Below are positions 1 to 64,000 of a stretch of DNA of 64,000 bases, in pieces. Every line of letters starts with the position of its first letter. Position 1 is the first letter of the stretch. Location: contig CADCBB010000001.1 of NCBI GenBank assembly GCA_902799555.1, positions 1,882 to 65,881 of the forward strand. Reading direction: 5' to 3'. Under the pieces are notes generated by a model. It ran no database searches. It had not been told where the DNA came from and saw only the letters and a list, made by a program, of their open reading frames with translations. This DNA comes from an uncultured Bacteroidales bacterium. GTDB lineage: Bacteria > Bacteroidota > Bacteroidia > Bacteroidales > Paludibacteraceae. Both the position numbers and the translations under genes were made by a program.

Positions 1-95
1 GCCTCCTCGATGGAAGCGATACCGTTAGCGTTCAGAGCGGCGAGAATCTGTTTCTCGCGGCGGTCTTGCGACTCAAATTTTACTTCACGAATCAT
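1..95 (-). CDS. GGGtGRT family protein, N-terminal fragment
   Basis: Only the first 31 codons are inside the window; the gene runs off the left edge. The N-terminus (MIREVKFESQDRREKQ, then ILAALNANGIASIEEA) resembles GGGtGRT proteins, a family of unknown biochemical role that commonly sits next to an Fe-S scaffold-like gene, as it does here. The ATG at 95 is preceded by a strong Shine-Dalgarno sequence (AGGAGGAG, 101-108) that overlaps the stop codon of the upstream gene, which suggests coupled translation. The family call rests on a short N-terminus plus the neighbour. Confidence 0.6.
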   Translation of the reverse strand, partial: MIREVKFESQDRREKQILAALNANGIASIEE

Positions 96-107
96 AGTGT
101 CTCCTCC

Positions 108-809
108 TTAGTTTTTGCGTGGATCAATCGATTTAACTGCACCTTGCTCTTTGGTCGTGCGGCCGTACGTACCGGTAACGCTCTTCAGCGCCTCGTCTGC
201 CGGAACACCCTTCTTGATGGCGTCCATGAACTTGCCCATGTGAACGTACTCATATCCGCAAACCTCATTGTCCTCATCGAGGAACTCCTTGGTGATGTAA
301 CCTTCGGTTAACTGCAGGTAACGAACGCCTTTAGCCTTGGTGGAGTAGAGTGTACCGCACTGGCTAACCAATCCCTTACCGAGGTCTTCCAGACCTGCAC
401 CGATGGCCAGACCGCCCTCCGAGAACGCAGACTGCGTACGACCGTAAACGATCTGCAGGAACAACTCGCGCATTGCCGTGTTGATAGCGTCGCAAACGAG
501 GTCGGTGTTCAGCGCCTCAAGAATCGTCTTGCCCGGCAGGATCTCAGCAGCCATAGCAGCCGAGTGCGTCATACCCGAACAACCGATCGTCTCAACGAGT
601 GCCTCTTCGATAACACCGTCTTTCACATTCAGACTCAGTTTGCATGTGCCCTGTTGCGGAGCACACCAACCGATACCGTGCGTCATACCCGAGATGTCCT
701 TGATCTCAGTAGCCTTCACCCATTTGCCCTCCTCGGGAATAGGAGCCGGTCCGTGTTTCGGACCTTTCGCTACTACGCACATTTCTTGTACTTCTTTCGA
801 ATAAATCAT
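108..809 (-). CDS. Iron-sulfur cluster assembly scaffold-like protein (NifU/IscU-like)
   Basis: A 233-residue cytoplasmic protein with conserved cysteines in GIGWCAPQQGTC, IGCSGMTHSAAMA and DLVCDAINTAM. The middle cysteine plus the Ser/Ala-rich helix and the following PGKTILEAL recall the NifU/IscU N-domain. In Bacteroidales and Clostridia this protein is the usual partner of the GGGtGRT protein, and here it lies 12 bp upstream of one. Whether it builds clusters or serves another metal or redox role cannot be read from sequence. No strong Shine-Dalgarno precedes its ATG. Confidence 0.72.
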   Translation of the reverse strand: MIYSKEVQEMCVVAKGPKHGPAPIPEEGKWVKATEIKDISGMTHGIGWCAPQQGTCKLSLNVKDGVIEEALVETIGCSGMTHSAAMAAEILPGKTILEALNTDLVCDAINTAMRELFLQIVYGRTQSAFSEGGLAIGAGLEDLGKGLVSQCGTLYSTKAKGVRYLQLTEGYITKEFLDEDNEVCGYEYVHMGKFMDAIKKGVPADEALKSVTGTYGRTTKEQGAVKSIDPRKN

Positions 810-851
810 GTGTTTTGAAATTTGTTATTTATAGTTTGTTCATTTAATTAG

Positions 852-2054
852 TTATTGGCTTAACTTATCCACCAAGTCGGTAGCGAACTTGAGACTCATG
901 ATATCCATGGTCGGATTGCTGCCGTTGTTGCCTCCCATGATCACAGACGGTAGTTGCAGTTTAGATACCGCTTGCGCTACGCCCACCTTGGTCTTATAGT
1001 CCCATTCGGCGCGTTCCTGCGGCGTCAAACCTGCTGCCACTTTGGCACGGTTGGCTGCGGCTTCGGCTTCGCCCTCGGCGATAATACGCTTCTTCACCTC
1101 GTTGGCTTTGAGTGCCTCCAGACGAGCCACCTCATATTCCTGCTCGGCTTTCGTCACCTCCACAGCTTTTACTTTCTCTTGCTCCCACTTGGCTTTGGCG
1201 GCTTGTGCTTTACCTTCTTCCTCAGCGCGAATGGCCTCTTGTTGTGCCGCAAGCGATTTGGCTTTGGAGGTCTGTACCAACATATTCGCCTCCTGTTGTT
1301 GCTCGATCTGCTTTTTCACGCGGTCTTCGTAGTCGATTTTGGAGACAGACACCTGTCCGATCTCGATGCCATAGTAGTCAAACGGCGATTTCTCCGAACG
1401 GCGGTAACCTCCTGCAGCGGTGGAATCCGCGATCAGCACGGCAAATTTTTGCTGCTTCTTCTCGCCGGTGATCGGGTCAATGACTTCGGAGATCTTGACA
1501 GCAGTTGTATAAACGCCGTTGTTCAGCTGGTCGGTAATATATTCGATGAGGTTGTTCTTCTTCTCCGATACACTTTCGTAGGCGGACATGAGCGGTCCCG
1601 AGGCATACACTACCTTCACTACCGTCGGACGGACAAGGTCGTTCATCAGGCGGTCCATGCCGTTGTAATCGGTCTGGATACGGAGCATATGATCGCGGTC
1701 GGTAGGCAGTTTGACACGGAGCGAACCGAAAATCTCGCCGTTCGACGCGTCGTTGAAGATGACAGGGATCGGTTCGCCGTTGTTCTGCGCGCCGAACCAG
1801 AGTTGCTCGGTCTTGTGGTACTTGGTCGTATGCCCTAATTTCTGCGCATACATACCCGGCTGGCTCCATACGTACATGGTACCGGTGATAGGTACTTGGT
1901 TTACCACGATGTCTTCATTCTTCACATCCTCCACGAGGGAACCGATGCAGCAAAGGAAGACGAGGACTAAAATTCCGATGACGGAAGCTACGACAATTTT
2001 TTTGACCGGGAGTTTTTTCTCCGAGGAAAGGTTTTCTATAGCCATTTTTTTCAT
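852..2054 (-). CDS. SPFH/Band 7 domain membrane protein
   Basis: A 400-residue prohibitin/stomatin-like protein. A cytoplasmic N-terminus of about 18 residues is followed by one transmembrane helix (about 19-41, IVVASVIGILVLVFLCCIG), an SPFH domain (about 50-250) and a long Ala/Glu/Lys-rich coiled coil (about 245-345) typical of flotillin-like oligomers. The tail (GGNNGSNPTMDIMSLKFA) resembles the C-terminus of Bacteroidales SPFH proteins. The likely role is a membrane microdomain or protease-associated scaffold. A second ATG three codons downstream is an alternative start. It probably shares a transcript with the small membrane protein 35 bp upstream. Confidence 0.85.
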   Translation of the reverse strand: MKKMAIENLSSEKKLPVKKIVVASVIGILVLVFLCCIGSLVEDVKNEDIVVNQVPITGTMYVWSQPGMYAQKLGHTTKYHKTEQLWFGAQNNGEPIPVIFNDASNGEIFGSLRVKLPTDRDHMLRIQTDYNGMDRLMNDLVRPTVVKVVYASGPLMSAYESVSEKKNNLIEYITDQLNNGVYTTAVKISEVIDPITGEKKQQKFAVLIADSTAAGGYRRSEKSPFDYYGIEIGQVSVSKIDYEDRVKKQIEQQQEANMLVQTSKAKSLAAQQEAIRAEEEGKAQAAKAKWEQEKVKAVEVTKAEQEYEVARLEALKANEVKKRIIAEGEAEAAANRAKVAAGLTPQERAEWDYKTKVGVAQAVSKLQLPSVIMGGNNGSNPTMDIMSLKFATDLVDKLSQ

Positions 2055-2088
2055 GATTTGTGTTCGTTAGTAACTGATCTTGTATCGA

Positions 2089-2253
2089 CTATATGTTCTT
2101 TAACCATATAGTCCATCCATAGAACGGAATGAGCGTTTTCTTGAAATCTACGTTTTTGCCGAACAGGTTCGTGAACAAATGAGTAATCACGGTGGCATAG
2201 TAGATTGCCAGAATGATCACCAACGCCCATACTATCATTGCTACAAATCTCAT
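2089..2253 (-). CDS. Small single-pass membrane protein, unknown function
   Basis: A 54-residue protein with one hydrophobic helix (about 5-28, AMIVWALVIILAIYYATVI) and a short tail ending FYGWTIWLKNI. An upstream in-frame ATG would add 19 residues, but that stretch is the promoter itself: its TAATTTTGCAGC is what would be read as NFAA, so the start is placed at 2253. It lies immediately upstream of the SPFH gene and may be an accessory subunit of that complex. No family is recognised. Confidence 0.6.
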   Translation of the reverse strand: MRFVAMIVWALVIILAIYYATVITHLFTNLFGKNVDFKKTLIPFYGWTIWLKNI

Positions 2254-2279
2254 ATTTCGTGTCCTATTAAAAAGCGCTG

Positions 2280-2311
2280 CAAAATTACACAAAAAAAATG
2301 ACATACACAAG
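2280..2311 (-). promoter_or_regulatory. Bacteroidales-type promoter for small membrane protein/SPFH genes
   Basis: On the minus strand TTGTG, 20 bp, TAATTTTG matches the -33/-7 pattern. It is 27 bp upstream of the chosen start. Confidence 0.65.
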
Positions 2312-2340
2312 AGTGTATGCCACTTTTCTGCAATTTTTCT

Positions 2341-3507
2341 TTATTTTTTGTAAAATTCAGCAATTGTATCGCAAACTCCGCGCGGATTTCGCAATAGAGG
2401 GCGGGTCGAATAGAAGCACTCGCCGGTGATTTCGGGGATAGTGCGATTGAGTTGCATTTGGCGGGAGATTTCGTTGCCTTGTCCCCAAGGATTCTTGGGA
2501 GACGCGTTCTCGAGACGGTATGGCGCCATGCCTATGTATAACTTGCAATTCGTACCGCGTACTTCATTTGCCCACCAATGCGCAAGGATCTCATAATCAG
2601 CGGCTTTCTTGCCGATCTCCCAATAGAGTTGAGGCAGCACGTAATCGATCCAGCCTCTCTTAATCCATAAGCGAATGTCTGCATAAAGGTCATCGTAATT
2701 GGTGATGCCGGCGGTAGTAGCGCTACCCGTTGAATCCACACTTGCATTGCGCCAAACGCCAAAAGGCGAGATACCGAATAGCACGTTTTTATTGCATTCA
2801 CGAATGGTACGATGGATATCCTGAATCGCCAAATTGACGTTATTCCTACGCCAATCGGCAATATTGTCAAATCCGCGCGGGTACTTGGCAAAAGTCCTGG
2901 TGTCCGGAATAGGCTTTCCTCCACTCGGGTAGGGATAGAAATAATCGTCCATATGAATGGCCTGAATGTCATACCGCAAGACGATATCTTGTACAATCGT
3001 ACAAATCCATTCGCGAGTTACGTCCAGTCCCGGATCAAAATACCACTGTTTATTGTACTCCCAGAACCACTCCCGATGCTTGCGCCACACATGGTCGGCA
3101 CAGATCATAGACGTATCCGTCTTTGCCAGATTCACTCGATACGGATTCAGCCATACATGCACCTCCATATTCCGCTTATGCGCCTCTCTAATGGTCCACT
3201 CCAACGGGTCCCAATAGAGCGTGCCTCCTTGCGTACCGACTAACCAATGACTTGTCGGTTCTAACTCACTGTAATACAGCGCGTCAGCCGTCGGTCTTAC
3301 TTGAAAAATAATGGCATTGATGCCTATTGCTTCTAGCGAGTCTAGCAGCCAAATCATCTCTTCTTTTTGCAGAGAATCATTGCCCACAGCCTCTACCGAC
3401 GGCCAATCGATATTGGCCACCGTCGCGATCCATGCTCCGCGAAAAGCAATCTCTGCATTAGCCGAGAGCGTCGCTAAAAGCAATAATATGAAATAAATCT
3501 TTTTCAA
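2341..3507 (-). CDS. Secreted GHL10-type glycosyl hydrolase-like protein (DUF187)
   Basis: A 388-residue exported protein with a Sec signal (KKIYFILLLLATLSANA) followed by a TIM-barrel-like GHL10/DUF187 domain: FRGAWIATVANIDWPS, then QVRPTADALY, WLNPYRV, HMDDYFYPYP and LPQLYWEIGK. Families of this type act on cell-envelope or polysaccharide glycans; the substrate here is unknown. The signal peptide begins directly at codon 2, so the start is TTG at 3507, and that TTG is part of an intergenic repeat word (GACGATTG). It is cotranscribed behind recF with a gap of 29 bp. Confidence 0.85.
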   Translation of the reverse strand: MKKIYFILLLLATLSANAEIAFRGAWIATVANIDWPSVEAVGNDSLQKEEMIWLLDSLEAIGINAIIFQVRPTADALYYSELEPTSHWLVGTQGGTLYWDPLEWTIREAHKRNMEVHVWLNPYRVNLAKTDTSMICADHVWRKHREWFWEYNKQWYFDPGLDVTREWICTIVQDIVLRYDIQAIHMDDYFYPYPSGGKPIPDTRTFAKYPRGFDNIADWRRNNVNLAIQDIHRTIRECNKNVLFGISPFGVWRNASVDSTGSATTAGITNYDDLYADIRLWIKRGWIDYVLPQLYWEIGKKAADYEILAHWWANEVRGTNCKLYIGMAPYRLENASPKNPWGQGNEISRQMQLNRTIPEITGECFYSTRPLLRNPRGVCDTIAEFYKK

Positions 3508-3550
3508 TCGTCAATCAATCGTACATCGTCAATCGTCTAATCGTCAATCC
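3505..3550. repeat. Degenerate tandem repeat (word AATCGTCAATC) spanning the recF end and GHL10 start
   Basis: Five to six imperfect copies of a 7-11 nt word (AATCGTC/ACATCGTC/CAATCGTC). On the coding strand it supplies the last RecF residues and stop codon (GRIDD*) and the TTG start of the hydrolase gene. The same word family recurs at 14905-14970. Confidence 0.85.
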
Positions 3551-4670
3551 TTCCATTTTCTACATGAAATATTTTGGCATTCTCATTCGGTTTCAGGATG
3601 TCGGTGAGGTGTTGCCTATCCGTGTCGGTAATAAAAATCTGCCCAAACTCGTCCCCTTGTACCATCTCCACGATTCGTTCTACGCGTTCACTGTCCAAAC
3701 GATCGAAGATATCGTCGAGCAACAAAATGGGCTTTGTTGCATTTACCATTTTGTCATTTATTTGGTCATTGGACCATTTGAATAAGTACAAAGCCTGTGC
3801 CAATTTCATCGCCAGAACAAAAGTGCGTTGTTGTCCTTGGCTGCCGACTTGCTTGAGGGGGTAGTCGCCCAACCGCATTTCCAAATCGTCCTTATGAATA
3901 CCCTGACTCGTCCATCCGAGTATCAGATCGCGTTGACGGGTCTTCACATATGCATCCTGTAAATCGCGTTCTTGCAGTTGGGACACATAGCGTAATTGCG
4001 GTAACTCATCGTGCATTTCGGTCGCATCATTGCGACCGGAGATAGCGTTGTAAGTCTTAGCAAAATACGGTTCAAAAGCCTCAAAAAACTCCGTTCTTGC
4101 TTTATAGATATACTCAGCCGGCTCAACCATCTGCCATTCCAAAACCTCCAGTAAATCGTGCGGCGGTTCAGGGCTATCGGCATATTGCTTCAATAATGCA
4201 TTTCGCTGTTTTAATAACGCATTGTATTTGGTCAAACAATCCAGATATCTGCGGTCCAACTGGCTGATGACAACGTCCATAAACCGCCGCCGTTCGTCCG
4301 AACCCTCATCGATCAACTGCTGGTCGCTCGGACTTATCATGACCAGCGGAATCAGCCCGATATGGTCAATGAGCCGCGGATAGTCTTTCTTGTCCTTGCG
4401 GAACTGCTTCTTGACGCCTCTTCTCAACCCGCAAGAAATCGTAAACTCCCCATAATTACCTTGCACAAGTGCCATCTCTTCGCCATGCGTGATATTGAGG
4501 CTATCTTGGCTCGTAAAGGCCGATTTGGCAAAACTTAGCAGATATATCGCGTCCAGAACGTTCGTCTTGCCTTGTCCGTTGAGGCCCACCAGGCAATTGA
4601 GTTTGGGGCTAAACTCCAAACTTGCCTCGCGGATATTACGGTAGTTTAATATGTTGAGCGACTTAAGCAT
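3537..4670 (-). CDS. recF: DNA replication and repair protein RecF
   Basis: A 377-residue SMC-like ATPase that binds DNA at gapped forks and helps RecOR load RecA. Walker A is GLNGQGKTN (about 30-38), the signature is VGSQGQQRTF, and Walker B is ILLLDDIFDRLD near the C-terminus. The start is placed at MLKSLNILNYRN; its ATG overlaps the stop of the upstream response regulator by 8 bp. The variable loop before Walker B contains a repeat-derived segment (KWSNDQINDKMVNAT), and the C-terminal GRIDD is also repeat-encoded. Otherwise the length and motifs are normal. Confidence 0.95.
   Translation of the reverse strand: MLKSLNILNYRNIREASLEFSPKLNCLVGLNGQGKTNVLDAIYLLSFAKSAFTSQDSLNITHGEEMALVQGNYGEFTISCGLRRGVKKQFRKDKKDYPRLIDHIGLIPLVMISPSDQQLIDEGSDERRRFMDVVISQLDRRYLDCLTKYNALLKQRNALLKQYADSPEPPHDLLEVLEWQMVEPAEYIYKARTEFFEAFEPYFAKTYNAISGRNDATEMHDELPQLRYVSQLQERDLQDAYVKTRQRDLILGWTSQGIHKDDLEMRLGDYPLKQVGSQGQQRTFVLAMKLAQALYLFKWSNDQINDKMVNATKPILLLDDIFDRLDSERVERIVEMVQGDEFGQIFITDTDRQHLTDILKPNENAKIFHVENGRIDD
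3731..3782. repeat. Repeat segment inserted in frame in recF
   Basis: The coding strand reads CAATGACCAAATAAATG and AAATGGTAAATG. Both blocks reappear, nearly identical, inside the ABC ATPase gene at 14500-14555. The segment encodes a surface-loop stretch (NDQINDKMVN) between the RecF signature and Walker B and keeps the frame. Confidence 0.8.
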
Positions 4671-5823
4671 ATAGATTGACGTCCTCAGCCGTAATTTTGT
4701 TTCCTGCAAGAATAATCAATCGCTCTACGACGTTCCGCAACTGCCGAATATTTCCTGTCCAATTCTTTGTTTGCAGCGCCTTAATTGCCTCTTTATCAAA
4801 GGTTTTGAGGGCGATACCTTGTTCGGCACAGATCTGCTCTGCGAAATAATCTACCAGTAACGGAATATCTTCTAATCGATCGTTTAATGCCGGTACGGCA
4901 ATAGGAATGACGTTGAGACGATGGAAGAGATCTTCGCGGAAATTACCTGCCTCGATCTCTTTCTGCAGATCTTTATTGGTCGCCGCCAATACGCGCACAT
5001 TCACCTTAATCGCCTTATCTGAACCGACACGTGTGATCTCCGATTCTTGCAACGCACGCAACACTTTCGTCTGTGCCGCCAGACTCATATCGCCTATCTC
5101 GTCTAAGAAAAGCGTACCGCCATCGGCCTGTTCGAACTTGCCTGCACGGTCCTTCACCGCGCCGGTGAACGAACCCTTCATATGGCCGAACAATTCGCTC
5201 TCAATCAATTCACTCGGGATCGCTGCGCAGTTCACCTCTACCATCGGACCGTTCGCACGCGCTGAGTTCTCGTGAATCATATGGGCCACCACCTCTTTAC
5301 CGGTACCGTTCGGACCGGTGATCAATACTCTTGCCTCCGTCGGAGCCACCTTATCTATTATTTCGCGTACGCGGGTGATAGCGGCTGACTCGCCGATCAT
5401 CTGCAAACCCTTAGCAGCCACTTTTTTTCGTAACTGCTTGGTCTCTTGCTTGAGGTTTTTACTCTCCAAAGCATTCTTGGTCGTAATCAATATCCGATTG
5501 AGATCCAATGGTTTAAGCAGAAAATCGTACGCCCCTATCTTCAATGCCTGAACGGCCGTCTCTACATCTCCATGACCGCTGATCATCACTACCGGCGTCT
5601 CGATCGCTTCTTCTCCGGACTTAAGTGCCGTAAGTAACTCAATACCATCCATCTCCGGCATTTTGATATCCGTGAAGATGAGGTCATAGGCCTTAGCCTG
5701 CGCCATCTCGAGGCCCTGCTTGCCGTTTTCGGCTACGTCTACTTCGTATCCCTCGTCCGCCAATATCTCTCGCAACGTATTGCGAATACCGCGTTCATCG
5801 TCAATTATCAGGATTTTTGCCAT
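4663..5823 (-). CDS. Sigma-54-type response regulator (NtrC family, no HTH domain)
   Basis: A 386-residue protein: receiver domain (about 1-120; acidic pocket DD at 8-9, phospho-acceptor Asp52 in FTDIKMPEMDG), linker, then an AAA+ sigma-54 activator domain (about 140-365) with GPNGTGKE (Walker A), ESELFGHMKGSFTGA (the sigma-54 contact loop, GSFTGA in place of the usual GAFTGA) and GGTLFLDEIGDM (Walker B). It ends shortly after NIRQLRNVVERL, so the C-terminal Fis-type DNA-binding helix-turn-helix is missing. The start is MAKILIID; an upstream ATG would translate the promoter. No histidine kinase partner is in the window. Confidence 0.92.
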   Translation of the reverse strand: MAKILIIDDERGIRNTLREILADEGYEVDVAENGKQGLEMAQAKAYDLIFTDIKMPEMDGIELLTALKSGEEAIETPVVMISGHGDVETAVQALKIGAYDFLLKPLDLNRILITTKNALESKNLKQETKQLRKKVAAKGLQMIGESAAITRVREIIDKVAPTEARVLITGPNGTGKEVVAHMIHENSARANGPMVEVNCAAIPSELIESELFGHMKGSFTGAVKDRAGKFEQADGGTLFLDEIGDMSLAAQTKVLRALQESEITRVGSDKAIKVNVRVLAATNKDLQKEIEAGNFREDLFHRLNVIPIAVPALNDRLEDIPLLVDYFAEQICAEQGIALKTFDKEAIKALQTKNWTGNIRQLRNVVERLIILAGNKITAEDVNLYA

Positions 5824-5852
5824 AAAATGCACTCGTTTTTTAAAAAACGCTG

Positions 5853-5900
5853 CAAAGTTACAAAAAAATTTGCACATGTCAAAATAATTTTGTAATTTTG
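5853..5900. promoter_or_regulatory. Overlapping divergent promoters
   Basis: The minus promoter (response regulator) has TTTG at 5883-5880 and TAACTTTG at 5860-5853. The plus promoter (secreted protein at 5989) has TTTG at 5869-5872, 20 bp, then TAATTTTG at 5893-5900. Their -33 regions overlap on the near-palindrome TTTGCACATGTCAAAA, so RNA polymerase cannot occupy both at once. Confidence 0.7.
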
Positions 5901-5988
5901 CACCGAAAATGTGAATTGACGATCAGTTTATGTTATTAAACATATTTAAACCCAATTTTTTATTTAACTAACTAAAATCATTATTACA

Positions 5989-7563
5989 ATGAGAAAATTT
6001 TTCACTTTTGTTGCTGCTGCTTTTGTAGCGCTGACAATGAATGCACAAGCAATTTCTGTTGCTGACGCTATTACTGCATGTATGGCGCTTGACTCCGCCG
6101 GTGTTTCTGAAGCTGATTACACCATCGAGGGGTACGTAGTTAATGCACAGGATTTCAACATCGCTTACAACAACCAGATTTTCTTCTTAGCTGATGACGC
6201 TGCTAACAGCGCAAGCCAAGAGTTTGAGGTTTACGGTGGCGTAGCTATTGAAAATAATCAGTTTGTACCGGTTTTGAACGGTGACAAAGTTCAGGTAACT
6301 GCTAAACTGAAAAAGTACTGGGACAGAAACAACAACAAGTTCATTGCTGAGACCGTTAATGGCACTGTTGTTTTTGTAACTAAGGTTGACGGTGATCGTA
6401 CAATTGCTACTTCTACAGAAATTACTGTAGCTCAGGCTTTGACGATTGGTGCTGCTCTTGATGCAAATGGTAAGACGACAGACACCTATGATATCGTAGG
6501 TTATGTTACCCAGATTGATGACAATAGCTTCAATACATCTTACAACAACATGACTTTCTGGATCGCAGACGAAATGGGTACTGCAGCTACTAATGCAGAC
6601 GGTGCGTTCGAGGTATATCGTGGCAAACCGGATCAGGAGTTGGAAGTAGGCGATAAGATTCGCGTTCGTACGCAAATTCAAAACTACAAAGGTACTACGA
6701 TAGAGTCTGTAAGCGGTGCTGCTGTTACATTCCTTGAGAAGGGTGACGTTACTCCGGTTGAGGAAGCTGACGTAGTATTCACCAGCGCTGATTTCAACGG
6801 TCAAGGTACTTCCGGTACCGGTAGTGAAGTAACGGCTACCAAGGACGGTGTTACCTTCACTTGCGACAAGGCTTTCGGTGACCAATACGGTGTTCGCTGC
6901 TATAAAGGCGGTGTGGTAACTATCTCTTCTGCTGACCAGCAAATCGGTAAGATCGTATTCGAGTTCGCTACCGTTAGCGGTAAATATTACAATGGCGACT
7001 TGGATGAGGAAATCGTTGTAAACGGCATGGAGTGGACAGCTACTCTGACTAACCAAGCCCGTATGAACAAGATCTCGATCTACTTCGGCGAGTATGAGCA
7101 ACCGGTTGTTGATACCCTGACTGCAGCTGAGGCACTGGCAGCCGCTCAAGCACTGGAAGTTGGTGCAACGCAGAAGGTAGTTTGCAAGGCTTACATCGCT
7201 AACGTGAAGACTCCGTATGACGAGCAGTATGGTAACATCACCGTTTATCTGACTGATGATCCTACTTCTACCTATGGTGATATCCAGGCTTACCGTGCTA
7301 AATGTTCGGCTGAGGATGGTGCTGCTATCGCAGAGCACGACCTCGTACTCATCGAGGGTAATGTAACCCACACTCAGAACCAAGATGCTACCAAGGACTA
7401 CTATGAGTTCGCTTCGGGTGCTCAACTGAAACTGTTGCAGAAAGCACAAGGTATCGAGAACGTTGTTCTGACTGAGAAGGCTCAGAAAGTTGTTGTAGAC
7501 GGTGTTCTCTACATCGTACGCGACAGCAAGATGTTCAACCTCCAAGGTGCACAAGTTCGTTAA
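5989..7563 (+). CDS. Secreted multidomain OB-fold-like protein with C-terminal sorting-type tail
   Basis: A 524-residue exported protein with signal peptide MRKFFTFVAAAFVALTMNAQA. At least three related modules of about 110-130 residues follow. The first two carry the pattern YTIEGYVVNAQDFN or YDIVGYVTQIDD, then YNN..FF/FWIADD..GT and EVY.G..NGDKV; the third (about 380-490) has KVVCKAYIANVKTP and ITVYLTDDP. These look like OB-fold DUF5689/DUF6359-type domains. Residues about 255-375 form a different beta-rich domain. The last 26 residues (KVVVDGVLYIVRDSKMFNL, then QGAQVR) match the tail shared by five other proteins here. The ligand is unknown. Confidence 0.7.
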   Translation: MRKFFTFVAAAFVALTMNAQAISVADAITACMALDSAGVSEADYTIEGYVVNAQDFNIAYNNQIFFLADDAANSASQEFEVYGGVAIENNQFVPVLNGDKVQVTAKLKKYWDRNNNKFIAETVNGTVVFVTKVDGDRTIATSTEITVAQALTIGAALDANGKTTDTYDIVGYVTQIDDNSFNTSYNNMTFWIADEMGTAATNADGAFEVYRGKPDQELEVGDKIRVRTQIQNYKGTTIESVSGAAVTFLEKGDVTPVEEADVVFTSADFNGQGTSGTGSEVTATKDGVTFTCDKAFGDQYGVRCYKGGVVTISSADQQIGKIVFEFATVSGKYYNGDLDEEIVVNGMEWTATLTNQARMNKISIYFGEYEQPVVDTLTAAEALAAAQALEVGATQKVVCKAYIANVKTPYDEQYGNITVYLTDDPTSTYGDIQAYRAKCSAEDGAAIAEHDLVLIEGNVTHTQNQDATKDYYEFASGAQLKLLQKAQGIENVVLTEKAQKVVVDGVLYIVRDSKMFNLQGAQVR

Positions 7564-7592
7564 TAGTCGAAAGACAAAAGACGATAGACAGA

Positions 7593-7621
7593 GGAGTCGC
7601 AGCAATGCGGCTCCTTTTTTG
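7593..7621 (+). terminator. Rho-independent terminator
   Basis: A GGAGTCGCA stem pairs with TGCGGCTCC (one G-T pair) around a short loop and is followed by six T. It lies about 30 bp after the secreted protein's stop. Confidence 0.8.
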
Positions 7622-7672
7622 TCATCTTTAGTTAACAAGGAAACTATAAAAGTGAAAAAAGTTTCCATTTTT

Positions 7673-7704
7673 CTTGCATATATCAATTTTTTGTTGTACC
7701 TTTG
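7673..7704 (+). promoter_or_regulatory. Promoter for the TetR/efflux operon
   Basis: TTG(C) at 7674, 20 bp, then TACCTTTG at 7697-7704, about 22 bp before the regulator's ATG. An upstream ATG at 7702 lies inside the -7 box and is not the start. The following regulator may act here. Confidence 0.7.
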
Positions 7705-7725
7705 CACGCTTTTTTGACAAAAAGT

Positions 7726-8325
7726 ATGAGTCAAGACCAAAAAGTACATATTATAAAAACGGCCGGCGAACTCTTCTTTCGCCTCGGTATTCGTTCGGTT
7801 TCTATCGACGATATATGCCGTGAATTAGGTATGTCGAAGAAGACTTTCTATGTCTATTTTTCTTCCAAAGATGAACTGATTGAGCAGTTATTGGAGACCA
7901 ATATTGCGCATATGGAGCAGAAAATGCAAACGACCTTGGAGTCCAGCGATTTCAGCGCCATATTGCGTAAGTTCACACATTGGATATCCGCCGAAAAAGA
8001 AGATGTACGCAAAGTGCCGCAATTGGTGTATGACCTCAAGAAATATTATCCTCGTCAGTATAATGATTTTCAGCGCCATTCTTTTGAGACGCAGCAACAT
8101 TATATTGAGCAGTTTATTGAGCGAGGCATGGAGTCGGGACTCGTGCGCGCGAATATAAACAAGGAGTATACCTCGCATTTGTTTGCGAAGATATACACCG
8201 ATGCTATGCGGGATTTTGAACTGATTGAGTCGAAGGGGCACAATCTCCCGCAGTTCAGCCGCGTGGCAACAGATATCCTGATGCGAGGCATATTAAGTGA
8301 AAAAGGATTAAAATTGTATCAATAA
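7726..8325 (+). CDS. TetR/AcrR-family transcriptional regulator
   Basis: A 199-residue repressor-type protein. The N-terminal helix-turn-helix (about 8-55) includes AGELFFRLGIRSVSIDDIC and LGMSKKTFYVYFSSKDEL, the standard TetR motif. The remaining helical domain would bind an unknown inducer. It is the first gene of a TolC-adaptor-RND efflux operon (3 bp to tolC), so autoregulation and repression of the pump from the promoter at 7673-7704 is the natural inference. No convincing operator palindrome was identified. Confidence 0.9.
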   Translation: MSQDQKVHIIKTAGELFFRLGIRSVSIDDICRELGMSKKTFYVYFSSKDELIEQLLETNIAHMEQKMQTTLESSDFSAILRKFTHWISAEKEDVRKVPQLVYDLKKYYPRQYNDFQRHSFETQQHYIEQFIERGMESGLVRANINKEYTSHLFAKIYTDAMRDFELIESKGHNLPQFSRVATDILMRGILSEKGLKLYQ

Positions 8326-8328
8326 TAT

Positions 8329-9669
8329 ATGAAGAAAAAACTATTATTTATTATTAGCGTTCTCGCGATGAGTACAGCGGTAATGGCGGAAGATCACGTC
8401 ATGGCCGCTACGAAAAGTGCAAAAGAGCAGACCAATGTTCCGAAAACGCTGAATCTGTCTCTTCAGGAGGCGCAGGACTATGCCATCAAGCAGAATAGAA
8501 GTCTGAAGAATGCTTCTTTGGCAGTACAAGAAGCCTATGCAGCGCGTTGGCAGACGATCGCCGCGATGTTACCGCAAGTGGACGGAAGCTACAGTTACAG
8601 CAACTACCTCGGTTATAGTGCCTCTATGTCTATGATGGGGCGTGACGTGAAGATCGACATGCCGAACGTCGGCGCGTTTGGTGTGACGGCAACGGTGGGC
8701 ATAAACGGTCAAGGTATCGTGGGTGCCCTGCTTAATAACATCGCTATCGACATGAAAAAGATCTCCCTGGAGCAATCGGAATCGCAACTTCGCGGTAGTG
8801 TGATGAGCAGTTATGTGTCGGTTTTGGCGCTGCAGAGTATTACGAATTTATTGGACTCCAGCTTGATGAATATTCAGGATCTGGAAGCCATGACGCAACA
8901 TGCCGTCGATGCCGGTGCCGCAGAGCAGACCTCGGCCGACCAGATCCGTGTGCGTGTCAATACGCTCAAGAACTCGATCAATGTGCAGAAACGTTCCATC
9001 GAGTTGGCAACCAATAGCCTTAAAGTGCTGCTTGATGTGCCGGTAGAGACCGAATTGGTTCTGACCGAGGATATCAACACGGTGCTTTCACCGGAAAGAG
9101 TGATCAACCTCTTGTCGGAGAACTTCGCAGTCGAGAACAACCTTAACTATCAGTTACTCAAGAAACAAACGGACCTCGCCAAGACCAATGTACATATGGC
9201 CGGTTGGGCGTACGGACCGACGGTATCGCTGGCCTATAACTTTTCCGACCAACATTATTACGGCGAAGGCGGTATGCGAATGACGCCGCCGAACACGGTG
9301 CAGGTTTCCGTACGAATGCCCCTCTGGTCGTCCGGTAAGCGTGCTGCAGGGGTCGTAGAGAAGAAGATTGCGTACGAAGAGGCGAAGAATACCCTCTCCG
9401 AGATGACCGATAACTTGGCCATCCAATACCGCCAGTTATGCTTCAATCTCACCAATGCCTACGAGACCTATCTCAACGAAAAAGAGAATATCGATGTCGC
9501 GCAGCGTGTCTTCGCTTCTGCGACCAACAAATACAAATACGGTGCCAGCTCCAATATGGAATTGACCAATGCATCCAATGACCTTATCAACGCGCAGAGC
9601 TCCTATGTGCAGGCTATGCTCTCGCTCGTCAATGCGCAAGTCGAATTGGAGGATTTTCTCAATAACTAA
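8329..9669 (+). CDS. TolC-family outer-membrane efflux protein
   Basis: A 446-residue protein with signal peptide (MKKKLLFIISVLAMSTAVMA) and two outer-membrane efflux repeats: NLSLQEAQDYAIKQNRSLKN near residue 45 opens the first, and the second ends with SSNMELTNASNDLINAQSSY and QVELEDFL at the C-terminus. It forms the outer-membrane channel of the tripartite pump encoded with the next two genes. There is no lipobox cysteine. Repeat DNA of about 36 bp separates it from the adaptor gene. Confidence 0.9.
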   Translation: MKKKLLFIISVLAMSTAVMAEDHVMAATKSAKEQTNVPKTLNLSLQEAQDYAIKQNRSLKNASLAVQEAYAARWQTIAAMLPQVDGSYSYSNYLGYSASMSMMGRDVKIDMPNVGAFGVTATVGINGQGIVGALLNNIAIDMKKISLEQSESQLRGSVMSSYVSVLALQSITNLLDSSLMNIQDLEAMTQHAVDAGAAEQTSADQIRVRVNTLKNSINVQKRSIELATNSLKVLLDVPVETELVLTEDINTVLSPERVINLLSENFAVENNLNYQLLKKQTDLAKTNVHMAGWAYGPTVSLAYNFSDQHYYGEGGMRMTPPNTVQVSVRMPLWSSGKRAAGVVEKKIAYEEAKNTLSEMTDNLAIQYRQLCFNLTNAYETYLNEKENIDVAQRVFASATNKYKYGASSNMELTNASNDLINAQSSYVQAMLSLVNAQVELEDFLNN

Positions 9670-9670
9670 T

Positions 9671-9706
9671 CGTCATCTCGTCATGACGTCATAACGTAAT
9701 AACGAA
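9671..9706. repeat. Degenerate repeat with CGTCATGACGTCATAACG words
   Basis: It lies in the tolC-adaptor gap and consists of imperfect copies of CGTCAT/GACGTCAT/AACGTAAT. The same family is seen at 10723, 16031, 31881, 41498, 53468 and 58527. Confidence 0.85.
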
Positions 9707-9717
9707 AAAACAAGTAT

Positions 9718-10722
9718 ATGAAAAAAACTATTCTTTATTCGCTTGCTGTGCTGGCATTGATTTCCTGCAGCAAGCAACAAGCAACAACAGAAGAGCAAGA
9801 ACGCGTTGAGCAGGTTCGTACGACCGTGCTCCAACCGCGTGAGATCGAGCGTGAGATCTCCGTCTCCACAAACCTCCAAGGCTACCTCACTCAGAACGTG
9901 GCCCCTTCTCTGACCGGTAAGATCGAGCATATCAACTGCGAGGTGGGTGATAAAGTTTCCCAAGGTCAGGCTTTGGTGACGATGGATCAGACCCAGTTCA
10001 AGACGACCAAGATCAGCCTTGCTAACCTCGAGACCGAGAAGAACCGTATTGAGCAACTGCTTAAGACCGGATCGGCTACTCAACAACAGTACGACCAAAT
10101 CTTGGCGCAGTATAACTCGACCAAAGAACAGCTGGATTTTCTGCAGATCAATACCTATGTCAAAGCGCCGTTCAGCGGTGTCATCTCGGCGAAGAACTAC
10201 GAGGATGGCGAACTCTATAGCGGTCAACCGATTCTGGTGCTGACCCAGATAGACAAACTCAAAGCGCTTGTAGCGATCCCGGAGGCGTACTTCCCGAAAT
10301 TCAAAGCCGGTATGAAACTGACCCTTACCTCGGAGATCTATCCCGATCAGGTCTTCCCGGCAACCGTAGAAGTCGTTTATCCGACCATTGACGCTACCAG
10401 CCATACCTTCCAGGTGAAGATCGTCATCCCCAACGGCAAGAACCTCTTGCGCCCGGGTATGTATGTCACGACCTCTCTCGGCCTGGGCAAAGCCAATACG
10501 ATCGTAGCTCCCTACCAAGCAGTAGAGAAACTTGTCGGTGCCAATGACCGCTATGTCTTCATCAACGATAACGGTCGTGCGAAACGCGTATCCGTAGAAC
10601 TCGGTCAGCGTTTTGACCAGGAGATCGAGATCATCTCGCCGGAGATCGTTCCCGGTGTAGAAATGGTCACCGTCGGCCAACACAAACTCGTCGATGGTGT
10701 TAAACTCAACGTAGTTGAATAA
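9718..10722 (+). CDS. RND efflux periplasmic adaptor (HlyD/AcrA family) lipoprotein
   Basis: A 334-residue lipoprotein (lipobox LALISC, Cys17) with the membrane-fusion layout: barrel-sandwich hybrid half (TNLQGYLTQNVAPSLTGKIE, then VGDKVSQGQALVTMD), a short coiled-coil hairpin (about 100-140), the second lipoyl half (YVKAPFSGVISAKNYEDGE), a beta-barrel and a membrane-proximal domain ending in KLVDGVKLNVVE. It bridges the TolC-like channel and the RND pump encoded either side. Confidence 0.92.
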   Translation: MKKTILYSLAVLALISCSKQQATTEEQERVEQVRTTVLQPREIEREISVSTNLQGYLTQNVAPSLTGKIEHINCEVGDKVSQGQALVTMDQTQFKTTKISLANLETEKNRIEQLLKTGSATQQQYDQILAQYNSTKEQLDFLQINTYVKAPFSGVISAKNYEDGELYSGQPILVLTQIDKLKALVAIPEAYFPKFKAGMKLTLTSEIYPDQVFPATVEVVYPTIDATSHTFQVKIVIPNGKNLLRPGMYVTTSLGLGKANTIVAPYQAVEKLVGANDRYVFINDNGRAKRVSVELGQRFDQEIEIISPEIVPGVEMVTVGQHKLVDGVKLNVVE

Positions 10723-10761
10723 TGTCGTCATAACGTCATGACGTCATAACGTAATAACGAA
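10723..10761. repeat. Degenerate repeat with CGTCATGACGTCATAACG words
   Basis: It starts directly after the adaptor stop codon and ends 8 bp before the RND gene. It is nearly the same sequence as 9671-9706, so two gaps of one operon carry the same word family. Confidence 0.85.
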
Positions 10762-10768
10762 ATTTCTT

Positions 10769-13700
10769 ATGGCAATTTACAAAACAGCAATCCAAAAACC
10801 GGTCACGACAGCCCTCATCTTTGTGGCGGTCATCGTGATCGGTATATACAGCTTCATGAAACTGCCGGTGGATATGTTCCCGCAGATGGATCCGCCGTAT
10901 ATCACGGTTATGACCACCTATCCGGGCGCCTCGGCATCGGAGATGGAGACCAACGTGACGAAGATCATGGAGAATGCCCTGACCTCCGTTGATCACCTCA
11001 AGCATATCACCTCGCAATCCAAGGATAACATGTCCATGGTTATGCTTGAACTGGAGTGGGGGGCGAATATGGACGAAGCCGTCAATGATGTGCGGTCCTA
11101 TGTCGATATGACCAAGTCCAACCTGCCGGACAACTGCGGTACGCCGATGATCTTCAAACTGTCGACCTCCGCCATGCCGGTTGCGCAGTACTCTATTACT
11201 GCCGACGAGACCTATGCCGGACTCGACAAGATCCTCAATGACGAAGTCATTCCGCAACTCAACCAAGTGGACGGAATCGGTAATATATCCCTTTCCGGTG
11301 CGCCGGACCGCTATGTCTATATCAATATCGACCAACAAAAACTCGATGCCTATGGCCTGACCATTGAGCAGGTGGGTAATGTGGTTTCGGCGAATAACCT
11401 CAACCTCTCTTCGGGTACCATCAAGATGCCGCAAGAGCAGTACCAGATGCAGGTTCGTTCGGAGTATATCGAGTCCTCGGAGATAGCGGACCTCATGGTC
11501 ACCATGACGCCGCAAGGTCAGCAGGTCTTCATTCGCGATATCGCAACCGTCAAGGATACGATCAAAGACCTCTCGCTGGATGAGAAAACGAATGGTCGTG
11601 AAGCGGTGCGTTTGATCATCGCTAAGCAGACTGGCGCCAACACCGTGCAGATCTGTAAGGATGTGCGCAAAAAACTGGAGGAGATCCAAAAACAGATGCC
11701 TTCTGACGTGAAGATCGAGAAGATCTACGATCTCTCGGAGACCATTCAGAACTCAATCAACTCGCTCGAAGAGTCCGTCATGTACGCGCTCCTCTTCGTT
11801 GTATTGGTCGTTCTCTTCTTCCTCGGCAAATGGCGCGCAACCCTCATCATCGGTATCACCATCCCGATCGCCCTTATCGTGGCATTTATCTATCTGGGTG
11901 TCGCCGATTCGTCGCTCAATATTATCTCCCTCTGTTCGCTCACCATCGCCATTGGTATGGTCGTGGATGATGCGATTGTGGTCTTGGAGAATATCACGCG
12001 TCACGTCGAACGTGGTGAAGACCCGCACGAGGCGGCTATCTATGCCACCAACGAGGTCTGGGTATCCGTCATTGCAACGACTCTGGTGCTCGTAGCTGTA
12101 TTCGTACCGCTCACCATGCTCAACGGTATGGCAGGTATCATGTTCCATGAGTTAGGCTGGATTGTTACCGTCGTTTGCTGTACCTCTACGCTCGTCGCTA
12201 TCTCCCTTACTCCTATGCTCTGCTCCAAGCTCCTCACAGCAAAAAAAGTGCATGTGGATGAGAACGGAAACCTGATCGACGATGAGGCAGGTAAGAAGAC
12301 TTGGTACGACAAGACTGTGGTACGCATGTTGGACGTCATCGATGGCTACTACGAGAAATCGCTCGGATGGTGTCTCAATCATAAAGCGGTTACTATTCTG
12401 GCCATCTTCGGTATCTTTATCCTCTCGCTCATCCCTGTCTTCACCGGTAAGATCGGTACCGACTTTATGCAAGAGCAGGACAACGGTCGTCTCTCTGTCA
12501 CCGTCAAACTGCAACGCGGTACGCGCATCGAGGAGACCCTCAAGACCGCACGCCAACTCGAGACCCGCTTCCTGGTGCTTGTGCCGGAGATCGAACTGAT
12601 TAACACTTCGGCCGGTTCCAACGACGACGCAACCATCGCAGCCCTCTTCTCTTCAACGATGAACAACAAGATCTCCATGACCGTTCGTCTGCCCAAGAAA
12701 TGGGAACGTGACAAAACGGTATGGGAGATCGCGGAGATCCTGCGTCAGGAGATGGCGCGCTATCCCGAGATCATCGAGTACCAGTGCCAAGTGGCTTCGA
12801 ATGGTCCTGGTGGAGGTGGAGGAAATACCGTCAACGTCGAGATATACGGCTATGACTTCGATAAGACTTCCCAACTCGCTGACCAGACCCGCCGTCTCTG
12901 TATGGCCCTGCCAGGCGCGCGTGACGTCAACATCAGCCGTGAGGACGACCGCCCGGATATCAAGATCTCCGTCGATAAAGAGAAAGCATCCCGCTTGGGC
13001 CTCTCTTCGGCTACGATCTCTACCTACCTCCGCAACCGCGTAGCCGGTATGAACTGCGGTTACCTCAAGGATGATGGTTCGGAGTATGACATCGTCGTGC
13101 GTCTCCAAGAAGAAGACCGTAACTCGATCTCCGACGTCATGGACCTCACGATTCCGACGCCTACAGGCGCGAAAGTCAAACTGTCGGAAGTAGCTTCCAT
13201 CGGTGAGTACTGGGCGCCGCCTACCATCGAGCGTAAGTCGCGTCAACGTATCGTCACCGTCAAGGTAACGCCGTACAACACTTCGCTCGGTGAACTGGCT
13301 GCTGATATCGAAGCGAACGTCATTCCGCAACTCGACCTGCCGGTCGGCTATTCAACCCATCTCGCCGGTAACTACGAAGACCAGCAAGAGACCTTCGGCG
13401 ATATGATCCTGCTTATGGCGCTTATCGTGCTGCTCGTTTATATCACCATGGCTTCGCAGTTCGAGTCCCTCCGAATGCCGTTCATTATTATGCTGACCAT
13501 CTTCCCGGCCTTCACGGGTGTCATCCTCGCGTTGTGGCTCACCGGTCGCTCGCTCGATATGATCGGTGCCCTCGGTGTCGTTCTGCTCGTCGGTATTGTG
13601 GTGAAGAACGGTATTGTGCTTGTGGATTATATCAATCTTATGCGCGAACGTGGTTATGAACTCAATAAGGCGATCACCATGTCCGGTCGCTCACGTATCC

Positions 13701-13951
13701 GACCCATCTTGATGACCGCCTTCACAACCATCTTAGGTATGGTACCGATGGCTGTGTCGTCCGGTGAAGGTGCCGAGATGTGGCAACCGCTGGGTATCGT
13801 TGTCATCGGCGGTCTGATGGTTTCTACGTTCCTCACGCTCTACCTGGTACCTGTCCTCTACGGCTCGATGACCAAGCATGGCGATCGTGACAAAGTAGAA
13901 GCCCTCCGCAAGAAATTCATATTTATGGATATTAAAGTGAAAGACAAATGA
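10769..13951 (+). CDS. RND multidrug efflux transporter, inner-membrane pump (HAE1 type)
   Basis: A 1060-residue proton-driven pump of the AcrB/MexB type with full-length twofold architecture: TM1 near the N-terminus, a periplasmic loop, TM2-6 (about 335-495; proton-relay motif GMVVDDAIVVLENI with paired Asp), a second periplasmic domain and TM8-12 (about 870-1045). The region LMALIVLLVYITMASQFES is typical. Together with the two upstream genes it makes a complete tripartite efflux system. The final ATGA overlaps the next start by 4 bp. Confidence 0.95.
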   Translation: MAIYKTAIQKPVTTALIFVAVIVIGIYSFMKLPVDMFPQMDPPYITVMTTYPGASASEMETNVTKIMENALTSVDHLKHITSQSKDNMSMVMLELEWGANMDEAVNDVRSYVDMTKSNLPDNCGTPMIFKLSTSAMPVAQYSITADETYAGLDKILNDEVIPQLNQVDGIGNISLSGAPDRYVYINIDQQKLDAYGLTIEQVGNVVSANNLNLSSGTIKMPQEQYQMQVRSEYIESSEIADLMVTMTPQGQQVFIRDIATVKDTIKDLSLDEKTNGREAVRLIIAKQTGANTVQICKDVRKKLEEIQKQMPSDVKIEKIYDLSETIQNSINSLEESVMYALLFVVLVVLFFLGKWRATLIIGITIPIALIVAFIYLGVADSSLNIISLCSLTIAIGMVVDDAIVVLENITRHVERGEDPHEAAIYATNEVWVSVIATTLVLVAVFVPLTMLNGMAGIMFHELGWIVTVVCCTSTLVAISLTPMLCSKLLTAKKVHVDENGNLIDDEAGKKTWYDKTVVRMLDVIDGYYEKSLGWCLNHKAVTILAIFGIFILSLIPVFTGKIGTDFMQEQDNGRLSVTVKLQRGTRIEETLKTARQLETRFLVLVPEIELINTSAGSNDDATIAALFSSTMNNKISMTVRLPKKWERDKTVWEIAEILRQEMARYPEIIEYQCQVASNGPGGGGGNTVNVEIYGYDFDKTSQLADQTRRLCMALPGARDVNISREDDRPDIKISVDKEKASRLGLSSATISTYLRNRVAGMNCGYLKDDGSEYDIVVRLQEEDRNSISDVMDLTIPTPTGAKVKLSEVASIGEYWAPPTIERKSRQRIVTVKVTPYNTSLGELAADIEANVIPQLDLPVGYSTHLAGNYEDQQETFGDMILLMALIVLLVYITMASQFESLRMPFIIMLTIFPAFTGVILALWLTGRSLDMIGALGVVLLVGIVVKNGIVLVDYINLMRERGYELNKAITMSGRSRIRPILMTAFTTILGMVPMAVSSGEGAEMWQPLGIVVIGGLMVSTFLTLYLVPVLYGSMTKHGDRDKVEALRKKFIFMDIKVKDK

Positions 13952-14241
13952 AAAGCGTAATGATCGTATTTAATCAGGCCAATACGGGTCGTGTCGAATA
14001 TATGTTGGACGTGTTAGGCATCCATGGCTTCACGTTCTTTGAGCAGGTGCAAGGTCGTGGTACCAACGGCGGTGAACCCCGCCGTGGTACCCACGCCTGG
14101 CCGGAGATGAACTCCTGCGTCATCGCCGTTGTGGAAGATGAACAGGTGGCTCCGCTGCTTGAGTCTGTCAAGAAACTCGACCTCCGTAACGAAGAAGTCG
14201 GCGTTCGTGCCTTCGTCTGGGATATCGTAGCAACGGTATGA
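13948..14241 (+). CDS. PG0541-type transporter-associated protein (PII-like)
   Basis: A 97-residue small protein (MKSVMIVFNQANTGRVEYML, then FFEQVQGRGTNGGEP and AFVWDIVATV) of the PG0541 type, named in Bacteroidota for its position after RND pump genes. The fold is expected to be ferredoxin-like, resembling PII signalling proteins, so it may sense a small ligand and modulate the pump. That function is an inference. It overlaps the pump gene and the next ATPase gene by 4 bp each. Confidence 0.8.
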   Translation: MKSVMIVFNQANTGRVEYMLDVLGIHGFTFFEQVQGRGTNGGEPRRGTHAWPEMNSCVIAVVEDEQVAPLLESVKKLDLRNEEVGVRAFVWDIVATV

Positions 14242-14942
14242 TCGCTATCGAACATATCAACAAATCCTTCGGCGCACAACAGGTGCTCAAGGATATCAAC
14301 CTCGAGATCCCTGCCGGACAGGTATTAGGCCTTTTGGGCCCTAACGGCGCCGGCAAATCGACCTTGATGAAGATCCTTATCGGCCTATGGAAAGCTGATA
14401 GCGGATCGGTCTCCGTACCCTCCCGCATAGGCTATCTTCCGGAGAACAACCCGCTCTACGAAGAGATGTATGTCGCCGAGTACCTGCAGTTCATGGCCAA
14501 AATGACTCAATGTCCAAATAAATGGTACATGGTAAATGACCAAATGGTAAATGATCTCATCGACCGTGTCGGCCTGACGCCGGAGAAGCATAAGCACATC
14601 CGTGAACTCAGCAAAGGCTATCGTCAGCGTGTCGGTCTTGCGCAAGCCCTGCTTGGCGACCCCGAGTTGCTCATCCTCGATGAACCCACCACAGGTCTCG
14701 ATCCGAACCAACTCGTCGAGATCCGTGCCCTCATTAGAAATCTGGCCAAATCACCAATGACCAATGACAAATCACCAATGACAATTATATTGTCTACCCA
14801 TATCATGCAAGAAGTGCGCGAGATGTGTGACCGTGTCGTCATCCTCGATCACGGCCAAATCCGCGCCGATAAACCGATACATGAAATAAATGACTTGGAA
14901 GATTTATTTCATCAATCAACTCAATCGTCAATCAATCGTTAA
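14238..14942 (+). CDS. ABC transporter ATP-binding protein, GldA-like, no partner permease nearby
   Basis: A 234-residue nucleotide-binding subunit: Walker A GPNGAGKST, signature LSKGYRQRVGLAQAL, Walker B LLILDEPTTGLDP and ILSTHIMQEV, which are GldA-like. It is shorter than usual GldA (about 300 residues), lacking the C-terminal part. Two loops (KWYMVNDQMVND and KSPMTNDKSPMT) and the last residues (STQSSINR) are encoded by repeat words. Neither neighbour (PG0541, RuvB) is a permease, so its membrane partner must be elsewhere or it has another role. Confidence 0.85.
   Translation: MIAIEHINKSFGAQQVLKDINLEIPAGQVLGLLGPNGAGKSTLMKILIGLWKADSGSVSVPSRIGYLPENNPLYEEMYVAEYLQFMAKMTQCPNKWYMVNDQMVNDLIDRVGLTPEKHKHIRELSKGYRQRVGLAQALLGDPELLILDEPTTGLDPNQLVEIRALIRNLAKSPMTNDKSPMTIILSTHIMQEVREMCDRVVILDHGQIRADKPIHEINDLEDLFHQSTQSSINR
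14500..14555. repeat. Repeat segment inserted in frame in the ABC ATPase gene (site 1)
   Basis: Contains CAATGTCCAAATAAATG and two copies of a GGTAAATGA word. It is nearly the same as the recF insert at 3731-3782. It falls in the helical-domain loop before DLIDRVGLTP. Confidence 0.8.
14746..14786. repeat. Repeat segment inserted in frame in the ABC ATPase gene (site 2)
   Basis: Words of the form AATCACCAATGACC are repeated about three times. They encode AKSPMTNDKSPMT just before the ILSTHIMQ strand and add about eight residues relative to the usual loop. Confidence 0.75.
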
Positions 14943-14970
14943 ATCGTCAATCGTCCAATCGTCAATCATA
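14905..14970. repeat. Degenerate tandem repeat (AATCGTCAATC words) at the ATPase end/ruvB leader
   Basis: About six copies of AATCGTC/CAATCGTC words supply the ATPase C-terminus and stop codon, then fill the gap up to the ruvB start at 14973. It is the same family as 3505-3550. Confidence 0.85.
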
Positions 14971-14972
14971 TT

Positions 14973-15986
14973 ATGGAATTTGATATTAGACAACAGATGA
15001 CCGAGAAGGAACAGGATAACGCCCTTCGCCCTTTGTGCTTTGCCGACTTTGCCGGACAGAGTAAGGTGACCTCTAACCTCAAGATCTTCGTCGAGGCCGC
15101 CAAACAGCGCGGGGAGAGTCTCGACCATGTGCTTCTCTTCGGCCCTCCGGGACTCGGTAAAACGACCCTCAGTAACATCATCGCCAACGAACTCGGCGTA
15201 GGCTTTAAGGTCACTTCCGGACCGGTTCTCGACAAGCCCGGTGACTTGGCAGGTCTGCTCACTTCGCTCGAACCCAACGATGTCCTTTTCATCGATGAGA
15301 TCCATCGTCTCTCGCCGGTCGTGGAGGAGTACCTCTACTCGGCCATGGAGGACTATCGTATTGATATCATGATCGATAAGGGTCCTTCGGCACGAACGAT
15401 CCAGATCGACCTCAACCATTTCACTTTGATCGGCGCCACGACCCGTTCGGGCTTGCTGACCTCGCCGCTCCGTGCACGATTTGGTATCAACTGCCATCTC
15501 GAGTACTACGATGCCGACATCCTCGCCGGTATCGTCAAACGTTCGGCACGTCTGCTGAAAGTGGAGATCAACGAAGAGGCGGCAGGTGAGATAGCCCGTC
15601 GTTCGCGTGGTACGCCCCGTATTGCGAACGCTCTACTTCGCCGCGTACGTGACTTCGCGCAGGTCAAAGGTAATGGAACTATCGACCTCGAGATCGCCCA
15701 ATACGCCCTCGAAGCCCTCAATATTGATACCTTCGGTCTCGATCAGATCGACAATAAACTACTCCTTACCATCATCGATAAGTTCCGCGGCGGACCGGTC
15801 GGCCTCAATACGATCGCAACGGCTATGGGCGAAGACGCCGGTACAATCGAGGATGTCTATGAACCCTACCTCATCAAGGAAGGTTTCATCAAGCGCACCC
15901 CTCGTGGCCGCGAAGCAACTCTCCTCGCTTACCAGCACCTCGGCAAAACCCCTCTCACCGCCGACGGCCAACAATCCATTTTCTAA
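14973..15986 (+). CDS. ruvB: Holliday junction branch-migration helicase RuvB
   Basis: A 337-residue hexameric AAA+ motor that drives branch migration with RuvA. The N-terminal [12 protein letters not shown], Walker [12 protein letters not shown], Walker [14 protein letters not shown], sensor GATTRSGLL and the C-terminal winged-helix region ([12 protein letters not shown]) are complete. It is the last gene of the plus-strand run that begins at the TetR gene and is followed at once by a terminator. Confidence 0.97.
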
Positions 15987-16012
15987 AAAAGCGCCCACTC
16001 GGCGCTTTTTTT
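15985..16012 (+). terminator. Rho-independent terminator after ruvB
   Basis: GCGCC and GGCGC pair around CACTC, flanked by six A and seven T, so it could act in both directions. It begins in the ruvB stop codon. Confidence 0.88.
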
Positions 16013-16030
16013 ATGCGGATCCATCCCCTT

Positions 16031-16160
16031 CGTCGTGACGTAATGACGTCGTGACCTCATAACGTTGTGCCCTCATGACGTTCGTTTCTTACTGCGGGAT
16101 ATTATCCCGCTTTATGTTTATGTCCATTACGCCCGATTTTATCGGGCATCCTGTTCCTTC
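16031..16160. repeat. Mixed repeat block: CGTCATGACG words plus two perfect palindromes
   Basis: The left part (16031-16082) holds CGTCGTGACGTAATGACG-type words. The right part holds GCGGGAT-ATT-ATCCCGC and GCCCGAT-TTT-ATCGGGC, both with 7-bp stems and 3-nt loops but different stems. It sits just upstream of the DUF1016 promoter. Confidence 0.8.
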
Positions 16161-16193
16161 TTTTATTATTATCGCTGATTTTTTTGCAAATAA

Positions 16194-16225
16194 TTTGCAT
16201 ATCTCAAATTTTATTACTACCTTTG
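16194..16225 (+). promoter_or_regulatory. Promoter for the DUF1016 gene
   Basis: TTTG at 16194-16197, 20 bp, TACCTTTG at 16218-16225. It places the transcript start downstream of the longest in-frame start and so decides the start codon of the next gene. Confidence 0.75.
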
Positions 16226-16258
16226 CGCAAAGTTTTGCGCAGAATGAAAGGAAATAAT

Positions 16259-17377
16259 ATGGATACACCCGAATTTGTAAAACGTGATGGTATTATTGCT
16301 GATAGCAAATACGTAGAGTGGCTGAGTTCCATCAAACAACGCTATCAAAGAAGCCAAATCAAGGCTGCTGTGCAAGTGAACCATACTATGCTCGAGTTTT
16401 ATTGGGAACTCGGGCATGACATTGTTGCGCTCAAAGCAGAAAGCCAGTGGGGCAGCGGATTTTTCAAGCAGTTAAGCCTCGATTTGCGGGAAATGTTTCC
16501 TGATAAAGACGGCTTCTCTGTAACTAATCTTAAGTACATAAAGCGGTGGTATCTGTTTTATTATGAGCACGTTATAAATCGTCAGCAACTTGTTGACGAT
16601 TTTGGGGATGCAAAAATGCGGCAGCATGTCACAGAATTTGGTCAGCAAGTTGCTGACGATTTAGGAATGCCCGCCAATTTTGCCTTAGTTCCATGGTTCC
16701 ATCACGTAGCAATTATCTCCAAATCCAAGTCCTTGGACGAAGCATTGTTCTATATTAACGAGGTGATTGCAGGCAACTGGAGTCGCAGTCGGTTAGAGGA
16801 TGAGTTGAAGAGCGATTTGTTTGCGCGCCAAGGCAAAGCTATTACGAACTTCTCGAAAACACTCGAACTGCCGCAGCAACAATTGGCGCAAGAGATTCTC
16901 AAAGATCCGCTGGACTTTAATTTTCTGCATCTCAAACAAGGTTATGATGAGCGCGAGTTAGAGGAAGCACTGGTGACGAATATCACGAATTTTCTGCTTG
17001 AACTCGGTAGAGGTTTCTCGTTTGTCGGACGCCAGATGGAATTGCAGATGCCGGGTGGACAGACTTTCTTCCCCGACTTGATTTTCTACCATATTCCGCA
17101 ACATCGTTTTGTAGTAGTTGAATTAAAAGCCGTGCAGTATGTTCCGGAATTTGCCGGTAAGCTCAATTTCTATGTTACGGCAGTAGATGAACTGATGAAA
17201 GGCGAAGGCGATAATCCTTCTGTAGGATTGGTGATTTGCAAATCATCGGACAAGACCGTGGTGGAATGGTCTCTCAAAGATATTCAAAAGCCGTTGGGTG
17301 TTGCCACCTACCAAATAGAACAAGTAGTCGAGCGCACAGTTAAGGAACTGGAGCAGCAGAAAAAGAATAAGGAATAA
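16259..17377 (+). CDS. DUF1016 (YhcG-type) PD-(D/E)XK nuclease-like protein
   Basis: A 372-residue two-domain protein: N-terminal DUF1016 domain (about 20-120; MLEFYWELGHDIVALK, FKQLSLDLREMFPD, NLKYIKRWYLFY) and a C-terminal PD-(D/E)XK nuclease-like domain (about 175-355) with FFPDLIFYH followed by VVVELKA as candidate catalytic residues. ATG 16259 has AAGGAAA 7 nt upstream; ATG 16244 is the alternative. The interdomain linker carries two QQ-V-DD-G repeats encoded by palindromic DNA. The family is a putative nuclease often found near restriction systems or mobile DNA; none is visible next to it here. Confidence 0.88.
   Translation: MDTPEFVKRDGIIADSKYVEWLSSIKQRYQRSQIKAAVQVNHTMLEFYWELGHDIVALKAESQWGSGFFKQLSLDLREMFPDKDGFSVTNLKYIKRWYLFYYEHVINRQQLVDDFGDAKMRQHVTEFGQQVADDLGMPANFALVPWFHHVAIISKSKSLDEALFYINEVIAGNWSRSRLEDELKSDLFARQGKAITNFSKTLELPQQQLAQEILKDPLDFNFLHLKQGYDERELEEALVTNITNFLLELGRGFSFVGRQMELQMPGGQTFFPDLIFYHIPQHRFVVVELKAVQYVPEFAGKLNFYVTAVDELMKGEGDNPSVGLVICKSSDKTVVEWSLKDIQKPLGVATYQIEQVVERTVKELEQQKKNKE
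16574..16662. repeat. Two hairpin units inside the DUF1016 linker
   Basis: Unit 1 (about 16578-16602) has arms AATCGTCA and TGACGATT enclosing a further short stem. Unit 2 is GTCAGCAA-G-TTGCTGAC (16641-16657). They encode the duplicated QQLVDDFG/QQVADDLG and contain the AATCGTCA word seen in intergenic repeats. Confidence 0.7.
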
Positions 17378-17701
17378 TTGGGGCGATGCCCTCTACTGCT
17401 GCAAGTGAACCACTATTTTATGAAATTGAGTTGGCAAAGTGCTTATGCTTGATATTTTTACAGAGTGTCACGATACTATGAGCAACTAAACAAGAGATTA
17501 TATCTCCGATAATTTTCAGGCACCACTTTAACCAGAATCCTTTTGTTAGTAAAATAGAAATCAACATAATTGTAAATAATTTAATCTGTTTAACATATCT
17601 TGTCCTTATGACTAATACAAAGGTATGTATAAATAATCATATATGCAATGGGTTTAAGAATTTTTTAAGAGTGTATTAATAATCTATTAAACAAAAGAAA
17701 G
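17378..17701. other. A+T-rich intergenic region, no gene found
   Basis: There is no convincing plus-strand promoter or terminator. A possible minus-strand -7 box (TACCTTTG, around 17617-17624) faces the DUF1016 gene and might give an antisense transcript, but no matching -33 element is clear. Composition is more A+T-rich than the housekeeping regions. Confidence 0.4.
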
Positions 17702-18658
17702 ATGGCATACTTTGATAAATATGGAGTGAAATTCTCTGATGATCGAAAGACGTTAGAAAGGTGTCCTAAAGATTTTCAGGGGGCATATACCATTCCGAAT
17801 GGCGTCACAAACATCGGAAATGTTGCTTTCTGGGATTGTTATGGTTTAACGAGCGTGAGTATCCCCAATAGTGTGACAAGCATTGAAAGGTCTGCTTTTA
17901 TGGGTTGCTCCAGACTAACAGATCTAACCATCCCTGACTGTGTTGAAAGTATTGGAGAAGAAGCTTTCATGGGATGCATTGGTCTTACAAAGATGATTTT
18001 ACCAAACAGCGTCAAACGAATTGGAAGGGCTTGTTTTAGGGGATGCTCCAATATGTCGACTCCGGTGTACAATGAGTTTGTGTTTGCATATCTGCCTACA
18101 TCCTATTCTGGAGCATATGCAATCTGTAAAGGTATTTTATCGATTGCACCAGCTGCTTTTATTGATTGCAAAAGTCTGACGAACATTCACATTCCAAATA
18201 GTGTTACAAGTATTGGAGAGGGCGCTTTCTATAATTGCTCTAGTTTGACGAGTGTGTCTATTCCTGATAGTGTTACAAGCATAGGAGATTGGGCTTTCTG
18301 TAATTGCTACAATTTGGTCTCTGTGAAGATCCCTAATAATGTTAAAAGCATTGGAAATAGTGCTTTCAGTGGTGTAAGAGACATTGTATATTCTGGTTCG
18401 GCAACAGGTTCTCCTTGGGGAGCAAAAGGTATGAATGGCGATTATGAGAAAGCAAAAGTGGCAGAACAACGCAAGTTAATAGAAAAAAGGGTACAAGAAA
18501 GAGAGCAAACAAAAAAAGATAATAGGAGAATTGTGATTTTTATTATTGTCGCCATAATTGGTTTGGTAATGTTATTCAACGCTAAATGTGCAAAAACAAA
18601 AAGCAATCACCACTATGACCACTTTGATCCTAGTATGGAATATAGACACTCTGATTAA
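17702..18658 (+). CDS. BspA-type leucine-rich repeat protein with C-terminal membrane anchor
   Basis: A 318-residue protein with eight to nine repeats of about 23 residues of the LRR_5/BspA type (IPNSVTSIGEGAFYNCSSL pattern) over about 25-235. A Lys/Glu-rich helix (about 248-272, KAKVAEQRKLIEKRVQERE) and one transmembrane helix (about 278-298, IVIFIIVAIIGLVMLF) follow. There is no N-terminal signal peptide, so the repeats probably face the cytoplasm on a tail anchor. That is unusual, as BspA repeats are generally surface-exposed. Two bases separate it from the next gene. Confidence 0.8.
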   Translation: MAYFDKYGVKFSDDRKTLERCPKDFQGAYTIPNGVTNIGNVAFWDCYGLTSVSIPNSVTSIERSAFMGCSRLTDLTIPDCVESIGEEAFMGCIGLTKMILPNSVKRIGRACFRGCSNMSTPVYNEFVFAYLPTSYSGAYAICKGILSIAPAAFIDCKSLTNIHIPNSVTSIGEGAFYNCSSLTSVSIPDSVTSIGDWAFCNCYNLVSVKIPNNVKSIGNSAFSGVRDIVYSGSATGSPWGAKGMNGDYEKAKVAEQRKLIEKRVQEREQTKKDNRRIVIFIIVAIIGLVMLFNAKCAKTKSNHHYDHFDPSMEYRHSD

Positions 18659-18660
18659 TT

Positions 18661-19287
18661 ATGTTTATCAATCTTGTAAATACTGACATCCCATTTAAGG
18701 AATACCAATTGAGTCAAGATAAAATTGACGCGTTGAAATTTCAATTGTTACTATCGGAAGGTTATTTGAATGCCTACGAATTGCAGGACGAACAAGACCC
18801 CTTTGATTGTTACAATGTTTTTCTGTTGTTTTTGGAAGGGAAATTGTTATTTCTTTTAGTAGGAAACGCGAGAGCAATAGAAGACGGTAATCCATTTCTG
18901 TGTATGGTAGATATGTCGGGTGAATTTCCTCGTCAGCTGGATAGTGAGGAAATGATAGATTTCATTTGCGATGCATATCACCTCAATCAAAATACGCCAA
19001 TTACATGTAGTTTGGTTTCACTTGATAATGAAATAGACAGGATTGTTATTACACAAAAACTTGAAGACGAGTTGGAATATGTAATCAAAGCACGTCGGCG
19101 TACTCCTAAAGAGGAGGTCAAAGAAGAATCGGCTGTTTTGCGTCACTTTGAGGAATACGATAAACCTGCTAAGAGAAATGTTGATTATGAGTTGTCCGCC
19201 TCTGAACAAACTGAAATGGAAAGATTAAAACAGATCTTTCTGAAAAAGATATATAATTTCGATTACAAACCAAATAGCGATAAGTGA
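18661..19287 (+). CDS. Unrecognised 208-residue cytoplasmic protein
   Basis: No family is recognised. It is acidic, with no signal peptide or membrane helix. The N-terminal half is mixed alpha/beta (YNVFLLFLEGKLLFLLVGNA). The C-terminal third is charged (RRRTPKEEVKEE, then ASEQTEMERLKQIFLKKIYNFDY). It lies between a tail-anchored repeat protein and a lipoprotein in an apparent three-gene operon; its TGA overlaps the next gene's GTG start. A role shared with those neighbours is likely but undefined. Confidence 0.6.
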   Translation: MFINLVNTDIPFKEYQLSQDKIDALKFQLLLSEGYLNAYELQDEQDPFDCYNVFLLFLEGKLLFLLVGNARAIEDGNPFLCMVDMSGEFPRQLDSEEMIDFICDAYHLNQNTPITCSLVSLDNEIDRIVITQKLEDELEYVIKARRRTPKEEVKEESAVLRHFEEYDKPAKRNVDYELSASEQTEMERLKQIFLKKIYNFDYKPNSDK

Positions 19288-20072
19288 AACGTTTAATTCC
19301 TATATTGCTAACCGTTCTTTCATCTTGTACTTGCCATAATAATTGGGTGCAAGAGTTGGAGAGCAAGAACCCTTTTAAAGACAGCACAAAATATATCAGT
19401 GTCTATTTCCGCTTCGATACGATCATCAACGATTTCGAAGTCAGCGGAATCCTGTATCCTGCCTATGCAGAAAAGACCGGTTGGAACGACATGGAGAACG
19501 GCGCTCGGCTGTTCTTTCACTCTCGCAAAACAGGCAAAGAGTACGTTTGGACGGATTGGGATGAAAACTGTCGTTGTTTCAAAAACTATTTCATGAGCAG
19601 GAATGTATATAATATAGTGCATTCCGAAGGATTTAACGGATTCAAAAGTGGCGATACATATATTTTCCATTATGACACAACGACCGTGGAATATGCAAAA
19701 AATCCACTATTGCCCTATGCCGAATACCAATTCTATGATGCCGATTTTGACGGAGAAGATGAATTGATATTGGGCGATTACGGTGGTGGCCCTCACGGTT
19801 GTACTTGTTACGAGATTTATGATATAACAGACTCGGCTTTATTGTTAAAAAGCCCTATAGATGAAGAAGGTAATTTTTCCATAGATGTGAGTACAGAGTT
19901 TGACCCTGCCCAAAAGATTATTACCAACACCATGGATGATGGCGCATATGCTTGGGGATCCTATGTGTATAAGGCAGATGAGAAGGGCAATCTCCATCGT
20001 CTGTATTATGCATCTACAGTGTGCGACTTTGATAAAAACATTATCTCGTCTGATACAACCTTCTACCAATAA
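19284..20072 (+). CDS. Unrecognised lipoprotein with Asp-rich repeat-like motif
   Basis: A 262-residue lipoprotein with GTG start (overlapping the previous stop as GTGA) and lipobox LTVLSSC. The body is beta-rich; YDADFDGEDELILGDYGGGP resembles the calcium-binding DxDGxxD loops of FG-GAP/VCBS or XAC2610-type proteins. Several cysteines follow (CTCYEI). It is probably anchored in the periplasm or outer membrane. Function unknown. Confidence 0.6.
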   Translation: MKRLIPILLTVLSSCTCHNNWVQELESKNPFKDSTKYISVYFRFDTIINDFEVSGILYPAYAEKTGWNDMENGARLFFHSRKTGKEYVWTDWDENCRCFKNYFMSRNVYNIVHSEGFNGFKSGDTYIFHYDTTTVEYAKNPLLPYAEYQFYDADFDGEDELILGDYGGGPHGCTCYEIYDITDSALLLKSPIDEEGNFSIDVSTEFDPAQKIITNTMDDGAYAWGSYVYKADEKGNLHRLYYASTVCDFDKNIISSDTTFYQ

Positions 20073-20104
20073 AACGAAAACTAATTAGGCTTTGTTAATT
20101 GCGT

Positions 20105-20335
20105 CCGAATAGGATTCGGACATTATATTTTCCAAACTACTCCGGGCATCTGCTCGGAGTTTTTCTTTCTCCCTTCCCGCCCGCATTTAAGCGGTTTTTC
20201 TTTCTTTGTATTACAGGCGGATAATATCCGCCGTTCTCTATGTCTATTGCCCGTGATATTATCGCGCTCACTTCGTCCATTGCGTTTGATACTATTCGGA
20301 CATCGGCTCTGCCGACCATTATTTACATAAAATCT
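20105..20335. repeat. Array of short palindromes with differing stems
   Basis: In order: TCCGAAT-AGG-ATTCGGA, CTCCGGGCA/TGCTCGGAG, CCGC/GCGG, GGCGGAT-AAT-ATCCGCC, an imperfect GTGATATTATCGCGC and TCGGC-TC-TGCCGA. Linkers such as TATGTCTATTGCCCG resemble TATGTCCATTACGCC at about 16119-16135, so this array and the 16 kb block are related. Confidence 0.75.
20140..20165 (+). terminator. Probable terminator after the lipoprotein gene
   Basis: A CTCCGGGCA/TGCTCGGAG stem with one mismatch is followed by five T. A second hairpin (CCGC/GCGG, 20181-20194) also ends in five T. Both belong to the palindrome array. Confidence 0.55.
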
Positions 20336-20355
20336 TACTTTTTCTCCCTTCAAAA

Positions 20356-20387
20356 TTTGCATATTCCATTTTTTATTACTACCTTTG
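20356..20387 (+). promoter_or_regulatory. Promoter upstream of the frameshifted gene
   Basis: TTTG 20356-20359, 20 bp, TACCTTTG 20380-20387. It leaves a leader of about 180 nt made mostly of GATTAGTAGGT-type repeats. Confidence 0.7.
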
Positions 20388-20398
20388 CACTCGATTAG

Positions 20399-20490
20399 CA
20401 TAGCATAGTATGCGATTAGTATATTATTAGTATGTAAATAGTAGGTGATTAGTAGGTTGTTAGTAGGTGATTAGTAGGTTATAATAGGTA
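20399..20490. repeat. Degenerate tandem repeat (GATTAGTAGGT words)
   Basis: Seven to eight imperfect copies of an 11-nt word lie in the leader between promoter and start codon. Confidence 0.8.
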
Positions 20491-20571
20491 TCATCCACGG
20501 ACCGCCTTACAACGTCCTAGCCCCATCCTTACCCTCTAATCACCCCATATAAACGCAAAAATACACACAAT

Positions 20572-21005
20572 ATGGGAAAAGTTCATTATTCTGCTGGCAT
20601 TGACTATGTCACAGGAGCTCTCGACACCAAGCATGAGCTCGTCGCACGCCTCAAACATCTGCATGACACAAATGGCGCGCTCACAAAAAATGTGACCCTG
20701 AAATCTATCTTCAGAAGCACAAACGCAATTACGAACAAACTCCGCCGCGTGGCGCAGAACTCGCTCATTTACAGCATTTTGGAGAGGCCGCAAAGCGTAC
20801 AACGGCCCTTATCTATGCCTATAAATTTCCCGACACGGCTTCCGATGAGCAGCGTGCACTTCTCGATCAGTACCGCCTTCGTTTTGAATCCCAACTCAAA
20901 GGCGCGCCTGATCCACAAGCCCCTCTCGACAAATCCGGCAAGCAGAAACATTATTTCCGCTTTGATAACTTCATCCGTGCGATGATTTATCAAGAACTCA
21001 AATAG
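20572..21005 (+). CDS. Conserved-type hypothetical protein requiring a -1 frameshift
   Basis: Frame 1 from ATG 20572 encodes 40 residues (MGKVHYSAGIDYVTGAL... ending TNGALTKN). The -1 frame from 20691 then continues with 104 codons of clearly protein-like sequence (CDPEIYLQKHKRNYEQ, then RTTALIYAYKFPDTASDEQR, ending HYFRFDNFIRAMIYQELK) and a TAG. The junction is A AAA AAT at 20685-20691, in the exact phase of a canonical -1 slippery heptamer. Frame 1 after the junction looks non-coding (NPNSKARLIHKPLSTNP). The start resembles small Bacteroidales proteins beginning KVxYSxGIDYVxGAL, of unknown function. A one-base loss or sequencing error in the A-run is the alternative. Confidence 0.7.
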
Positions 21006-21020
21006 TTTTTACTGTTTAAT

Positions 21021-21064
21021 CTGCCAAAATGGCAGTATGTCAGCCTTTGGCATAGTATTTGACA
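21021..21064 (+). promoter_or_regulatory. Palindrome and possible sigma-54-type promoter of grpE
   Basis: A perfect 15-bp palindrome CTGCCA-AAA-TGGCAG (21021-21035) is followed by TTTGGCATAGTATTTGAC, in which GG and GA are 10 bp apart, near the -24/-12 pattern of sigma-54 promoters (GA in place of GC). No -33/-7 promoter is evident before grpE. The palindrome could bind a heat-shock regulator. Confidence 0.45.
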
Positions 21065-21095
21065 AAGTCAAAGCGGATAATTATGTATATGAATT

Positions 21096-21611
21096 ATGAG
21101 TAAAAAAGACAAAATACAAGAACAAGTGGAAGAGCAGGTAGAACAACCTGTTGAGGAGCAGTCTCCTGAAACGCAAGAGACTCCAGAGAAGTCGATTGAG
21201 GAACTCGAGGCACGCATTGCGGAGTTGGAGGATAAGAACCTGCGGATGATGGCGGAGTTCGATAATTTCCGTCGCCGCACGAATAAGGAGAAACTCGAAC
21301 TCATGGAGACAGCGGGTGAGCGGATCTTCACGGAGATGTTGCCGCTGGTAGATGACTTTGAGCGTGCGTTGGCGGTTATTGACGACGAAGGCGTTAAGTT
21401 GATTTATCAGAAGTTCATTGGCTTCCTCGACAAACATGACGTACACGCTATCGAGACCGAAGGCGCTGATTTCAATACGGACGAGCACGAGGCTGTGACT
21501 ACCTTTGCTGCCGGCGAGGACAAGAAAGGCAAAGTGATCGACTGTACGCAGAAGGGTTACAAACTCGGCGATAAAGTGATTCGCTTCGCGAAAGTAGTGG
21601 TTGGCGAATAA
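21096..21611 (+). CDS. grpE: Nucleotide exchange factor GrpE
   Basis: A 171-residue co-chaperone that releases ADP from DnaK. The acidic, Gln/Glu-rich N-terminus is followed by a long coiled coil (about 30-75) and the GrpE beta domain (about 115-170: VHAIETEGADFNTDEHEAV, then GYKLGDKVIRFAKVVVGE). The motif MAEFDNFRRRTNKE is typical. It is followed by dnaJ across a 159-bp gap full of hairpins. dnaK itself is not in the window. Confidence 0.95.
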   Translation: MSKKDKIQEQVEEQVEQPVEEQSPETQETPEKSIEELEARIAELEDKNLRMMAEFDNFRRRTNKEKLELMETAGERIFTEMLPLVDDFERALAVIDDEGVKLIYQKFIGFLDKHDVHAIETEGADFNTDEHEAVTTFAAGEDKKGKVIDCTQKGYKLGDKVIRFAKVVVGE

Positions 21612-21770
21612 ATTCGCATTAAACAGTTAAGATGGCGCTACGCGCGTTAAATAGTTAAGATGGTGACTACGTCACGTTACTATGCAGCGCGAGAAATAAC
21701 GTCGAAGACCATTTTAACTGATTAACGTTTTACGAAGTAAAACCATTTTAACCGATTAACGTTTACTATT
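21612..21770. repeat. Four hairpin units between grpE and dnaJ
   Basis: A shared word GTTAARATGG is followed by a hairpin that differs each time: CGC-TA-CGCG and GTGAC-TAC-GTCAC on the plus strand; GTTTTAC-TTC-GTAAAAC and GTC-TTC-GAC on the minus strand. Two units face right and two face left. The block ends just before the dnaJ ATG. Confidence 0.8.
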
Positions 21771-22934
21771 ATGGCGAAAAGAGATTATTATGAAGTGCTG
21801 GAGGTCCCAAAGACCGCGACAGCCGAAGAGATAAAGAAGGCTTATCGTAAGAAAGCCATCCAGTATCACCCGGACAAGAACCCGGGCGATAAGGAAGCCG
21901 AGGAGAAATTCAAAGAGGCTGCCGAAGCGTACGAGGTGCTTTCCGATCCGCAGAAACGTGCTCGTTATGACCAATACGGTTTTGCCGGTATGGGCGGTGC
22001 CAGCGGCTTCAGTGGAGGCGGCATGTCGATGGAGGATATATTTAGCCATTTCGGTGACATCTTCCAAGGTGCAGGCTTTGATATCGGCGATATCGGCGAG
22101 ATGTTCATGGGCGGTGGACGCGGTAGAGGCGGCCAGCGTGTACGCAGAGGTTCAGACCTCCGCGGCCGTGTCACGCTGACGCTCGAAGAGATCGCGAAAG
22201 GCTGCGAGAAGAAGATCAAAGTGCGTCGTCTGGTCGAGTGCAAAGACTGTCACGGAACGGGTAGTGCCGATGGCCAGACAGATACCTGTCCGACCTGTAA
22301 AGGTACGGGTCGTGTGACGCGCGCCCAACGTGGGATCTTCGGTATGATGCAAGTGCAGACGGCTTGCGACACCTGCGGCGGCGAAGGACGAATCATCAAG
22401 AAGAAATGTCCGAAATGCGGCGGTGAAGGAGTCGTTCGCGAGGAAGAAGTGATTACAGTCACGATTCCTGCAGGCGTCATGGGCGGTATGCAGTTGACCG
22501 TACCGGGTAAGGGTAATGCTGCGCCGCATGGCGGTGTACCGGGCGATCTGCTCGTGATGATCGAAGAGGAGGAGCACAAGGACTTTATCCGTCAGGACAG
22601 CGACCTCATCTATAACCTGCTGCTCGATATGCCGACGGCAGTGCTGGGCGGACAAGTGCAAATCCCGACGCTGACCGGCGACGTGAAGATCACCATCACT
22701 CCGGGTACACAGCCGGGTAAGGTGCTCCGAATGCGCGGAAAAGGTCTGCCGCGAATCGACCAGTACGGACGTCGTTTCGGCGAAGGCGACCTGCTCATCA
22801 ACGTAGGCGTTTATATCCCGGAACACCTCGATAAGGACGAACGCAAGTTGATAGAGAAGCTGCAAGACAGTCCGAACATCGCTCCGGGCGCGAGTGAAAA
22901 GAAGAGTTTCTTCCATAACTTATTTGGCATCTAA
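21771..22934 (+). CDS. dnaJ: Chaperone protein DnaJ
   Basis: A 387-residue Hsp40 that stimulates DnaK ATPase. It has a J domain (1-70, HPD in YHPDKNPGD), a Gly/Phe-rich linker (about 75-130), a zinc-binding domain with four CxxCxGxG motifs ([32 protein letters not shown]), a substrate-binding C-domain and LRMRGKGLP. It is complete and of normal length. Its TAA overlaps the ATG of the next gene (TAATG). Confidence 0.97.
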
Positions 22935-25399
22935 TGAAACGATTAGCATTTATTACGTGTCTCATCTGCCTCAGCACGATTGTTCGTGCCGAGGCTTTTA
23001 TGTCTCTGGGCTTGGACACAGCCTCCGGTGAATTCTTCCGTAACTGGTATCAGACGACCGATCTCGGCCATTACCTGGATAACTTCAACGACTATACGGT
23101 CTATGAAACCGAGACGACCGGCGAGTGGAACATCGGCAACCGGAATGTCTTCTCAATCGCCGGTAACTCGTTCAAACAGAGCAAGTACTGGCTCAACGGC
23201 ATGCGTATCGACAGCCGTACGATGGCGGGGCACACTTTGCTGCACACGCAGATGGACCGTACCTCCTTGCTGCTGGACTACCATGACGGCGAGTTGTTCT
23301 TCACCGAAGACTCCGTGCAGAAAGCGGCTATACGTCTGACCGGTAATGTGGGCAACCTCGGCGGCATCTCGCCGGGTACGCGCCAAATGATCAATCTCTT
23401 CCACTCCTCGGGCGAAGAGCGCACGATGGACAAGCGTCCGGTGGATATGCGCAATCATATCGTCGGAGGCGGTACGATGGAGGCAACTTTCGGCATCCCT
23501 GCCTATGGGCGCACCTATTACCAGCATGCCTATGCCCATTACGATCAGCGTCGCCTGACGGCCTTTGATCCTACGGGCATCAGCGGGATGTTCCCTGCCG
23601 ACAATTACCAAGCCCAATTAGACGGAGAAATCCCTCTAAATGTTCAACGCTCCACGCTCAACTATTTCCTCGTAGCACAAGGCCGTTCGGACTATGGCTC
23701 GGAGTTTTATTTTAACCGCAATGAGTTGGCAAAGCAGCAAGCCTATCAGGCCGGCTTATATAGCACGACGACATTTGATAACAAAGGTATTTTGGTAGCA
23801 GGGCTGAGTTATGAACTCAACCAACTCAAGCACGACACGCTCTCTTTCGCACGCAATCTCTTGGATCATGACGGCGAAGCGTTTGACCCTTGGTATGCCG
23901 ATGGTCGCGTGCATAGTGTCAACCTCTCCGTGCAGTACGATCAGCCGCTCTTGCCGTGGTTGCGAATCCATGCGGAAGGCTATAACTCGCTCTTGCATTT
24001 CAACCCGACAGAGACTACCTGGTCGAACGCCATCTATACGCAATCGATCGAGGATGCCGCACCTTCGCCGCTTTACACGACCTCTTGGACGTCGAAAGCC
24101 TTCACTTCCGGTATCTTGGAGAACGAGGCTTTGGCGATCGGCGAATGGCAACCGGCGAAAGGGCTCAACCTCTATGCTCATCTCGGCGTCTCGTTGGATG
24201 GTATCGTGTTAGGCAACGGTCGTTCGGTCATTACGCCGAATGTGCTGGCCAAATTGTCGATGGAATACGAACCGGTATGGTGGTTCAAGTTCGGTCTCTC
24301 CGTGAGTCACCACCGGATGTCTTACACCTGGGATGACGTGCGTTACCTGAGTACCGACTATATGAACGGCGAAATGCGGTACGCCGACAACACCCTCTTG
24401 GGTACGACCGGCGGTGCGTATCACACACCGGACAAGAACCTCTGGATGCATCAGCCTTCGTACGCCGTACTCGACCTGCCGATTCGTTTCACCTTCGGCA
24501 AGAACCGCCGGCACGAGATAGCCATCCTCAGTTCGCTCCGCAAGTACTATAACATGTGGTTTACGGACTTCGCTGACGGCTTGGACGCCAACATGCTCAA
24601 GCAGGGCGATTTTTACTTTATGCGCGAAGGGGAGAAACAGTACACCGTGACGACGCAACCGCTGGATCTCATGTCCGCGCACGTAGGCGGGCGTACTCCT
24701 TATTATATGTCTAATACGCTCAAATATACCTACACGGGTCGCAAATGGTTCGTGCTGGTTAGTTGGCAGAGTTACCTCATGGCGGGCCTGAGTACCATGG
24801 GAAATGGTCCGCTGCATAATAATATCGGTGTATTATCGGAGAGTTCGGCGAATCCCAATACGTATATAGCCCTGAGCGAAAATAGTTTACCTTATCAGGG
24901 AAACTGCCGTCTGGATCAAGACAAGTCGTTTATCTTGCGTATGCAGGTGACCTACAATCCGAATAAGTACCTCTCCTTGGGCTTCAATGGTAAGTTCAAA
25001 GACGGTCAACCCTTTTCAACTTTCACCGCCGTACCGCAGACCATTAACGGTCATGATCAGGTCGCGCTCGTTCATTCCGACGCGAAAGGCATCAACATGG
25101 TTAATCAGGCCTTCGGTAAGCGGGAAGACGCTTTCTTTAATCTCGAACTAAAAGCAACAGGAAGATGGTGGGTACGCGATATCCCGATGTCACTGGAGGT
25201 GCTTTGTTATAACCTCTACGATTTCGGAACGGCGCTGACCGAATATACCTTTGACGGCTACAAGCATGCTACTTATCCGCATTGGACGCAGGAGTTGGGC
25301 AACGAAACGATGAAGAACAGTCGCACGTCAATGAGTCTCTGTATCCCGCGTGGTCTGCTCGTCACGCTCCGCATTGGTCTGGAGAAGGATAAAGAGTAA
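22934..25399 (+). CDS. TonB-dependent receptor-like outer-membrane protein
   Basis: An 821-residue exported protein with signal peptide [22 protein letters not shown] plug-like N-terminal region (about 60-150, GMRIDSRTMAGHTLLH) precedes a long region of alternating aromatic beta strands typical of a 22-strand barrel. There is no carboxypeptidase-like extension and no SusD partner. Coupling to dnaJ (TAATG) may be incidental. Substrate unknown. Its last 72 bp overlap the 3' end of the opposite-strand O-antigen ligase gene. Confidence 0.7.
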   Translation: MKRLAFITCLICLSTIVRAEAFMSLGLDTASGEFFRNWYQTTDLGHYLDNFNDYTVYETETTGEWNIGNRNVFSIAGNSFKQSKYWLNGMRIDSRTMAGHTLLHTQMDRTSLLLDYHDGELFFTEDSVQKAAIRLTGNVGNLGGISPGTRQMINLFHSSGEERTMDKRPVDMRNHIVGGGTMEATFGIPAYGRTYYQHAYAHYDQRRLTAFDPTGISGMFPADNYQAQLDGEIPLNVQRSTLNYFLVAQGRSDYGSEFYFNRNELAKQQAYQAGLYSTTTFDNKGILVAGLSYELNQLKHDTLSFARNLLDHDGEAFDPWYADGRVHSVNLSVQYDQPLLPWLRIHAEGYNSLLHFNPTETTWSNAIYTQSIEDAAPSPLYTTSWTSKAFTSGILENEALAIGEWQPAKGLNLYAHLGVSLDGIVLGNGRSVITPNVLAKLSMEYEPVWWFKFGLSVSHHRMSYTWDDVRYLSTDYMNGEMRYADNTLLGTTGGAYHTPDKNLWMHQPSYAVLDLPIRFTFGKNRRHEIAILSSLRKYYNMWFTDFADGLDANMLKQGDFYFMREGEKQYTVTTQPLDLMSAHVGGRTPYYMSNTLKYTYTGRKWFVLVSWQSYLMAGLSTMGNGPLHNNIGVLSESSANPNTYIALSENSLPYQGNCRLDQDKSFILRMQVTYNPNKYLSLGFNGKFKDGQPFSTFTAVPQTINGHDQVALVHSDAKGINMVNQAFGKREDAFFNLELKATGRWWVRDIPMSLEVLCYNLYDFGTALTEYTFDGYKHATYPHWTQELGNETMKNSRTSMSLCIPRGLLVTLRIGLEKDKE

Positions 25400-26596
25400 A
25401 CCGACCGCCCATAGGGCTATTCCGTCAAACTTACCGAACATACAATCGGTAAACATATTCATAGCGTACAAGGTAAAGAAAAGCAACGCGATGAAGCGGT
25501 TCGCTTTTCGTGCGCACACAGGGATCGATAGCCATGCCAGAAGGAAGAGAAGCAAGCCCGGGATACCGATCTCCATCAGTTCTTCCAGATATTGGTTATG
25601 CGCGTGGTAATGCTTGAAGACGTAATAATCGAAACCCTTCTCTTGGTATTTCTCCACCAGGTACGCCGTACTTTGTCCCGCGCCTAATCCGTACGCGATA
25701 TAATCGCTCGGTTGTTGCAAGGCACAGCCGTAGATATTCAGCCGGACATCGTGATCATAACTCACATCACGCATTTCCGTAAGGGTGCGCAAATCGAATT
25801 GTTGCATGCGCGGATGCAGGGTGAGCAACCCTCCGCCGGCCAGCATACCGAACAACAAGATACCGACACCGTAGCGGAGACGCAGTTTGCGCGGAAGGAG
25901 GTAGAGAATACCAATAACGACCAAAGCCGCACAGGTCAATATGGACTGTCTCGAACCCGTCATAGGAATCGAGAGGAACATGATGGCTACCGCCGGAATG
26001 AGCAATGCCCAGCGCTTGCGGAACACCAGAAAAGCGATCACGATTCCGAACAATTCGGTGCTACATAAGAACAGACGATGCTTGAAATGCGAGATGTTAT
26101 CCATGAGGAAGGTGGACCAATTAGCGTGGTGAGTCCATTCTTCCGACAAGTGGAGGTACGGTACCCATTCGGGGTGCGGGAAGAGTAAGGCCATCCAAAT
26201 GAAATACAGCGGAATAGCAATCACACAACTCGCTACCAGCACTTTACCTGCCTGTTCCCATTTATAGTGTTCGTTAACGCCCCATAGGCCGATAGGAATA
26301 ATGAGGGCAAAAGTCATATACCGCTCCATTTGCCAGGCCCACGCGTTATAGTCAGGCGCCCAGCAGATAGACAGCACTTTCCATGCGAACCAAAGACCGA
26401 AGAGCAGAATAGGGATCGCTACAGGGTTCTCACGTAGGGACTTCGGCTTACTGATCCAGCGCAGTTCCAGATACCAACTAATGATCCACAGCACACAAGC
26501 CAAGCGAAGCGGTGTTTGGGGGAAAGGCAGCAGGGCTACTACTGCGAGGAAGAGCCCGTAATTGATTCGACCTATGATGTCTTGGTAGCGTTTCAT
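25328..26596 (-). CDS. O-antigen ligase/polymerase-like membrane protein
   Basis: A 422-residue polytopic protein (about 10-12 transmembrane helices) of the WaaL/Wzy-C superfamily. The large periplasmic loop (about 235-345) includes YGLGAGQSTAYLVEKY and YHAHNQYLEELMEIGIPG, the usual H..N..L motif for ligation of lipid-linked glycans. The last 24 codons (NAERDEQTTRDTETH at the end) overlap the receptor gene on the other strand. It is the last gene of the envelope cluster. Confidence 0.87.
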   Translation of the reverse strand: MKRYQDIIGRINYGLFLAVVALLPFPQTPLRLACVLWIISWYLELRWISKPKSLRENPVAIPILLFGLWFAWKVLSICWAPDYNAWAWQMERYMTFALIIPIGLWGVNEHYKWEQAGKVLVASCVIAIPLYFIWMALLFPHPEWVPYLHLSEEWTHHANWSTFLMDNISHFKHRLFLCSTELFGIVIAFLVFRKRWALLIPAVAIMFLSIPMTGSRQSILTCAALVVIGILYLLPRKLRLRYGVGILLFGMLAGGGLLTLHPRMQQFDLRTLTEMRDVSYDHDVRLNIYGCALQQPSDYIAYGLGAGQSTAYLVEKYQEKGFDYYVFKHYHAHNQYLEELMEIGIPGLLLFLLAWLSIPVCARKANRFIALLFFTLYAMNMFTDCMFGKFDGIALWAVGLLFILLQTNAERDEQTTRDTETH

Positions 26597-27999
26597 AGAT
26601 TTGTTATTCCTTGTTTTTCATGTTTATACCAGCGATGAGCGATGATATATGCCGCGTCTTCTGCTGCATTCTCTCCCATCTGTTCCGCGTACGCAGAGGC
26701 CATAGTGGTCAGAGCGGCACGGTCTATATTAAGGCGTTCAAAATTACGTAAACGGGTCTCTTTGCTGAGGCGCTTGCAGAAACGGATCCGGTTGAGGTCA
26801 ATCACCTCCACACGACTGCCGTCTTCGTTAAAGAGGATGTTTCCGCCCGAATAGTCCTGATGCAAGATACCGCGTTGATGCAAGATGGCAGTGAAGCGAC
26901 CGATTGCTTTTATGATAGCTTCCCGATTCATGTATTCAGGTGCGCCAATTAACTCGTTGAATGTATGTGTACATTCCGATGCTTTGCACGCATAATAACT
27001 CTCGCGTAAGATTCCGCAGATCCGCACCTCCCGATAGGCGATAGGCTTGGGTGTCAAGCCTTCCATGCGTAGGGCGTATTCATAACTGCGACGCGCTTTG
27101 CTCTTGCCGAACAATCCATACCACAGCCCTCTCCAGAAACCCGGAACGGCAAAGGCTTTTACTACGGCGCCGTCTATTTGACGCAAGGTATTCCGGCGTT
27201 GGAAAATCACTTCGCCTGCTTCCCATTTGGTCCATTCGCCTACTTGCTTGACCGAACGGAAGAGGTTTAGCACCTTACTCCATGAACGATGGTAATGCAG
27301 CGGGCCGCCAAGGTATTTCTCCATGTAGGCAGGGTGACGCTTATTGATCTGCTCTATGAGCAGATGCTTCAAGGCTCGATCCTGAATACGTTTTGATCCT
27401 TCCCGTACACGATAATAAAGCCGAATATCCGGAAGACGGACAAACTCGCCGCCTAACTCAAACAGCGACAACCACATGTCCCAATCTTCGCGTGCGGCAC
27501 AGTGTTCGTTGTACCCAAGGGTCTTATCCCAATCGGTGCGTCTGTACATCGCGCAGGTGTCGATCATATTCTTTCGAGCCAAGAGGCTGTGACTAAACGG
27601 AGGTGTGATCCATTCGCCGGTTCGGGCACCGAAGAACTCTGCCCGACAACTCACCACGCGTACTTCCGGGCGGGCTTCTAACACGGCTACCGCTTCTTCG
27701 ATATACAGCGGATGAATACGGTTATCTGCATCGACAGGCAGGATATATATACCCTTACTTTCCCGAATGGCATGATTGCGAGCCGCCGAAGCGCCTGCAT
27801 TCGACTGAGTCATCACACAAACCTCCTTATGCTCCTTCGCAAAAGCCTGTGCCACGCTCAGACTGTTATCCGTACTGCCGTCATTCATCACAATCACCTC
27901 CAACGGCCGGTAGGTCGAAGCCACGATACTCTCCAGCGCCTCCGTGATATACGGAGCCGCGTTGTACAAAGGTACTATGACGGATACAAGTGGTTTCAT
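26593..27999 (-). CDS. Glycosyltransferase family 2 fused to a Kdo/WaaP-like kinase domain
   Basis: A 468-residue two-domain protein. Residues about 1-235 are GT2: VSVIVPLYNAAPYITEALES, VMNDGSTDNS, VDADNR and the base region EDWDMWL. Residues about 250-468 resemble lipopolysaccharide kinases: ILHQRGILHQDYSGGNILF (catalytic loop HxD...N) then EVIDLNRIRF (metal-binding Asp). It may both add a sugar and phosphorylate the glycan. It overlaps its neighbours by 4 bp on each side. The fusion is real as read, since there is no stop or frameshift between the domains. Confidence 0.85.
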   Translation of the reverse strand: MKPLVSVIVPLYNAAPYITEALESIVASTYRPLEVIVMNDGSTDNSLSVAQAFAKEHKEVCVMTQSNAGASAARNHAIRESKGIYILPVDADNRIHPLYIEEAVAVLEARPEVRVVSCRAEFFGARTGEWITPPFSHSLLARKNMIDTCAMYRRTDWDKTLGYNEHCAAREDWDMWLSLFELGGEFVRLPDIRLYYRVREGSKRIQDRALKHLLIEQINKRHPAYMEKYLGGPLHYHRSWSKVLNLFRSVKQVGEWTKWEAGEVIFQRRNTLRQIDGAVVKAFAVPGFWRGLWYGLFGKSKARRSYEYALRMEGLTPKPIAYREVRICGILRESYYACKASECTHTFNELIGAPEYMNREAIIKAIGRFTAILHQRGILHQDYSGGNILFNEDGSRVEVIDLNRIRFCKRLSKETRLRNFERLNIDRAALTTMASAYAEQMGENAAEDAAYIIAHRWYKHEKQGITNL

Positions 28000-28691
28000 A
28001 TCTTATCGCGGCGTTGTGTTAACTTGCGCCAGTAATAGAGGAGCGGGTTTTTGTATTTGAGTTGTTTCCACGGTCGGCTGGAGTGGGGTTTATGCAATAC
28101 GGGATTGCTGATGAGAAGGATGTTCTCAAAGCCCAACTGTCGCGACATGTGGCTGATATGTACGTCGTACCAATTTTTGGTAGGATCTAATTGCTCAAAA
28201 CTGTATGCCTTCAGGAAAGCATTCGTCAGCAGCGTGCAGCAGAATGAGAACCGCTTGGTACAACTGCCGTCTTGTTGGATCTTCCTGGCATACTCATATG
28301 GGAAATTGACTTCCCCTTCTTCGTTCACCGTTACGGCCGCTACCATACCTACGCCCTTAGAAATAGCTTGCTGCAGACGGCTAATAGTGCCCTCCTTTAC
28401 AATCACATCGCTCTCAACAATCACCAGGTCCTGGTTCTTCTCGATCGCTTCGCGTTGCGCGGTATTCAAAACCCAGCGATAGTTAGGCGAAGGATGATCC
28501 AATACTTCGCGAATATGTACGACGCGGATACCGAACTCGTCCCGTAAGGCATCCAAGCGTGCAGCGTTCTCGTCGGATGAATAATCGTCGTAGACGCACA
28601 CGTTATGTCCGCTTGCCACGATGGCGCGGATAGCTTGCTCCGCTGTCTCCAGCGAATCCTTCACCGGCATTATGATAAGAGGTTCTACCAT
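27996..28691 (-). CDS. Family 2 glycosyltransferase
   Basis: A 231-residue GT-A fold transferase: MPVKDSLETAEQAIRAI, VYDDYSSDENAARLD, VIVESDVIV (metal-binding ExD-like) and NWYDVHISHMSRQLGF. It probably adds a sugar to the surface glycan assembled by this cluster. Its ATG lies in a run of AAATGGTA-type repeat sequence that also ends the upstream gene. Confidence 0.85.
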   Translation of the reverse strand: MVEPLIIMPVKDSLETAEQAIRAIVASGHNVCVYDDYSSDENAARLDALRDEFGIRVVHIREVLDHPSPNYRWVLNTAQREAIEKNQDLVIVESDVIVKEGTISRLQQAISKGVGMVAAVTVNEEGEVNFPYEYARKIQQDGSCTKRFSFCCTLLTNAFLKAYSFEQLDPTKNWYDVHISHMSRQLGFENILLISNPVLHKPHSSRPWKQLKYKNPLLYYWRKLTQRRDKI

Positions 28692-28712
28692 TTACAATTT
28701 ACCAATTACAAA
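28687..28712. repeat. Short repeat bridging the Wzi stop and glycosyltransferase start
   Basis: The coding strand reads GTAATTGGTAAATTGTAAATGG. It encodes the Wzi C-terminus (CNW*) and contains the ATG of the next gene. Confidence 0.6.
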
Positions 28713-30150
28713 TAATTCCTTTCTTGCATATTGTGATTTGTGCACCGAACGTGTTCCCGAATTGGTCGCCAAGATCTGCAGCTAACCTTAGACCAAAGTC
28801 CAAACCCCATGCTTGCGGCACATGTTTGTTTACCTCCAAAAGGATGGCGGTATTGTGGCTGAGAAGGCTAAAGCGCGTCACATCATTGCCATAATTACGT
28901 GCGTACGAGGCCTTAAGGCGGTACTTGAATCCGTAGATGTCACCCCTTACGCCGAGATGGTGAACGAGCACTCGACTATTGAGCGTGTGGATCGTGCCAT
29001 CTTCGTTGTATATCGGCGAGGTGATAAACGGTGTTCCCATAGAACGGTAGAAATAGTTCCAACCATTTCGGAACACGCTGTTTCGGTAATAGCTGTCATT
29101 GCCTGCGTAGCATAGTCCGTCCCGGTCGTGCCACCAACCACTTTGGTTGGTCGTGTTCATAAACTCGTACGTCACTCCTTCGATGAACGGCCAGCGGGTC
29201 TGCTTCATACAGATACCCCATAAACCGTCTTGTACATTCTGTCCGGCACCGATAAAAGCGAAGTTGTCTTCAAAGAAATTCTGCCAGTACGCACTGATTT
29301 CCCATCCCGTACCCTTACCGGTGATCATTAATTGTTGACTGCCGACATGGTTACCCTGCGCGTTCTGCTGGTCATTACGCATAACGCCTCCGCTACGCGC
29401 CAGGAATACATTGCCAAAAGACCTGAGATCACTACCGATATCGCCGTAAACAGGATTGATTCCGCCCCATTCGGTTGCATGGTGAAACTCATAACTGATA
29501 TTGACCGGCAGACGACCACCGAAACGCACGGCTGCGAACTTATGATGCAGATAGCTGCCTTTCATATACACGTCGTCCACCATCCGGGCGTGTGTGATAC
29601 CACCTTTGAGTTCAAAATAACCGTAACAGCCGGGGAAAGGTATATAATTATCAATACCGATCGTCACGCGTGGCAGCGGGTGGGCATTATCCGAGAAGAC
29701 CATACTGCCCATACTTAGCGCCGTATCCTGTGTCTCGTAGATCATAGGCTTGATGCCGGCGGTGATATCGAAAAGGAACAAGCGCACATGTGCATAAAGC
29801 AGGTTAGAATAACCGGTCCCTGTCTTTGGATACTCCGCTCTTCCGGTTAGTTGTGCGGCGAAATCATAATCCCACCAACGCTCATTATGAACCGCCTCTT
29901 TATAGATGCCTGCGGTTAAGTTACCGCTATAGGGACTGACACTTACATCGCCGTTGGTGTTGCTCACCAACCAGAACGGCGCATATTTCCCGCTGGAAGC
30001 AACCGCACTGATCCCCGCTATATACCGCAGCGTGTCGTTACCTGCCGGCATGGAATCGCGGAGACCCGTAGGCCACCATTCCCAACTCAAATCGCGTGCG
30101 AACAGACACGTGCTGAGCAGCAATCCTATGACAAGCAGTTTACTCTTCAA
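28699..30150 (-). CDS. Capsule assembly Wzi-family outer-membrane protein
   Basis: An exported beta-barrel of about 483 residues resembling Wzi, which anchors capsule or other surface polysaccharide. The signal peptide is KSKLLVIGLLLSTCLFA; the body has GKYAPFWLVSNTNGDVS, AQLTGRAEYPKTGTGYSN and strands to the end. The longest reading frame starts at 30210 inside the Kelch gene. A TTG at 30150 places the signal peptide at the N-terminus and overlaps the Kelch stop, so it is preferred; the exact start is uncertain. It fits the flanking glycosyltransferases. Confidence 0.8.
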   Translation of the reverse strand: MKSKLLVIGLLLSTCLFARDLSWEWWPTGLRDSMPAGNDTLRYIAGISAVASSGKYAPFWLVSNTNGDVSVSPYSGNLTAGIYKEAVHNERWWDYDFAAQLTGRAEYPKTGTGYSNLLYAHVRLFLFDITAGIKPMIYETQDTALSMGSMVFSDNAHPLPRVTIGIDNYIPFPGCYGYFELKGGITHARMVDDVYMKGSYLHHKFAAVRFGGRLPVNISYEFHHATEWGGINPVYGDIGSDLRSFGNVFLARSGGVMRNDQQNAQGNHVGSQQLMITGKGTGWEISAYWQNFFEDNFAFIGAGQNVQDGLWGICMKQTRWPFIEGVTYEFMNTTNQSGWWHDRDGLCYAGNDSYYRNSVFRNGWNYFYRSMGTPFITSPIYNEDGTIHTLNSRVLVHHLGVRGDIYGFKYRLKASYARNYGNDVTRFSLLSHNTAILLEVNKHVPQAWGLDFGLRLAADLGDQFGNTFGAQITICKKGIICNW

Positions 30151-31114
30151 ACCAGTATAAAGTGTTGTTGGTTTGCCATTCTTCGTTCTCGCCCAAACCG
30201 ATATAGACACGTTTGCCGATCACGAAAGCGGTATGATTGCATAGACGTTTGGGTAGCACGGCTACATACTGCCAACGGTCAGATTGCGGATCGTAGCGCC
30301 GTACATCTTGCAGCACTTCGCCGCTGGTACCTCCGCCGTAATGAACACCTCCGGACAGATAGAGATAGTTCTTCGTTGCCGCTGAGGCTGCAAGCGTTCG
30401 TGTCGGACCGGGTACTTCAGCGCGTTTCTCCCAACGCGTACCATCTATCAGTTCTGCCCACCAGTTGAGGCTGTGTTGGAAATAACCCGTACCCATAAAA
30501 TGCCGTCCTTGACACGTACATCCCGTGCCGCCGAAAGAGCGGGTAGGGTATCCGTGAAAAGAGACGTTCACATCAATCGAATCCCAACGGTCTTGGGCTA
30601 TATCGTAGCGGAACATATCGCGACGGTAGTTCCAACAAAAACCATAGCCGACATACAATGCCCCATCGCCCACAAATGCCGTGGCATCGTCGGTGTAATG
30701 ATTCGGGTAGTCCGTTAAGCGTTTCCATGTATTTGTTGCCGGCGTATATTCCCACCAATCTCTTAAATACGAACTGTCCCGACCGTGTTTGCCGTTAAAG
30801 CCCAGGCCCAAATATACCTTTCCGTCCTTTACACACGATGTCGGGTTAACACGCTCGCTCATAGGAGCCTCGCCAATACTGTCCCACGTATCTGTAGTTG
30901 TATCATATCGCCATAGGTCATTCAGATGCTTTCCTGCACTGTCACGACCGGCAAAGAAATACGCATGGTCATCTATTACGAAAGAAGCAGCACATGCGCG
31001 CGGAGAAGGCATCGCCGCACTCTGGTGCCACGTCACGTTCATCTCCGGCTCATTCTTGCAAGCTACCAATAAAGCGGCGGTGAGAAATACTATGAAAAAC
31101 CTTTCATTTTTCAC
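30140..31114 (-). CDS. Kelch-repeat lipoprotein
   Basis: A 324-residue lipoprotein (lipobox ALLVAC) with five to six Kelch beta-propeller repeats (AYFFAGRDSAGKHLNDLWRY, YDTTTDTWDSI, YTPATNTWKRL, YDPQSDRWQYV). It probably binds protein or glycan at the envelope. The reading frame opens at GTG 31114, which is itself part of a GTGAAAA repeat; no in-frame ATG precedes the signal peptide. Ten bases separate it from lptB. Confidence 0.85.
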   Translation of the reverse strand: MKNERFFIVFLTAALLVACKNEPEMNVTWHQSAAMPSPRACAASFVIDDHAYFFAGRDSAGKHLNDLWRYDTTTDTWDSIGEAPMSERVNPTSCVKDGKVYLGLGFNGKHGRDSSYLRDWWEYTPATNTWKRLTDYPNHYTDDATAFVGDGALYVGYGFCWNYRRDMFRYDIAQDRWDSIDVNVSFHGYPTRSFGGTGCTCQGRHFMGTGYFQHSLNWWAELIDGTRWEKRAEVPGPTRTLAASAATKNYLYLSGGVHYGGGTSGEVLQDVRRYDPQSDRWQYVAVLPKRLCNHTAFVIGKRVYIGLGENEEWQTNNTLYWFEE

Positions 31115-31128
31115 TTTTCACTTTTCAA
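31100..31128. repeat. GTGAAAA tandem repeat at the lptB/Kelch junction
   Basis: On the coding strand TTGAAAAGTGAAAAGTGAAA then AATGAAAGG. It covers the lptB stop and provides the GTG start of the Kelch lipoprotein. Confidence 0.75.
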
Positions 31129-31868
31129 TCCACGCGGGTCTTTTTCTTCAATTCAAAATCGCGACCTAAGTAATTCTGCCGTACCACCGGGTTTGCAGCT
31201 AACTCTTCCGGCGTACCGTGGAAGAGGATCTTGCCCTCAAATAGCAGGTACGCACGGTCGGTGATCATGAGCGTCTCATCGACATTGTGGTCGGTGATCA
31301 GGATGCCGATATTCTTATCCTTCAGTCGCCAAACGACATCTTGAATCTCTTGCACGGCAATCGGATCGACGCCGGCAAAGGGCTCATCCAGCATCACGAA
31401 CTTCGGCTCAATAGCCAAGCATCGCGCTATCTCCGTACGACGTCGCTCACCTCCGCTGAGGCGGTCGCCTAAGTTCTTGCGCACATGCGCGAGATTGAAC
31501 TCCTTGATCAACTGTTCCAGTTTCTGCGCCTGATATTCCTTGCTGAAATCGGTCAACTCCAGCACCGAACGGATATTATCCTCGACGGTCATCTTGCGGA
31601 AGACACTCGCCTCTTGCGGCAGGTAGCCTATACCCATCTTCGCCCGTTTGTACATCGGGAAATTCGTAATGTCCTGGTCGTTGAGGAAGATCTTACCGTT
31701 ATTGGCCGTTACCAGCCCGGTCGTCATATAGAAAGTCGTGGTCTTACCTGCTCCGTTCGGACCCAGCAAACCAACGATCTCTCCCTGCTCCAGTTCAATC
31801 GACACATCGTTCACTACGGTGCGCTTGCCGTATTTTTTAATCAGATGTTCTGTTCTCAGTTTATCCAT
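31125..31868 (-). CDS. lptB: LPS export ABC transporter ATP-binding protein LptB
   Basis: A 247-residue ATPase powering LPS extraction by LptFG. Walker [11 protein letters not shown]-loop [20 protein letters not shown] (typical LptB), signature [15 protein letters not shown] and Walker [14 protein letters not shown]. It sits in an envelope cluster with MlaEF-like genes and O-antigen genes; LptF, G and C are not in the window. Confidence 0.93.
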
Positions 31869-31880
31869 TTTTTCTTTTTT

Positions 31881-31920
31881 CTTCGTTATAACGTCATTAC
31901 GTAATTACGTCATTACGATA
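31881..31920. repeat. CGTTATAACGTCATTACG repeat between xth and lptB
   Basis: Imperfect words of the CGTCAT/TAACG family fill the 44-bp gap and reach into the 3' end of the xth gene (tail residues VMVVLS). Confidence 0.8.
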
Positions 31921-32674
31921 GTACGACCATCACCGGGCAATGATCCGAATGTACCGCCTCGGTTAGTATCTTTCCGTCTATCAGCCGGTCTTTCAGACTC
32001 TCGCTTACCCATAAATAGTCGATACGCCAGCCTACATTGCGTGCGCGTGCTCCTGCGCGCCAAGACCACCAACTGTATCGCTCAGCACTCTGGTCGAAGA
32101 CTCGGAAACTATCCACGAGTCCGCTTGCTTCCCATCGATCCATCCATTCGCGCTCTTCAGGCAAGAAACCCGACACGCCGATCTGTCGTTCGGGATGATT
32201 GATGTCGATGGGTTTATGACAGATGTTATAATCTCCGCAGATCACGATGTTCGGCCGCTCTTTGCGCAGCTCGTTGACCCATACCAGGAAGTCCTCCAAA
32301 AACTCCATCTTGAAGTCCTGGCGTACATCGCCGGTCGTGCCGCTTGGAATATAGGCGTCGACGATCGTCAGATCGCCAAAATCAACACGCAGCACACGCC
32401 CCTCGCGATCGTACTTGGGATTGCCCATACCTACGACCACTTTATCCGGCTCTTGTTTCGTGAAGATACATACACCCGAGTAGCCTTTTTTCTCCGCTGA
32501 ATGGATGTAACTGCGGTAACCTAGCTCCTGAAAAGCCAGTACGTCTATCTGCTCCGGCTGGGCTTTGCTCTCTTGGATACAAAAGACATCAGGGTTCTCG
32601 GATTGCAACCAATCCAAGAGCCCTTTGCTGATAGCGGAACGTATTCCGTTGAGATTATAACTGATTATTTTCAT
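31913..32674 (-). CDS. xth: Exodeoxyribonuclease III/AP endonuclease
   Basis: A 253-residue base-excision repair nuclease: [14 protein letters not shown], metal-binding Glu in [24 protein letters not shown] and the catalytic SDHCPVMV near the end. It is complete. The start ATGA overlaps the stop of the upstream M6 protease gene by 4 bp, an odd partnership suggesting only shared transcription. Confidence 0.95.
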
Positions 32675-34218
32675 AAACGATTTCCTAAGATGTCAAATTT
32701 CAGACCTTCACGGAGAATAACCACTCTGCCGTTCTCAATGATCTTCTGCGTCTTGACATCAGCCTGCTTAATGGATTCAACATCCAGTAGGAGCGCCTGA
32801 CCGCCGCCGTTCACGTTAAAGGTGACGATGCGGTTCTCCATGTCGATATTGGTGATCTGGTAGTCCGCCACCTTGGTGAACTCGGTCGCACCGTAGGGGT
32901 AGAGGTCGGTCGCCTTGTCATTGTAGCTCGATGAGTTGGGCGTCGCCTCAATGATATCTACGCCCAGTTTGTTGCTGGTATTGTTCACCGTGTTGTTGGC
33001 CCATTTCGTTTTGCTCCACTGCACTTTGGTGATCATCATACCGCTGCTCTTTATGTACGCGTCCCATCCCTTTTTCTGGCGGTTTTCCAGCAGATAGAAG
33101 GTGGAAGGAAGCGGCAATAATATGTCGCTGATACCTTGTCCGCTCTCGGTGATGAGGCAGGCCGCCTTGCTATCTTGGAGCGCGGGTAGGGTCACGGAGC
33201 AGGCTGTGTTGAGCAAGGTCGGCTCGATCCAGCCCATGAACCAGCGCTCGTAGGCCGAATAGTTGGGCGGCGTGTTGCCGTTGTTGTTATAGGGTCCATA
33301 GTCCATGATATCCCAACTGCCTAAGGTGCGGTGGGAGGCTTGGTTGGTGGCATAGAAATCAGGCAGTCCCATGACATGGCTGAACTCATGGCAGAACGTA
33401 CCGATACCGCAACGCTTGCTGCTACTGCCGTCTATCTCGTTCAGGCAGCAGTAGTGATCTACCGTCTTGCCGTCTAACTTGAACGACATACCCATATAAC
33501 TGAGGTCGTACTGGTGAGGCCAGATGGTGCTCGATGAACCTCCGTCCGCTTCTCCTTTGCCTGCATATAAAATCACAACCCAATCTACCTTTCCGTCTCC
33601 GTCGCTATCATATTGACTGAAGTCTGCGCCACAACTGTCGTGCGCCAGTTTGCAGGCCTCTACTATCAGTTCGTCAGGATGCTGGTCATCTCCGTTCCAA
33701 TCATTGGATCCGTAGTAAGAAGCGTTTTGGCTCACCGTTACCGGACCATACACATCAATATGCAGGTCGTACTTACCCCAACTCTGATCATAGAAATACT
33801 GGTGAATAGAACCCGTGGCGCCATTATACGTATAATTGTCGCCCATCGCCCATTCGGTCATGGCTTCATTCGTTTGTTTGAAAGCCAGATCTTTATAGCT
33901 CACCAGAATAACCGCACCACGCGGAGCCAGAAGGCGATCGGTTCCTGTCTCCTCTTTCGCACGACGAACTTTTGCTTTCGACTTTCGACTTTCGACTTTC
34001 GACTGTTTCACTTCTTCGCTCATCGGCATCAGCGTCTCTTCATCCAACCAAGTGCCGTTTTCATCCGTCATGTAGTGAAACGACTCGTTTCCATGCAGGA
34101 ACACGATTTTCTCATTTCCGTTGGCATCTGTCCGGACTATGCCATCACGGCGTGCCGGTACTGCTATCGCACTCACTGCGACAGCGCATAGCATTACTAT
34201 GCCCACTAATTTCTTCAT
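32671..34218 (-). CDS. Secreted M6-family metalloprotease with C-terminal tail
   Basis: A 515-residue protein: signal peptide (to about 20, ending AIAVPARR), N-terminal prodomain (about 20-70), then an M6 catalytic domain (about 95-350). The zinc site is [12 protein letters not shown] (HExxHxxGxxD), and SWDIMDYG gives the Met-turn-like region. The final 25 residues ([19 protein letters not shown], then ILGNRL) are the tail shared with five other secreted proteins. A Lys/Ser/Arg linker (about 71-86) is encoded by a GTCGAAA repeat. A stand-alone prodomain homologue is encoded just upstream. Confidence 0.9.
33970..34012. repeat. GTCGAAA tandem repeat inside the M6 protease gene
   Basis: On the coding strand AGTCGAAAGTCGAAAGTCG and onward, about five 7-nt copies. 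It encodes [13 protein letters not shown] between prodomain and catalytic domain; 7-nt copies cycle the frame, so copy number changes other than by three would break the gene. Confidence 0.85.
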
Positions 34219-34243
34219 CTTTGTAAATTCTTAAATTATCAAC

Positions 34244-34582
34244 TCAATGTTTCTTAATTCCGTGTTTTTGCAGCCACCGTTGCTCGCATTTACTGCGTTT
34301 GTCGGCGTTGTGCACCTTGCGGCAGGATGCAACCACTTTGCCTTTGCAATTGGTCTTGGCATAGACATACCAGCCTTTCTTGCCTTCTAAGATCTGCCAG
34401 CCGTCTTCGGTCATCATCCAATGCATGTGCTCGTCCCCGCGCAGATACGTTTGCAAGGTATCACCATTCGGTTGGACACGCTCGATGATTCCTTTGTATG
34501 CCGGTACTTTCGCCGGACTCTGGGCTTGCATTCCCATCGTCATCATAGCCATTACGGCTATCATCAAAATCCCCTTTTTCAT
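34244..34582 (-). CDS. Stand-alone M6 protease prodomain-like secreted protein
   Basis: A 112-residue exported protein (signal MKKGILMIAVMAMMTMGMQA). Residues about 25-70 (VPAYKGIIERVQPNGDTLQT, YLRGDEHMHWMMTEDGW) align by eye with the N-terminal prodomains of both M6 proteases here (PARRDG...[25 protein letters not shown]). No catalytic domain follows; the tail is basic with three cysteines. It lies 25 bp upstream of the M6 gene on the same strand and overlaps mlaF by 4 bp. An inhibitor or folding helper for the protease is inferred. Confidence 0.7.
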   Translation of the reverse strand: MKKGILMIAVMAMMTMGMQAQSPAKVPAYKGIIERVQPNGDTLQTYLRGDEHMHWMMTEDGWQILEGKKGWYVYAKTNCKGKVVASCRKVHNADKRSKCEQRWLQKHGIKKH

Positions 34583-35340
34583 TGTATATTCGCTTTTTTA
34601 ACTTTCTTAAACAATTCCGATGCAAATACAAAATCATTCAAAGCCTCATTGTCGCTTGTCATGATCTCGTGGCGCGAACCCTGCCATTCTTTTTTGCCGT
34701 TCTTGAGGAAGACAATATTATCACCGATCTCCATGATCGAGTTCATATCATGGCTATTGACGATCGTGCAGATATTGTACTCTCTTGTGATATCCTGAAT
34801 CAGGGCATCGATCACCAGACTCGTTCGAGGATCAAGACCGGAGTTAGGCTCGTCGCAAAACAGGTACTTCGGCTCCAGCACAATGGCGCGTGCAATCGCC
34901 ACACGTTTCTGCTGACCACCCGATATCTCACTCGGCATCAAATTCCATACCCGTTCCGGCATCTCTACACGTCTCAGACAGAACTCTGCTCTTGCTTTCA
35001 TCTCCTCGCGGCTCTTCTGGCTGAACATCTCCATCGGGAAAAGCACATTCTCCATGACCGTCATGGAGTCAAACAGCGCCGATCCTTGGAAAAGCATACC
35101 TACCTGGCGGTGCAGCAAACGGATATCTTTGCTTTTCATCTCAGCAATATCTGTGCCATCATATAGAATCTGTCCGCTATCCAGCGAGTGCAAACCGATC
35201 AGACTCTTCATCAGCACGGTTTTACCGGAACCCGACTGACCAATGATCATGTTCACTTCACCGTCCCGCATTTCGGTACTGACGTGGTTCAAAACCACGT
35301 TTCCGTCAAAACTCTTGACGATATCTTTCACTTCAATCAT
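34579..35340 (-). CDS. mlaF: MlaF-like phospholipid-transport ABC ATPase
   Basis: A 253-residue ATPase: Walker A GQSGSGKTVLMKSL, signature ISGGQQKRVAIARAI, Walker B YLFCDEPNSGLDP. The Gly-Gln-Ser-Gly-Ser Walker A and IGLHSLDSGQILYDG fit the MlaF family, which drives lipid exchange with MlaE and MCE proteins. It overlaps mlaE by 4 bp. The expected MCE gene (mlaD) does not follow; the prodomain-like gene takes that position. Confidence 0.88.
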   Translation of the reverse strand: MIEVKDIVKSFDGNVVLNHVSTEMRDGEVNMIIGQSGSGKTVLMKSLIGLHSLDSGQILYDGTDIAEMKSKDIRLLHRQVGMLFQGSALFDSMTVMENVLFPMEMFSQKSREEMKARAEFCLRRVEMPERVWNLMPSEISGGQQKRVAIARAIVLEPKYLFCDEPNSGLDPRTSLVIDALIQDITREYNICTIVNSHDMNSIMEIGDNIVFLKNGKKEWQGSRHEIMTSDNEALNDFVFASELFKKVKKANIQ

Positions 35341-36074
35341 AGCAGCAATTTCGATAAGATAAGGTCCAAAAACAAGATCATGATATTGGAGTTAACTACG
35401 GCGTTCGTGCTCGCGCGACCTACATCCAAAGCCCCGCCGCGGGCATAATAGCCGTAGTAACTGGCCATGCTCGTGATTACAAATGCAAATACCAGCGCTT
35501 TGATGATCGCGTACCATATGAAATACGGGTTGAACGCGTACTGCACACCAATCAGGTAGTCATGGATCGTAATGATATCCGTGAATGCACCTACGCCCCA
35601 ACCGCCGATCAGACCTGCGGCCGTAGATATAATAAACAGGAACGGCATCATACTCATAAACGCCAATATCTTCGGCAGAATCAGGTAGTTGGCACTGTTG
35701 ACACCCATGATCTCCATGGCATCAATCTGCTCCGTGATTCGCATTGTACCGATCTCGGAAGCGATGTTCGAACCTACCTTACCGGCCAAGATCAAGCATA
35801 GGATCGTACTTGAGAACTCCAATAGCAAAGTATCACGCGTCAGCAGGCCCGTGATATAGGTCGGCAATAACGGGTTCTCCGTATTAATCTTCGCTTGTAT
35901 CGTCAAGATAGCACCGATAAAAACGGAAATCAGCAGCACAATCGGCAGACTTTGCAGGCCCTGTTTCTCTAACTCTCTACTGTACTGACGCCAGAACATC
36001 CGCTGCCTGTCCGGCAGACGCAGTACTTTGCCCATCAGTAGGAAATATTCTCCTGTGTGTTGAAAAAGATGCAT
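35337..36074 (-). CDS. mlaE: MlaE-like phospholipid-transport ABC permease
   Basis: A 245-residue permease with five to six transmembrane helices and the MlaE signature stretch GKVGSNIASEIGTMRITEQI, then DAMEIMGVNSANYLI. The start is set at MHLFQHTGEYFLLMG because the longer frame would translate the promoter (TACCTTTGCGC at 36105-36095). It is the first gene of the eleven-gene minus-strand cluster. Confidence 0.9.
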   Translation of the reverse strand: MHLFQHTGEYFLLMGKVLRLPDRQRMFWRQYSRELEKQGLQSLPIVLLISVFIGAILTIQAKINTENPLLPTYITGLLTRDTLLLEFSSTILCLILAGKVGSNIASEIGTMRITEQIDAMEIMGVNSANYLILPKILAFMSMMPFLFIISTAAGLIGGWGVGAFTDIITIHDYLIGVQYAFNPYFIWYAIIKALVFAFVITSMASYYGYYARGGALDVGRASTNAVVNSNIMILFLDLILSKLLL

Positions 36075-36097
36075 ACTTACGCATATTAAAAAGTGCG

Positions 36098-36129
36098 CAA
36101 AGGTACTGCTTTTTTTGCACATATGCAAG
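36098..36129 (-). promoter_or_regulatory. Promoter of the mlaE-led envelope cluster
   Basis: On the minus strand TTG(C), 20 bp, TACCTTTG. It is the only promoter of this type seen for the run of genes down to 25.3 kb. Confidence 0.7.
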
Positions 36130-36191
36130 ATTTTTACTAAAAAATAGTAAAAAATATGCATCGCTGCTACAAATACAACATTTAAAACACC

Positions 36192-36225
36192 AAAAGAGCA
36201 CCTCACAAGGAGATGCTCTTAAAAA
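36192..36225 (-). terminator. Terminator of the secreted protein gene at 36302
   Basis: On the minus strand an AAGAGCAtCTC stem pairs with GAGgTGCTCTT, followed by TTTT. It separates that gene from the mlaE promoter. Confidence 0.75.
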
Positions 36226-36244
36226 TGTTCTAAATCACCAACGG

Positions 36245-36298
36245 GTGCAAGTACTATGCAAGTACTGGGCAAGTACTATGTAAGTACTATGCAATAAT
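36245..36298. repeat. AGTACT-containing 11-nt tandem repeat
   Basis: Four to five copies of CAAGTACTATG-type words directly follow the stop of the secreted protein gene and precede its terminator. Confidence 0.8.
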
Positions 36299-36301
36299 GT
36301 C

Positions 36302-37948
36302 TTATTTTACTGCTGTACCCTGTGCGTTGTAGAGCACGCCGTTCTTCTCGATGAACAACTGACCGTTACGAACCACTTTCACAGCCTTGAGTTCATCGTT
36401 GGTGTTGTTGATGTCCGTCGGGAATTCCGTTATGAAGGACGCTACGACGCTAACGGGTTCAGCGGGCATAACGAATGTTACCGGGTTCGTCTCCGGCGTG
36501 TCATACAGATTGAAACCGTTGTAGGTGAGACTGTAGGTAAGATAGCCTTCTGCCGGAGTCAAAGCCAATGTAACGGTTTCACCCGGGGCGAAGGAACCTT
36601 TCTTGTCGCCGTTTGCAAGCGTGACAGAACCATTCTCTGCATCTGCACAGGTGACGGTAAATACAGAAGGTATCGGCAGCACAATAGGCTGAATGTCCTC
36701 GTTGATCATGACTTGCTTGATAACCAAAGTCTTGGTACTATTGCAAACGATCTGGAGGTACATATCCATCGGAGCGGTAAGAGCCAATACTTTGTTTCCA
36801 TCTACATCTGTGTTTGCATAATCTGCAGCGGTCAGCGTTTGCTCCACACCATTTGCAATCACCTTGAAGTTTGCACCTACATTACCGAATTTTACTTTAA
36901 TGGATGTTCCTGTTTGAATCCAGCATGACATGGTAGCATCTGTTTTCTTCAGTTTGAGACCCAAGAAAGCATAGTTACGGTTGGTTTTGGAATAGTCATC
37001 GTTGAGAGAGTCAAGGGCATCGATATTGTTGTACTCAACGTTAGCGGCATCCAGAACGGCTTTAAAGGCGTTGGTGTTTGTGCCGTTGTCCATTACCCAT
37101 TGTTCGATGTTGATGGACTGCGTGAGGTAGCTCTTGCTCATATCTGCGGAGTAGTTGACAGCTACGGTTTTGCTGAGTTCGCCGATCGTAAGGCTGATGT
37201 TGGCAGAAGCAGCCTCTACATCCACAGCACTTGCGTAAGCGACCGTGATCTCTGCATTCAGTTTGCCATCCTCGCCTACGGTAACAGAAGTCGGGTTAAC
37301 GGTCAGACCGGCTACGGTTGGAACGGTCAGGTTATAGATACCCGGAGTGAGGTTTTTACCTGTGAATTTAACGGTAGTCTCATCTGACGGTTTAGCCGCT
37401 GTAGCTGCTAAAGTCAAACTCTCTTTGTTGACCTTCAGTTCCGGATCCGTGGAAGGTTCGCCTACAGAATAAGTAATCGTGTATTCCAAGTTGGCCTGTG
37501 TTCCGGTTCCGCTGAATACGAAAACAATGCTGGAGGTGGCATTTACGTTATAATCAAAAGATACGCTGCTGGATTTGGAAGGAAGATTAACGGCAGTTGC
37601 CTGGATATCAACGCCATCTACGAGAACTTGCGTGATTGTGGAAGTCTTACTGTTGTCGTTTACGTGACCGCAGAAAGCAATATTCTCAATGATATAACCA
37701 TCCGTTACTACGAATTCAACTGCATTAGCAATGTCTCCGACCGGTTTGTTGAGACGGAATTTAATACCTTTGGTCTGCATGTCTCCGGCTTTGGTTCCAC
37801 CAACTCCGGCAATGTAATCACCAGCGATAGAATAACTGGTACCGGTAATGGCTTCACTGGATGTCGCACTGGACGGATGTGTTTCTGTTTCTGCCATCAG
37901 GCTCATACTTGCCATCACAGCAGCAACTAATGTGAAAAATTTTTTCAT
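36302..37948 (-). CDS. Secreted Ig-like protein with C-terminal sorting-type tail
   Basis: A 548-residue exported protein, signal peptide MKKFFTLVAAVMASMSLMA. Beta-sandwich modules are visible: residues about 22-160; an Ig-like domain (about 170-265, LKVNKESLTLAATAAKPSDE); about 270-430; and a module CADAENGSVTLANGDKKGSF (about 435-505) resembling bacterial InlB/Big repeats. The last 26 residues (KVVRNGQLFIEKNGVLYNA, then QGTAVK) match the shared tail. Ligand unknown. Confidence 0.72.
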   Translation of the reverse strand: MKKFFTLVAAVMASMSLMAETETHPSSATSSEAITGTSYSIAGDYIAGVGGTKAGDMQTKGIKFRLNKPVGDIANAVEFVVTDGYIIENIAFCGHVNDNSKTSTITQVLVDGVDIQATAVNLPSKSSSVSFDYNVNATSSIVFVFSGTGTQANLEYTITYSVGEPSTDPELKVNKESLTLAATAAKPSDETTVKFTGKNLTPGIYNLTVPTVAGLTVNPTSVTVGEDGKLNAEITVAYASAVDVEAASANISLTIGELSKTVAVNYSADMSKSYLTQSINIEQWVMDNGTNTNAFKAVLDAANVEYNNIDALDSLNDDYSKTNRNYAFLGLKLKKTDATMSCWIQTGTSIKVKFGNVGANFKVIANGVEQTLTAADYANTDVDGNKVLALTAPMDMYLQIVCNSTKTLVIKQVMINEDIQPIVLPIPSVFTVTCADAENGSVTLANGDKKGSFAPGETVTLALTPAEGYLTYSLTYNGFNLYDTPETNPVTFVMPAEPVSVVASFITEFPTDINNTNDELKAVKVVRNGQLFIEKNGVLYNAQGTAVK

Positions 37949-38024
37949 GTGTTTTGTTTTTTAGTTAAACGAAAAGTTGGTTTTTAAATATAGTGTTTGC
38001 TATATGTGCTTTACAAAAACTCGA

Positions 38025-38056
38025 CAAAGATACTACATATTTCGCACATGTGCAAA
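38025..38056 (-). promoter_or_regulatory. Promoter of the secreted protein at 36302
   Basis: On the minus strand TTTGCACATGT, total spacing 20 bp, then TATCTTTG. It shares the extended -33 sequence with 38114 and 5869. Confidence 0.72.
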
Positions 38057-38113
38057 TAATAAGGTGTAAATTTTAGGTTTTCTGCAAATTTCGTCAATTT
38101 TTACACATACAAA

Positions 38114-38145
38114 TTTGCACATGTCAAATAAAAGCAGTACCTTTG
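38114..38145 (+). promoter_or_regulatory. Promoter of the M6 protease at 38186
   Basis: TTTGCACATGTCAAA at 38114, then TACCTTTG at 38138-38145 (20-bp spacing). It is divergent from the promoter at 38025-38056. Confidence 0.75.
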
Positions 38146-38185
38146 CACGCTCAATATAAAATAGAACATTAAAGAATTGTATAAA

Positions 38186-40510
38186 ATGAAACGATTATTT
38201 TCAATTGTAGTACTCTGCGGTTTTGTATTAGCCGCAAATGCAGTACCGGCGCGTCGCGGATGGCAGACACGCACGCAAGCTGATGGTTCGACCATCGAAG
38301 TGCAGGTGATTGGTGATGAGTTTTACCACTACACGATTAATCGTGACGGAAAAGAGGTACGTGAGGTCCATGGAATGTATGTCGAAGTGGGTGAAGCTCC
38401 CACGGCAGACGTCGCGAAAGCACGTCGTGCGAAAGGTGTAGCGCGTCGTCAACGCAAGGATGTGGGTGTTACCCCGAATCTCGCGCCCAAAGGGGTCGTT
38501 ATTTTGGTCAACTTCTCCAACAAATCGATGCAAAGCGGTCACACGCAGGCTACTTTTGACGAGTTGTGCAACTCGCTGAACTGTACGGTTAATGCGGGTT
38601 ATCCCTCGGCTGGTCAGTATTTTGCAGATCAATCCAACGGATCTTATCGTCCGCAGTTTGATGTCTTTGGTCCTGTGACTTTGAGCCGTAATGTAGCATA
38701 TTATGGCACTGATAAACCCGGTGATGAAGAAGGAGATGACCAGCACGCTACCGATGCAGTCGTAGAGGGCTGTATCCTCGCGAATCAGCAATTTGATATC
38801 AACTGGGCAGACTATGACTCCGATAACGATGGCTATGTCGATTTCGTCTATGTGATCTACGCCGGTAAGGGACAGGCTGACGGCGGTACCTCCGAGACCA
38901 TCTGGCCACATAACTGGTCGGTTGTGTCAGCTCGTAAGTCTGGTTATTGTACGTATGAGGCCGCACAATGTACAGTAGGCGGCAAGAAACTGGATAACTA
39001 CGCCATGTCGGGTGAAATGTCCGGTAATAGTTTGGGCGGTATTGGTACGCTCTGCCATGAGTTCGGCCACGTCATGGGGCTGCCCGATCTGTATGATACA
39101 GACTATGGTACCAACTACGAAAACTGCCTCACTCCCAACGATTGGGATGTCATGGACGGTGGTAGCTACAACGGAGACGGACACTGCCCGCCTAACTATG
39201 ACCCGTGGGAGAAAGATTTCTTCGGCTGGTTAACGCCGATTAACTTAGGTAACGAAGGTCAGAACGTAACGCTCTATCCTAACGGAACGGAGAACCAGCA
39301 GACGTATCAGATCAACGCCTCCGGCACGTATGTCGGTCCGACGACTTCAGGTCTGCGCTATTATATTGAAAACCGTCAGGCAGTAGGTTGGGATGCACCG
39401 CTCACAGGTCACGGCATGCTCATCTGGAAAGTCAATTTCAATGCATCGGCTTGGGAAGAAAACGCGCCGAATAACTCAGAAACCAGCGGAGCTCCGCTCT
39501 ATACTGTCGTTTCTGCTTCCGGTTCAAAGATAGGATGGGATAGAGATTCAAAAACGGATAACTGTCCTAAGAACACGTTCCCGGGAAGCGGTAATAAGAC
39601 TTCTTGGACAGGTGTTTCCGGTAAACCGCTGTTGAATATCGCAGAATCGAATGGTGTAGTTACCTTGACCTATATCGAGGAACCGGTTATTCCGGTTGAT
39701 CCGTTTGATGTCAGCTTTGTGGCATTTGGTAAGCCGTTTGCTACAACGCAAAGTACCGGTACGTTGGTTCTTCCGGAGGAGGAACCAGTCGCTTGTAGTG
39801 ACGGTCGCGTATTCTTAGGATGGTGCAGTCAAGCAAGTTATAGCAGCGAAACAACTGCTCCGAGCTTTGCGAAAGCAGGTGACGCTGTCGTTGAAGGTGC
39901 GACTTTCTATGCTGTCTTTGCTGATTTGGAAGAAGGTGAAGGCGGAGAGGCTGCTTTTGATAGCACAACAGGCGGTACCTATAAAATCTATGCGCAAGCA
40001 GGTAACACGAAATACTATGCTACTGGTACTATTGACAATAAAAAAATAACAAGTACTACCAATGAAGCAGCCGCAGGGGACTTTGTATTTACACCAGTAA
40101 CTGGTGGATTTACCATCCAAACAGGAGGCAAGTATTTAACACATGGTTCCGGTACTAATTTGAGTCTTGGAAATAATGCCTTCACTTGGTCTGTCGAGAA
40201 TGGTACGCAAGGAACATGGCGCGTAAACTCCTCTACTAGTGGTCGTGCACTTGTTTTCCGTGCTGGCGATTATAACGTCTTTGGCGGCTATGCGACCAGC
40301 AATATCAATGGCACCGAGTACTTTGATTTGGAAATCGGTAGCGAAGGTGGTGGCACAAGCTATAGCAACTATAGCACCGCTTGTGATCACGGAACAGGTG
40401 TTGAGAAGACGTGCGTGGAGCCGAATGCGAAGAAAGTTCTTCGTGACGGTCAAGTGCTGATTCTCCGCGACGGACGTACCTATACTATCCTTGGTGTGGC
40501 CGTTGAATAA
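38186..40510 (+). CDS. Large secreted M6-family metalloprotease with C-terminal tail
   Basis: A 774-residue protein with signal peptide MKRLFSIVVLCGFVLAANA, prodomain (about 20-75, PARRGWQTRTQADGSTIEVQ then GDEFYHYTINRDGK), M6 catalytic domain (about 95-440; LCHEFGHVMGLPDLYD zinc site, DWDVMDGGSY) and two C-terminal beta modules (about 500-585 and 590-735). The tail KVLRDGQVLILRDGRTYTI then LGVAVE is the shared cap. The start is ATG 38186; an in-frame TTG 9 bp earlier is less likely. It opens a four-gene plus-strand group. Confidence 0.9.
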   Translation: MKRLFSIVVLCGFVLAANAVPARRGWQTRTQADGSTIEVQVIGDEFYHYTINRDGKEVREVHGMYVEVGEAPTADVAKARRAKGVARRQRKDVGVTPNLAPKGVVILVNFSNKSMQSGHTQATFDELCNSLNCTVNAGYPSAGQYFADQSNGSYRPQFDVFGPVTLSRNVAYYGTDKPGDEEGDDQHATDAVVEGCILANQQFDINWADYDSDNDGYVDFVYVIYAGKGQADGGTSETIWPHNWSVVSARKSGYCTYEAAQCTVGGKKLDNYAMSGEMSGNSLGGIGTLCHEFGHVMGLPDLYDTDYGTNYENCLTPNDWDVMDGGSYNGDGHCPPNYDPWEKDFFGWLTPINLGNEGQNVTLYPNGTENQQTYQINASGTYVGPTTSGLRYYIENRQAVGWDAPLTGHGMLIWKVNFNASAWEENAPNNSETSGAPLYTVVSASGSKIGWDRDSKTDNCPKNTFPGSGNKTSWTGVSGKPLLNIAESNGVVTLTYIEEPVIPVDPFDVSFVAFGKPFATTQSTGTLVLPEEEPVACSDGRVFLGWCSQASYSSETTAPSFAKAGDAVVEGATFYAVFADLEEGEGGEAAFDSTTGGTYKIYAQAGNTKYYATGTIDNKKITSTTNEAAAGDFVFTPVTGGFTIQTGGKYLTHGSGTNLSLGNNAFTWSVENGTQGTWRVNSSTSGRALVFRAGDYNVFGGYATSNINGTEYFDLEIGSEGGGTSYSNYSTACDHGTGVEKTCVEPNAKKVLRDGQVLILRDGRTYTILGVAVE

Positions 40511-40518
40511 AACGACAA

Positions 40519-41073
40519 ATGGAACATTTTCGATTATATGGTTTGATCCTTGTGCTCTTAGTTCTCAGTTCTGTGATTTGCAGAGCTGAGGACTCTATTT
40601 GTGTGCATGATATCGATTCCATGTATAGAAAAGGAACCTTAGTGACGGCTGATCCCTATAAGGTGGGAACGACCGGTTTTGTGACCTATACTTGTTATGG
40701 TACGAATGCTAAGTTTGGGGTGATAGGAGGTAAAATAGCCTTGCAGCTACCGGATCGAAATGACTCGGTTGTACTATCGCGTATCACGAATTTGAAGCGA
40801 GTACAATTGCTATACACGGATAAAGCCGGTTCGTCGCCTGATTATTTGTCCGGTATAGTTCCAACTATGCAGATCAAGGTATCGGAAGATAGTCTTACTT
40901 GGACAGATCTTTCTTCTAGTGCCACGCATAGTAAGGGTAATGCGACTATCTCACTGCCGGATCCGGGAGATTATTTTATCTCTATAAAAAACACAGGGTC
41001 GTCCAAACCGATTTATATTCGTACGTTTGAATATAAAACGCAACACTGTAATTGCTATCAATATCAGCCCTGA
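40519..41073 (+). CDS. Unrecognised secreted protein
   Basis: A 184-residue exported protein with signal (LYGLILVLLVLSSVICRAE). The beta-rich body carries KVSEDSLTWTDLSSSA and a final YIRTFEYKTQ, a pattern like the discoidin-like modules of the 999- and 2211-residue proteins nearby (EDxxxW...YIR). It ends CNCYQYQP without the common tail. It begins 8 bp after the M6 gene and overlaps the peptidase gene by 1 bp (TGATG), so the three are probably cotranscribed. Confidence 0.6.
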   Translation: MEHFRLYGLILVLLVLSSVICRAEDSICVHDIDSMYRKGTLVTADPYKVGTTGFVTYTCYGTNAKFGVIGGKIALQLPDRNDSVVLSRITNLKRVQLLYTDKAGSSPDYLSGIVPTMQIKVSEDSLTWTDLSSSATHSKGNATISLPDPGDYFISIKNTGSSKPIYIRTFEYKTQHCNCYQYQP

Positions 41074-41537
41074 TGAAGATCGAAAATGACATATTGATTC
41101 CAGAATTGGCGCGTTTGCTGAGCGAAGGTAAGGAGGTGCGTTTTACACCTGCCGGCGTCAGTATGCGGCCTTTCATAGAGGGAGATAAAGACAGCGTTAT
41201 CTTGGCGCCGCTGAATCGTGCGCCGCAAAGAGGCGATATTCTTCTAGCGCAAGTGCAGACGCTCTGCGGCAGAACGACCTATGTGCTGCACCGACTCATT
41301 CGGATTGAAGGCGAGCAGTTGATCTTGATGGGAGATGGCAATCTGGTAGGTACGGAAGTATGTTCTCGCGGCGATGTGATCGGTGTAGTTACGCGTATTG
41401 AATCGCCCAAAGGGCGCCGCAAAATGCTGACCCGCGGCTATCTCTGGTACGCTTTGCGGCCGGTTAGAAAATGGTTATTAAAGATATATAGAAAAATCGT
41501 TTTACCGTTATTACGTTATAACGTTATAACGAAATAA
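41073..41537 (+). CDS. S24/S26-type peptidase-like protein
   Basis: A 154-residue protein resembling signal peptidase/LexA-type peptidases: candidate nucleophile Ser30 in PAGVSMRPF and His73 in YVLHRLIRIEG, followed by LILMGDGN. Ser-His rather than Ser-Lys resembles the S26B type. There is no N-terminal signal and only a weakly hydrophobic C-terminus. The last dozen residues (LPLLRYNVITK) are encoded by the intergenic repeat word family. It is paired with a PqqD-like gene 11 bp downstream, a recurring association in Bacteroidales. Substrate unknown. Confidence 0.75.
   Translation: MKIENDILIPELARLLSEGKEVRFTPAGVSMRPFIEGDKDSVILAPLNRAPQRGDILLAQVQTLCGRTTYVLHRLIRIEGEQLILMGDGNLVGTEVCSRGDVIGVVTRIESPKGRRKMLTRGYLWYALRPVRKWLLKIYRKIVLPLLRYNVITK
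41498..41533. repeat. CGTTATAACG repeat forming the C-terminus of the S26-type peptidase
   Basis: Imperfect 10-11 nt words (CGTTATTA/CGTTATAA/CGTTATAACG) are read in frame as LLRYNVITK before the stop. The same family occurs as untranslated spacer elsewhere. Confidence 0.8.
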
Positions 41538-41548
41538 TTTAAAGAATT

Positions 41549-41818
41549 ATGAAAACAATTGAAGGATTTAAGTTGCGTAAGTTAGGCAATGAATACATTC
41601 TGATCGGTGAGTCGATGGCGCTCATCAATTTCAACAAGATGATCACACTCAATGAGACGGCTGCGTTCCTTTGGCAGGAGGCGGAGAAAGGGGAGTTTGA
41701 TGTGAACTCGCTCTGCAAAGCCCTTTGTGCAGAATACGATGTTGCTCCCGAACAAGCCATGACCGATATCCAAAATACAGTGGACTCCTGGCTCAAAGAA
41801 GGGGTAATTACCGATTAA
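41549..41818 (+). CDS. PqqD-family peptide-binding protein
   Basis: An 89-residue protein with PqqD/RRE-like winged-helix features: KLGNEYILIGES, a beta hairpin, then MITLNETAAFLWQEAEKGEF and a helical C-terminus (QAMTDIQNTVDSWLKEGVI). The family binds leader peptides for RiPP maturation. No radical SAM enzyme or cyclase is beside it; the partner peptidase gene is upstream. The role in peptide processing is inferred from family and pairing. Confidence 0.85.
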   Translation: MKTIEGFKLRKLGNEYILIGESMALINFNKMITLNETAAFLWQEAEKGEFDVNSLCKALCAEYDVAPEQAMTDIQNTVDSWLKEGVITD

Positions 41819-41820
41819 GG

Positions 41821-41849
41821 AATTAGGGATTAGAGAGTTAGGGAATTAG
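41821..41849. repeat. AATTAGGGATTAG repeat after the PqqD-like gene
   Basis: Three imperfect copies of GAATTAGGGATTAGAGAGTT-type words between the stop codon and the following hairpin element. Confidence 0.6.
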
Positions 41850-41858
41850 TGCCGTTTT

Positions 41859-41913
41859 TTAAGAAACGGCTATATTATATTATGAATCGCGCGCGAAAGT
41901 GTGCGATTTTTTT
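41859..41913 (+). repeat. Promoter-proximal repeat element, copy 1, with terminator-like hairpin
   Basis: TTAAGAAACGGCTA, about 12 bp of T/A, then AATCGCGCGCGAAAGTGTGC GAT with an ATCGC/GCGAT stem and seven T. A second copy with the same order lies at 45044-45090. The hairpin plus T-run probably terminates the PqqD transcript; the T-run also forms the -33 of the next promoter. Confidence 0.65.
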
Positions 41914-41942
41914 GGTCATTTCGTAGAAATGTAGTAATTTTG
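41911..41942 (+). promoter_or_regulatory. Promoter of the 999-residue secreted protein
   Basis: TTTG 41911-41914, 20 bp, TAATTTTG 41935-41942. Confidence 0.7.
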
Positions 41943-41979
41943 CGCGTTTTTTGGTATAAAATTTAAGATTGACATAAAA

Positions 41980-44979
41980 ATGAAAAAGTTTTACACATTA
42001 ATTTTAATTGCCTTTATGGGCATTGGTCAGGTGTTTGCGCAATTACCGTATAACACAACTTTGACCCAAAGTCATTACAACAACTCAAGTGTTATTGTCG
42101 GTAAGTCCGGATCCATATCTTGGAGTAATGGCATTCATTTAGGTAATGGTGGAGGAGGATTTAACTGGAATGACAAATATGTCACCATTGCGTTGGATCA
42201 ACAAAGTATCCCTTATCAACTCAAATTGAAGTACAAATGCACTAATGTCGGTTCGACTGATCCGGATTGGTACGTCGATGAGAGTTCAGATAATACCAAC
42301 TGGACACGTGTGTGGAATACTCAATCCAGTTCAACTTCAACCAGTGGTTTACAAACCATAGATCTTTCGAAATCCACCAAATACATTCGACTGATTTATA
42401 GTGGAAACTTTGGAGGTATTTATTCTGACATTAGCGTTTCTGATCAGGCTTATGTGAATGATCCGAAAGTGGGTGACAATATTATCTCCTCTCTGGATTT
42501 TGGCGCAAACACGATCAGTTCCGGAGTTGAGGAGAAGACATTTGATATTGAGTGGTGTAATGTAAATGCGCTTACTGTAACGAGCGATAATGCGCTCTTT
42601 ACGGTTAGTCCGGCATCGTTCGGCGGTAAGGCTCAATACGGTACGCAGACAATTACGGTGGGTTACAACCGCAATCAGGAAGTAGGTGAGCATAGTGGAA
42701 TAATCACAATCACCAATGGTTCTATCACTAAGACCGTGACCATTTCCGGTGCAACGACCAAGCGTGAGCAAGCTATTCACTGGAATACGGATTTGGTAGC
42801 TACTAACTTCACGATGAACGCAGAAGATGCCCTGACAGGTGCTGATTTAGCTACGGCGGATAACGAAGAGGCTGTACTGACCTATAGTTCAGACGATGAG
42901 AATGTGATTGCTGTATCGGAAGATGGAAAAACGCTCTATGCTGTGGACAACGGTACGGCTACGATTACAGTAACTGCTACTGGCAATACTATCTATAATG
43001 AGAAGACAGAAAGTAAGGAGTTTACCGTTACTTCGAATAAAAAGCAAGTCATTATTTGGGAGCAGAACTTTATGGGCCTCAATACCAATGCGAATCCGAA
43101 TACGATTGAACTGACAGCTACAGCTACCAGCGGTGGCGAAGTGACTTATGCTTTGGAAGACGGTTCGGATAACTGCGTTACACTGAATGGAAATATGCTG
43201 ACCATTACCGGTACACCTGGTGTGGCATATATCATTGCTACGCAGGTTGGAGGCGAAATCAACGATGAAGTATGGATTGCTGCTTCTGCACGCAAACAGA
43301 TCAAGGTACGTGATCCGAACTCTGCTTGTGACGAGTACGCGTTGGCAGACCAAAGTTTTACTTTTGCAAAAGGAGACAAGTCTTCGATGTACGTTCAAGA
43401 GTTTAACTTGGTAGGAAAATCCACTCAGTTAACCTTTACCGCAAAACGTGGTAAATTTAAGAACCTGTGGGATTCATGGACAGAGCAGCAAGAAATGTAC
43501 GTTGATCAATATGCGAACTTCGGTTCTGGATTGGAATGGCGTCAAGTAACTTCATTTAAGACAGCGGAAGATAATACAAACTATGGTCCGTTTAATATAG
43601 ATGAAACGGCTACGAAGATTCGTTTCCGTTCCGGAGAATACGCAGAGCAAACGGTATCCAATATCTCTATTCCGCGTAAGAAAGAGATGATCGTTAGCGA
43701 GAGTGCTATCGAAGAGACGGCTGAGCGTAATGTTAAATGGTCGAAGACGATCTCTGTATCGCGTTCGAATGTCGATGTAGTAGATATTACAGTAAGTGAG
43801 AATTGCCCGTTTGAGGTAACGAAAACATCGATTGGTACGGACTGTTCTGATCGTAGTACAGAGACCTTCGAGGTGTTCTTCACGCCGGCAGTGAAAGATA
43901 GCGTATATACCGGAACGATTACTATTACGGATGGTAAGGCAAATCCGACGACGCACACGATTAACTTGGCAGTGACTTGTACAGGTTATAATCAATCGAT
44001 CAATGGTTTTGTACTGCCGGAAAGCTGCCAGACGAAGGATACGGTGGTAGTACTGCCGGCTACAGCGACGAGTGAGTTGCCTGTTGTTTATCTGAGTTCG
44101 GATAGTACGAAAGCTTATGTGGAGAATGATACATTGCGAATCCTCTCTGCAGGACCGGTGGATATCATTGCTTATCAGGCAGGAGACGAGCGTTTTAACG
44201 AGGTTTCTGTCGCTAAGAAGATCGTTATTGAATTGACGCCGATTATGGTTTCTGTCGCTCCGACGGCATCGGAAGTGGCCATAGGTGCGCCGGTAGGCAT
44301 GGCATGGCTCTTTGGCGGTGAAGCAGAAGTGGATGGTACGTTCTCTTGGCTCAATCCTAATCAGATAATGAATGAGGAAGGAGAGGTGTACGTGACCGTA
44401 CTCTTCACGCCGGATCAGAATAATATCTATACGACAGCTACCGTCGATATTCCTGTAACCGTTACCACTCAGCCGAAGACCTATGGTGAATATACCGCAG
44501 AAGTCTGCGAAGGTGACTCGATTGAATTCGCAGGTGTTTGGTATAACGACGCTGTTCAGGACTCGCTGCATATCACGCTGCCGGATACGACGAATATGTA
44601 CGGCGGAGACTCCATCGTGATCGTGACCTTTATTGTTCATCCGAAAGAGGTTGAGACATCGGAAGAAACTATACGTCAAACGGAGACGCTGATAGTTGTT
44701 CCAAATGAGTGGAGTATCCTGTTTGAAGATGGACAAGAAACTCTGTGGGATGGGGACGTGATTGGTTTTGATGGACCTGGCGAGTTGACACTTGTCAAAT
44801 ACGAAAAGACTGAGTTTGGTTGTGAGAAGAAGATTATTCGTCATATCGTAATAACCTCAACGACTGACTTTGAGCAAGTTAAGGCTGATGCTGAGGCTGA
44901 GAAATTCTTCCAAAACGGTACGCTTTATATCCGTCGTGGCGAGATGATTTATACCATCTCCGGCGAGCGTGTGAAGTAA
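41980..44979 (+). CDS. Large secreted modular protein (Ig-like/discoidin-like) with C-terminal tail
   Basis: A 999-residue exported protein, signal peptide MKKFYTLILIAFMGIGQVFA. Modules in order: a discoidin-like beta sandwich (about 20-155, WYVDESSDNTNWTRVW and YIRLIYSGNFGGI); an Ig-like unit; Big-type repeats each opening with a QxIxW motif (about 260-450); a second sandwich (450-570); further Ig-like and Big-type units to about 830; then a PKTYGEYTAEVCEGDSIEF domain. The tail KFFQNGTLYIRRGEMIYTI then SGERVK is the shared cap. It is a paralogue in part of the 2211-residue protein downstream. A surface adhesin or structural role is likely. Confidence 0.75.
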   Translation: MKKFYTLILIAFMGIGQVFAQLPYNTTLTQSHYNNSSVIVGKSGSISWSNGIHLGNGGGGFNWNDKYVTIALDQQSIPYQLKLKYKCTNVGSTDPDWYVDESSDNTNWTRVWNTQSSSTSTSGLQTIDLSKSTKYIRLIYSGNFGGIYSDISVSDQAYVNDPKVGDNIISSLDFGANTISSGVEEKTFDIEWCNVNALTVTSDNALFTVSPASFGGKAQYGTQTITVGYNRNQEVGEHSGIITITNGSITKTVTISGATTKREQAIHWNTDLVATNFTMNAEDALTGADLATADNEEAVLTYSSDDENVIAVSEDGKTLYAVDNGTATITVTATGNTIYNEKTESKEFTVTSNKKQVIIWEQNFMGLNTNANPNTIELTATATSGGEVTYALEDGSDNCVTLNGNMLTITGTPGVAYIIATQVGGEINDEVWIAASARKQIKVRDPNSACDEYALADQSFTFAKGDKSSMYVQEFNLVGKSTQLTFTAKRGKFKNLWDSWTEQQEMYVDQYANFGSGLEWRQVTSFKTAEDNTNYGPFNIDETATKIRFRSGEYAEQTVSNISIPRKKEMIVSESAIEETAERNVKWSKTISVSRSNVDVVDITVSENCPFEVTKTSIGTDCSDRSTETFEVFFTPAVKDSVYTGTITITDGKANPTTHTINLAVTCTGYNQSINGFVLPESCQTKDTVVVLPATATSELPVVYLSSDSTKAYVENDTLRILSAGPVDIIAYQAGDERFNEVSVAKKIVIELTPIMVSVAPTASEVAIGAPVGMAWLFGGEAEVDGTFSWLNPNQIMNEEGEVYVTVLFTPDQNNIYTTATVDIPVTVTTQPKTYGEYTAEVCEGDSIEFAGVWYNDAVQDSLHITLPDTTNMYGGDSIVIVTFIVHPKEVETSEETIRQTETLIVVPNEWSILFEDGQETLWDGDVIGFDGPGELTLVKYEKTEFGCEKKIIRHIVITSTTDFEQVKADAEAEKFFQNGTLYIRRGEMIYTISGERVK

Positions 44980-45004
44980 GATAGAGATATTTTCAAAGTA
45001 AAAG

Positions 45005-45033
45005 GAGAAGGCAGAAATGTCTTCTCTTTTTTA
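45005..45033 (+). terminator. Terminator after the 999-residue protein gene
   Basis: GAGAAG pairs with CTTCTC around a 10-nt loop, followed by seven T. Confidence 0.8.
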
Positions 45034-45043
45034 TTTTCATTTA

Positions 45044-45090
45044 TTAAGAAACGGCTACACCTTATTATTAATCGCACGCATACGCGCGAT
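45044..45090 (+). repeat. Promoter-proximal repeat element, copy 2
   Basis: TTAAGAAACGGCTA, T/A spacer, then AATCGCACGCATACGCGCGAT with an ATCGC/GCGAT stem. It is the same order as 41859-41908 but lacks the T-run, so it is not simply a terminator. Confidence 0.65.
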
Positions 45091-45095
45091 AAAAA

Positions 45096-45127
45096 TTTGC
45101 ATAATTCATAGAATTATATTAATTTTG
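45096..45127 (+). promoter_or_regulatory. Promoter upstream of the short ORF and 2211-residue protein
   Basis: TTTG 45096-45099, 20 bp, TAATTTTG 45120-45127. It is about 470 bp ahead of the large gene, far more than any other promoter here. Confidence 0.7.
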
Positions 45128-45146
45128 CACGCTATTTTGGAGTAAT

Positions 45147-45212
45147 ATGGCGATAGAAAATATGAAATTGCTTAAAAATCGTACATTTTGCAAAATGTGG
45201 TTAGCAATTTAG
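45147..45212 (+). CDS. Short ORF (21 codons): leader peptide or broken signal-peptide start
   Basis: It has a good GGAG Shine-Dalgarno 5 nt before ATG and encodes MAIENMKLLKNRTFCKMWLA plus Ile, then TAG. Basic residues followed by a short hydrophobic run look like the front of a signal peptide cut short by the stop. It sits about 15 nt after the promoter. It could be an upstream leader ORF of the giant gene's transcript or the relic of a displaced secreted protein gene. Confidence 0.4.
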   Translation: MAIENMKLLKNRTFCKMWLAI

Positions 45213-45605
45213 TCCCCAATGCCCCAAAATGATCCCAAAAATGAAGATGTCGCAATGTCGTTTTGACACTTTGACGGTTTGACGGACATGAAAATGTGAT
45301 ATAATATGCTGATAGACAACCGAATACGTGAATAATGACAAACCGTCAAACCGTCATGAGAGAAATTTATAATAGCGACAAAGCGACATGACAAATTTTG
45401 AATGATGGATTGAGCCGCTTCGCTGAATGATGGGAATGATGAGGTTAGGGAGACGGAGGGGTAATAACGAACAAATAACCAAGGAATAACGAGCAAATAA
45501 CTAGCGGGTGATAGCTAAAAAGCCCGTAAAAGATATAACAAACAATAGAAAATTTCGCTGGCGAAATAATCGTTCGAGCGAAGTGAGATAAGAAAATTTA
45601 AGGTT
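45213..45605. repeat. Repeat-rich leader region, no gene
   Basis: It contains a perfect 14-bp inverted repeat TGACGGTTTGACGG (45272-45285) / CCGTCAAACCGTCA (45343-45356), CCCCAAAATGATCCC-like words, AATAACGAACAAATAACC words near 45460-45505, and ATTTCGC-TGG-CGAAAT followed by TTCGAGCGAA near 45555-45580. It separates promoter and short ORF from the 2211-residue gene and may be a mobile or expanded leader. Confidence 0.6.
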
Positions 45606-48600
45606 ATGAAAGATATGAAAAAGATTTACATGTTAAATAATTCTCAGGGTGTGATTGGCTTGCTCCTAGGACTAAAGTCTAGGATTACCAGTACAAAACC
45701 CTTACTTACTATGCTTGCGCTCCTCATGGTGTGCCTGTTTGGCGTAAATGAGAAGGCGTGGGGTGCATGGAGCGGAAGCGGAGAAGGAACTCTTAAAAAC
45801 GGAGTGTGGTATGTGTTGTATGAGGATGCTGCACAAACAGCTGGTGCTTGGGGTGGTACGTATCCATATACACTATCAGGTCCTGGTGCTCTTTTAACCT
45901 TTGAGGGAAAGAATAACTGTAAAATTTCTTCTACAAAAACAAGCGTTTCTGTAGAAGATAGTGAAGGTACAGAATTGTGGAGTGGAAGTGTTAAAAATTC
46001 ATATGCAAGTAAGACTGCTTCTAGTAATTGTAATGTGGATGCTACGTCTATAACTTTTAAGAACGCATTAGTAACGGCTTATACTTTTTCTTTCCAAAAG
46101 GTACATGTTACGATGGCGCAGTACTTAAATAATCCGTCAACTACTTCCATAGCTCTTGGGTCCAAAGAAATTGGCAGTACTGTATCAAGTGGTTCTGTGA
46201 CTATTGCGTGGTGTAATGTGCCGGCGATGGATTATGAGATTACAGATGATGCAGATGATGTATTTAGTGTAGAAGTAAGTTATAACTCGGAAGCTGGAAA
46301 ATATAATACTGCGACATTTACTGTAACTTGCAATCATACTAAGAAAGCAGGTGACCATACCGCGAAGTTGGTTATTACTGACACGTATGGAAATTATAAT
46401 AAGACAGTTGATCTCTCTGCCACAACTACTAAACACCCGAATGAAATTTCATGGACAGCTGATGAGGCGACGAAGAAGAATTGGGGTGAATCTGTTGAGA
46501 TGAGTCCGACGGCATCGAATACGGATTATACAAACTATCCTATTGTGTTGACGAGTAGTAACACAAGTTATGCTACAGTTAGTGGTCACAAGGTGACCTT
46601 CCTTGCTGCAGGTGAAGGTAAGACGGTTACTATTTATGCTAATCAGGCGACTTCTGCTACCTATTTGGCTCCGACTCAAGTAAGCAAGACCTTTACAATC
46701 AAGAAAAGCCAGACGATTGTCTGGGATGAGACGAAAGTGGATCCCAATATACAGATTAATAAATCGCGTGACATTACGGGCTATGCGTACGGTGATCCGA
46801 GCGGAAGAGCAATCACGTACAGCAGTGCGGATCCTTCCAAGATTAGCGTCTCGGGAAACACCATCACTGCGAACGGATTAGGCGATGTAGATATTATTGC
46901 TACGCTTGCAGGCGATGCCGACTATAATGAGGTAACCAGCAGAAAAACCTTTACTGTCAAGGAGAGAGAGACCATCGAGCTTTATTTTGACGGAGTTATT
47001 ATTCCTGCCGATGGAACTACTATCAATTTGAAGGTGGGAGAGACTTCCGATTATGTCACCTCCAAAAATGCAGCGCAGCCCATTACTTATACTTCGACCA
47101 ATTCGGGCGTGGCTATATATGACGCAACAGTTCATCGCATTAAAGCTCTGGGCGCAGGTAAAGCAGATGTGGTCTTGTCTCAGAAAGCAACGGATGACTA
47201 CCAAGCAGGTAGTAGAACGGTGACGGTTAATGTGTCGCTGAACACCACTACTATCACTACCAATGTGAGCGAAAAGACGATGGAGGTAGGAGATAGTTAT
47301 GATCCGGCATTGGCCACGAACAATAATGAAGTGGCGATGAGTATCACCTCTACGAATGAAGCAGTGGCTGTATATGAGGATGGTGTTATCAAAGCCAAGG
47401 GAGCCGGAACGGATACGATTACCTTTGCTCAGGCGAAGACTACCAAGTGGGCGGAAGGAAGCAAAAGTATAATAGTGACGGTTAATAAGAAAGATCCGAA
47501 TATCACTATTTCCGGTGTGCCTGCGACGGCATGGAACACGACCATTGATCCGGAGATCACTTCGGCTAATACGGATGTGAACTGCCCAATTACTATTACA
47601 CGCATCAGTGGCGTAGATCGCACGGCGCGTGTGTTCGGAAATTCCATTAGGGTGTATGACAATAACGGTCAGAGTGCTAAATTCCGCGTGAGCCAAGATG
47701 GAAATGATACGTATCTGGCAAGTTCGAAGGAATTTACCATTACGGCAAAAAAGGCCAATAAACATGTGACATTTACAATGGATGAGACCTTGTATAATGC
47801 GCTGAAAGGAAGTTCAAGTGGTATTCAATCGTGGAATGGCGGAATAATGGTGGGAGATAATACTGCTAATATCTCTAATGCCGCAAACTATGACGACAAA
47901 TACATGGTAGTTGGTCCCTTTGAAGGTGTACCTTATCAGTTGTCTTGTGCTTATTCCTGTTCAGGAGGTTCTACCGGTAAAGATTGGAAAATCTATGAGT
48001 CTTCGGATGGCTCGAACTGGGGTGAAGCAATTATGTCTGTGTCAGAGTCAGGAACGCTAACGAATAGGAACTTGGATCCTTCTACGAGATATTTGAAGTT
48101 CTTCTGGAGCGGAAACTATGCCGGTTATTTCAAGAATATTAAAGTAACCGAGCGTAGAGGTATTGAGGTGGAGGATTATGATTTCGGAAACTCATTTGAA
48201 GTAGGTAATCAGGCAACGGACCGTGCAATTCCTATCGGTTGGTATAGCGTACCGACAACTACAGTGACCAGCAGCAACCCGGGTGTGTTTGATGTGATTA
48301 CCGAAACGATAGATAGCAGGATTGATGAGTTTGATCCCTCCACATCCATTACTATTCGTTATCACCACAAGAAAGTAACTGAGGGTGATTTTGACGAAGC
48401 AACGATTACGCTGACCAGTGAGAATGGTTATACCAAAACATTTAAGGTTAAGGGAAAGACCAACAAGAAAGACCAGACACTGATCTGGCAGGATGAATTG
48501 ACTCCTATCTCTGTAGGCGAGATCATTCCTAACCCGGCAATTGCCCCGTTGGCGCTCAACTATAGCATTGTTTCGACCACGGAAGAAGGAGTGGTGGAAA

Positions 48601-51600
48601 TGGACGGAACGGTATTGAAGACTATTAAACCGGGTAGTGTTACATTGCGCGTTGCGAATGACGGGGATGACATGTGGAATCCTATTTCGGGCGACTATAC
48701 CATCAAAGTGACCGACCTCAAAGTACAGCGTATAGATTGGGATCAGACCTTTACACGCTTGACGACCAGCGATGTAGACTTTGATCTGACGGCAACGGCA
48801 TATGAGTATATCAATGACGAGCGAGTAGCTATTGATGCCCGTCCGGTGACCTATTCGAGCGATAACACAAGCGTAGTAACTATAGTAGGGGGGAAACTGC
48901 ACGTGGTAGGTGTAGGAACGGCTAATCTGACGGCATCCGTAGCGGGCGTAGCGGGCGAATATGAACCGGCTTCGATAACCCGCAATGTGAAAGTGCGTGT
49001 CCGTTCAACAGGATGTACGCCTTATGTGCTGAGTAATGCAAGCTATGCCTTGAATACGATAGAGACCAAGGAACTCAGTTTGAGCGGAGAGCCGAATCAA
49101 ATCACGTTCTCGGCATTAGGTGAGCGGATATTAGGATTCCCGCAGTCCGGTCCGATGCATTTTGCGGAGTATTATAATGGACAGTGGCATAAATTATGGT
49201 CCAGTAACTTGAAAGTAGATGAGGAGCAGTCGTTTGGACCTATTACCCTCAATCGAAACACAACGAAAGTGAAATTCTATACGGAGTTCGGCGCCACATG
49301 TTACCATACTTTCCGAAGCGCCTATGTCACCAAAGCCAAATATCTGGAGTTGGATGACGTGCAAGGCAAGACCAGCACTGATGTTTCTTTCCCGGCAGAG
49401 GAGACTCATCTGGGGCAGACTTATATAAAATCGGTAGTGGTGAACTACTCGAATATATTCGATATGCTGTATGTCAATCATACCAATCCGAACTTCCGCA
49501 TTACTCCGACGGAGATCGGTCAGGGCTGTGGCGAGAACGGCAGAACGACTATCACGATCATCTATTATGCTAAAGAGGCGATTAACGAGAGCGATGTAAT
49601 CACTATTACGGACGAGCACGGCTTGATGGCAACCATCAACGTGAGTGCTGCTGTTTCCAAGAGCGATCAGACGATCACATGGAATCCGAATACGAACTTG
49701 GTAACGACGGATGAGGTGACGTTTGATGCAACGGCATCTTCCGGACTTGCGGTAAGTTATTCATTGGAAGAAGGAGATGCAGATGTGGCTACCTTGACGA
49801 CATCTGGTGTGCTGACCATCAAGACGGCAGGTGATATTCATGTTACGGCTTCGCAAGCAGGTAGTGAAACCTTATATAACTCGGTAGCATTGGAGCCGAT
49901 TACATTCCATATCAGCAAAGTAACGCCGAGCGTATCGGTTAAGCCGACTGTAGCTGCAGTAACATTGCCGAAGACGCTGAACGACGTGACGCTGAATGTG
50001 ACGAATGCGAAGATGCTGAATGACAAGGGCGCAGAAGTAACAGGTACTTATGCATGGGTAGATGGCACAACGGTAGTGACAGAAGGAGACCATGGCTATC
50101 CGGTACGCTTTACGCCGACAAATAGCGCTTGGTATAATGATACGGTATTTAATGTGACTGTATCGGCAAGTAAGCGTAATCAGACGATTACTTGGGACTT
50201 TGTAGGCGGCCAGACTTTGCCTTGTAGCGCGATTGTACCGCTGAACGCAACAATCAAGGATGCGTTGACAAATGAGTTATTGGATGTAGAGTTGACCTAT
50301 ATTCCCAATAATAAGAATTGCGCGAATATCGAAAATGGCGAGTTGGTAGTCAAAACTCCGGGTGAGGTAACTATTACCGTTAGCCGTGCAGGAGATGATA
50401 CCTATAATGCGGCATCGATTACCAGAACGATCACTTTTGTGAAGACTACTCCTGTAATTGATACCTTGCCGACAGCGAACTCTATCTATGAAGGACAAAT
50501 GTTAAGCGAATCGGCTATTACGGGTGGTTACGTTCGTTCTGGAAGTCGCCAAGTGGTAGGTTCGTTTGTTTGGACGACCGAGAACTTTAAGGCTGTGACC
50601 ATCGGAACGCAGAACTATAATATCCAGTTTGTTCCTTCAAACGAGGCATGTTATGAGCGCGTGGATACGGTTATTCCGATGAGGATTCTCCAAATTGAAC
50701 GTATATTCACCGATAGTATCGGAGACGGCGATTGGAGCAATCCGGACAACTGGTCGAATGGTTTCGTACCGCCAGTATCGAATGTAAATGTAACGGTTTC
50801 GGAAGATGTGACGATTGATGGAACAGCCTCTGTCGGTTCGATCACTATTCCTGAGAACAAAGATGTGACCATCACTATTTCCGGTCAATTGACCATCAAC
50901 GGTACGGCTAATCCTTCGAATGATGAGTATGCAAATGTAATCGTAAAAGATGGTGGTCAGTTAGCTGTAACCGGAACGCTGGATGTTAATGACCTGATTA
51001 TAGAGGCTTCTTTGGGTGATTATACGCCGAATAATGCGCACTCTGCAGCTTCCGGTCAAGTGAGTGGAGAAGATAAGATTAACGTAAACGGCGATGTTTA
51101 TTTCAAGATAAGCTTTGATCCAGCCGGTAAGATCTCTTATGGTTGGTATGACTTTACGGTTCCATTCGAGGTAGATGTTATGGAAGGCATTTATGACTCT
51201 GTTGGCAATAAGTTGACCAATAATTACGATTACGCGATCATGGAATTCAGCGAGGCACAACGTGCAGTTAATGCGAAGGCATGGAACTGGTTCTCGGGAA
51301 CCTTGCAACCGGGTACGCTCTATTCGATTACATTGGATGCAGATAGAGATTGGAATACTTTCCTCTTCAAGCGCAAATCGAGTGAGGCAAATTACGGAAG
51401 CAATACCTATGAGGCAAGTTGTACCAATAGCGGCGAGACGACTGATCGTGGTTGGAATGGTTTAGGAAACGGTACATTGCAACACTGCCAGCTCAATAAC
51501 CTGCCGGCACAGACCAAGATCCAAATCTACGATCATAAGACCGATCGTTACGTGGAGCGCGTGGCTGCAGGATATACCTACGCTGTAGGTACGGCATTCT

Positions 51601-52241
51601 TTGTTCAGGTTGCTGCGTATGGTGATATTGATCTGACTTCCGTAGATGAGCCTCGTGACTTCCTTGCTCCGACACGCGAAAGACGCAGTGTGGAAGAGTT
51701 CGATCTGGCATTGACGGCAGAGGATGAAGAGAATGCGGCAGATCATCTGTGGGTATCGGCTAGCGAAGAGGCTACGGGTGAATATGTAATCGGTCATGAC
51801 CTTGTCAAGATGGGTACGCCGACAAGTGCTAAGGTCGCACAGATGTGGTGTGCACGCAATAATATCAACCTCTGTGATATCGAGATGCCGCTTGTCGCTA
51901 ATAAGGCACAGACTCCGTTGTCTATCTTCGCGCCGAAGTCCGGTTCTTATGAGTTGGCTATAGATGCAGCTCCGGAAGATGCAACGCTGTATCTCACCAA
52001 GAACGGCAAGGCTATTTGGAACCTCTCGATGAGTCCGTACGAGTTGAATCTGGAGCAAGGTACCACCGAAGGCTACGGCCTGCGTATTGTGGCAAGCCAG
52101 CAGACTACAACGGATATTGAGAATGGCGGATTGCTCAATAATGAAAATGGTGTACGCAAAGTAATGATCGACGATGTGATCTATATCGTTACGCCGGAAG
52201 GTAAGATGTACGATATCGTAGGAAAAGGTATTAAATTTTAA
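45606..52241 (+). CDS. Giant secreted Ig-like/Big-repeat protein (2211 residues) with C-terminal tail
   Basis: An exported protein with an extended N-terminus; the hydrophobic signal is at about 32-50 (LLTMLALLMVCLFGVNEKAW). Modules: N-terminal beta sandwiches; four to five Big_2-like repeats (about 280-720) with QTIVWDET-type openings; a discoidin-like unit (about 725-870, DWKIYESSDGSNWGEAI and YLKFFWSGNYAGYF) homologous to the 999-residue protein; further Ig/Big units (about 870-1700); a GDGDWSNPDNWSNGFVPP module (about 1705); and a final beta domain. The tail KVMIDDVIYIVTPEGKMYDI then VGKGIKF is a diverged cap. A surface adhesin or scaffold is likely. Confidence 0.78.
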   Translation: MKDMKKIYMLNNSQGVIGLLLGLKSRITSTKPLLTMLALLMVCLFGVNEKAWGAWSGSGEGTLKNGVWYVLYEDAAQTAGAWGGTYPYTLSGPGALLTFEGKNNCKISSTKTSVSVEDSEGTELWSGSVKNSYASKTASSNCNVDATSITFKNALVTAYTFSFQKVHVTMAQYLNNPSTTSIALGSKEIGSTVSSGSVTIAWCNVPAMDYEITDDADDVFSVEVSYNSEAGKYNTATFTVTCNHTKKAGDHTAKLVITDTYGNYNKTVDLSATTTKHPNEISWTADEATKKNWGESVEMSPTASNTDYTNYPIVLTSSNTSYATVSGHKVTFLAAGEGKTVTIYANQATSATYLAPTQVSKTFTIKKSQTIVWDETKVDPNIQINKSRDITGYAYGDPSGRAITYSSADPSKISVSGNTITANGLGDVDIIATLAGDADYNEVTSRKTFTVKERETIELYFDGVIIPADGTTINLKVGETSDYVTSKNAAQPITYTSTNSGVAIYDATVHRIKALGAGKADVVLSQKATDDYQAGSRTVTVNVSLNTTTITTNVSEKTMEVGDSYDPALATNNNEVAMSITSTNEAVAVYEDGVIKAKGAGTDTITFAQAKTTKWAEGSKSIIVTVNKKDPNITISGVPATAWNTTIDPEITSANTDVNCPITITRISGVDRTARVFGNSIRVYDNNGQSAKFRVSQDGNDTYLASSKEFTITAKKANKHVTFTMDETLYNALKGSSSGIQSWNGGIMVGDNTANISNAANYDDKYMVVGPFEGVPYQLSCAYSCSGGSTGKDWKIYESSDGSNWGEAIMSVSESGTLTNRNLDPSTRYLKFFWSGNYAGYFKNIKVTERRGIEVEDYDFGNSFEVGNQATDRAIPIGWYSVPTTTVTSSNPGVFDVITETIDSRIDEFDPSTSITIRYHHKKVTEGDFDEATITLTSENGYTKTFKVKGKTNKKDQTLIWQDELTPISVGEIIPNPAIAPLALNYSIVSTTEEGVVEMDGTVLKTIKPGSVTLRVANDGDDMWNPISGDYTIKVTDLKVQRIDWDQTFTRLTTSDVDFDLTATAYEYINDERVAIDARPVTYSSDNTSVVTIVGGKLHVVGVGTANLTASVAGVAGEYEPASITRNVKVRVRSTGCTPYVLSNASYALNTIETKELSLSGEPNQITFSALGERILGFPQSGPMHFAEYYNGQWHKLWSSNLKVDEEQSFGPITLNRNTTKVKFYTEFGATCYHTFRSAYVTKAKYLELDDVQGKTSTDVSFPAEETHLGQTYIKSVVVNYSNIFDMLYVNHTNPNFRITPTEIGQGCGENGRTTITIIYYAKEAINESDVITITDEHGLMATINVSAAVSKSDQTITWNPNTNLVTTDEVTFDATASSGLAVSYSLEEGDADVATLTTSGVLTIKTAGDIHVTASQAGSETLYNSVALEPITFHISKVTPSVSVKPTVAAVTLPKTLNDVTLNVTNAKMLNDKGAEVTGTYAWVDGTTVVTEGDHGYPVRFTPTNSAWYNDTVFNVTVSASKRNQTITWDFVGGQTLPCSAIVPLNATIKDALTNELLDVELTYIPNNKNCANIENGELVVKTPGEVTITVSRAGDDTYNAASITRTITFVKTTPVIDTLPTANSIYEGQMLSESAITGGYVRSGSRQVVGSFVWTTENFKAVTIGTQNYNIQFVPSNEACYERVDTVIPMRILQIERIFTDSIGDGDWSNPDNWSNGFVPPVSNVNVTVSEDVTIDGTASVGSITIPENKDVTITISGQLTINGTANPSNDEYANVIVKDGGQLAVTGTLDVNDLIIEASLGDYTPNNAHSAASGQVSGEDKINVNGDVYFKISFDPAGKISYGWYDFTVPFEVDVMEGIYDSVGNKLTNNYDYAIMEFSEAQRAVNAKAWNWFSGTLQPGTLYSITLDADRDWNTFLFKRKSSEANYGSNTYEASCTNSGETTDRGWNGLGNGTLQHCQLNNLPAQTKIQIYDHKTDRYVERVAAGYTYAVGTAFFVQVAAYGDIDLTSVDEPRDFLAPTRERRSVEEFDLALTAEDEENAADHLWVSASEEATGEYVIGHDLVKMGTPTSAKVAQMWCARNNINLCDIEMPLVANKAQTPLSIFAPKSGSYELAIDAAPEDATLYLTKNGKAIWNLSMSPYELNLEQGTTEGYGLRIVASQQTTTDIENGGLLNNENGVRKVMIDDVIYIVTPEGKMYDIVGKGIKF

Positions 52242-52247
52242 GAAATA

Positions 52248-52279
52248 TTTGCGTATATCAAAAAAAAGCAGTACCTTTG
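52248..52279 (+). promoter_or_regulatory. Promoter of the 45-residue peptide
   Basis: TTTG 52248-52251, 20 bp, TACCTTTG 52272-52279. It begins 6 bp after the stop of the giant gene. Confidence 0.72.
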
Positions 52280-52287
52280 CACCCCGA

Positions 52288-52425
52288 ATGAGAAAAGAAT
52301 ACTACATACCGACGATAGAAGTAGTTGTGTTGGAGGCTGAACTGCCTCTGGCCAATTCGCTTGCCGGAAGCAAGATTACTGTTCCGGGTAAAACTGCTCC
52401 CATGCCTCGGGAGAAGGCATTCTAA
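52288..52425 (+). CDS. 45-residue peptide with its own promoter
   Basis: It starts MRKEYYIPTIEVVVLEAELP, continues LANSLAGSKITVPGK and ends TAPMPREKAF. The opening (K-x-Y-x-x-P-x-x-EVV-L then LAxS) resembles a class of very short Bacteroidales proteins (K-Y-x-x-P-x-x-E-V-V) of unknown role. There is no signal peptide or membrane segment. The dedicated promoter argues that it is expressed. Its TAA directly abuts the stop codon of the opposite-strand DUF4861 gene. A regulatory peptide or RiPP-type precursor is possible but unproven. Confidence 0.6.
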   Translation: MRKEYYIPTIEVVVLEAELPLANSLAGSKITVPGKTAPMPREKAF

Positions 52426-53496
52426 TTATCGGAGATGTTTCGCCCAGCGGCGAAGATAGGTTAACCACTCCTCAGCAGTTGTTGCTACGGGGTGGTTTTC
52501 TTTTGTGGCGCCGCAACAGGTGAGATAGAAGTGTGCTGACGCACACATTTGTGATTTGTGATTTCTATCGATCGGCAGAGCCGTGGTGATTTGTGATTTT
52601 AGGAGGCAGAGGAGATTCTGTTTATCGCGGACGATGTCGCCGGCATAAGGATAGGGAATGAAAACAGCGAGGCCGACGGTCTCTTTGGCGTACTTGGCTG
52701 AGTCATTGACCGGCCAATCGGTACCAAATGATGCCAAAAGGACACCATTTGGTAATTGGAGATTGAAGATTGAAGATTGGAGATTTTCGCCTTTAGCCGG
52801 AATGGTTTGGACGCCGGTACAAAGGCCTTCTACCGGCTCGCTGAGGCTGACGTCGCAACGCATATCACGATGACCGGCCTGCATGGTATAGCGGGTGGTG
52901 AAGTCGACTGGTCGACTGGTCTTCTGGTCTTCCGGAAGGATGGGTGTCCAGCCTTTGACAGCGACCTCTATGGTAGCTTGGTCCTTTTTCTGCGAAACGA
53001 TCCGTTGGGAGCGTTCGGAGACGGGTTCGATATGCACATGTTTCTTGCCGTTCCAATACTTGACAGAACCGACACCTACGGTGCCGGAGACGCGTAATAT
53101 ATCATCGCCGTAACCGAGTGCGAGGAGAGAGTCGTTGGGATACCAATGACTTTGAGCTAACTCTAACTGCGGTTTTTTCTTGCAATAGGGATCAATGGTT
53201 TGCTTCTTATCGAAATAGATACGATAGGCCATGAGTTCGGACTCTACCGCTACACCATGATGATGAAGTTGGTGGTAGGTGTCGCCTTTTCCGACATAGT
53301 TAGGCATCGTATCCGTCCATTCGTTGATGGGATAGCAATGACGGACTTTCGCGCCTTCGGTGAGGATGGCGTAGCCTTCTCTAAGCGAATCGGCGGGTGT
53401 GCCGATTCGCCAGAAAGAGGTAGCTACCCGCGGCTGGCAAGCCGCGAGTAGGACTCCTAAAAGAAGCGTTATGACGAGATGTCGAGATGACGACAT
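52426..53496 (-). CDS. DUF4861-family lipoprotein (pectin utilisation context)
   Basis: A 356-residue lipoprotein (lipobox VLLAAC) with DUF4861 features: WRIGTPADSLREGYAIL, YHQLHHHGVAVESELMAYRI, KTIDPYCKKKPQLEL-like region, YGDDILRVSGTVGVGSVKYW. The family is found with pectin-degrading enzymes; a GH28 gene lies immediately upstream. It is unusually rich in repeat-derived sequence: the first residues (MSSSRHLVIT) and three internal segments (DQKTSRPVDF, ENLQSSIFNLQLPNG, KSQITTALPIDRNHKSQM) are encoded by intergenic-type repeat words, all in frame. Confidence 0.8.
   Translation of the reverse strand: MSSSRHLVITLLLGVLLAACQPRVATSFWRIGTPADSLREGYAILTEGAKVRHCYPINEWTDTMPNYVGKGDTYHQLHHHGVAVESELMAYRIYFDKKQTIDPYCKKKPQLELAQSHWYPNDSLLALGYGDDILRVSGTVGVGSVKYWNGKKHVHIEPVSERSQRIVSQKKDQATIEVAVKGWTPILPEDQKTSRPVDFTTRYTMQAGHRDMRCDVSLSEPVEGLCTGVQTIPAKGENLQSSIFNLQLPNGVLLASFGTDWPVNDSAKYAKETVGLAVFIPYPYAGDIVRDKQNLLCLLKSQITTALPIDRNHKSQMCASAHFYLTCCGATKENHPVATTAEEWLTYLRRWAKHLR
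52525..52600. repeat. AAATCAC repeat with CGGC-AGA-GCCG hairpin in the DUF4861 gene
   Basis: On the coding strand two AAATCACAAATCAC-type runs flank a CGGCTCTGCCG palindrome. A TCGGCTCTGCCGA palindrome also occurs in the 20.3 kb array. Read in frame. Confidence 0.75.
52741..52790. repeat. AATCTTCAATCTTC repeat in the DUF4861 gene
   Basis: The coding strand holds AATCTCCAATCTTCAATCTT then CCAATTACCAAATGG words, read as LQSSIFNLQLPNG. Confidence 0.78.
52901..52937. repeat. AGACCAGTCGACCAG repeat in the DUF4861 gene
   Basis: The coding strand holds AGACCAGAAGACCAGTCGAC then CAGTCGAC, read as EDQKTSRPVD between two conserved strands. Confidence 0.65.
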
Positions 53497-53502
53497 GACG
53501 AC
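53468..53502. repeat. CGTCATCTCGTCATAACG repeat forming the DUF4861 start
   Basis: It covers the ATG and the first ten codons, so the n-region of the signal peptide (MSSSRHLVIT) is repeat-encoded. Closely similar to 9671-9706. Confidence 0.8.
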
Positions 53503-53505
53503 CGA

Positions 53506-55047
53506 TTAGTTGATTTTGACGTTTTCTACCGTCGGAGCGAGTTGGAAGGCTTCGCCTTTCTCGGCATGGATGTTGACGTTCTCGATGACAAGACCGTTGG
53601 TTTGACGGAAGAGGGCACCTTCGGTTGCGCTCATCTCAATATTGCGGAGCGTGACATTCTGAATCTTCATCTCCGGAAGACCGTTGAAATAGATCGCACG
53701 TTTGAGGTTAGCGCCTTTGACATTCTCGATCACGATATTCTTGAACGCCGGCGTCTCTTCGCTTACGGCAGGAGCCTCTGCATTCATACGTGCAGCCAGT
53801 TCTTCTTCGGTCTCTTCTCCAGCGCCTTTGCCGCCGTAGAAGAGGTCAAAGAGCAGACCTTCATTCGGGATGTTGACCATGTTGACGCCGTTGATGTAGA
53901 TATTCTCTACGACGCCTCCACGACCACGGGTCGATTTGAAACGCAGGCCGACGTCCGTACCGATATAGAGGTTATTGCGCACCTCAACATTCTTGATGCC
54001 GCCCGACATCTCCGAGCCGCACACGAAACCGCCGTGACCATGATAAACAACGCAGTCATCGACTACTACGTTCTCCGTCGGGATGCCGCGATCACGACCG
54101 GGTTTATCCTTACCGGACTTCATACAGATAGCATCGTCGCCTACGTCAAAGGAGCAACGGGCAATCACGACGTTCTTACAGCTCTCTACGTCTACACCAT
54201 CGCCGTTCTGGCTGTACCAAGGGTTGCGGACATTGACATTATTGAGGATGAGGTTCTCGCAGCACATAGGATGCAAATTCCAAGCGGGTGAGTTCTCAAA
54301 GGTCACACCTTCGAGGAGAATATTCTTGCAGCCTACGAAATGGAGCAGTACCGGACGAAGAAAGGACTTAACGACTTGCCAGAGCGAGTCATCTTCAATG
54401 ACCGGTACGTTCTGGTCGAGGCAATAACTTTGCGCAAGCAGCGACGCGCTATCCGGATACCAGATGTCGTTGGCTACTATACCGCCTTTCTCTTTGAGAT
54501 GTTTCTTCCATTGTCCCGGCGCCATCTTGGATTTCTTGAGCGGTCTCCACCAATCGCCATTTCCGTTGAAGGTTCCGTAACCGGTGATGGCGATGTTCTC
54601 TGCGTTGAGCGCATTGAGCGGAGAGGTACAACGTTTGGTAGGAATACCTTCGAACCACTCGTCGTAGATATCATACAGATCGAGGTCATGGCTGAAGACG
54701 ATGAAGCTGTTCTTCTCCGTGTAGAGACGCACGTTGGACTTAAGCGTGATCGGTCCGGTAATGTAAAGACCTTCGGGGATGATAACCGTACCGCCTCCTT
54801 CAGCCGTACATTGGTCAATAGCCGATTGGATAGCTTCTGTAGCGAGTGCTACACCGGTGTTGTCGGCTCCGAAATCCAGTACGTTGTAGGTTCGGTTCGG
54901 GAATTCCGGTACCGCTACTTTCGGCATGTCGAACGATGCCGATTTAGTCAGCGCATTGATTTCGCTTTGCTTGGTCGTTTGGTACTGCGGCGCATTGCAA
55001 GCACCGAGAACAGCTGCAGCCAGCAGCAAGAATGTTAGTTTTCGCAT
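53506..55047 (-). CDS. GH28 polygalacturonase-type glycoside hydrolase (lipoprotein)
   Basis: A 513-residue lipoprotein (lipobox AAVLGAC) with a right-handed beta-helix GH28 domain. An N-terminal YNVLDFGADNTGVALATEAI precedes the catalytic features: NGDGVDVESC, FDVGDDAICMKSGKD (catalytic Asp pair), GHGGFVCGSEMSGG and RFKSTRGRGG. It hydrolyses galacturonan-type pectin. It overlaps the truA stop by 13 bp and is followed by the DUF4861 lipoprotein gene 9 bp downstream, forming a small pectin module without SusCD. Confidence 0.93.
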   Translation of the reverse strand: MRKLTFLLLAAAVLGACNAPQYQTTKQSEINALTKSASFDMPKVAVPEFPNRTYNVLDFGADNTGVALATEAIQSAIDQCTAEGGGTVIIPEGLYITGPITLKSNVRLYTEKNSFIVFSHDLDLYDIYDEWFEGIPTKRCTSPLNALNAENIAITGYGTFNGNGDWWRPLKKSKMAPGQWKKHLKEKGGIVANDIWYPDSASLLAQSYCLDQNVPVIEDDSLWQVVKSFLRPVLLHFVGCKNILLEGVTFENSPAWNLHPMCCENLILNNVNVRNPWYSQNGDGVDVESCKNVVIARCSFDVGDDAICMKSGKDKPGRDRGIPTENVVVDDCVVYHGHGGFVCGSEMSGGIKNVEVRNNLYIGTDVGLRFKSTRGRGGVVENIYINGVNMVNIPNEGLLFDLFYGGKGAGEETEEELAARMNAEAPAVSEETPAFKNIVIENVKGANLKRAIYFNGLPEMKIQNVTLRNIEMSATEGALFRQTNGLVIENVNIHAEKGEAFQLAPTVENVKIN

Positions 55048-55793
55048 AAGTATATGTTTTTAGGATAAATGATTTCTACTAAACTGAGACCCTCTGCAGG
55101 TGCCGAATGACCGGCTTGGCAGCGATTGAGGGACGCAATGACCTCACCGAACTGTGTAGTAGTCATCTTATGTTTGCCTACTTCGAAGAGTGTCCCGACA
55201 ACGGCACGAACCATGTTGCGCAAGAAGCGATCGGCAGTAATGACGAAATAGGCTTCGGTCTCGGACTCTTGGATCCATCTCGCTTCCCGTACATCGCAGA
55301 TTGTGGTCTTGACATCGGTGTGCGTGCGGCAGAAAGAGGCAAAGTCTTGTTTGCCTAACAGCTGTTTTGCGGCTTCATTCATAGCATCGAAGTCTAAGCC
55401 TTTCGCTACGCGCGTGTGGTTGATATAGATGAACGGATCTTTGCGAGTTGTGATACGATAGTAATAGGTGCGTGCCGTAGCATCAAAACGTGCGTGGGCC
55501 TCATCGGTCACACGATAGAGGTCAATGATGGCGATAGAGTCGGGCAACAAACCGTTGAGACGGTTTTGTAATTGGTGATTGGTAATTGGTAATTGGTCGA
55601 TATCGAAATGTGCTACCATCTTCTCGGCATGTACGCCGGCGTCCGTGCGACCGGCGAAAGTAAGGGATACGGGCTGACGGAGAATGGTAGCGAAAGCCGC
55701 TTCCATCTCAGCCTGAACCGTATTTCCGTTCGGTTGCGTCTGCGAGCCGTGGAAGTCGGTACCTCTATATGAGAAGGTTATAAAATAGCGCAT
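55035..55793 (-). CDS. truA: tRNA pseudouridine(38-40) synthase TruA
   Basis: A 252-residue tRNA modification enzyme: FSYRGTDFHGSQTQPNGNTV, catalytic Asp in LTFAGRTDAGVHAEKMVAHF, TYYYRITTRKDPF and VRAVVGTLFEVGK. Complete. A loop after AHFDID (QLPITNHQLQNRLN) is encoded by a CCAATTACC repeat and replaces family residues at about the same length. It overlaps the upstream flippase gene by 16 bp and the downstream GH28 gene by 13 bp. Confidence 0.95.
   Translation of the reverse strand: MRYFITFSYRGTDFHGSQTQPNGNTVQAEMEAAFATILRQPVSLTFAGRTDAGVHAEKMVAHFDIDQLPITNHQLQNRLNGLLPDSIAIIDLYRVTDEAHARFDATARTYYYRITTRKDPFIYINHTRVAKGLDFDAMNEAAKQLLGKQDFASFCRTHTDVKTTICDVREARWIQESETEAYFVITADRFLRNMVRAVVGTLFEVGKHKMTTTQFGEVIASLNRCQAGHSAPAEGLSLVEIIYPKNIYLCEN
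55566..55600. repeat. CCAATTACCAATTACC repeat inside truA
   Basis: Four to five copies of an ACCAATT/ACCAATC 7-8 nt word are read in frame as DQLPITNHQLQ. Confidence 0.8.
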
Positions 55794-57265
55794 ATCTGTT
55801 GATTTATTTCCGGTGAGAGTTTGGTTTTATATGCTATGAGCGCGCCTCCGCCGATAAGGATAAAGGTACGTAAGAGGCTATCGAGCCATATATTCATGGA
55901 TGGCATGTAGATCAACCAACATTGGTTGATCGCAAAGAGAGCTACGAGGAGCAAGAAGATACACCACCAATTCTTATCTACTACATGGAAATGACCGAGC
56001 GGTACAACCGTGATAATAGTCAAGGCCATATACAATCCATACGACAGCAGGTTACTTAACGCGGCTCCTTGCATGCCGTAGAGCGGCACGAGGTAGTTAT
56101 TAAGCAGTAAGGCACTGACGGTAAGAATAACCGATAGAAGCAGACTGAAGGCGAAGAAACGACTGTAGTTCAATGCCGTCAGACAGATAGAGAACGTCCC
56201 CAAAATCAATTGGCTGACGCCCAAGATGAGTACCACATCTTTCGCTTGTGCGAAAGTAGTACCGTTAGGCAAAATATGGAAGATAAGGTCAATATTGACC
56301 CAAATAATTAACAATATAAACCCGCCGATAAGGAGCATGTTTCGCGTCACTTGGCGAATGAGGAAACTGCACTCTGCGCTATTTTGTTCTTTGATGGCGC
56401 GTGCTAATTGCGGCGAAGCGATAGCGGCAACCGAACGATTCGGTACGCTGACCATAACGGCCATGTACGTTGCAATCGCGAAGATACCGGTACTGTCCAG
56501 ACCCATCTTGGCAGTTACAAAGAACGACGAGAGGGTCGGTGCCAAAACCGAAGTGACGGCCGAGAGAATGAGGAAACCGGTGTATATCAGGTAACGACGA
56601 ATCAGTTGAGGATTCGCGCGAAGGAATGTCCAATCGGGACGTAGGTTGATCTTTTGGAGTGAGAAGAAGTAGCACAGATTGATCAATGCGGCTACTGCAT
56701 AATTGATGCATATACCAATGACCAAACCATCCATGGAGATAACGCGGAAAGCGTATAGAAGATAGATGGCTAATAAGCCGACACGTACAACCAATTCGCG
56801 TACGGCACGAGGAACCACGATATGCATCAGCACATTACAGGTCGATTCGCATATCGTCTGATAAAGCATAAAGAAAGCAAGCGGCAGTACGAAATAATAG
56901 TACTCCACAAAGAGCGGCGACTTATCGCCAAACCATGCGCCCAGCGGTACGCGGCATGCCCAATAGATGAGCGCAAAGAGGATAAAACCGATAAACGGTA
57001 CGACCAATGCCCAGAAGAAGAAGCCATGGTCTTCGTGGCTGTCTTTTTCCTTGAAATAGGGATAGAAGCGAATGATCGAAGCGTTGGTGCCTAACTGGGC
57101 GAGACCGATAAAGAGCATCGCAGCATCGATAAGCACTCGTGCCAACCCGATTTCCTCGGTTGTGAGGAAACGGGTTAACACGAAGAACGTGGTGACAACG
57201 CCTACGGCGATGCCAAGATAGGTAACGATTGTACCACGAATCGATTGCTTAGCGATGACGCCCAT
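55778..57265 (-). CDS. Polysaccharide flippase/polymerisation membrane protein (MATE/Wzx type)
   Basis: A 495-residue membrane protein with about 14 helices. IRGTIVTYLGIAVGVVTTFF and LTTEEIGLARVLIDAAMLFIG at the N-terminus match lipopolysaccharide/polysaccharide flippases. It probably exports lipid-linked oligosaccharide. The start codon abuts the stop of the FKBP lipoprotein gene. It is a second flippase, distinct from the one at 59804. Confidence 0.88.
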   Translation of the reverse strand: MGVIAKQSIRGTIVTYLGIAVGVVTTFFVLTRFLTTEEIGLARVLIDAAMLFIGLAQLGTNASIIRFYPYFKEKDSHEDHGFFFWALVVPFIGFILFALIYWACRVPLGAWFGDKSPLFVEYYYFVLPLAFFMLYQTICESTCNVLMHIVVPRAVRELVVRVGLLAIYLLYAFRVISMDGLVIGICINYAVAALINLCYFFSLQKINLRPDWTFLRANPQLIRRYLIYTGFLILSAVTSVLAPTLSSFFVTAKMGLDSTGIFAIATYMAVMVSVPNRSVAAIASPQLARAIKEQNSAECSFLIRQVTRNMLLIGGFILLIIWVNIDLIFHILPNGTTFAQAKDVVLILGVSQLILGTFSICLTALNYSRFFAFSLLLSVILTVSALLLNNYLVPLYGMQGAALSNLLSYGLYMALTIITVVPLGHFHVVDKNWWCIFLLLVALFAINQCWLIYMPSMNIWLDSLLRTFILIGGGALIAYKTKLSPEINQQICAIL

Positions 57266-58510
57266 TTACTTAATGTCTAAGAGTTCAACCGTGAAGATGA
57301 GGGCTGCGTAAGGTGGGATCGATTGACCGGCACCACGCTCACCGTAACCGAGGTTGTACGGAATGTACAGTTTGTATTTCGAACCAACCGACATCAGTTG
57401 AAGACCTTCGGTCCAACCCTTGATGACACCATTGAGCGGGAACTCGATGGGTTCGCCACGTTGGTAACTGCTATCGAAGACCGTACCATCGATGAGGGTT
57501 CCTTCATAGTGTACCTTAACGGTTTGTTCTGCGGTCGGTTTCGGACCTTTGCCTTCTACCAATACTTCGTATTGCAGACCTGACTCGGTTACTTTGACTT
57601 CGTCGCGGAGGGCATTCTCTTGCAAGAACTTCTCGCCTTCTGCTTTGGCAGCACCGTATTTCTTTTCTGCAATAACGCCTTCCACATACTGACCTGCAGA
57701 TTGCATATCCATCTGCTCGGTGTAGTTGTTCAGACCGTTGATGAAGCCTTGTTTAATAAGGTCGTAGTTGGTCTCGAGACCCTCGACGCCCAGCAGGCCT
57801 ACGGGTTCTTGTTCACGAATGGAACGACCGATCGTTTGAGCGGTATTAACCAATTGCGGGTTGCGGATATTCTCCTTCATACCAATGATGACATTATCGA
57901 TGAATTCTTTGGTGTCTTCACCCGTCGAGTCTTCTGCCAAGAGATATGAAGCAATCTGCGTTCCGTTCGCAAAACCGAAAGCATAGTTGAGGGTGTCGAT
58001 CGCGTCTTTGAGTTCAATGGCTTTCGCTTTGGTCGGACATTTAGCGGTAACAGTCTTGCCTTCCGGAACCTCTTTCTGACCTTGGAAATAGGAGATAACC
58101 AGCGGTTCAGCCTCGTCCATGGTCATGATAGAGGTGTCTTTGTAGAGTCCGTTTACAAAACCTTGCAGCAAGGCTTTCTCGTTCAGCGTCCACTCTTTGC
58201 GTTCAGCGAGACCTTTGGTCTCAAAACCCTTGAAAGCAGAACCGATCTGACGACCTTCGCGTTGGATATCGTTCAATTCCTCTTCCTTATCCAGATAAGC
58301 TTTATCCATAGCGTCGATGAACTCAGCTACCGTCTCCTCGCTACTATCGTTGGAGAGGAAGTACATCTTGATCTGCAGACCGTTGATCAAACCGATTGCA
58401 TAGTTGATCGAGTCGGTCTCATTAGTCAAAGTGGCATCTTGTGCCTTATAACTATTGCCGCACGAGATGAGAGCTACGGCGGCTAAAAGAATAATTGATA
58501 ATTTTTTCAT
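57266..58510 (-). CDS. FKBP-type peptidyl-prolyl isomerase lipoprotein with duplicated N-domain
   Basis: A 414-residue lipoprotein (lipobox AVALISC). Two FKBP_N helical dimerisation domains (about 30-150 and 165-285; [20 protein letters not shown] and [20 protein letters not shown]) precede one FKBP catalytic domain (about 300-414: [44 protein letters not shown]). It folds envelope proteins in the periplasm. The internal duplication of the N-domain is clear, since single-copy FKBP_N is usual. A 53-bp repeat-bearing gap separates it from the next FKBP gene. Confidence 0.93.
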
Positions 58511-58526
58511 TGTGATTATTGATTTT

Positions 58527-58563
58527 TCGTTATGTCGTTATTACGTCATGACGTCATGACGAA
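58527..58563. repeat. CGTCATGACGTCATGACG repeat between the two FKBP genes
   Basis: Imperfect words of the CGTTAT/CGTCAT family. It ends at the stop codon of the downstream-numbered FKBP gene. Confidence 0.82.
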
Positions 58564-59148
58564 TTACTCTATTCCTAATAGTTCTACCGTGAAGATGAGG
58601 GCGGCGTAGGGCGGGATCGATTGACCGGCTCCGCGCTCCCCATAAGCGAGTTGATACGGGATGAAGAACTTGTACTTCGAGCCGATCGACATGAGTTGCA
58701 GACCTTCGGTCCAACCGGCGATAACACCATTCAACGGGAAGGTGATTGACTCACCGCGACGGTAACTGCTGTCGAAGACCGTACCATCGATGAGGGTGCC
58801 TTCGTAATGAACACGTACCGTGTCGGTAGCTTTCGGTTTCTGACCCAGCGAAGGTTCGAGAATCTCATACTGCAAACCGCTAGCGGTTACTTTTACGCCT
58901 TCGCGTTTGGCGTTCTCAGCGAGGAATTTCTCGCCTTCTGCTTTAGCAGCGCCTGCTACTTTCGCTTCCAACTCCTGGAAGAACTGATTCAATACTTGTT
59001 GTGCCTCTTGATAGCTGATCTTCGGTTGCTGATGTGTCAGCACATCCTCGATGCCTAATGCGAGATCCTGATAGTTCAGTTTCTCTACACCGCTACCCAT
59101 GAGGTTTTGTCCCATAGAGAGACCTAATGCATAACTGATTTTGTCCAT
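58564..59148 (-). CDS. FKBP-type peptidyl-prolyl isomerase, cytoplasmic (FklB/FkpA type)
   Basis: A 194-residue protein with FKBP_N (1-85; MDKISYALGLSMGQNLMGSG) and a catalytic FKBP domain (about 95-194) almost identical to that of the neighbouring lipoprotein ([33 protein letters not shown]). There is no signal peptide. The pair is a tandem duplication with one copy exported. Eight bases separate it from riboflavin synthase. Confidence 0.93.
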   Translation of the reverse strand: MDKISYALGLSMGQNLMGSGVEKLNYQDLALGIEDVLTHQQPKISYQEAQQVLNQFFQELEAKVAGAAKAEGEKFLAENAKREGVKVTASGLQYEILEPSLGQKPKATDTVRVHYEGTLIDGTVFDSSYRRGESITFPLNGVIAGWTEGLQLMSIGSKYKFFIPYQLAYGERGAGQSIPPYAALIFTVELLGIE

Positions 59149-59156
59149 TTTATTTG

Positions 59157-59780
59157 TTATTTTTGATTTAATATTGCTGCATAACGGCTGAGGTATTTGC
59201 CGAGGATATCAAACTCGATATTCACGACCGTACCTACTTTGATATATTTGAAATTGGTGTTCTCTTCGGTGTACGGAATGATACAAACGGATACGTAGCC
59301 TTTGTTGCCTTGTATGTCGGGCTCACAAACGGTCAGACTGACGCCGTTGATGGTAACTGAACCCTTATCCACGCAGAAATAACCGCGTTCGATCATCTCG
59401 CGGGACGAGTCGTACTCAAAACGGTAGTACCAACTGCCGTCGGTTTCTTTGGCCTCGATGCAGGTGGCTTTCTGGTCTACATGTCCTTGCACGATATGTC
59501 CGTCCAGACGTCCGCCCATCAGCATGGAACGCTCTACGTTGACATAGTCACCGACCTTAAGCAGGTCAAGGTTCGTCAGACGAAGCGTCTCTTGCATGGC
59601 GGTGACCGTATAAAGGTCACCATCTATCTTCACTACTGTCAGGCACACACCGTTATGCGCGATCGATTGATCGATGCTAAGGGCTTCGCCAAACGGGTTG
59701 CGAAGGGTGAAATGTTTATTGGTTTGCTCGGTCTCAATTTGAACGACCTGAGCCATTGTTTCTACGATTCCTGAGAACAT
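59157..59780 (-). CDS. ribE: Riboflavin synthase, alpha chain
   Basis: A 207-residue enzyme that dismutates two 6,7-dimethyl-8-ribityllumazines to riboflavin. It starts MFSGIVETMAQV and contains two lumazine-binding barrels (about 1-95 and 96-200): AHNGVCLTVV, GGRLDGHIVQGHVD and INGVSLTVC. Complete. It lies in a housekeeping minus-strand run. Confidence 0.95.
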   Translation of the reverse strand: MFSGIVETMAQVVQIETEQTNKHFTLRNPFGEALSIDQSIAHNGVCLTVVKIDGDLYTVTAMQETLRLTNLDLLKVGDYVNVERSMLMGGRLDGHIVQGHVDQKATCIEAKETDGSWYYRFEYDSSREMIERGYFCVDKGSVTINGVSLTVCEPDIQGNKGYVSVCIIPYTEENTNFKYIKVGTVVNIEFDILGKYLSRYAAILNQK

Positions 59781-59785
59781 AAAAC

Positions 59786-59840
59786 TATTTACGATTTACA
59801 AATTTACGATGTACGATTTATTTTACGATTTACGATTTGG
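59786..59840. repeat. ACGATTTACGATTT repeat at the flippase 3' end
   Basis: Six to seven copies of TACGATT/TACAAATT words fill the 23-bp gap and encode the flippase C-terminus (TQIVNRKINRTS*). The same words reappear at 63980-64000. Confidence 0.82.
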
Positions 59841-61252
59841 GTTAACGGGAAGTCCTTGCGGGTAAGGACAAAGAGGTATATTCCGATGAGAACTGTTCCG
59901 ATACCCATGAGGATCCATGTATTATGGATGTAATAGAGTCGGATAGCATAATACACTGCCAATAAGCCGAGTGTCAAAGCTGTGTAACCGCCGATCACTT
60001 TTAAGTCGTACGGGATAGGGGCTTTCTTCTGACCGATAAAATAAGACAGGAGCATAATGACAAAGTAACATACCAGACTACTGCCGCAACTTGCCCAATA
60101 GCCGATCAACGGTACACCGACTACTTGTAGTACGAGTGTGATGCCTAAACCGATCAGCGAGAAGTACGCACCCCATTTGGTTTCGTCGGTGAGCTTGTAC
60201 CAGAAACTGAGGTTGAAATAGATGCCTTGGAAGACATAGGTCCACAATACGACCGGCACGATCTTCAGTCCTTCCCAATAGGCGCTGGCAACGATGTACC
60301 GGAAGATATCGAGATAGAAGATAACGCCCAATAAGATAAGGTACGAGAAGATGATATAGTATTTCATCGCGTCGGCGTAGGCTTCGACGGATTGACGGTC
60401 TTTATGCTTAGCGAAGACGAAAGGTTCGTACGCATAGCGGAAGGCCTGAGTGAACATCATCATTACCATCGCTACCTTGAAGCAGGCACCGTAGATACCG
60501 AGTTGGGCTTGTGCGTCTGCGCCTGTGTAGAGGTATGGGAAGAGGATACGATCGAGAGTCTGGTTCATGATACCCGCTACACCCAATACCAAGAGCGGCA
60601 AGGAGTAACGAAGCATATCTTTAAGCACCTGTCCGTCAAATCGACCTCCCTTGGGCATCGTGAAAGGCAAGAGGCAGAGCGTCTGAATCGTTGTGGCTAA
60701 GATATTGCTTAGGAAGACATAGAAGACATCGTTCTTGCCTAGTACTACCAGGAAGAGGATGTTAAATCCGATATTGAGTACGACAAACAACAGTTTGAGT
60801 GCCGCAAAAACGAGTGGACGTTTCTGGTACCGCAGGTAGGCAAACGGGATCGAAGCGAAAGCGTCCAGGGCTACTGTCACGGCCATCATCGCGATGAATT
60901 CCGAATGATTCACGTAACCCATGAAGTTCGCGATCGGTTGTTGGAAGAGCACGACCAGTACGGCAAATAGCGTACTCGTACTGAGTAGCGTCAAGAACGC
61001 CGTCTTATACACACTCTTGGCATCGTAGTCCTCACGATTGGCGAAACGGAAGAAACCCGTCTCCATGCCATAGGTCAGGATGACAAGCAGCAATGCCGTC
61101 CACGCGTACAGGTTCGTCACTATACCGTAGTCATCGGTTCGCGCCAACACGTACGTGTAGAGCGGAACGAGCAGGTAGTTCAGGAACTTACCTATGATCG
61201 AACTCAGTCCATAGATGGCGGTGTCCTTCGCCAAGGATTTCATCTCACTCAT
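59804..61252 (-). CDS. Oligosaccharide flippase family membrane protein
   Basis: A 482-residue Wzx-type transporter with about 14 helices: MKSLAKDTAIYGLSSIIGKF, LLVPLYTYVLARTDDYGIV, GMETGFFRFANRED. It probably flips lipid-linked glycan across the inner membrane. It overlaps the rsmI gene by 8 bp. The last 12 residues come from repeat DNA, and the natural end was probably near the final helix. Confidence 0.9.
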   Translation of the reverse strand: MSEMKSLAKDTAIYGLSSIIGKFLNYLLVPLYTYVLARTDDYGIVTNLYAWTALLLVILTYGMETGFFRFANREDYDAKSVYKTAFLTLLSTSTLFAVLVVLFQQPIANFMGYVNHSEFIAMMAVTVALDAFASIPFAYLRYQKRPLVFAALKLLFVVLNIGFNILFLVVLGKNDVFYVFLSNILATTIQTLCLLPFTMPKGGRFDGQVLKDMLRYSLPLLVLGVAGIMNQTLDRILFPYLYTGADAQAQLGIYGACFKVAMVMMMFTQAFRYAYEPFVFAKHKDRQSVEAYADAMKYYIIFSYLILLGVIFYLDIFRYIVASAYWEGLKIVPVVLWTYVFQGIYFNLSFWYKLTDETKWGAYFSLIGLGITLVLQVVGVPLIGYWASCGSSLVCYFVIMLLSYFIGQKKAPIPYDLKVIGGYTALTLGLLAVYYAIRLYYIHNTWILMGIGTVLIGIYLFVLTRKDFPLTQIVNRKINRTS

Positions 61253-61910
61253 TGCCTGCTACACAAATTACGATCTCCCCTTTCGGAGGCGTGGTTTTGT
61301 AATGACTAATCAATTCAGCGAGTGTTCCGCGTTGCGTATCTTCGAATTTCTTGGATATCTCGCGTGACACCGAGGCTTTGCGTTCTTCGCCGCACACAGC
61401 CGCTAACTGCTCCAGAGTCTTGACGAGTCGGAAAGGCGACTCATAGACAATGAAGGTCTGATCAAGTGCGGCCAGGTACTGCAAGCGAGTCTGACGTCCT
61501 TTCTTCTGCGGAAGGAAGCCTTCAAAAAAGAAGTGGTTATTGGGTAAACCGCTGTCCACAAGTGCCGGTACGAAGGCTGTCGCACCGGGTAGGCATTGGA
61601 TCTCAATATCCGCTTCGGCAGCAGCTCTTACCAAGAAGAAACCGGGGTCAGAGATGGCAGGCGTACCGGCATCAGAGATGAGGGCGATGTTCGCACCTGC
61701 TTTGAGGCGCTCCACGATATCGGCTGAAGTCTCGTGCTCATTGAACTTATGATGACTCTTGAGCGGCGTATGGATATCAAAATGCTGGAGTAAGATACCG
61801 CTGGTTCGCGTATCTTCTGCAAGGATCAGATCCACCGACTTCAGCGTCTCAATGGCGCGGAACGTCATGTCTTGCAAGTTGCCTACCGGTGTCGGAACGA
61901 TGTATAGCAT
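61245..61910 (-). CDS. rsmI: 16S rRNA (cytidine(1402)-2'-O)-methyltransferase RsmI
   Basis: A 221-residue SAM-dependent methyltransferase of the tetrapyrrole-methylase fold: YIVPTPVGNLQDMTFRAIET, LAEDTRTSGILLQHF, SDAGTPAISDPG, GLPNNHFFFEGFLP and ISKKFEDTQRG. Complete. It overlaps the upstream coiled-coil gene by 1 bp. Confidence 0.95.
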   Translation of the reverse strand: MLYIVPTPVGNLQDMTFRAIETLKSVDLILAEDTRTSGILLQHFDIHTPLKSHHKFNEHETSADIVERLKAGANIALISDAGTPAISDPGFFLVRAAAEADIEIQCLPGATAFVPALVDSGLPNNHFFFEGFLPQKKGRQTRLQYLAALDQTFIVYESPFRLVKTLEQLAAVCGEERKASVSREISKKFEDTQRGTLAELISHYKTTPPKGEIVICVAGNE

Positions 61911-62434
61911 TATCCAAATCTTCTATGCAGGGTAACAATAAACTGCTGATAGGTACTGCTCTCGGTATCCCATCCGAACTGACGGATATAGTTCATAGCC
62001 TCGTCGAACGAACTTAAAGCATTCAACTCGGTCAATGCTTTTTGCATCAATTCGGCGTTCTGACCAAAGAGTTCGCGTTGATACAGGAAACGGTCGCCTA
62101 AGGAGATAGCCTGACGGATATCCTCTACGGCTTTACCATAGACAGCAGCCTTAGGAGAAGCAGTCTCTTCTACAGGCGCGGGTTTGGGTTCTTCTACCAC
62201 AGGGGCAGGTTCTTCTACCGCAGGAGCAGACTCGGGTTCAACGACTGGCGCTGCTACCACTACCGGTTTCTCTACAACTACCTCTCTAACGACTTCTACC
62301 GGTACCTCTTTGATGACTTCTTTTTCAATCACTTGCGGCTCAGGCAGCGGACGATTTTTGAGTTCCGCTACCTCAGCCTCCAGTGTTGCGATACGAGCTT
62401 CTAATTGCTCGAAATATTTAATGAGTTCTTCCAT
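61910..62434 (-). CDS. Coiled-coil protein with Val/Pro/Glu-rich linker, unknown function
   Basis: A 174-residue protein: N-terminal coiled coil (1-30, LIKYFEQLEARIATLEAEVA), a low-complexity linker of Glu/Val/Pro/Ala (about 33-95) and a C-terminal helical domain (about 98-174: VEDIRQAISLGDRFLYQREL, ALTELNALSSFDEAMNYIRQ, then FIVTLHRRFG) that looks like a conserved Bacteroidales module. No signal peptide. It lies between rsmI and a POT transporter with 1-bp overlaps. Function not recognised. Confidence 0.7.
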   Translation of the reverse strand: MEELIKYFEQLEARIATLEAEVAELKNRPLPEPQVIEKEVIKEVPVEVVREVVVEKPVVVAAPVVEPESAPAVEEPAPVVEEPKPAPVEETASPKAAVYGKAVEDIRQAISLGDRFLYQRELFGQNAELMQKALTELNALSSFDEAMNYIRQFGWDTESSTYQQFIVTLHRRFG

Positions 62435-63972
62435 TATTTAGTTGCGTCTTCTAATTTACCCATCATTGCGAACATAAAGATAGCGGCAACGAGACAAACT
62501 CCGATGAATACGCTCCAAACGAGCCACAACGGCAGGCTTCCCCAGAGGAAACCACCGACTGCTACGAGGAAGTTACCCAGCGCGGTAGCCACGAACCAAC
62601 CGCCCATCATCATTCCTTTGTACTGCGGAGGAGCTACCTTGCTGACGAACGAGATACCCATCGGCGAAAGGAGTAACTCACCAAAGGTGAGCACCAGATA
62701 GGTCAGGATCAGTACGTTTGCATTGACGAACGTACCTTCACCGGCTACGCGTGCCAGTTCTTGTTCGGACGGACACAACAGGCCGATCGAGCAGAAAGCC
62801 ATTACTGCATAAGCAGCAGCAGCAACCAACATACCATACGCGATCTTACGCGGAGCAGAGGGCTCTTTGCCTTTCTTTGCCAATGCACCGAAGATAGCCA
62901 TGCTTACCGGCGTCAGAGCAACGACATAGAAGGGGTTGAACTGTTGGAAGATAGGAGCGGAGATACCGAGTTCTGCCGGATGGTTCATGAACTTATATGC
63001 CAATGCACCGGCTACTACGGCCAGAACACCGCACCAAACGGATTTGGCTTTGCGACCACCGTCACCGAAGATACCGAACAAGGCATATACACCGATGGCT
63101 ACCAGCACTAAGTTCCAGATATCAAAGGCCATCGTCTGTGCACCTGTTACTACCGGTGTCACGAACTCATTGGCGAAATAGGTAAGCGTCAGACCATTCT
63201 GATGGAAAGCCATCCAGAAGAAGAGTACTACTGCAAACACGAGGCACAAAGCAACGATACGTTTTTTGGTTTGTTCCGGTGTCAGTTCTTCTACTTTCTG
63301 ACCACTTGCAGCCGCTTGTTTAGCGGTGTTCTCTACATGCTTGAACCAAGGACGGCAAGCGTAATAGATAGCGATACTCAGTACCAGCGACGCACATGCT
63401 ACTGCAAACGCGAAGTGATAACTGTCGTTCACACTGGTGCCTAACGACTCCTGTGCCCAGGCCATGATCTTCACAGCGGCTGTCGGAGCGAACATAGCAC
63501 CGATATTGATGGCCATATAGAACAGCGAGAAAGCGGCGTCACGACGGTCTGCATACGCAGGATCATCGTAGAGGTTGCCGACCATTACTTGGAGGTTACC
63601 TTTGAACAGACCCGTACCGAAACTAATCAGGACCAACGCGCCGATCATAAACGTCATGGCGACAGCTGTGTTACCGGACTCAACACCGCCCATCGGTAAG
63701 GCCAGCATGACGTAACCGAGGAACATGATAATGATACCGATCGTGACGCATTTACCGTAACCGATCTTATCAGCTACGATACCGCCTACTAACGGTAAGA
63801 AATAGACAAACGCCAAGAATGTGGAGTAAATAGCACCTGCTGCCGAAGCCGACAGACCGAAATTAGCGCGCAAGAAAAGCGCGAAGACGGCTAACATCGT
63901 GTAGTAGCCGAAACGCTCGCCTGTGTTGGCCAATGCCAACGCGAACAATCCTTTTGGTTGATTTTTAAACAT
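62434..63972 (-). CDS. POT-family (MFS) proton-dependent oligopeptide transporter
   Basis: A 512-residue transporter with 12-14 helices; NTGERFGYYTMLAVFALFL is the POT/PTR hallmark, followed by GGIVADKIGYGKCVTIGI and FSLFYMAINIGAMFAPTAAV. It imports di/tripeptides with protons. Complete in the window. Upstream DNA (63973-64000) is A+T-rich repeat. Confidence 0.93.
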   Translation of the reverse strand: MFKNQPKGLFALALANTGERFGYYTMLAVFALFLRANFGLSASAAGAIYSTFLAFVYFLPLVGGIVADKIGYGKCVTIGIIIMFLGYVMLALPMGGVESGNTAVAMTFMIGALVLISFGTGLFKGNLQVMVGNLYDDPAYADRRDAAFSLFYMAINIGAMFAPTAAVKIMAWAQESLGTSVNDSYHFAFAVACASLVLSIAIYYACRPWFKHVENTAKQAAASGQKVEELTPEQTKKRIVALCLVFAVVLFFWMAFHQNGLTLTYFANEFVTPVVTGAQTMAFDIWNLVLVAIGVYALFGIFGDGGRKAKSVWCGVLAVVAGALAYKFMNHPAELGISAPIFQQFNPFYVVALTPVSMAIFGALAKKGKEPSAPRKIAYGMLVAAAAYAVMAFCSIGLLCPSEQELARVAGEGTFVNANVLILTYLVLTFGELLLSPMGISFVSKVAPPQYKGMMMGGWFVATALGNFLVAVGGFLWGSLPLWLVWSVFIGVCLVAAIFMFAMMGKLEDATK

Positions 63973-64000
63973 AGTTTTATTATTTACGATTTATTATTCT
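63973..64000. repeat. TTACGATTTATTATT repeat at the window edge
   Basis: The start of a TACGATT-word run like 59786-59840, cut by the window end, upstream of the POT transporter gene. Confidence 0.5.

Follow-up and report, generated by a model that had tools for sequence, protein, structure and literature searches.

Arrays of short tandem words in junctions and genes of a rumen Paludibacteraceae-like genus differ between sister species

Cyanobacterial short tandemly repeated repetitive sequences (STRR) are degenerate heptamers of several families, and small dispersed repeats are very small dispersed units. Rickettsia palindromic elements, palindromes of 100 to 150 nt, occur within protein genes, in frame and at places that tolerate them, and in Acinetobacter short-patch double illegitimate recombination, which is rare and generic, replaces genomic sequence with short heterologous segments and leaves clustered substitutions. 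The repeats described here resemble those of cyanobacteria in forming degenerate heptamer families and very small dispersed units, but we know of no in-frame placement within genes, nor of word swaps between sister species, for the cyanobacterial repeats. Like the Rickettsia elements, they are small repeated elements in frame in protein genes; however, they are direct-repeat arrays of 30 to 60 nt whose words change, not palindromes of 100 to 150 nt. As in Acinetobacter, a short patch is replaced and clustered substitutions accompany it, although here the process would concentrate on tandem arrays.

Heptamer arrays of a single word are already known. TAACTGA repeats occur in marine Beggiatoaceae, cyanobacteria, and five Bacteroidetes, including two sets in Paludibacter propionicigenes, and as far as the available text of PMC4679880 goes, they consist of one fixed word, related words being rare, in 169 mostly intergenic sets. 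Our arrays share with that description heptamer direct repeats in junctions directly before start codons, mostly in a single orientation, and 7-nt length steps between close strains. Unlike TAACTGA as described there, they comprise many words, have periods of 8 and 11 nt as well, include in-frame copies in conserved genes, and swap words between sisters. GGGAATC-type heptamers of Xanthomonas and Nostoc, one G-rich word with a proposed quadruplex role in the available part of PMC4692102, are likewise tandem, mostly of four units, and kept at the same intergenic places while highly variable in length and sequence among close species. In contrast to the words in that account, those found here are varied and rich in A, and a large number of the arrays fall in coding sequence. 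The multi-word, in-gene, swapping form looks like a novel version of these arrays.

The window, a 64,000-nt stretch of contig CADCBB010000001.1 from an uncultured rumen Paludibacteraceae-like metagenome-assembled genome, had been noted to carry short degenerate repeats that invade genes. Their presence was confirmed, no more than a few bases from where the initial annotation had placed them, and their range is wider than it described. Tandem arrays with periods of 7, 8, or 11 nt are scattered over the genome. In a 464-kb sample of its 2,339 kb (the window and twenty 20-kb stretches), 43 arrays scoring at least 16 were found at lag 7, 15 at lag 8, and 7 at lag 11, with none at lags 4 to 6, 10, 12, or 13; a single order-3 Markov resample of the same 464 kb was free of them over all lags from 4 to 25, which places the 7-nt units above chance. 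Self-alignment of the window at a score of at least 14 called four, seven, and two arrays at lags 7, 8, and 11, respectively. At that score and those lags, 40 codon shuffles of the window yielded none, and 40 synonymous-codon shuffles yielded arrays at lag 7 only, never more than one. Chance and codon bias are therefore excluded as the source, and the codon-shuffled control foreseen by the initial annotation did not reproduce its repeat words. Counted by period, arrays number 125 at 7, 33 at 8, 20 at 11, and 8 at 9 nt, with none at 10 or 13. Copy number is stereotyped at about four, giving elements of 30 to 60 nt, but no single word dominates a genome, there being 58 period-word types in 89 arrays. 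Arrays are present throughout the genus and nearly absent from the other Bacteroidales sampled. Among viral contigs, the family B core pattern (see below) was found in none and the octamer pattern in one of 7.7 kb.

Window positions and strands are given below in brackets. In recF, a family A-like array (3745-3775, minus) lies in frame ahead of KPILLLDD; the sister's heptamer array there is simpler and shorter by 8 nt. Three sites fall in one ABC ATPase gene: a family A element in frame (14500-14553, plus), common to the sister and lacking from most other congeners; an AATGACC/AATCACC heptamer array (14749-14782, plus), in whose place the sister has no array and rewritten adjacent codons; and a family B element, identical in the sister, that crosses the stop codon and covers the spacer ahead of ruvB (14909-14967, plus). 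A GTCGAAA heptamer array inside the M6 peptidase gene (33975-34004, minus) differs strongly from its counterpart in the sister, which is longer by 6 nt. The DUF4861 gene holds a short AAATCAC heptamer array (52547-52564, minus), which is a different repeat in the sister; an AATCTCC/AATCTTC heptamer array (52755-52785, minus) common to the sister, where other congeners carry different words or no array; an octamer array (52903-52932, minus) whose site in congeners carries other repeat families or none; and an octamer array (53471-53502, minus) that provides the start codon and N-terminal segment, replaced in the sister by a CCTAGGA-type array. In truA, a CCAATTA heptamer array (55568-55597, minus) is common to the sister; nine relatives compared that lack the array are shorter there by 6 nt. 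All these sites had been assigned to genes, and that assignment holds; the two others so described are at C-terminal ends of ORFs and not in their interior. The 3' end of ORF 41052-41537 carries an octamer array (41506-41531, plus), in place of which the sister has a palindromic repeat, and that of the flippase gene is covered by a family B-like array (59787-59838, minus), which the sister lacks. Pfam agrees with the names recF, ABC ATPase, M6 peptidase, DUF4861, and truA, while ORF 41052-41537, previously called an S26 peptidase, had no Pfam match at E ≤ 0.01.

Arrays also fill stop-to-start junctions. Octamer arrays of this kind lie at 9670-9704 (plus; CG(TCATRACG)x4-type, the same family with changes in the sister), 10722-10759 (plus; 8 nt shorter in the sister), 31884-31917 (minus; a heptamer array in the sister), and 58527-58561 (minus; common to L072, heptamers and a palindromic repeat in the sister). 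A family B element (3504-3549, plus) at the junction of ORF 2341-3507 (minus strand) and recF spans the last codons of recF and is antisense to both genes; the sister has a different heptamer array. Junctions with an AAAAGTG heptamer array (31102-31127, minus) and an 11-mer array (36246-36294, strand not assigned) are without an array in the sister. A degenerate octamer array lies 3' of ruvB (16031-16081, plus), and an intergenic 11-mer array (20405-20479, plus) has a second, near-identical 70-nt copy elsewhere in its own genome (L048).

Orthologue alignments place the in-gene sites in variable loops or termini, as had been proposed. In recF, ABC ATPase, truA, and DUF4861 the corresponding sites of orthologues are empty or differently worded. 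For recF and the ABC ATPase, the inserts were missing from the distant Bacteroidales sampled, so that the other refuting condition of the initial annotation did not hold either. For DUF4861, 37 of the 42 relatives found were aligned, and the predicted model has a mean pLDDT of 64.8. Heptamer arrays of this genome are not mostly intergenic, 22 of 50 being deep in called ORFs. Since none of the periods 7, 8, and 11 is divisible by three, a tandem word either leaves each of the three frames open or, at three or more copies, closes them all, so that stop-free words survive within genes. Consistent with this filter, 55 of 66 in-gene heptamer arrays were open in all three sense frames (360 of 999 random in-gene 31-mers were), and 80 of 118 junction heptamer arrays were closed in all three. 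The preference for the sense strand is largely accounted for by the stop-codon filter together with ordinary junction composition, array-free junctions carrying a like A-rich sense bias (124 to 33). Sense-strand A bias was accordingly dropped as a sign of an RNA step, the array-free junctions being equally biased and the in-gene excess explicable by the filter.

Some elements are dispersed as whole units. With 14500-14553 as query, family A gave 17 matches in its own genome, and with 14909-14967 family B gave 19, the query being included and some matches partial or overlapping in each case; two matched places duplicate others already counted (L169 = L168, L190 = L183). Each family repeats one irregular layout with a sharp right end at unrelated loci, which indicates that the units were copied. 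Six of the 19 family B matches, with one place counted twice, are deep in called ORFs, making it an in-frame element of unrelated protein genes, and, as originally claimed, the same elements are spacer at some places and coding sequence at others. Two congeners gave 44 and 38 matches to the family A/B region. The same heptamer word recurred at different sites of one genome in 29 of 320 pairs, against a shuffled mean of 12.3 (reached in 1 of 2,000 shuffles), and octamer and 11-mer words showed no excess of within-genome sharing (2 of 40 and 0 of 14 pairs).

Most sites differ between sister species, in line with the active process that had been suggested. Relative to the sister, 13 of 19 comparable window arrays were replaced, lost, or altered beyond recognition between flanks 77 to 98% identical. 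Across 126 arrays in 13 species pairs, the opposite site held another word in 28, no array in 52, the same array in 36, and the same word with changes in 10. The proposed repeat growth or transposition is thus borne out as to activity but not as to its main form: growth of a kept word is minor (10 of 126), and another word or none is the major outcome (80 of 126). Whole-unit steps were seen in 4 of the 10 same-word entries and in other sister comparisons, with sizes of 7, 8, and 11 nt taken together. Between sisters, period and word also switch together.

Divergence within 130 turned-over flanks fell outward from the array through 35, 20, 16, 9, 7, and 6%, down to 4 to 5% past 48 nt, although the steepest part, the 0 to 6 nt next to the array, may be inflated by unrecognized array ends. 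No gradient appeared in 60 flanks of shared arrays (2.5 to 6%) or 1,403 flanks of random points (5 to 7%). Substitutions thus cluster within about 30 nt around replaced arrays only, as in short-patch illegitimate recombination. At the 14749 site, 8 of 11 adjacent codons keep their residue, yet 17 of 33 bases differ, and the outer flanks are 96 and 98% identical. In 24% of 80 turned-over cases the site in the other species contained the exact array word (other words, 7%), so local birth accounts for some arrays. Swapped heptamers of equal length, taken once per word pair, matched in register at 3.9 of 7 positions versus 2.0, with the best register in 16 of 25, and some swaps may therefore be stepwise homogenization. 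Ahead of rsmI, L092 and L109 carry an identical array and their sisters differ. When 38 strongly diverged flanks were compared with third species, among which the sister genome L071 was not counted, both alleles were found in other species in 5 and neither in 25, 6 of the latter being without a third species for comparison.

The account we favor, with a probability of roughly 0.5, is that tandem-word elements undergo ectopic short-patch replacement and slippage, with the reading frame acting as a filter. The elements would be units of 30 to 60 nt in which a 7-, 8-, or 11-nt word is repeated about four times, and an array stretch copied from a non-allelic place in the genome, or occasionally perhaps from another species, would displace a short target stretch and leave extra substitutions over roughly 30 nt on each side. 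Whole-unit slippage would afterward lengthen or shorten the arrays. Insertion is assumed to be blind to genes, and what survives lies in stop-to-start junctions or in the loops and termini of proteins; we infer that short single-stranded fragments may anneal through periodic A-rich microhomology, probably at replication forks. Patch replacement gives no reason for periods of 7, 8, and 11 nt or for about four copies. It is conceivable, if doubtful, that a lineage-specific DNA-writing activity writes arrays of roughly four copies and quantized period (7, 8, or 11) chromosome-wide and rewrites existing ones with a new word in one event, continually reauthoring intercistronic spacers, protein loops, and N-terminal signal-like segments.

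Slippage alone would have arrays born from a local word by repeated slips of 7, 8, or 11 nt, perhaps set by the polymerase footprint, an idea quoted for heptamers in the available part of PMC4692102, and would have words change by homogenization of units. Whole-unit differences between sisters, the excess of exact local copies, and the in-register likeness of some swapped words all fit, but the irregular layout of families A and B at many unrelated loci, the 76% of turned-over sites with no exact word copy in the other species, and the joint change of period and word make slippage unlikely to be sufficient. Array alleles might also be exchanged between species by short-patch homologous recombination, as the rsmI arrays of L092 and L109 and the five flanks with both alleles elsewhere suggest; set against the 25 flanks where neither allele recurs, including the 6 without a third species, exchange is very improbable, and as sole cause it was rejected for fitting 5 of 38 flanks only. 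Repair-gene loss was likewise rejected: MutS1 (above cut-off), RecJ, and the ExoVII large subunit were each found in 35 of 37 congeners, RecJ with a partial match in one more, and the genomes in which they were missed are incomplete.

A miniature element, for example REP-like, mobilized by a REP-associated tyrosine transposase would also suit copied units that end sharply on the right. Proteins resembling REP transposases occur in the genus, four of them matching NF047646 below its cut-off, and L200 and L201 carry the same 11-mer tandem word directly downstream of a transposase-like gene. Against this, Y1_Tnp-like matches were found in 16 of 37 congeners only and were mostly weak, array density near eight such gene loci was not raised (5 arrays in 28.1 kb vs. 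0.248 per kb), and palindromic repeats of another kind adjoin the gene in the window's own genome. Octamer words such as TGACGTCA are self-complementary, but by eye no palindrome is seen in families A and B. We regard the element as improbable, and the link may hold for 11-mers only. Quantized periods and stereotyped copy number could point to a dedicated writer, a reverse transcriptase or template-carrying polymerase making arrays of fixed period; however, reverse transcriptase (PF00078), the candidate enzyme searched, was found in 8 of 37 congeners only and is missing from several at least 95% complete, which rejects it as a common array maker and leaves a writer of this kind quite improbable. 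Stereotyped copy number and the many arrays immediately 5' of start codons would also fit a regulatory function kept by selection, for instance as leaders for translation or as arrays that bind protein, yet the rsmI and truA junctions are array-free in many congeners, words vary freely between sisters, deep in-gene arrays encode variable segments, the A-rich sense bias of junctions is matched in array-free ones, and an Rfam scan of the window found no family at gathering score. Such a role is hardly credible. The initial annotation's interpretation is, overall, partly supported.

The exchange of repeated words between sisters in a group of uncultured rumen bacteria, both in gaps and in conserved genes that remain unbroken, points to an unusual small-patch rewriting of the genome. 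If the favored account is true, the whole genus has an active process that swaps patches of 30 to 60 nt, coding ones in recF, truA, and the ABC ATPase included, at a pace detectable between sister species, and gene alignments from these bacteria would call for caution, as they can contain nonhomologous inserts. It would be a source of in-frame diversity in loops and termini without a dedicated target, and would open to testing the long-standing question why unrelated bacteria repeatedly have heptamer arrays, often of about four copies.

Tandem arrays of 7-, 8- and 11-nt words were present in the window at the sites that the initial annotation had listed. Across 464 kb of the source genome (2.34 Mb in 82 contigs), self-alignment at a score of at least 16 recovered 43 arrays at lag 7, 15 at lag 8, 7 at lag 11, and 3 at lag 9, as well as 14, 4, and 6 at the multiples 14, 16, and 22; lags 4 to 6, 10, 12, and 13 gave none. 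One order-3 Markov resample of the same 464 kb yielded zero arrays at lags 4 to 25, while in the window, at a score of at least 14, codon shuffles yielded none and synonymous shuffles at most one. When 1.39 Mb of the genus was assigned by best lag, periods 7, 8, 11, and 9 accounted for 125, 33, 20, and 8 arrays, respectively, and periods 10 and 13 for none. Copy number is stereotyped, with a median of 4.4 for period 7, 4.25 for period 8, and 3.5 for period 11. At a score of at least 10, array length peaked at 30 to 32 nt for period 7 and at 35 nt for period 8, and lowering the score to 8 added a chance-like peak made of the shortest matches. An exact two-unit octamer pattern matched the source genome 14 times forward and 9 times in reverse, compared with 0 for the backward control.

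The closest named relatives of the source genome were rumen Bacteroidales and Paludibacteraceae MAGs. Close relatives (53 loci, 943 kb) carried 96 arrays at lag 7, 21 at lag 8, and 14 at lag 11. More distant Bacteroidales (27 loci, 386 kb) held three, all heptamers and all in L125, a locus of another MAG labelled Paludibacteraceae, and in a further 20 outgroup stretches (303 kb) the only arrays were a heptamer and an octamer array within a single stretch (L276). Heptamer arrays of L125 lie at 3358-3414, 5035-5068, 8893-8932, and 20193-20225, and their single dominant word, TAACTCC, resembles published single-word systems. Heptamer arrays are recorded ahead of start codons (PMC4679880), and those of Xanthomonas mostly comprise four units (PMC4692102); these are the nearest known systems. 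A literature search of partial coverage found nothing on such arrays in this lineage. Further related systems are the Rickettsia palindromic elements, cyanobacterial small repeats, and short-patch illegitimate recombination.

Relative to ORFs called with a simple script in the own-genome sample, 14 of 23 octamer arrays occupied co-directional junctions, typically spanning from the stop codon to just ahead of the next start, and 22 of 50 heptamer arrays lay deep within ORFs. Since the period is not divisible by three, a single word settles the openness of all frames. All three sense frames were open in 55 of 66 in-gene heptamer arrays and all three antisense frames closed in 30 of 66, against 360 and 9 of 999 random in-gene 31-mers, respectively; at junctions, all three sense frames were closed in 80 of 118 heptamer arrays. 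Array-free junctions showed a sense-strand A excess of 124 to 33, so that at array junctions is ordinary. For heptamer arrays deep in ORFs, the A excess (47 to 10, above their baseline of 1567 to 1255) can be explained by the stop filter.

Comparison of orthologous sequences supported the in-gene sites. The truA array segment was 6 nt shorter in the nine displayed relatives that lack the array, and variable in length in the wider alignment. In recF, inserts of diverse sequence preceded KPILLLDD, where outgroups were short. The ABC ATPase gene before ruvB, whose product we take to resemble GldA, held three array sites. Among 38 aligned DUF4861 sequences, several hypervariable segments were separated by invariant blocks. 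In a structure model of moderate confidence (mean pLDDT 64.8), the arrays are predicted to fall on the 184-196 loop, a low-confidence segment at 303-318, a loop and the next strand at about 236-249, and the N-terminal helix. The N-terminal array itself furnishes the start codon, and the signal-peptide-like N-terminal segment is array-coded (window 53471-53502), with words that differ among species, including the sister.

Two families with irregular layout were dispersed through the source genome. Family A (window 14500-14553) had 17 matches and family B (14909-14967, also 3504-3549) 19, each count including the query and some partial or overlapping matches. In these copies the irregular layout is conserved and the right end is sharp. 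When compared by eye, the two families had a common layout with GG and CG swapped in most words. Nine of the 19 family B rows were at co-directional junctions and six deep in called ORFs, one place being counted twice. Within single genomes, 29 of 320 pairs of heptamer arrays from separate sites had a word in common, compared with a mean of 12.3 after shuffling; 1 of 2000 shuffles reached the observed count. Octamers (2 of 40 pairs) and 11-mers (0 of 14) showed no such excess.

Arrays turned over between species. Of 21 window sites, 19 were comparable with the sister species (G061, the genome holding L071): 4 had the same array, 2 the same family in altered form (in one case shorter by exactly 8 nt), and at the remaining 13 the array was replaced, missing, or altered beyond recognition, with flank identity of 77 to 98%. 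Over 13 species pairs, counting both sides of each, 36 of 126 arrays were the same, 10 kept the word in altered form, 28 lay opposite another word, and 52 opposite none. Among congeners, the junctions of rsmI (44 rows) and of truA (54 rows) likewise included empty sites and many differing words. In 24% of the 80 cases of turnover, the site in the other species contained an exact copy of the word, vs. 7% for other words, hence local birth may account for a minority of turned-over arrays. Swapped heptamers in arrays of equal length matched in register at 4.1 of 7 positions vs. 1.8 (140 records), or 3.9 vs. 2.0 over 25 word pairs; right-anchored arrays of unequal length showed no such tendency (2.7 vs. 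2.5). Separately, window segments 57265-57655 and 58563-58953 each cross-matched the other's sister stretch at 73 to 75% identity, which suggests neighboring paralogous gene segments.

Turnover was accompanied by clustered substitutions. Beside turned-over arrays, divergence within 48 nt stepped down from bin to bin (35, 20, 16, 9, 7, and 6%) and was 4 to 5% farther out, whereas shared-array flanks (2.5 to 6%) and random points (5 to 7%) had no distance gradient (130, 60, and 1403 ungapped flanks, respectively, apparent-indel flanks dropped); the unfiltered comparison gave a similar picture. Site 14749 is the clearest case. There the array is missing in the sister and the outer flanks are 96 to 98% identical; 17 of 33 bases differ (18 nt left, 15 nt right), yet the encoded residue is the same at 8 of 11 codons, and the 19 further congener sequences displayed do not contain these codons. 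For 38 strongly diverged flanks, recurrence elsewhere was seen for both alleles in 5 cases, for a single allele in 8, and for neither allele in 25, six of the last lacking a third species for comparison.

We favor ectopic short-patch replacement combined with slippage, which would cover the dispersal, the swaps, and the clustered substitutions. Among candidate enzymes, MutS1, RecJ, and ExoVII were each present in 35 of 37 congeners; in most, the ExoVII large subunit gave two overlapping model matches, and it often looks shorter than those of other families. Patch replacement and slippage do not cover the 7/8/11 period set or the copy number, and this leaves room for a dedicated writer that makes the arrays. 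Of the other candidates, reverse transcriptase occurred in 8 of 37 congeners, and Y1/REP-transposase-like matches, mostly weak, in 16 of 37. Two congener REP-transposase-like genes adjoin the same 11-mer word, and that of the source genome adjoins palindromes of another kind than the arrays. The product of the latter gene (1352-2344 of L199) resembles REP-associated tyrosine transposases and carries a C-terminal extension; several palindromic repeats of the GTCGGATATCATCCGAC type, which look like its REP elements, follow downstream up to 2520. At junctions that in the window contain octamer arrays, a different palindromic repeat, also dispersed (CGAGTGTAAG..GCTTAC..), is found in the sister-species loci L265 (about 6907) and L266 and, ahead of the gene at window 58510, in L071 and L085.
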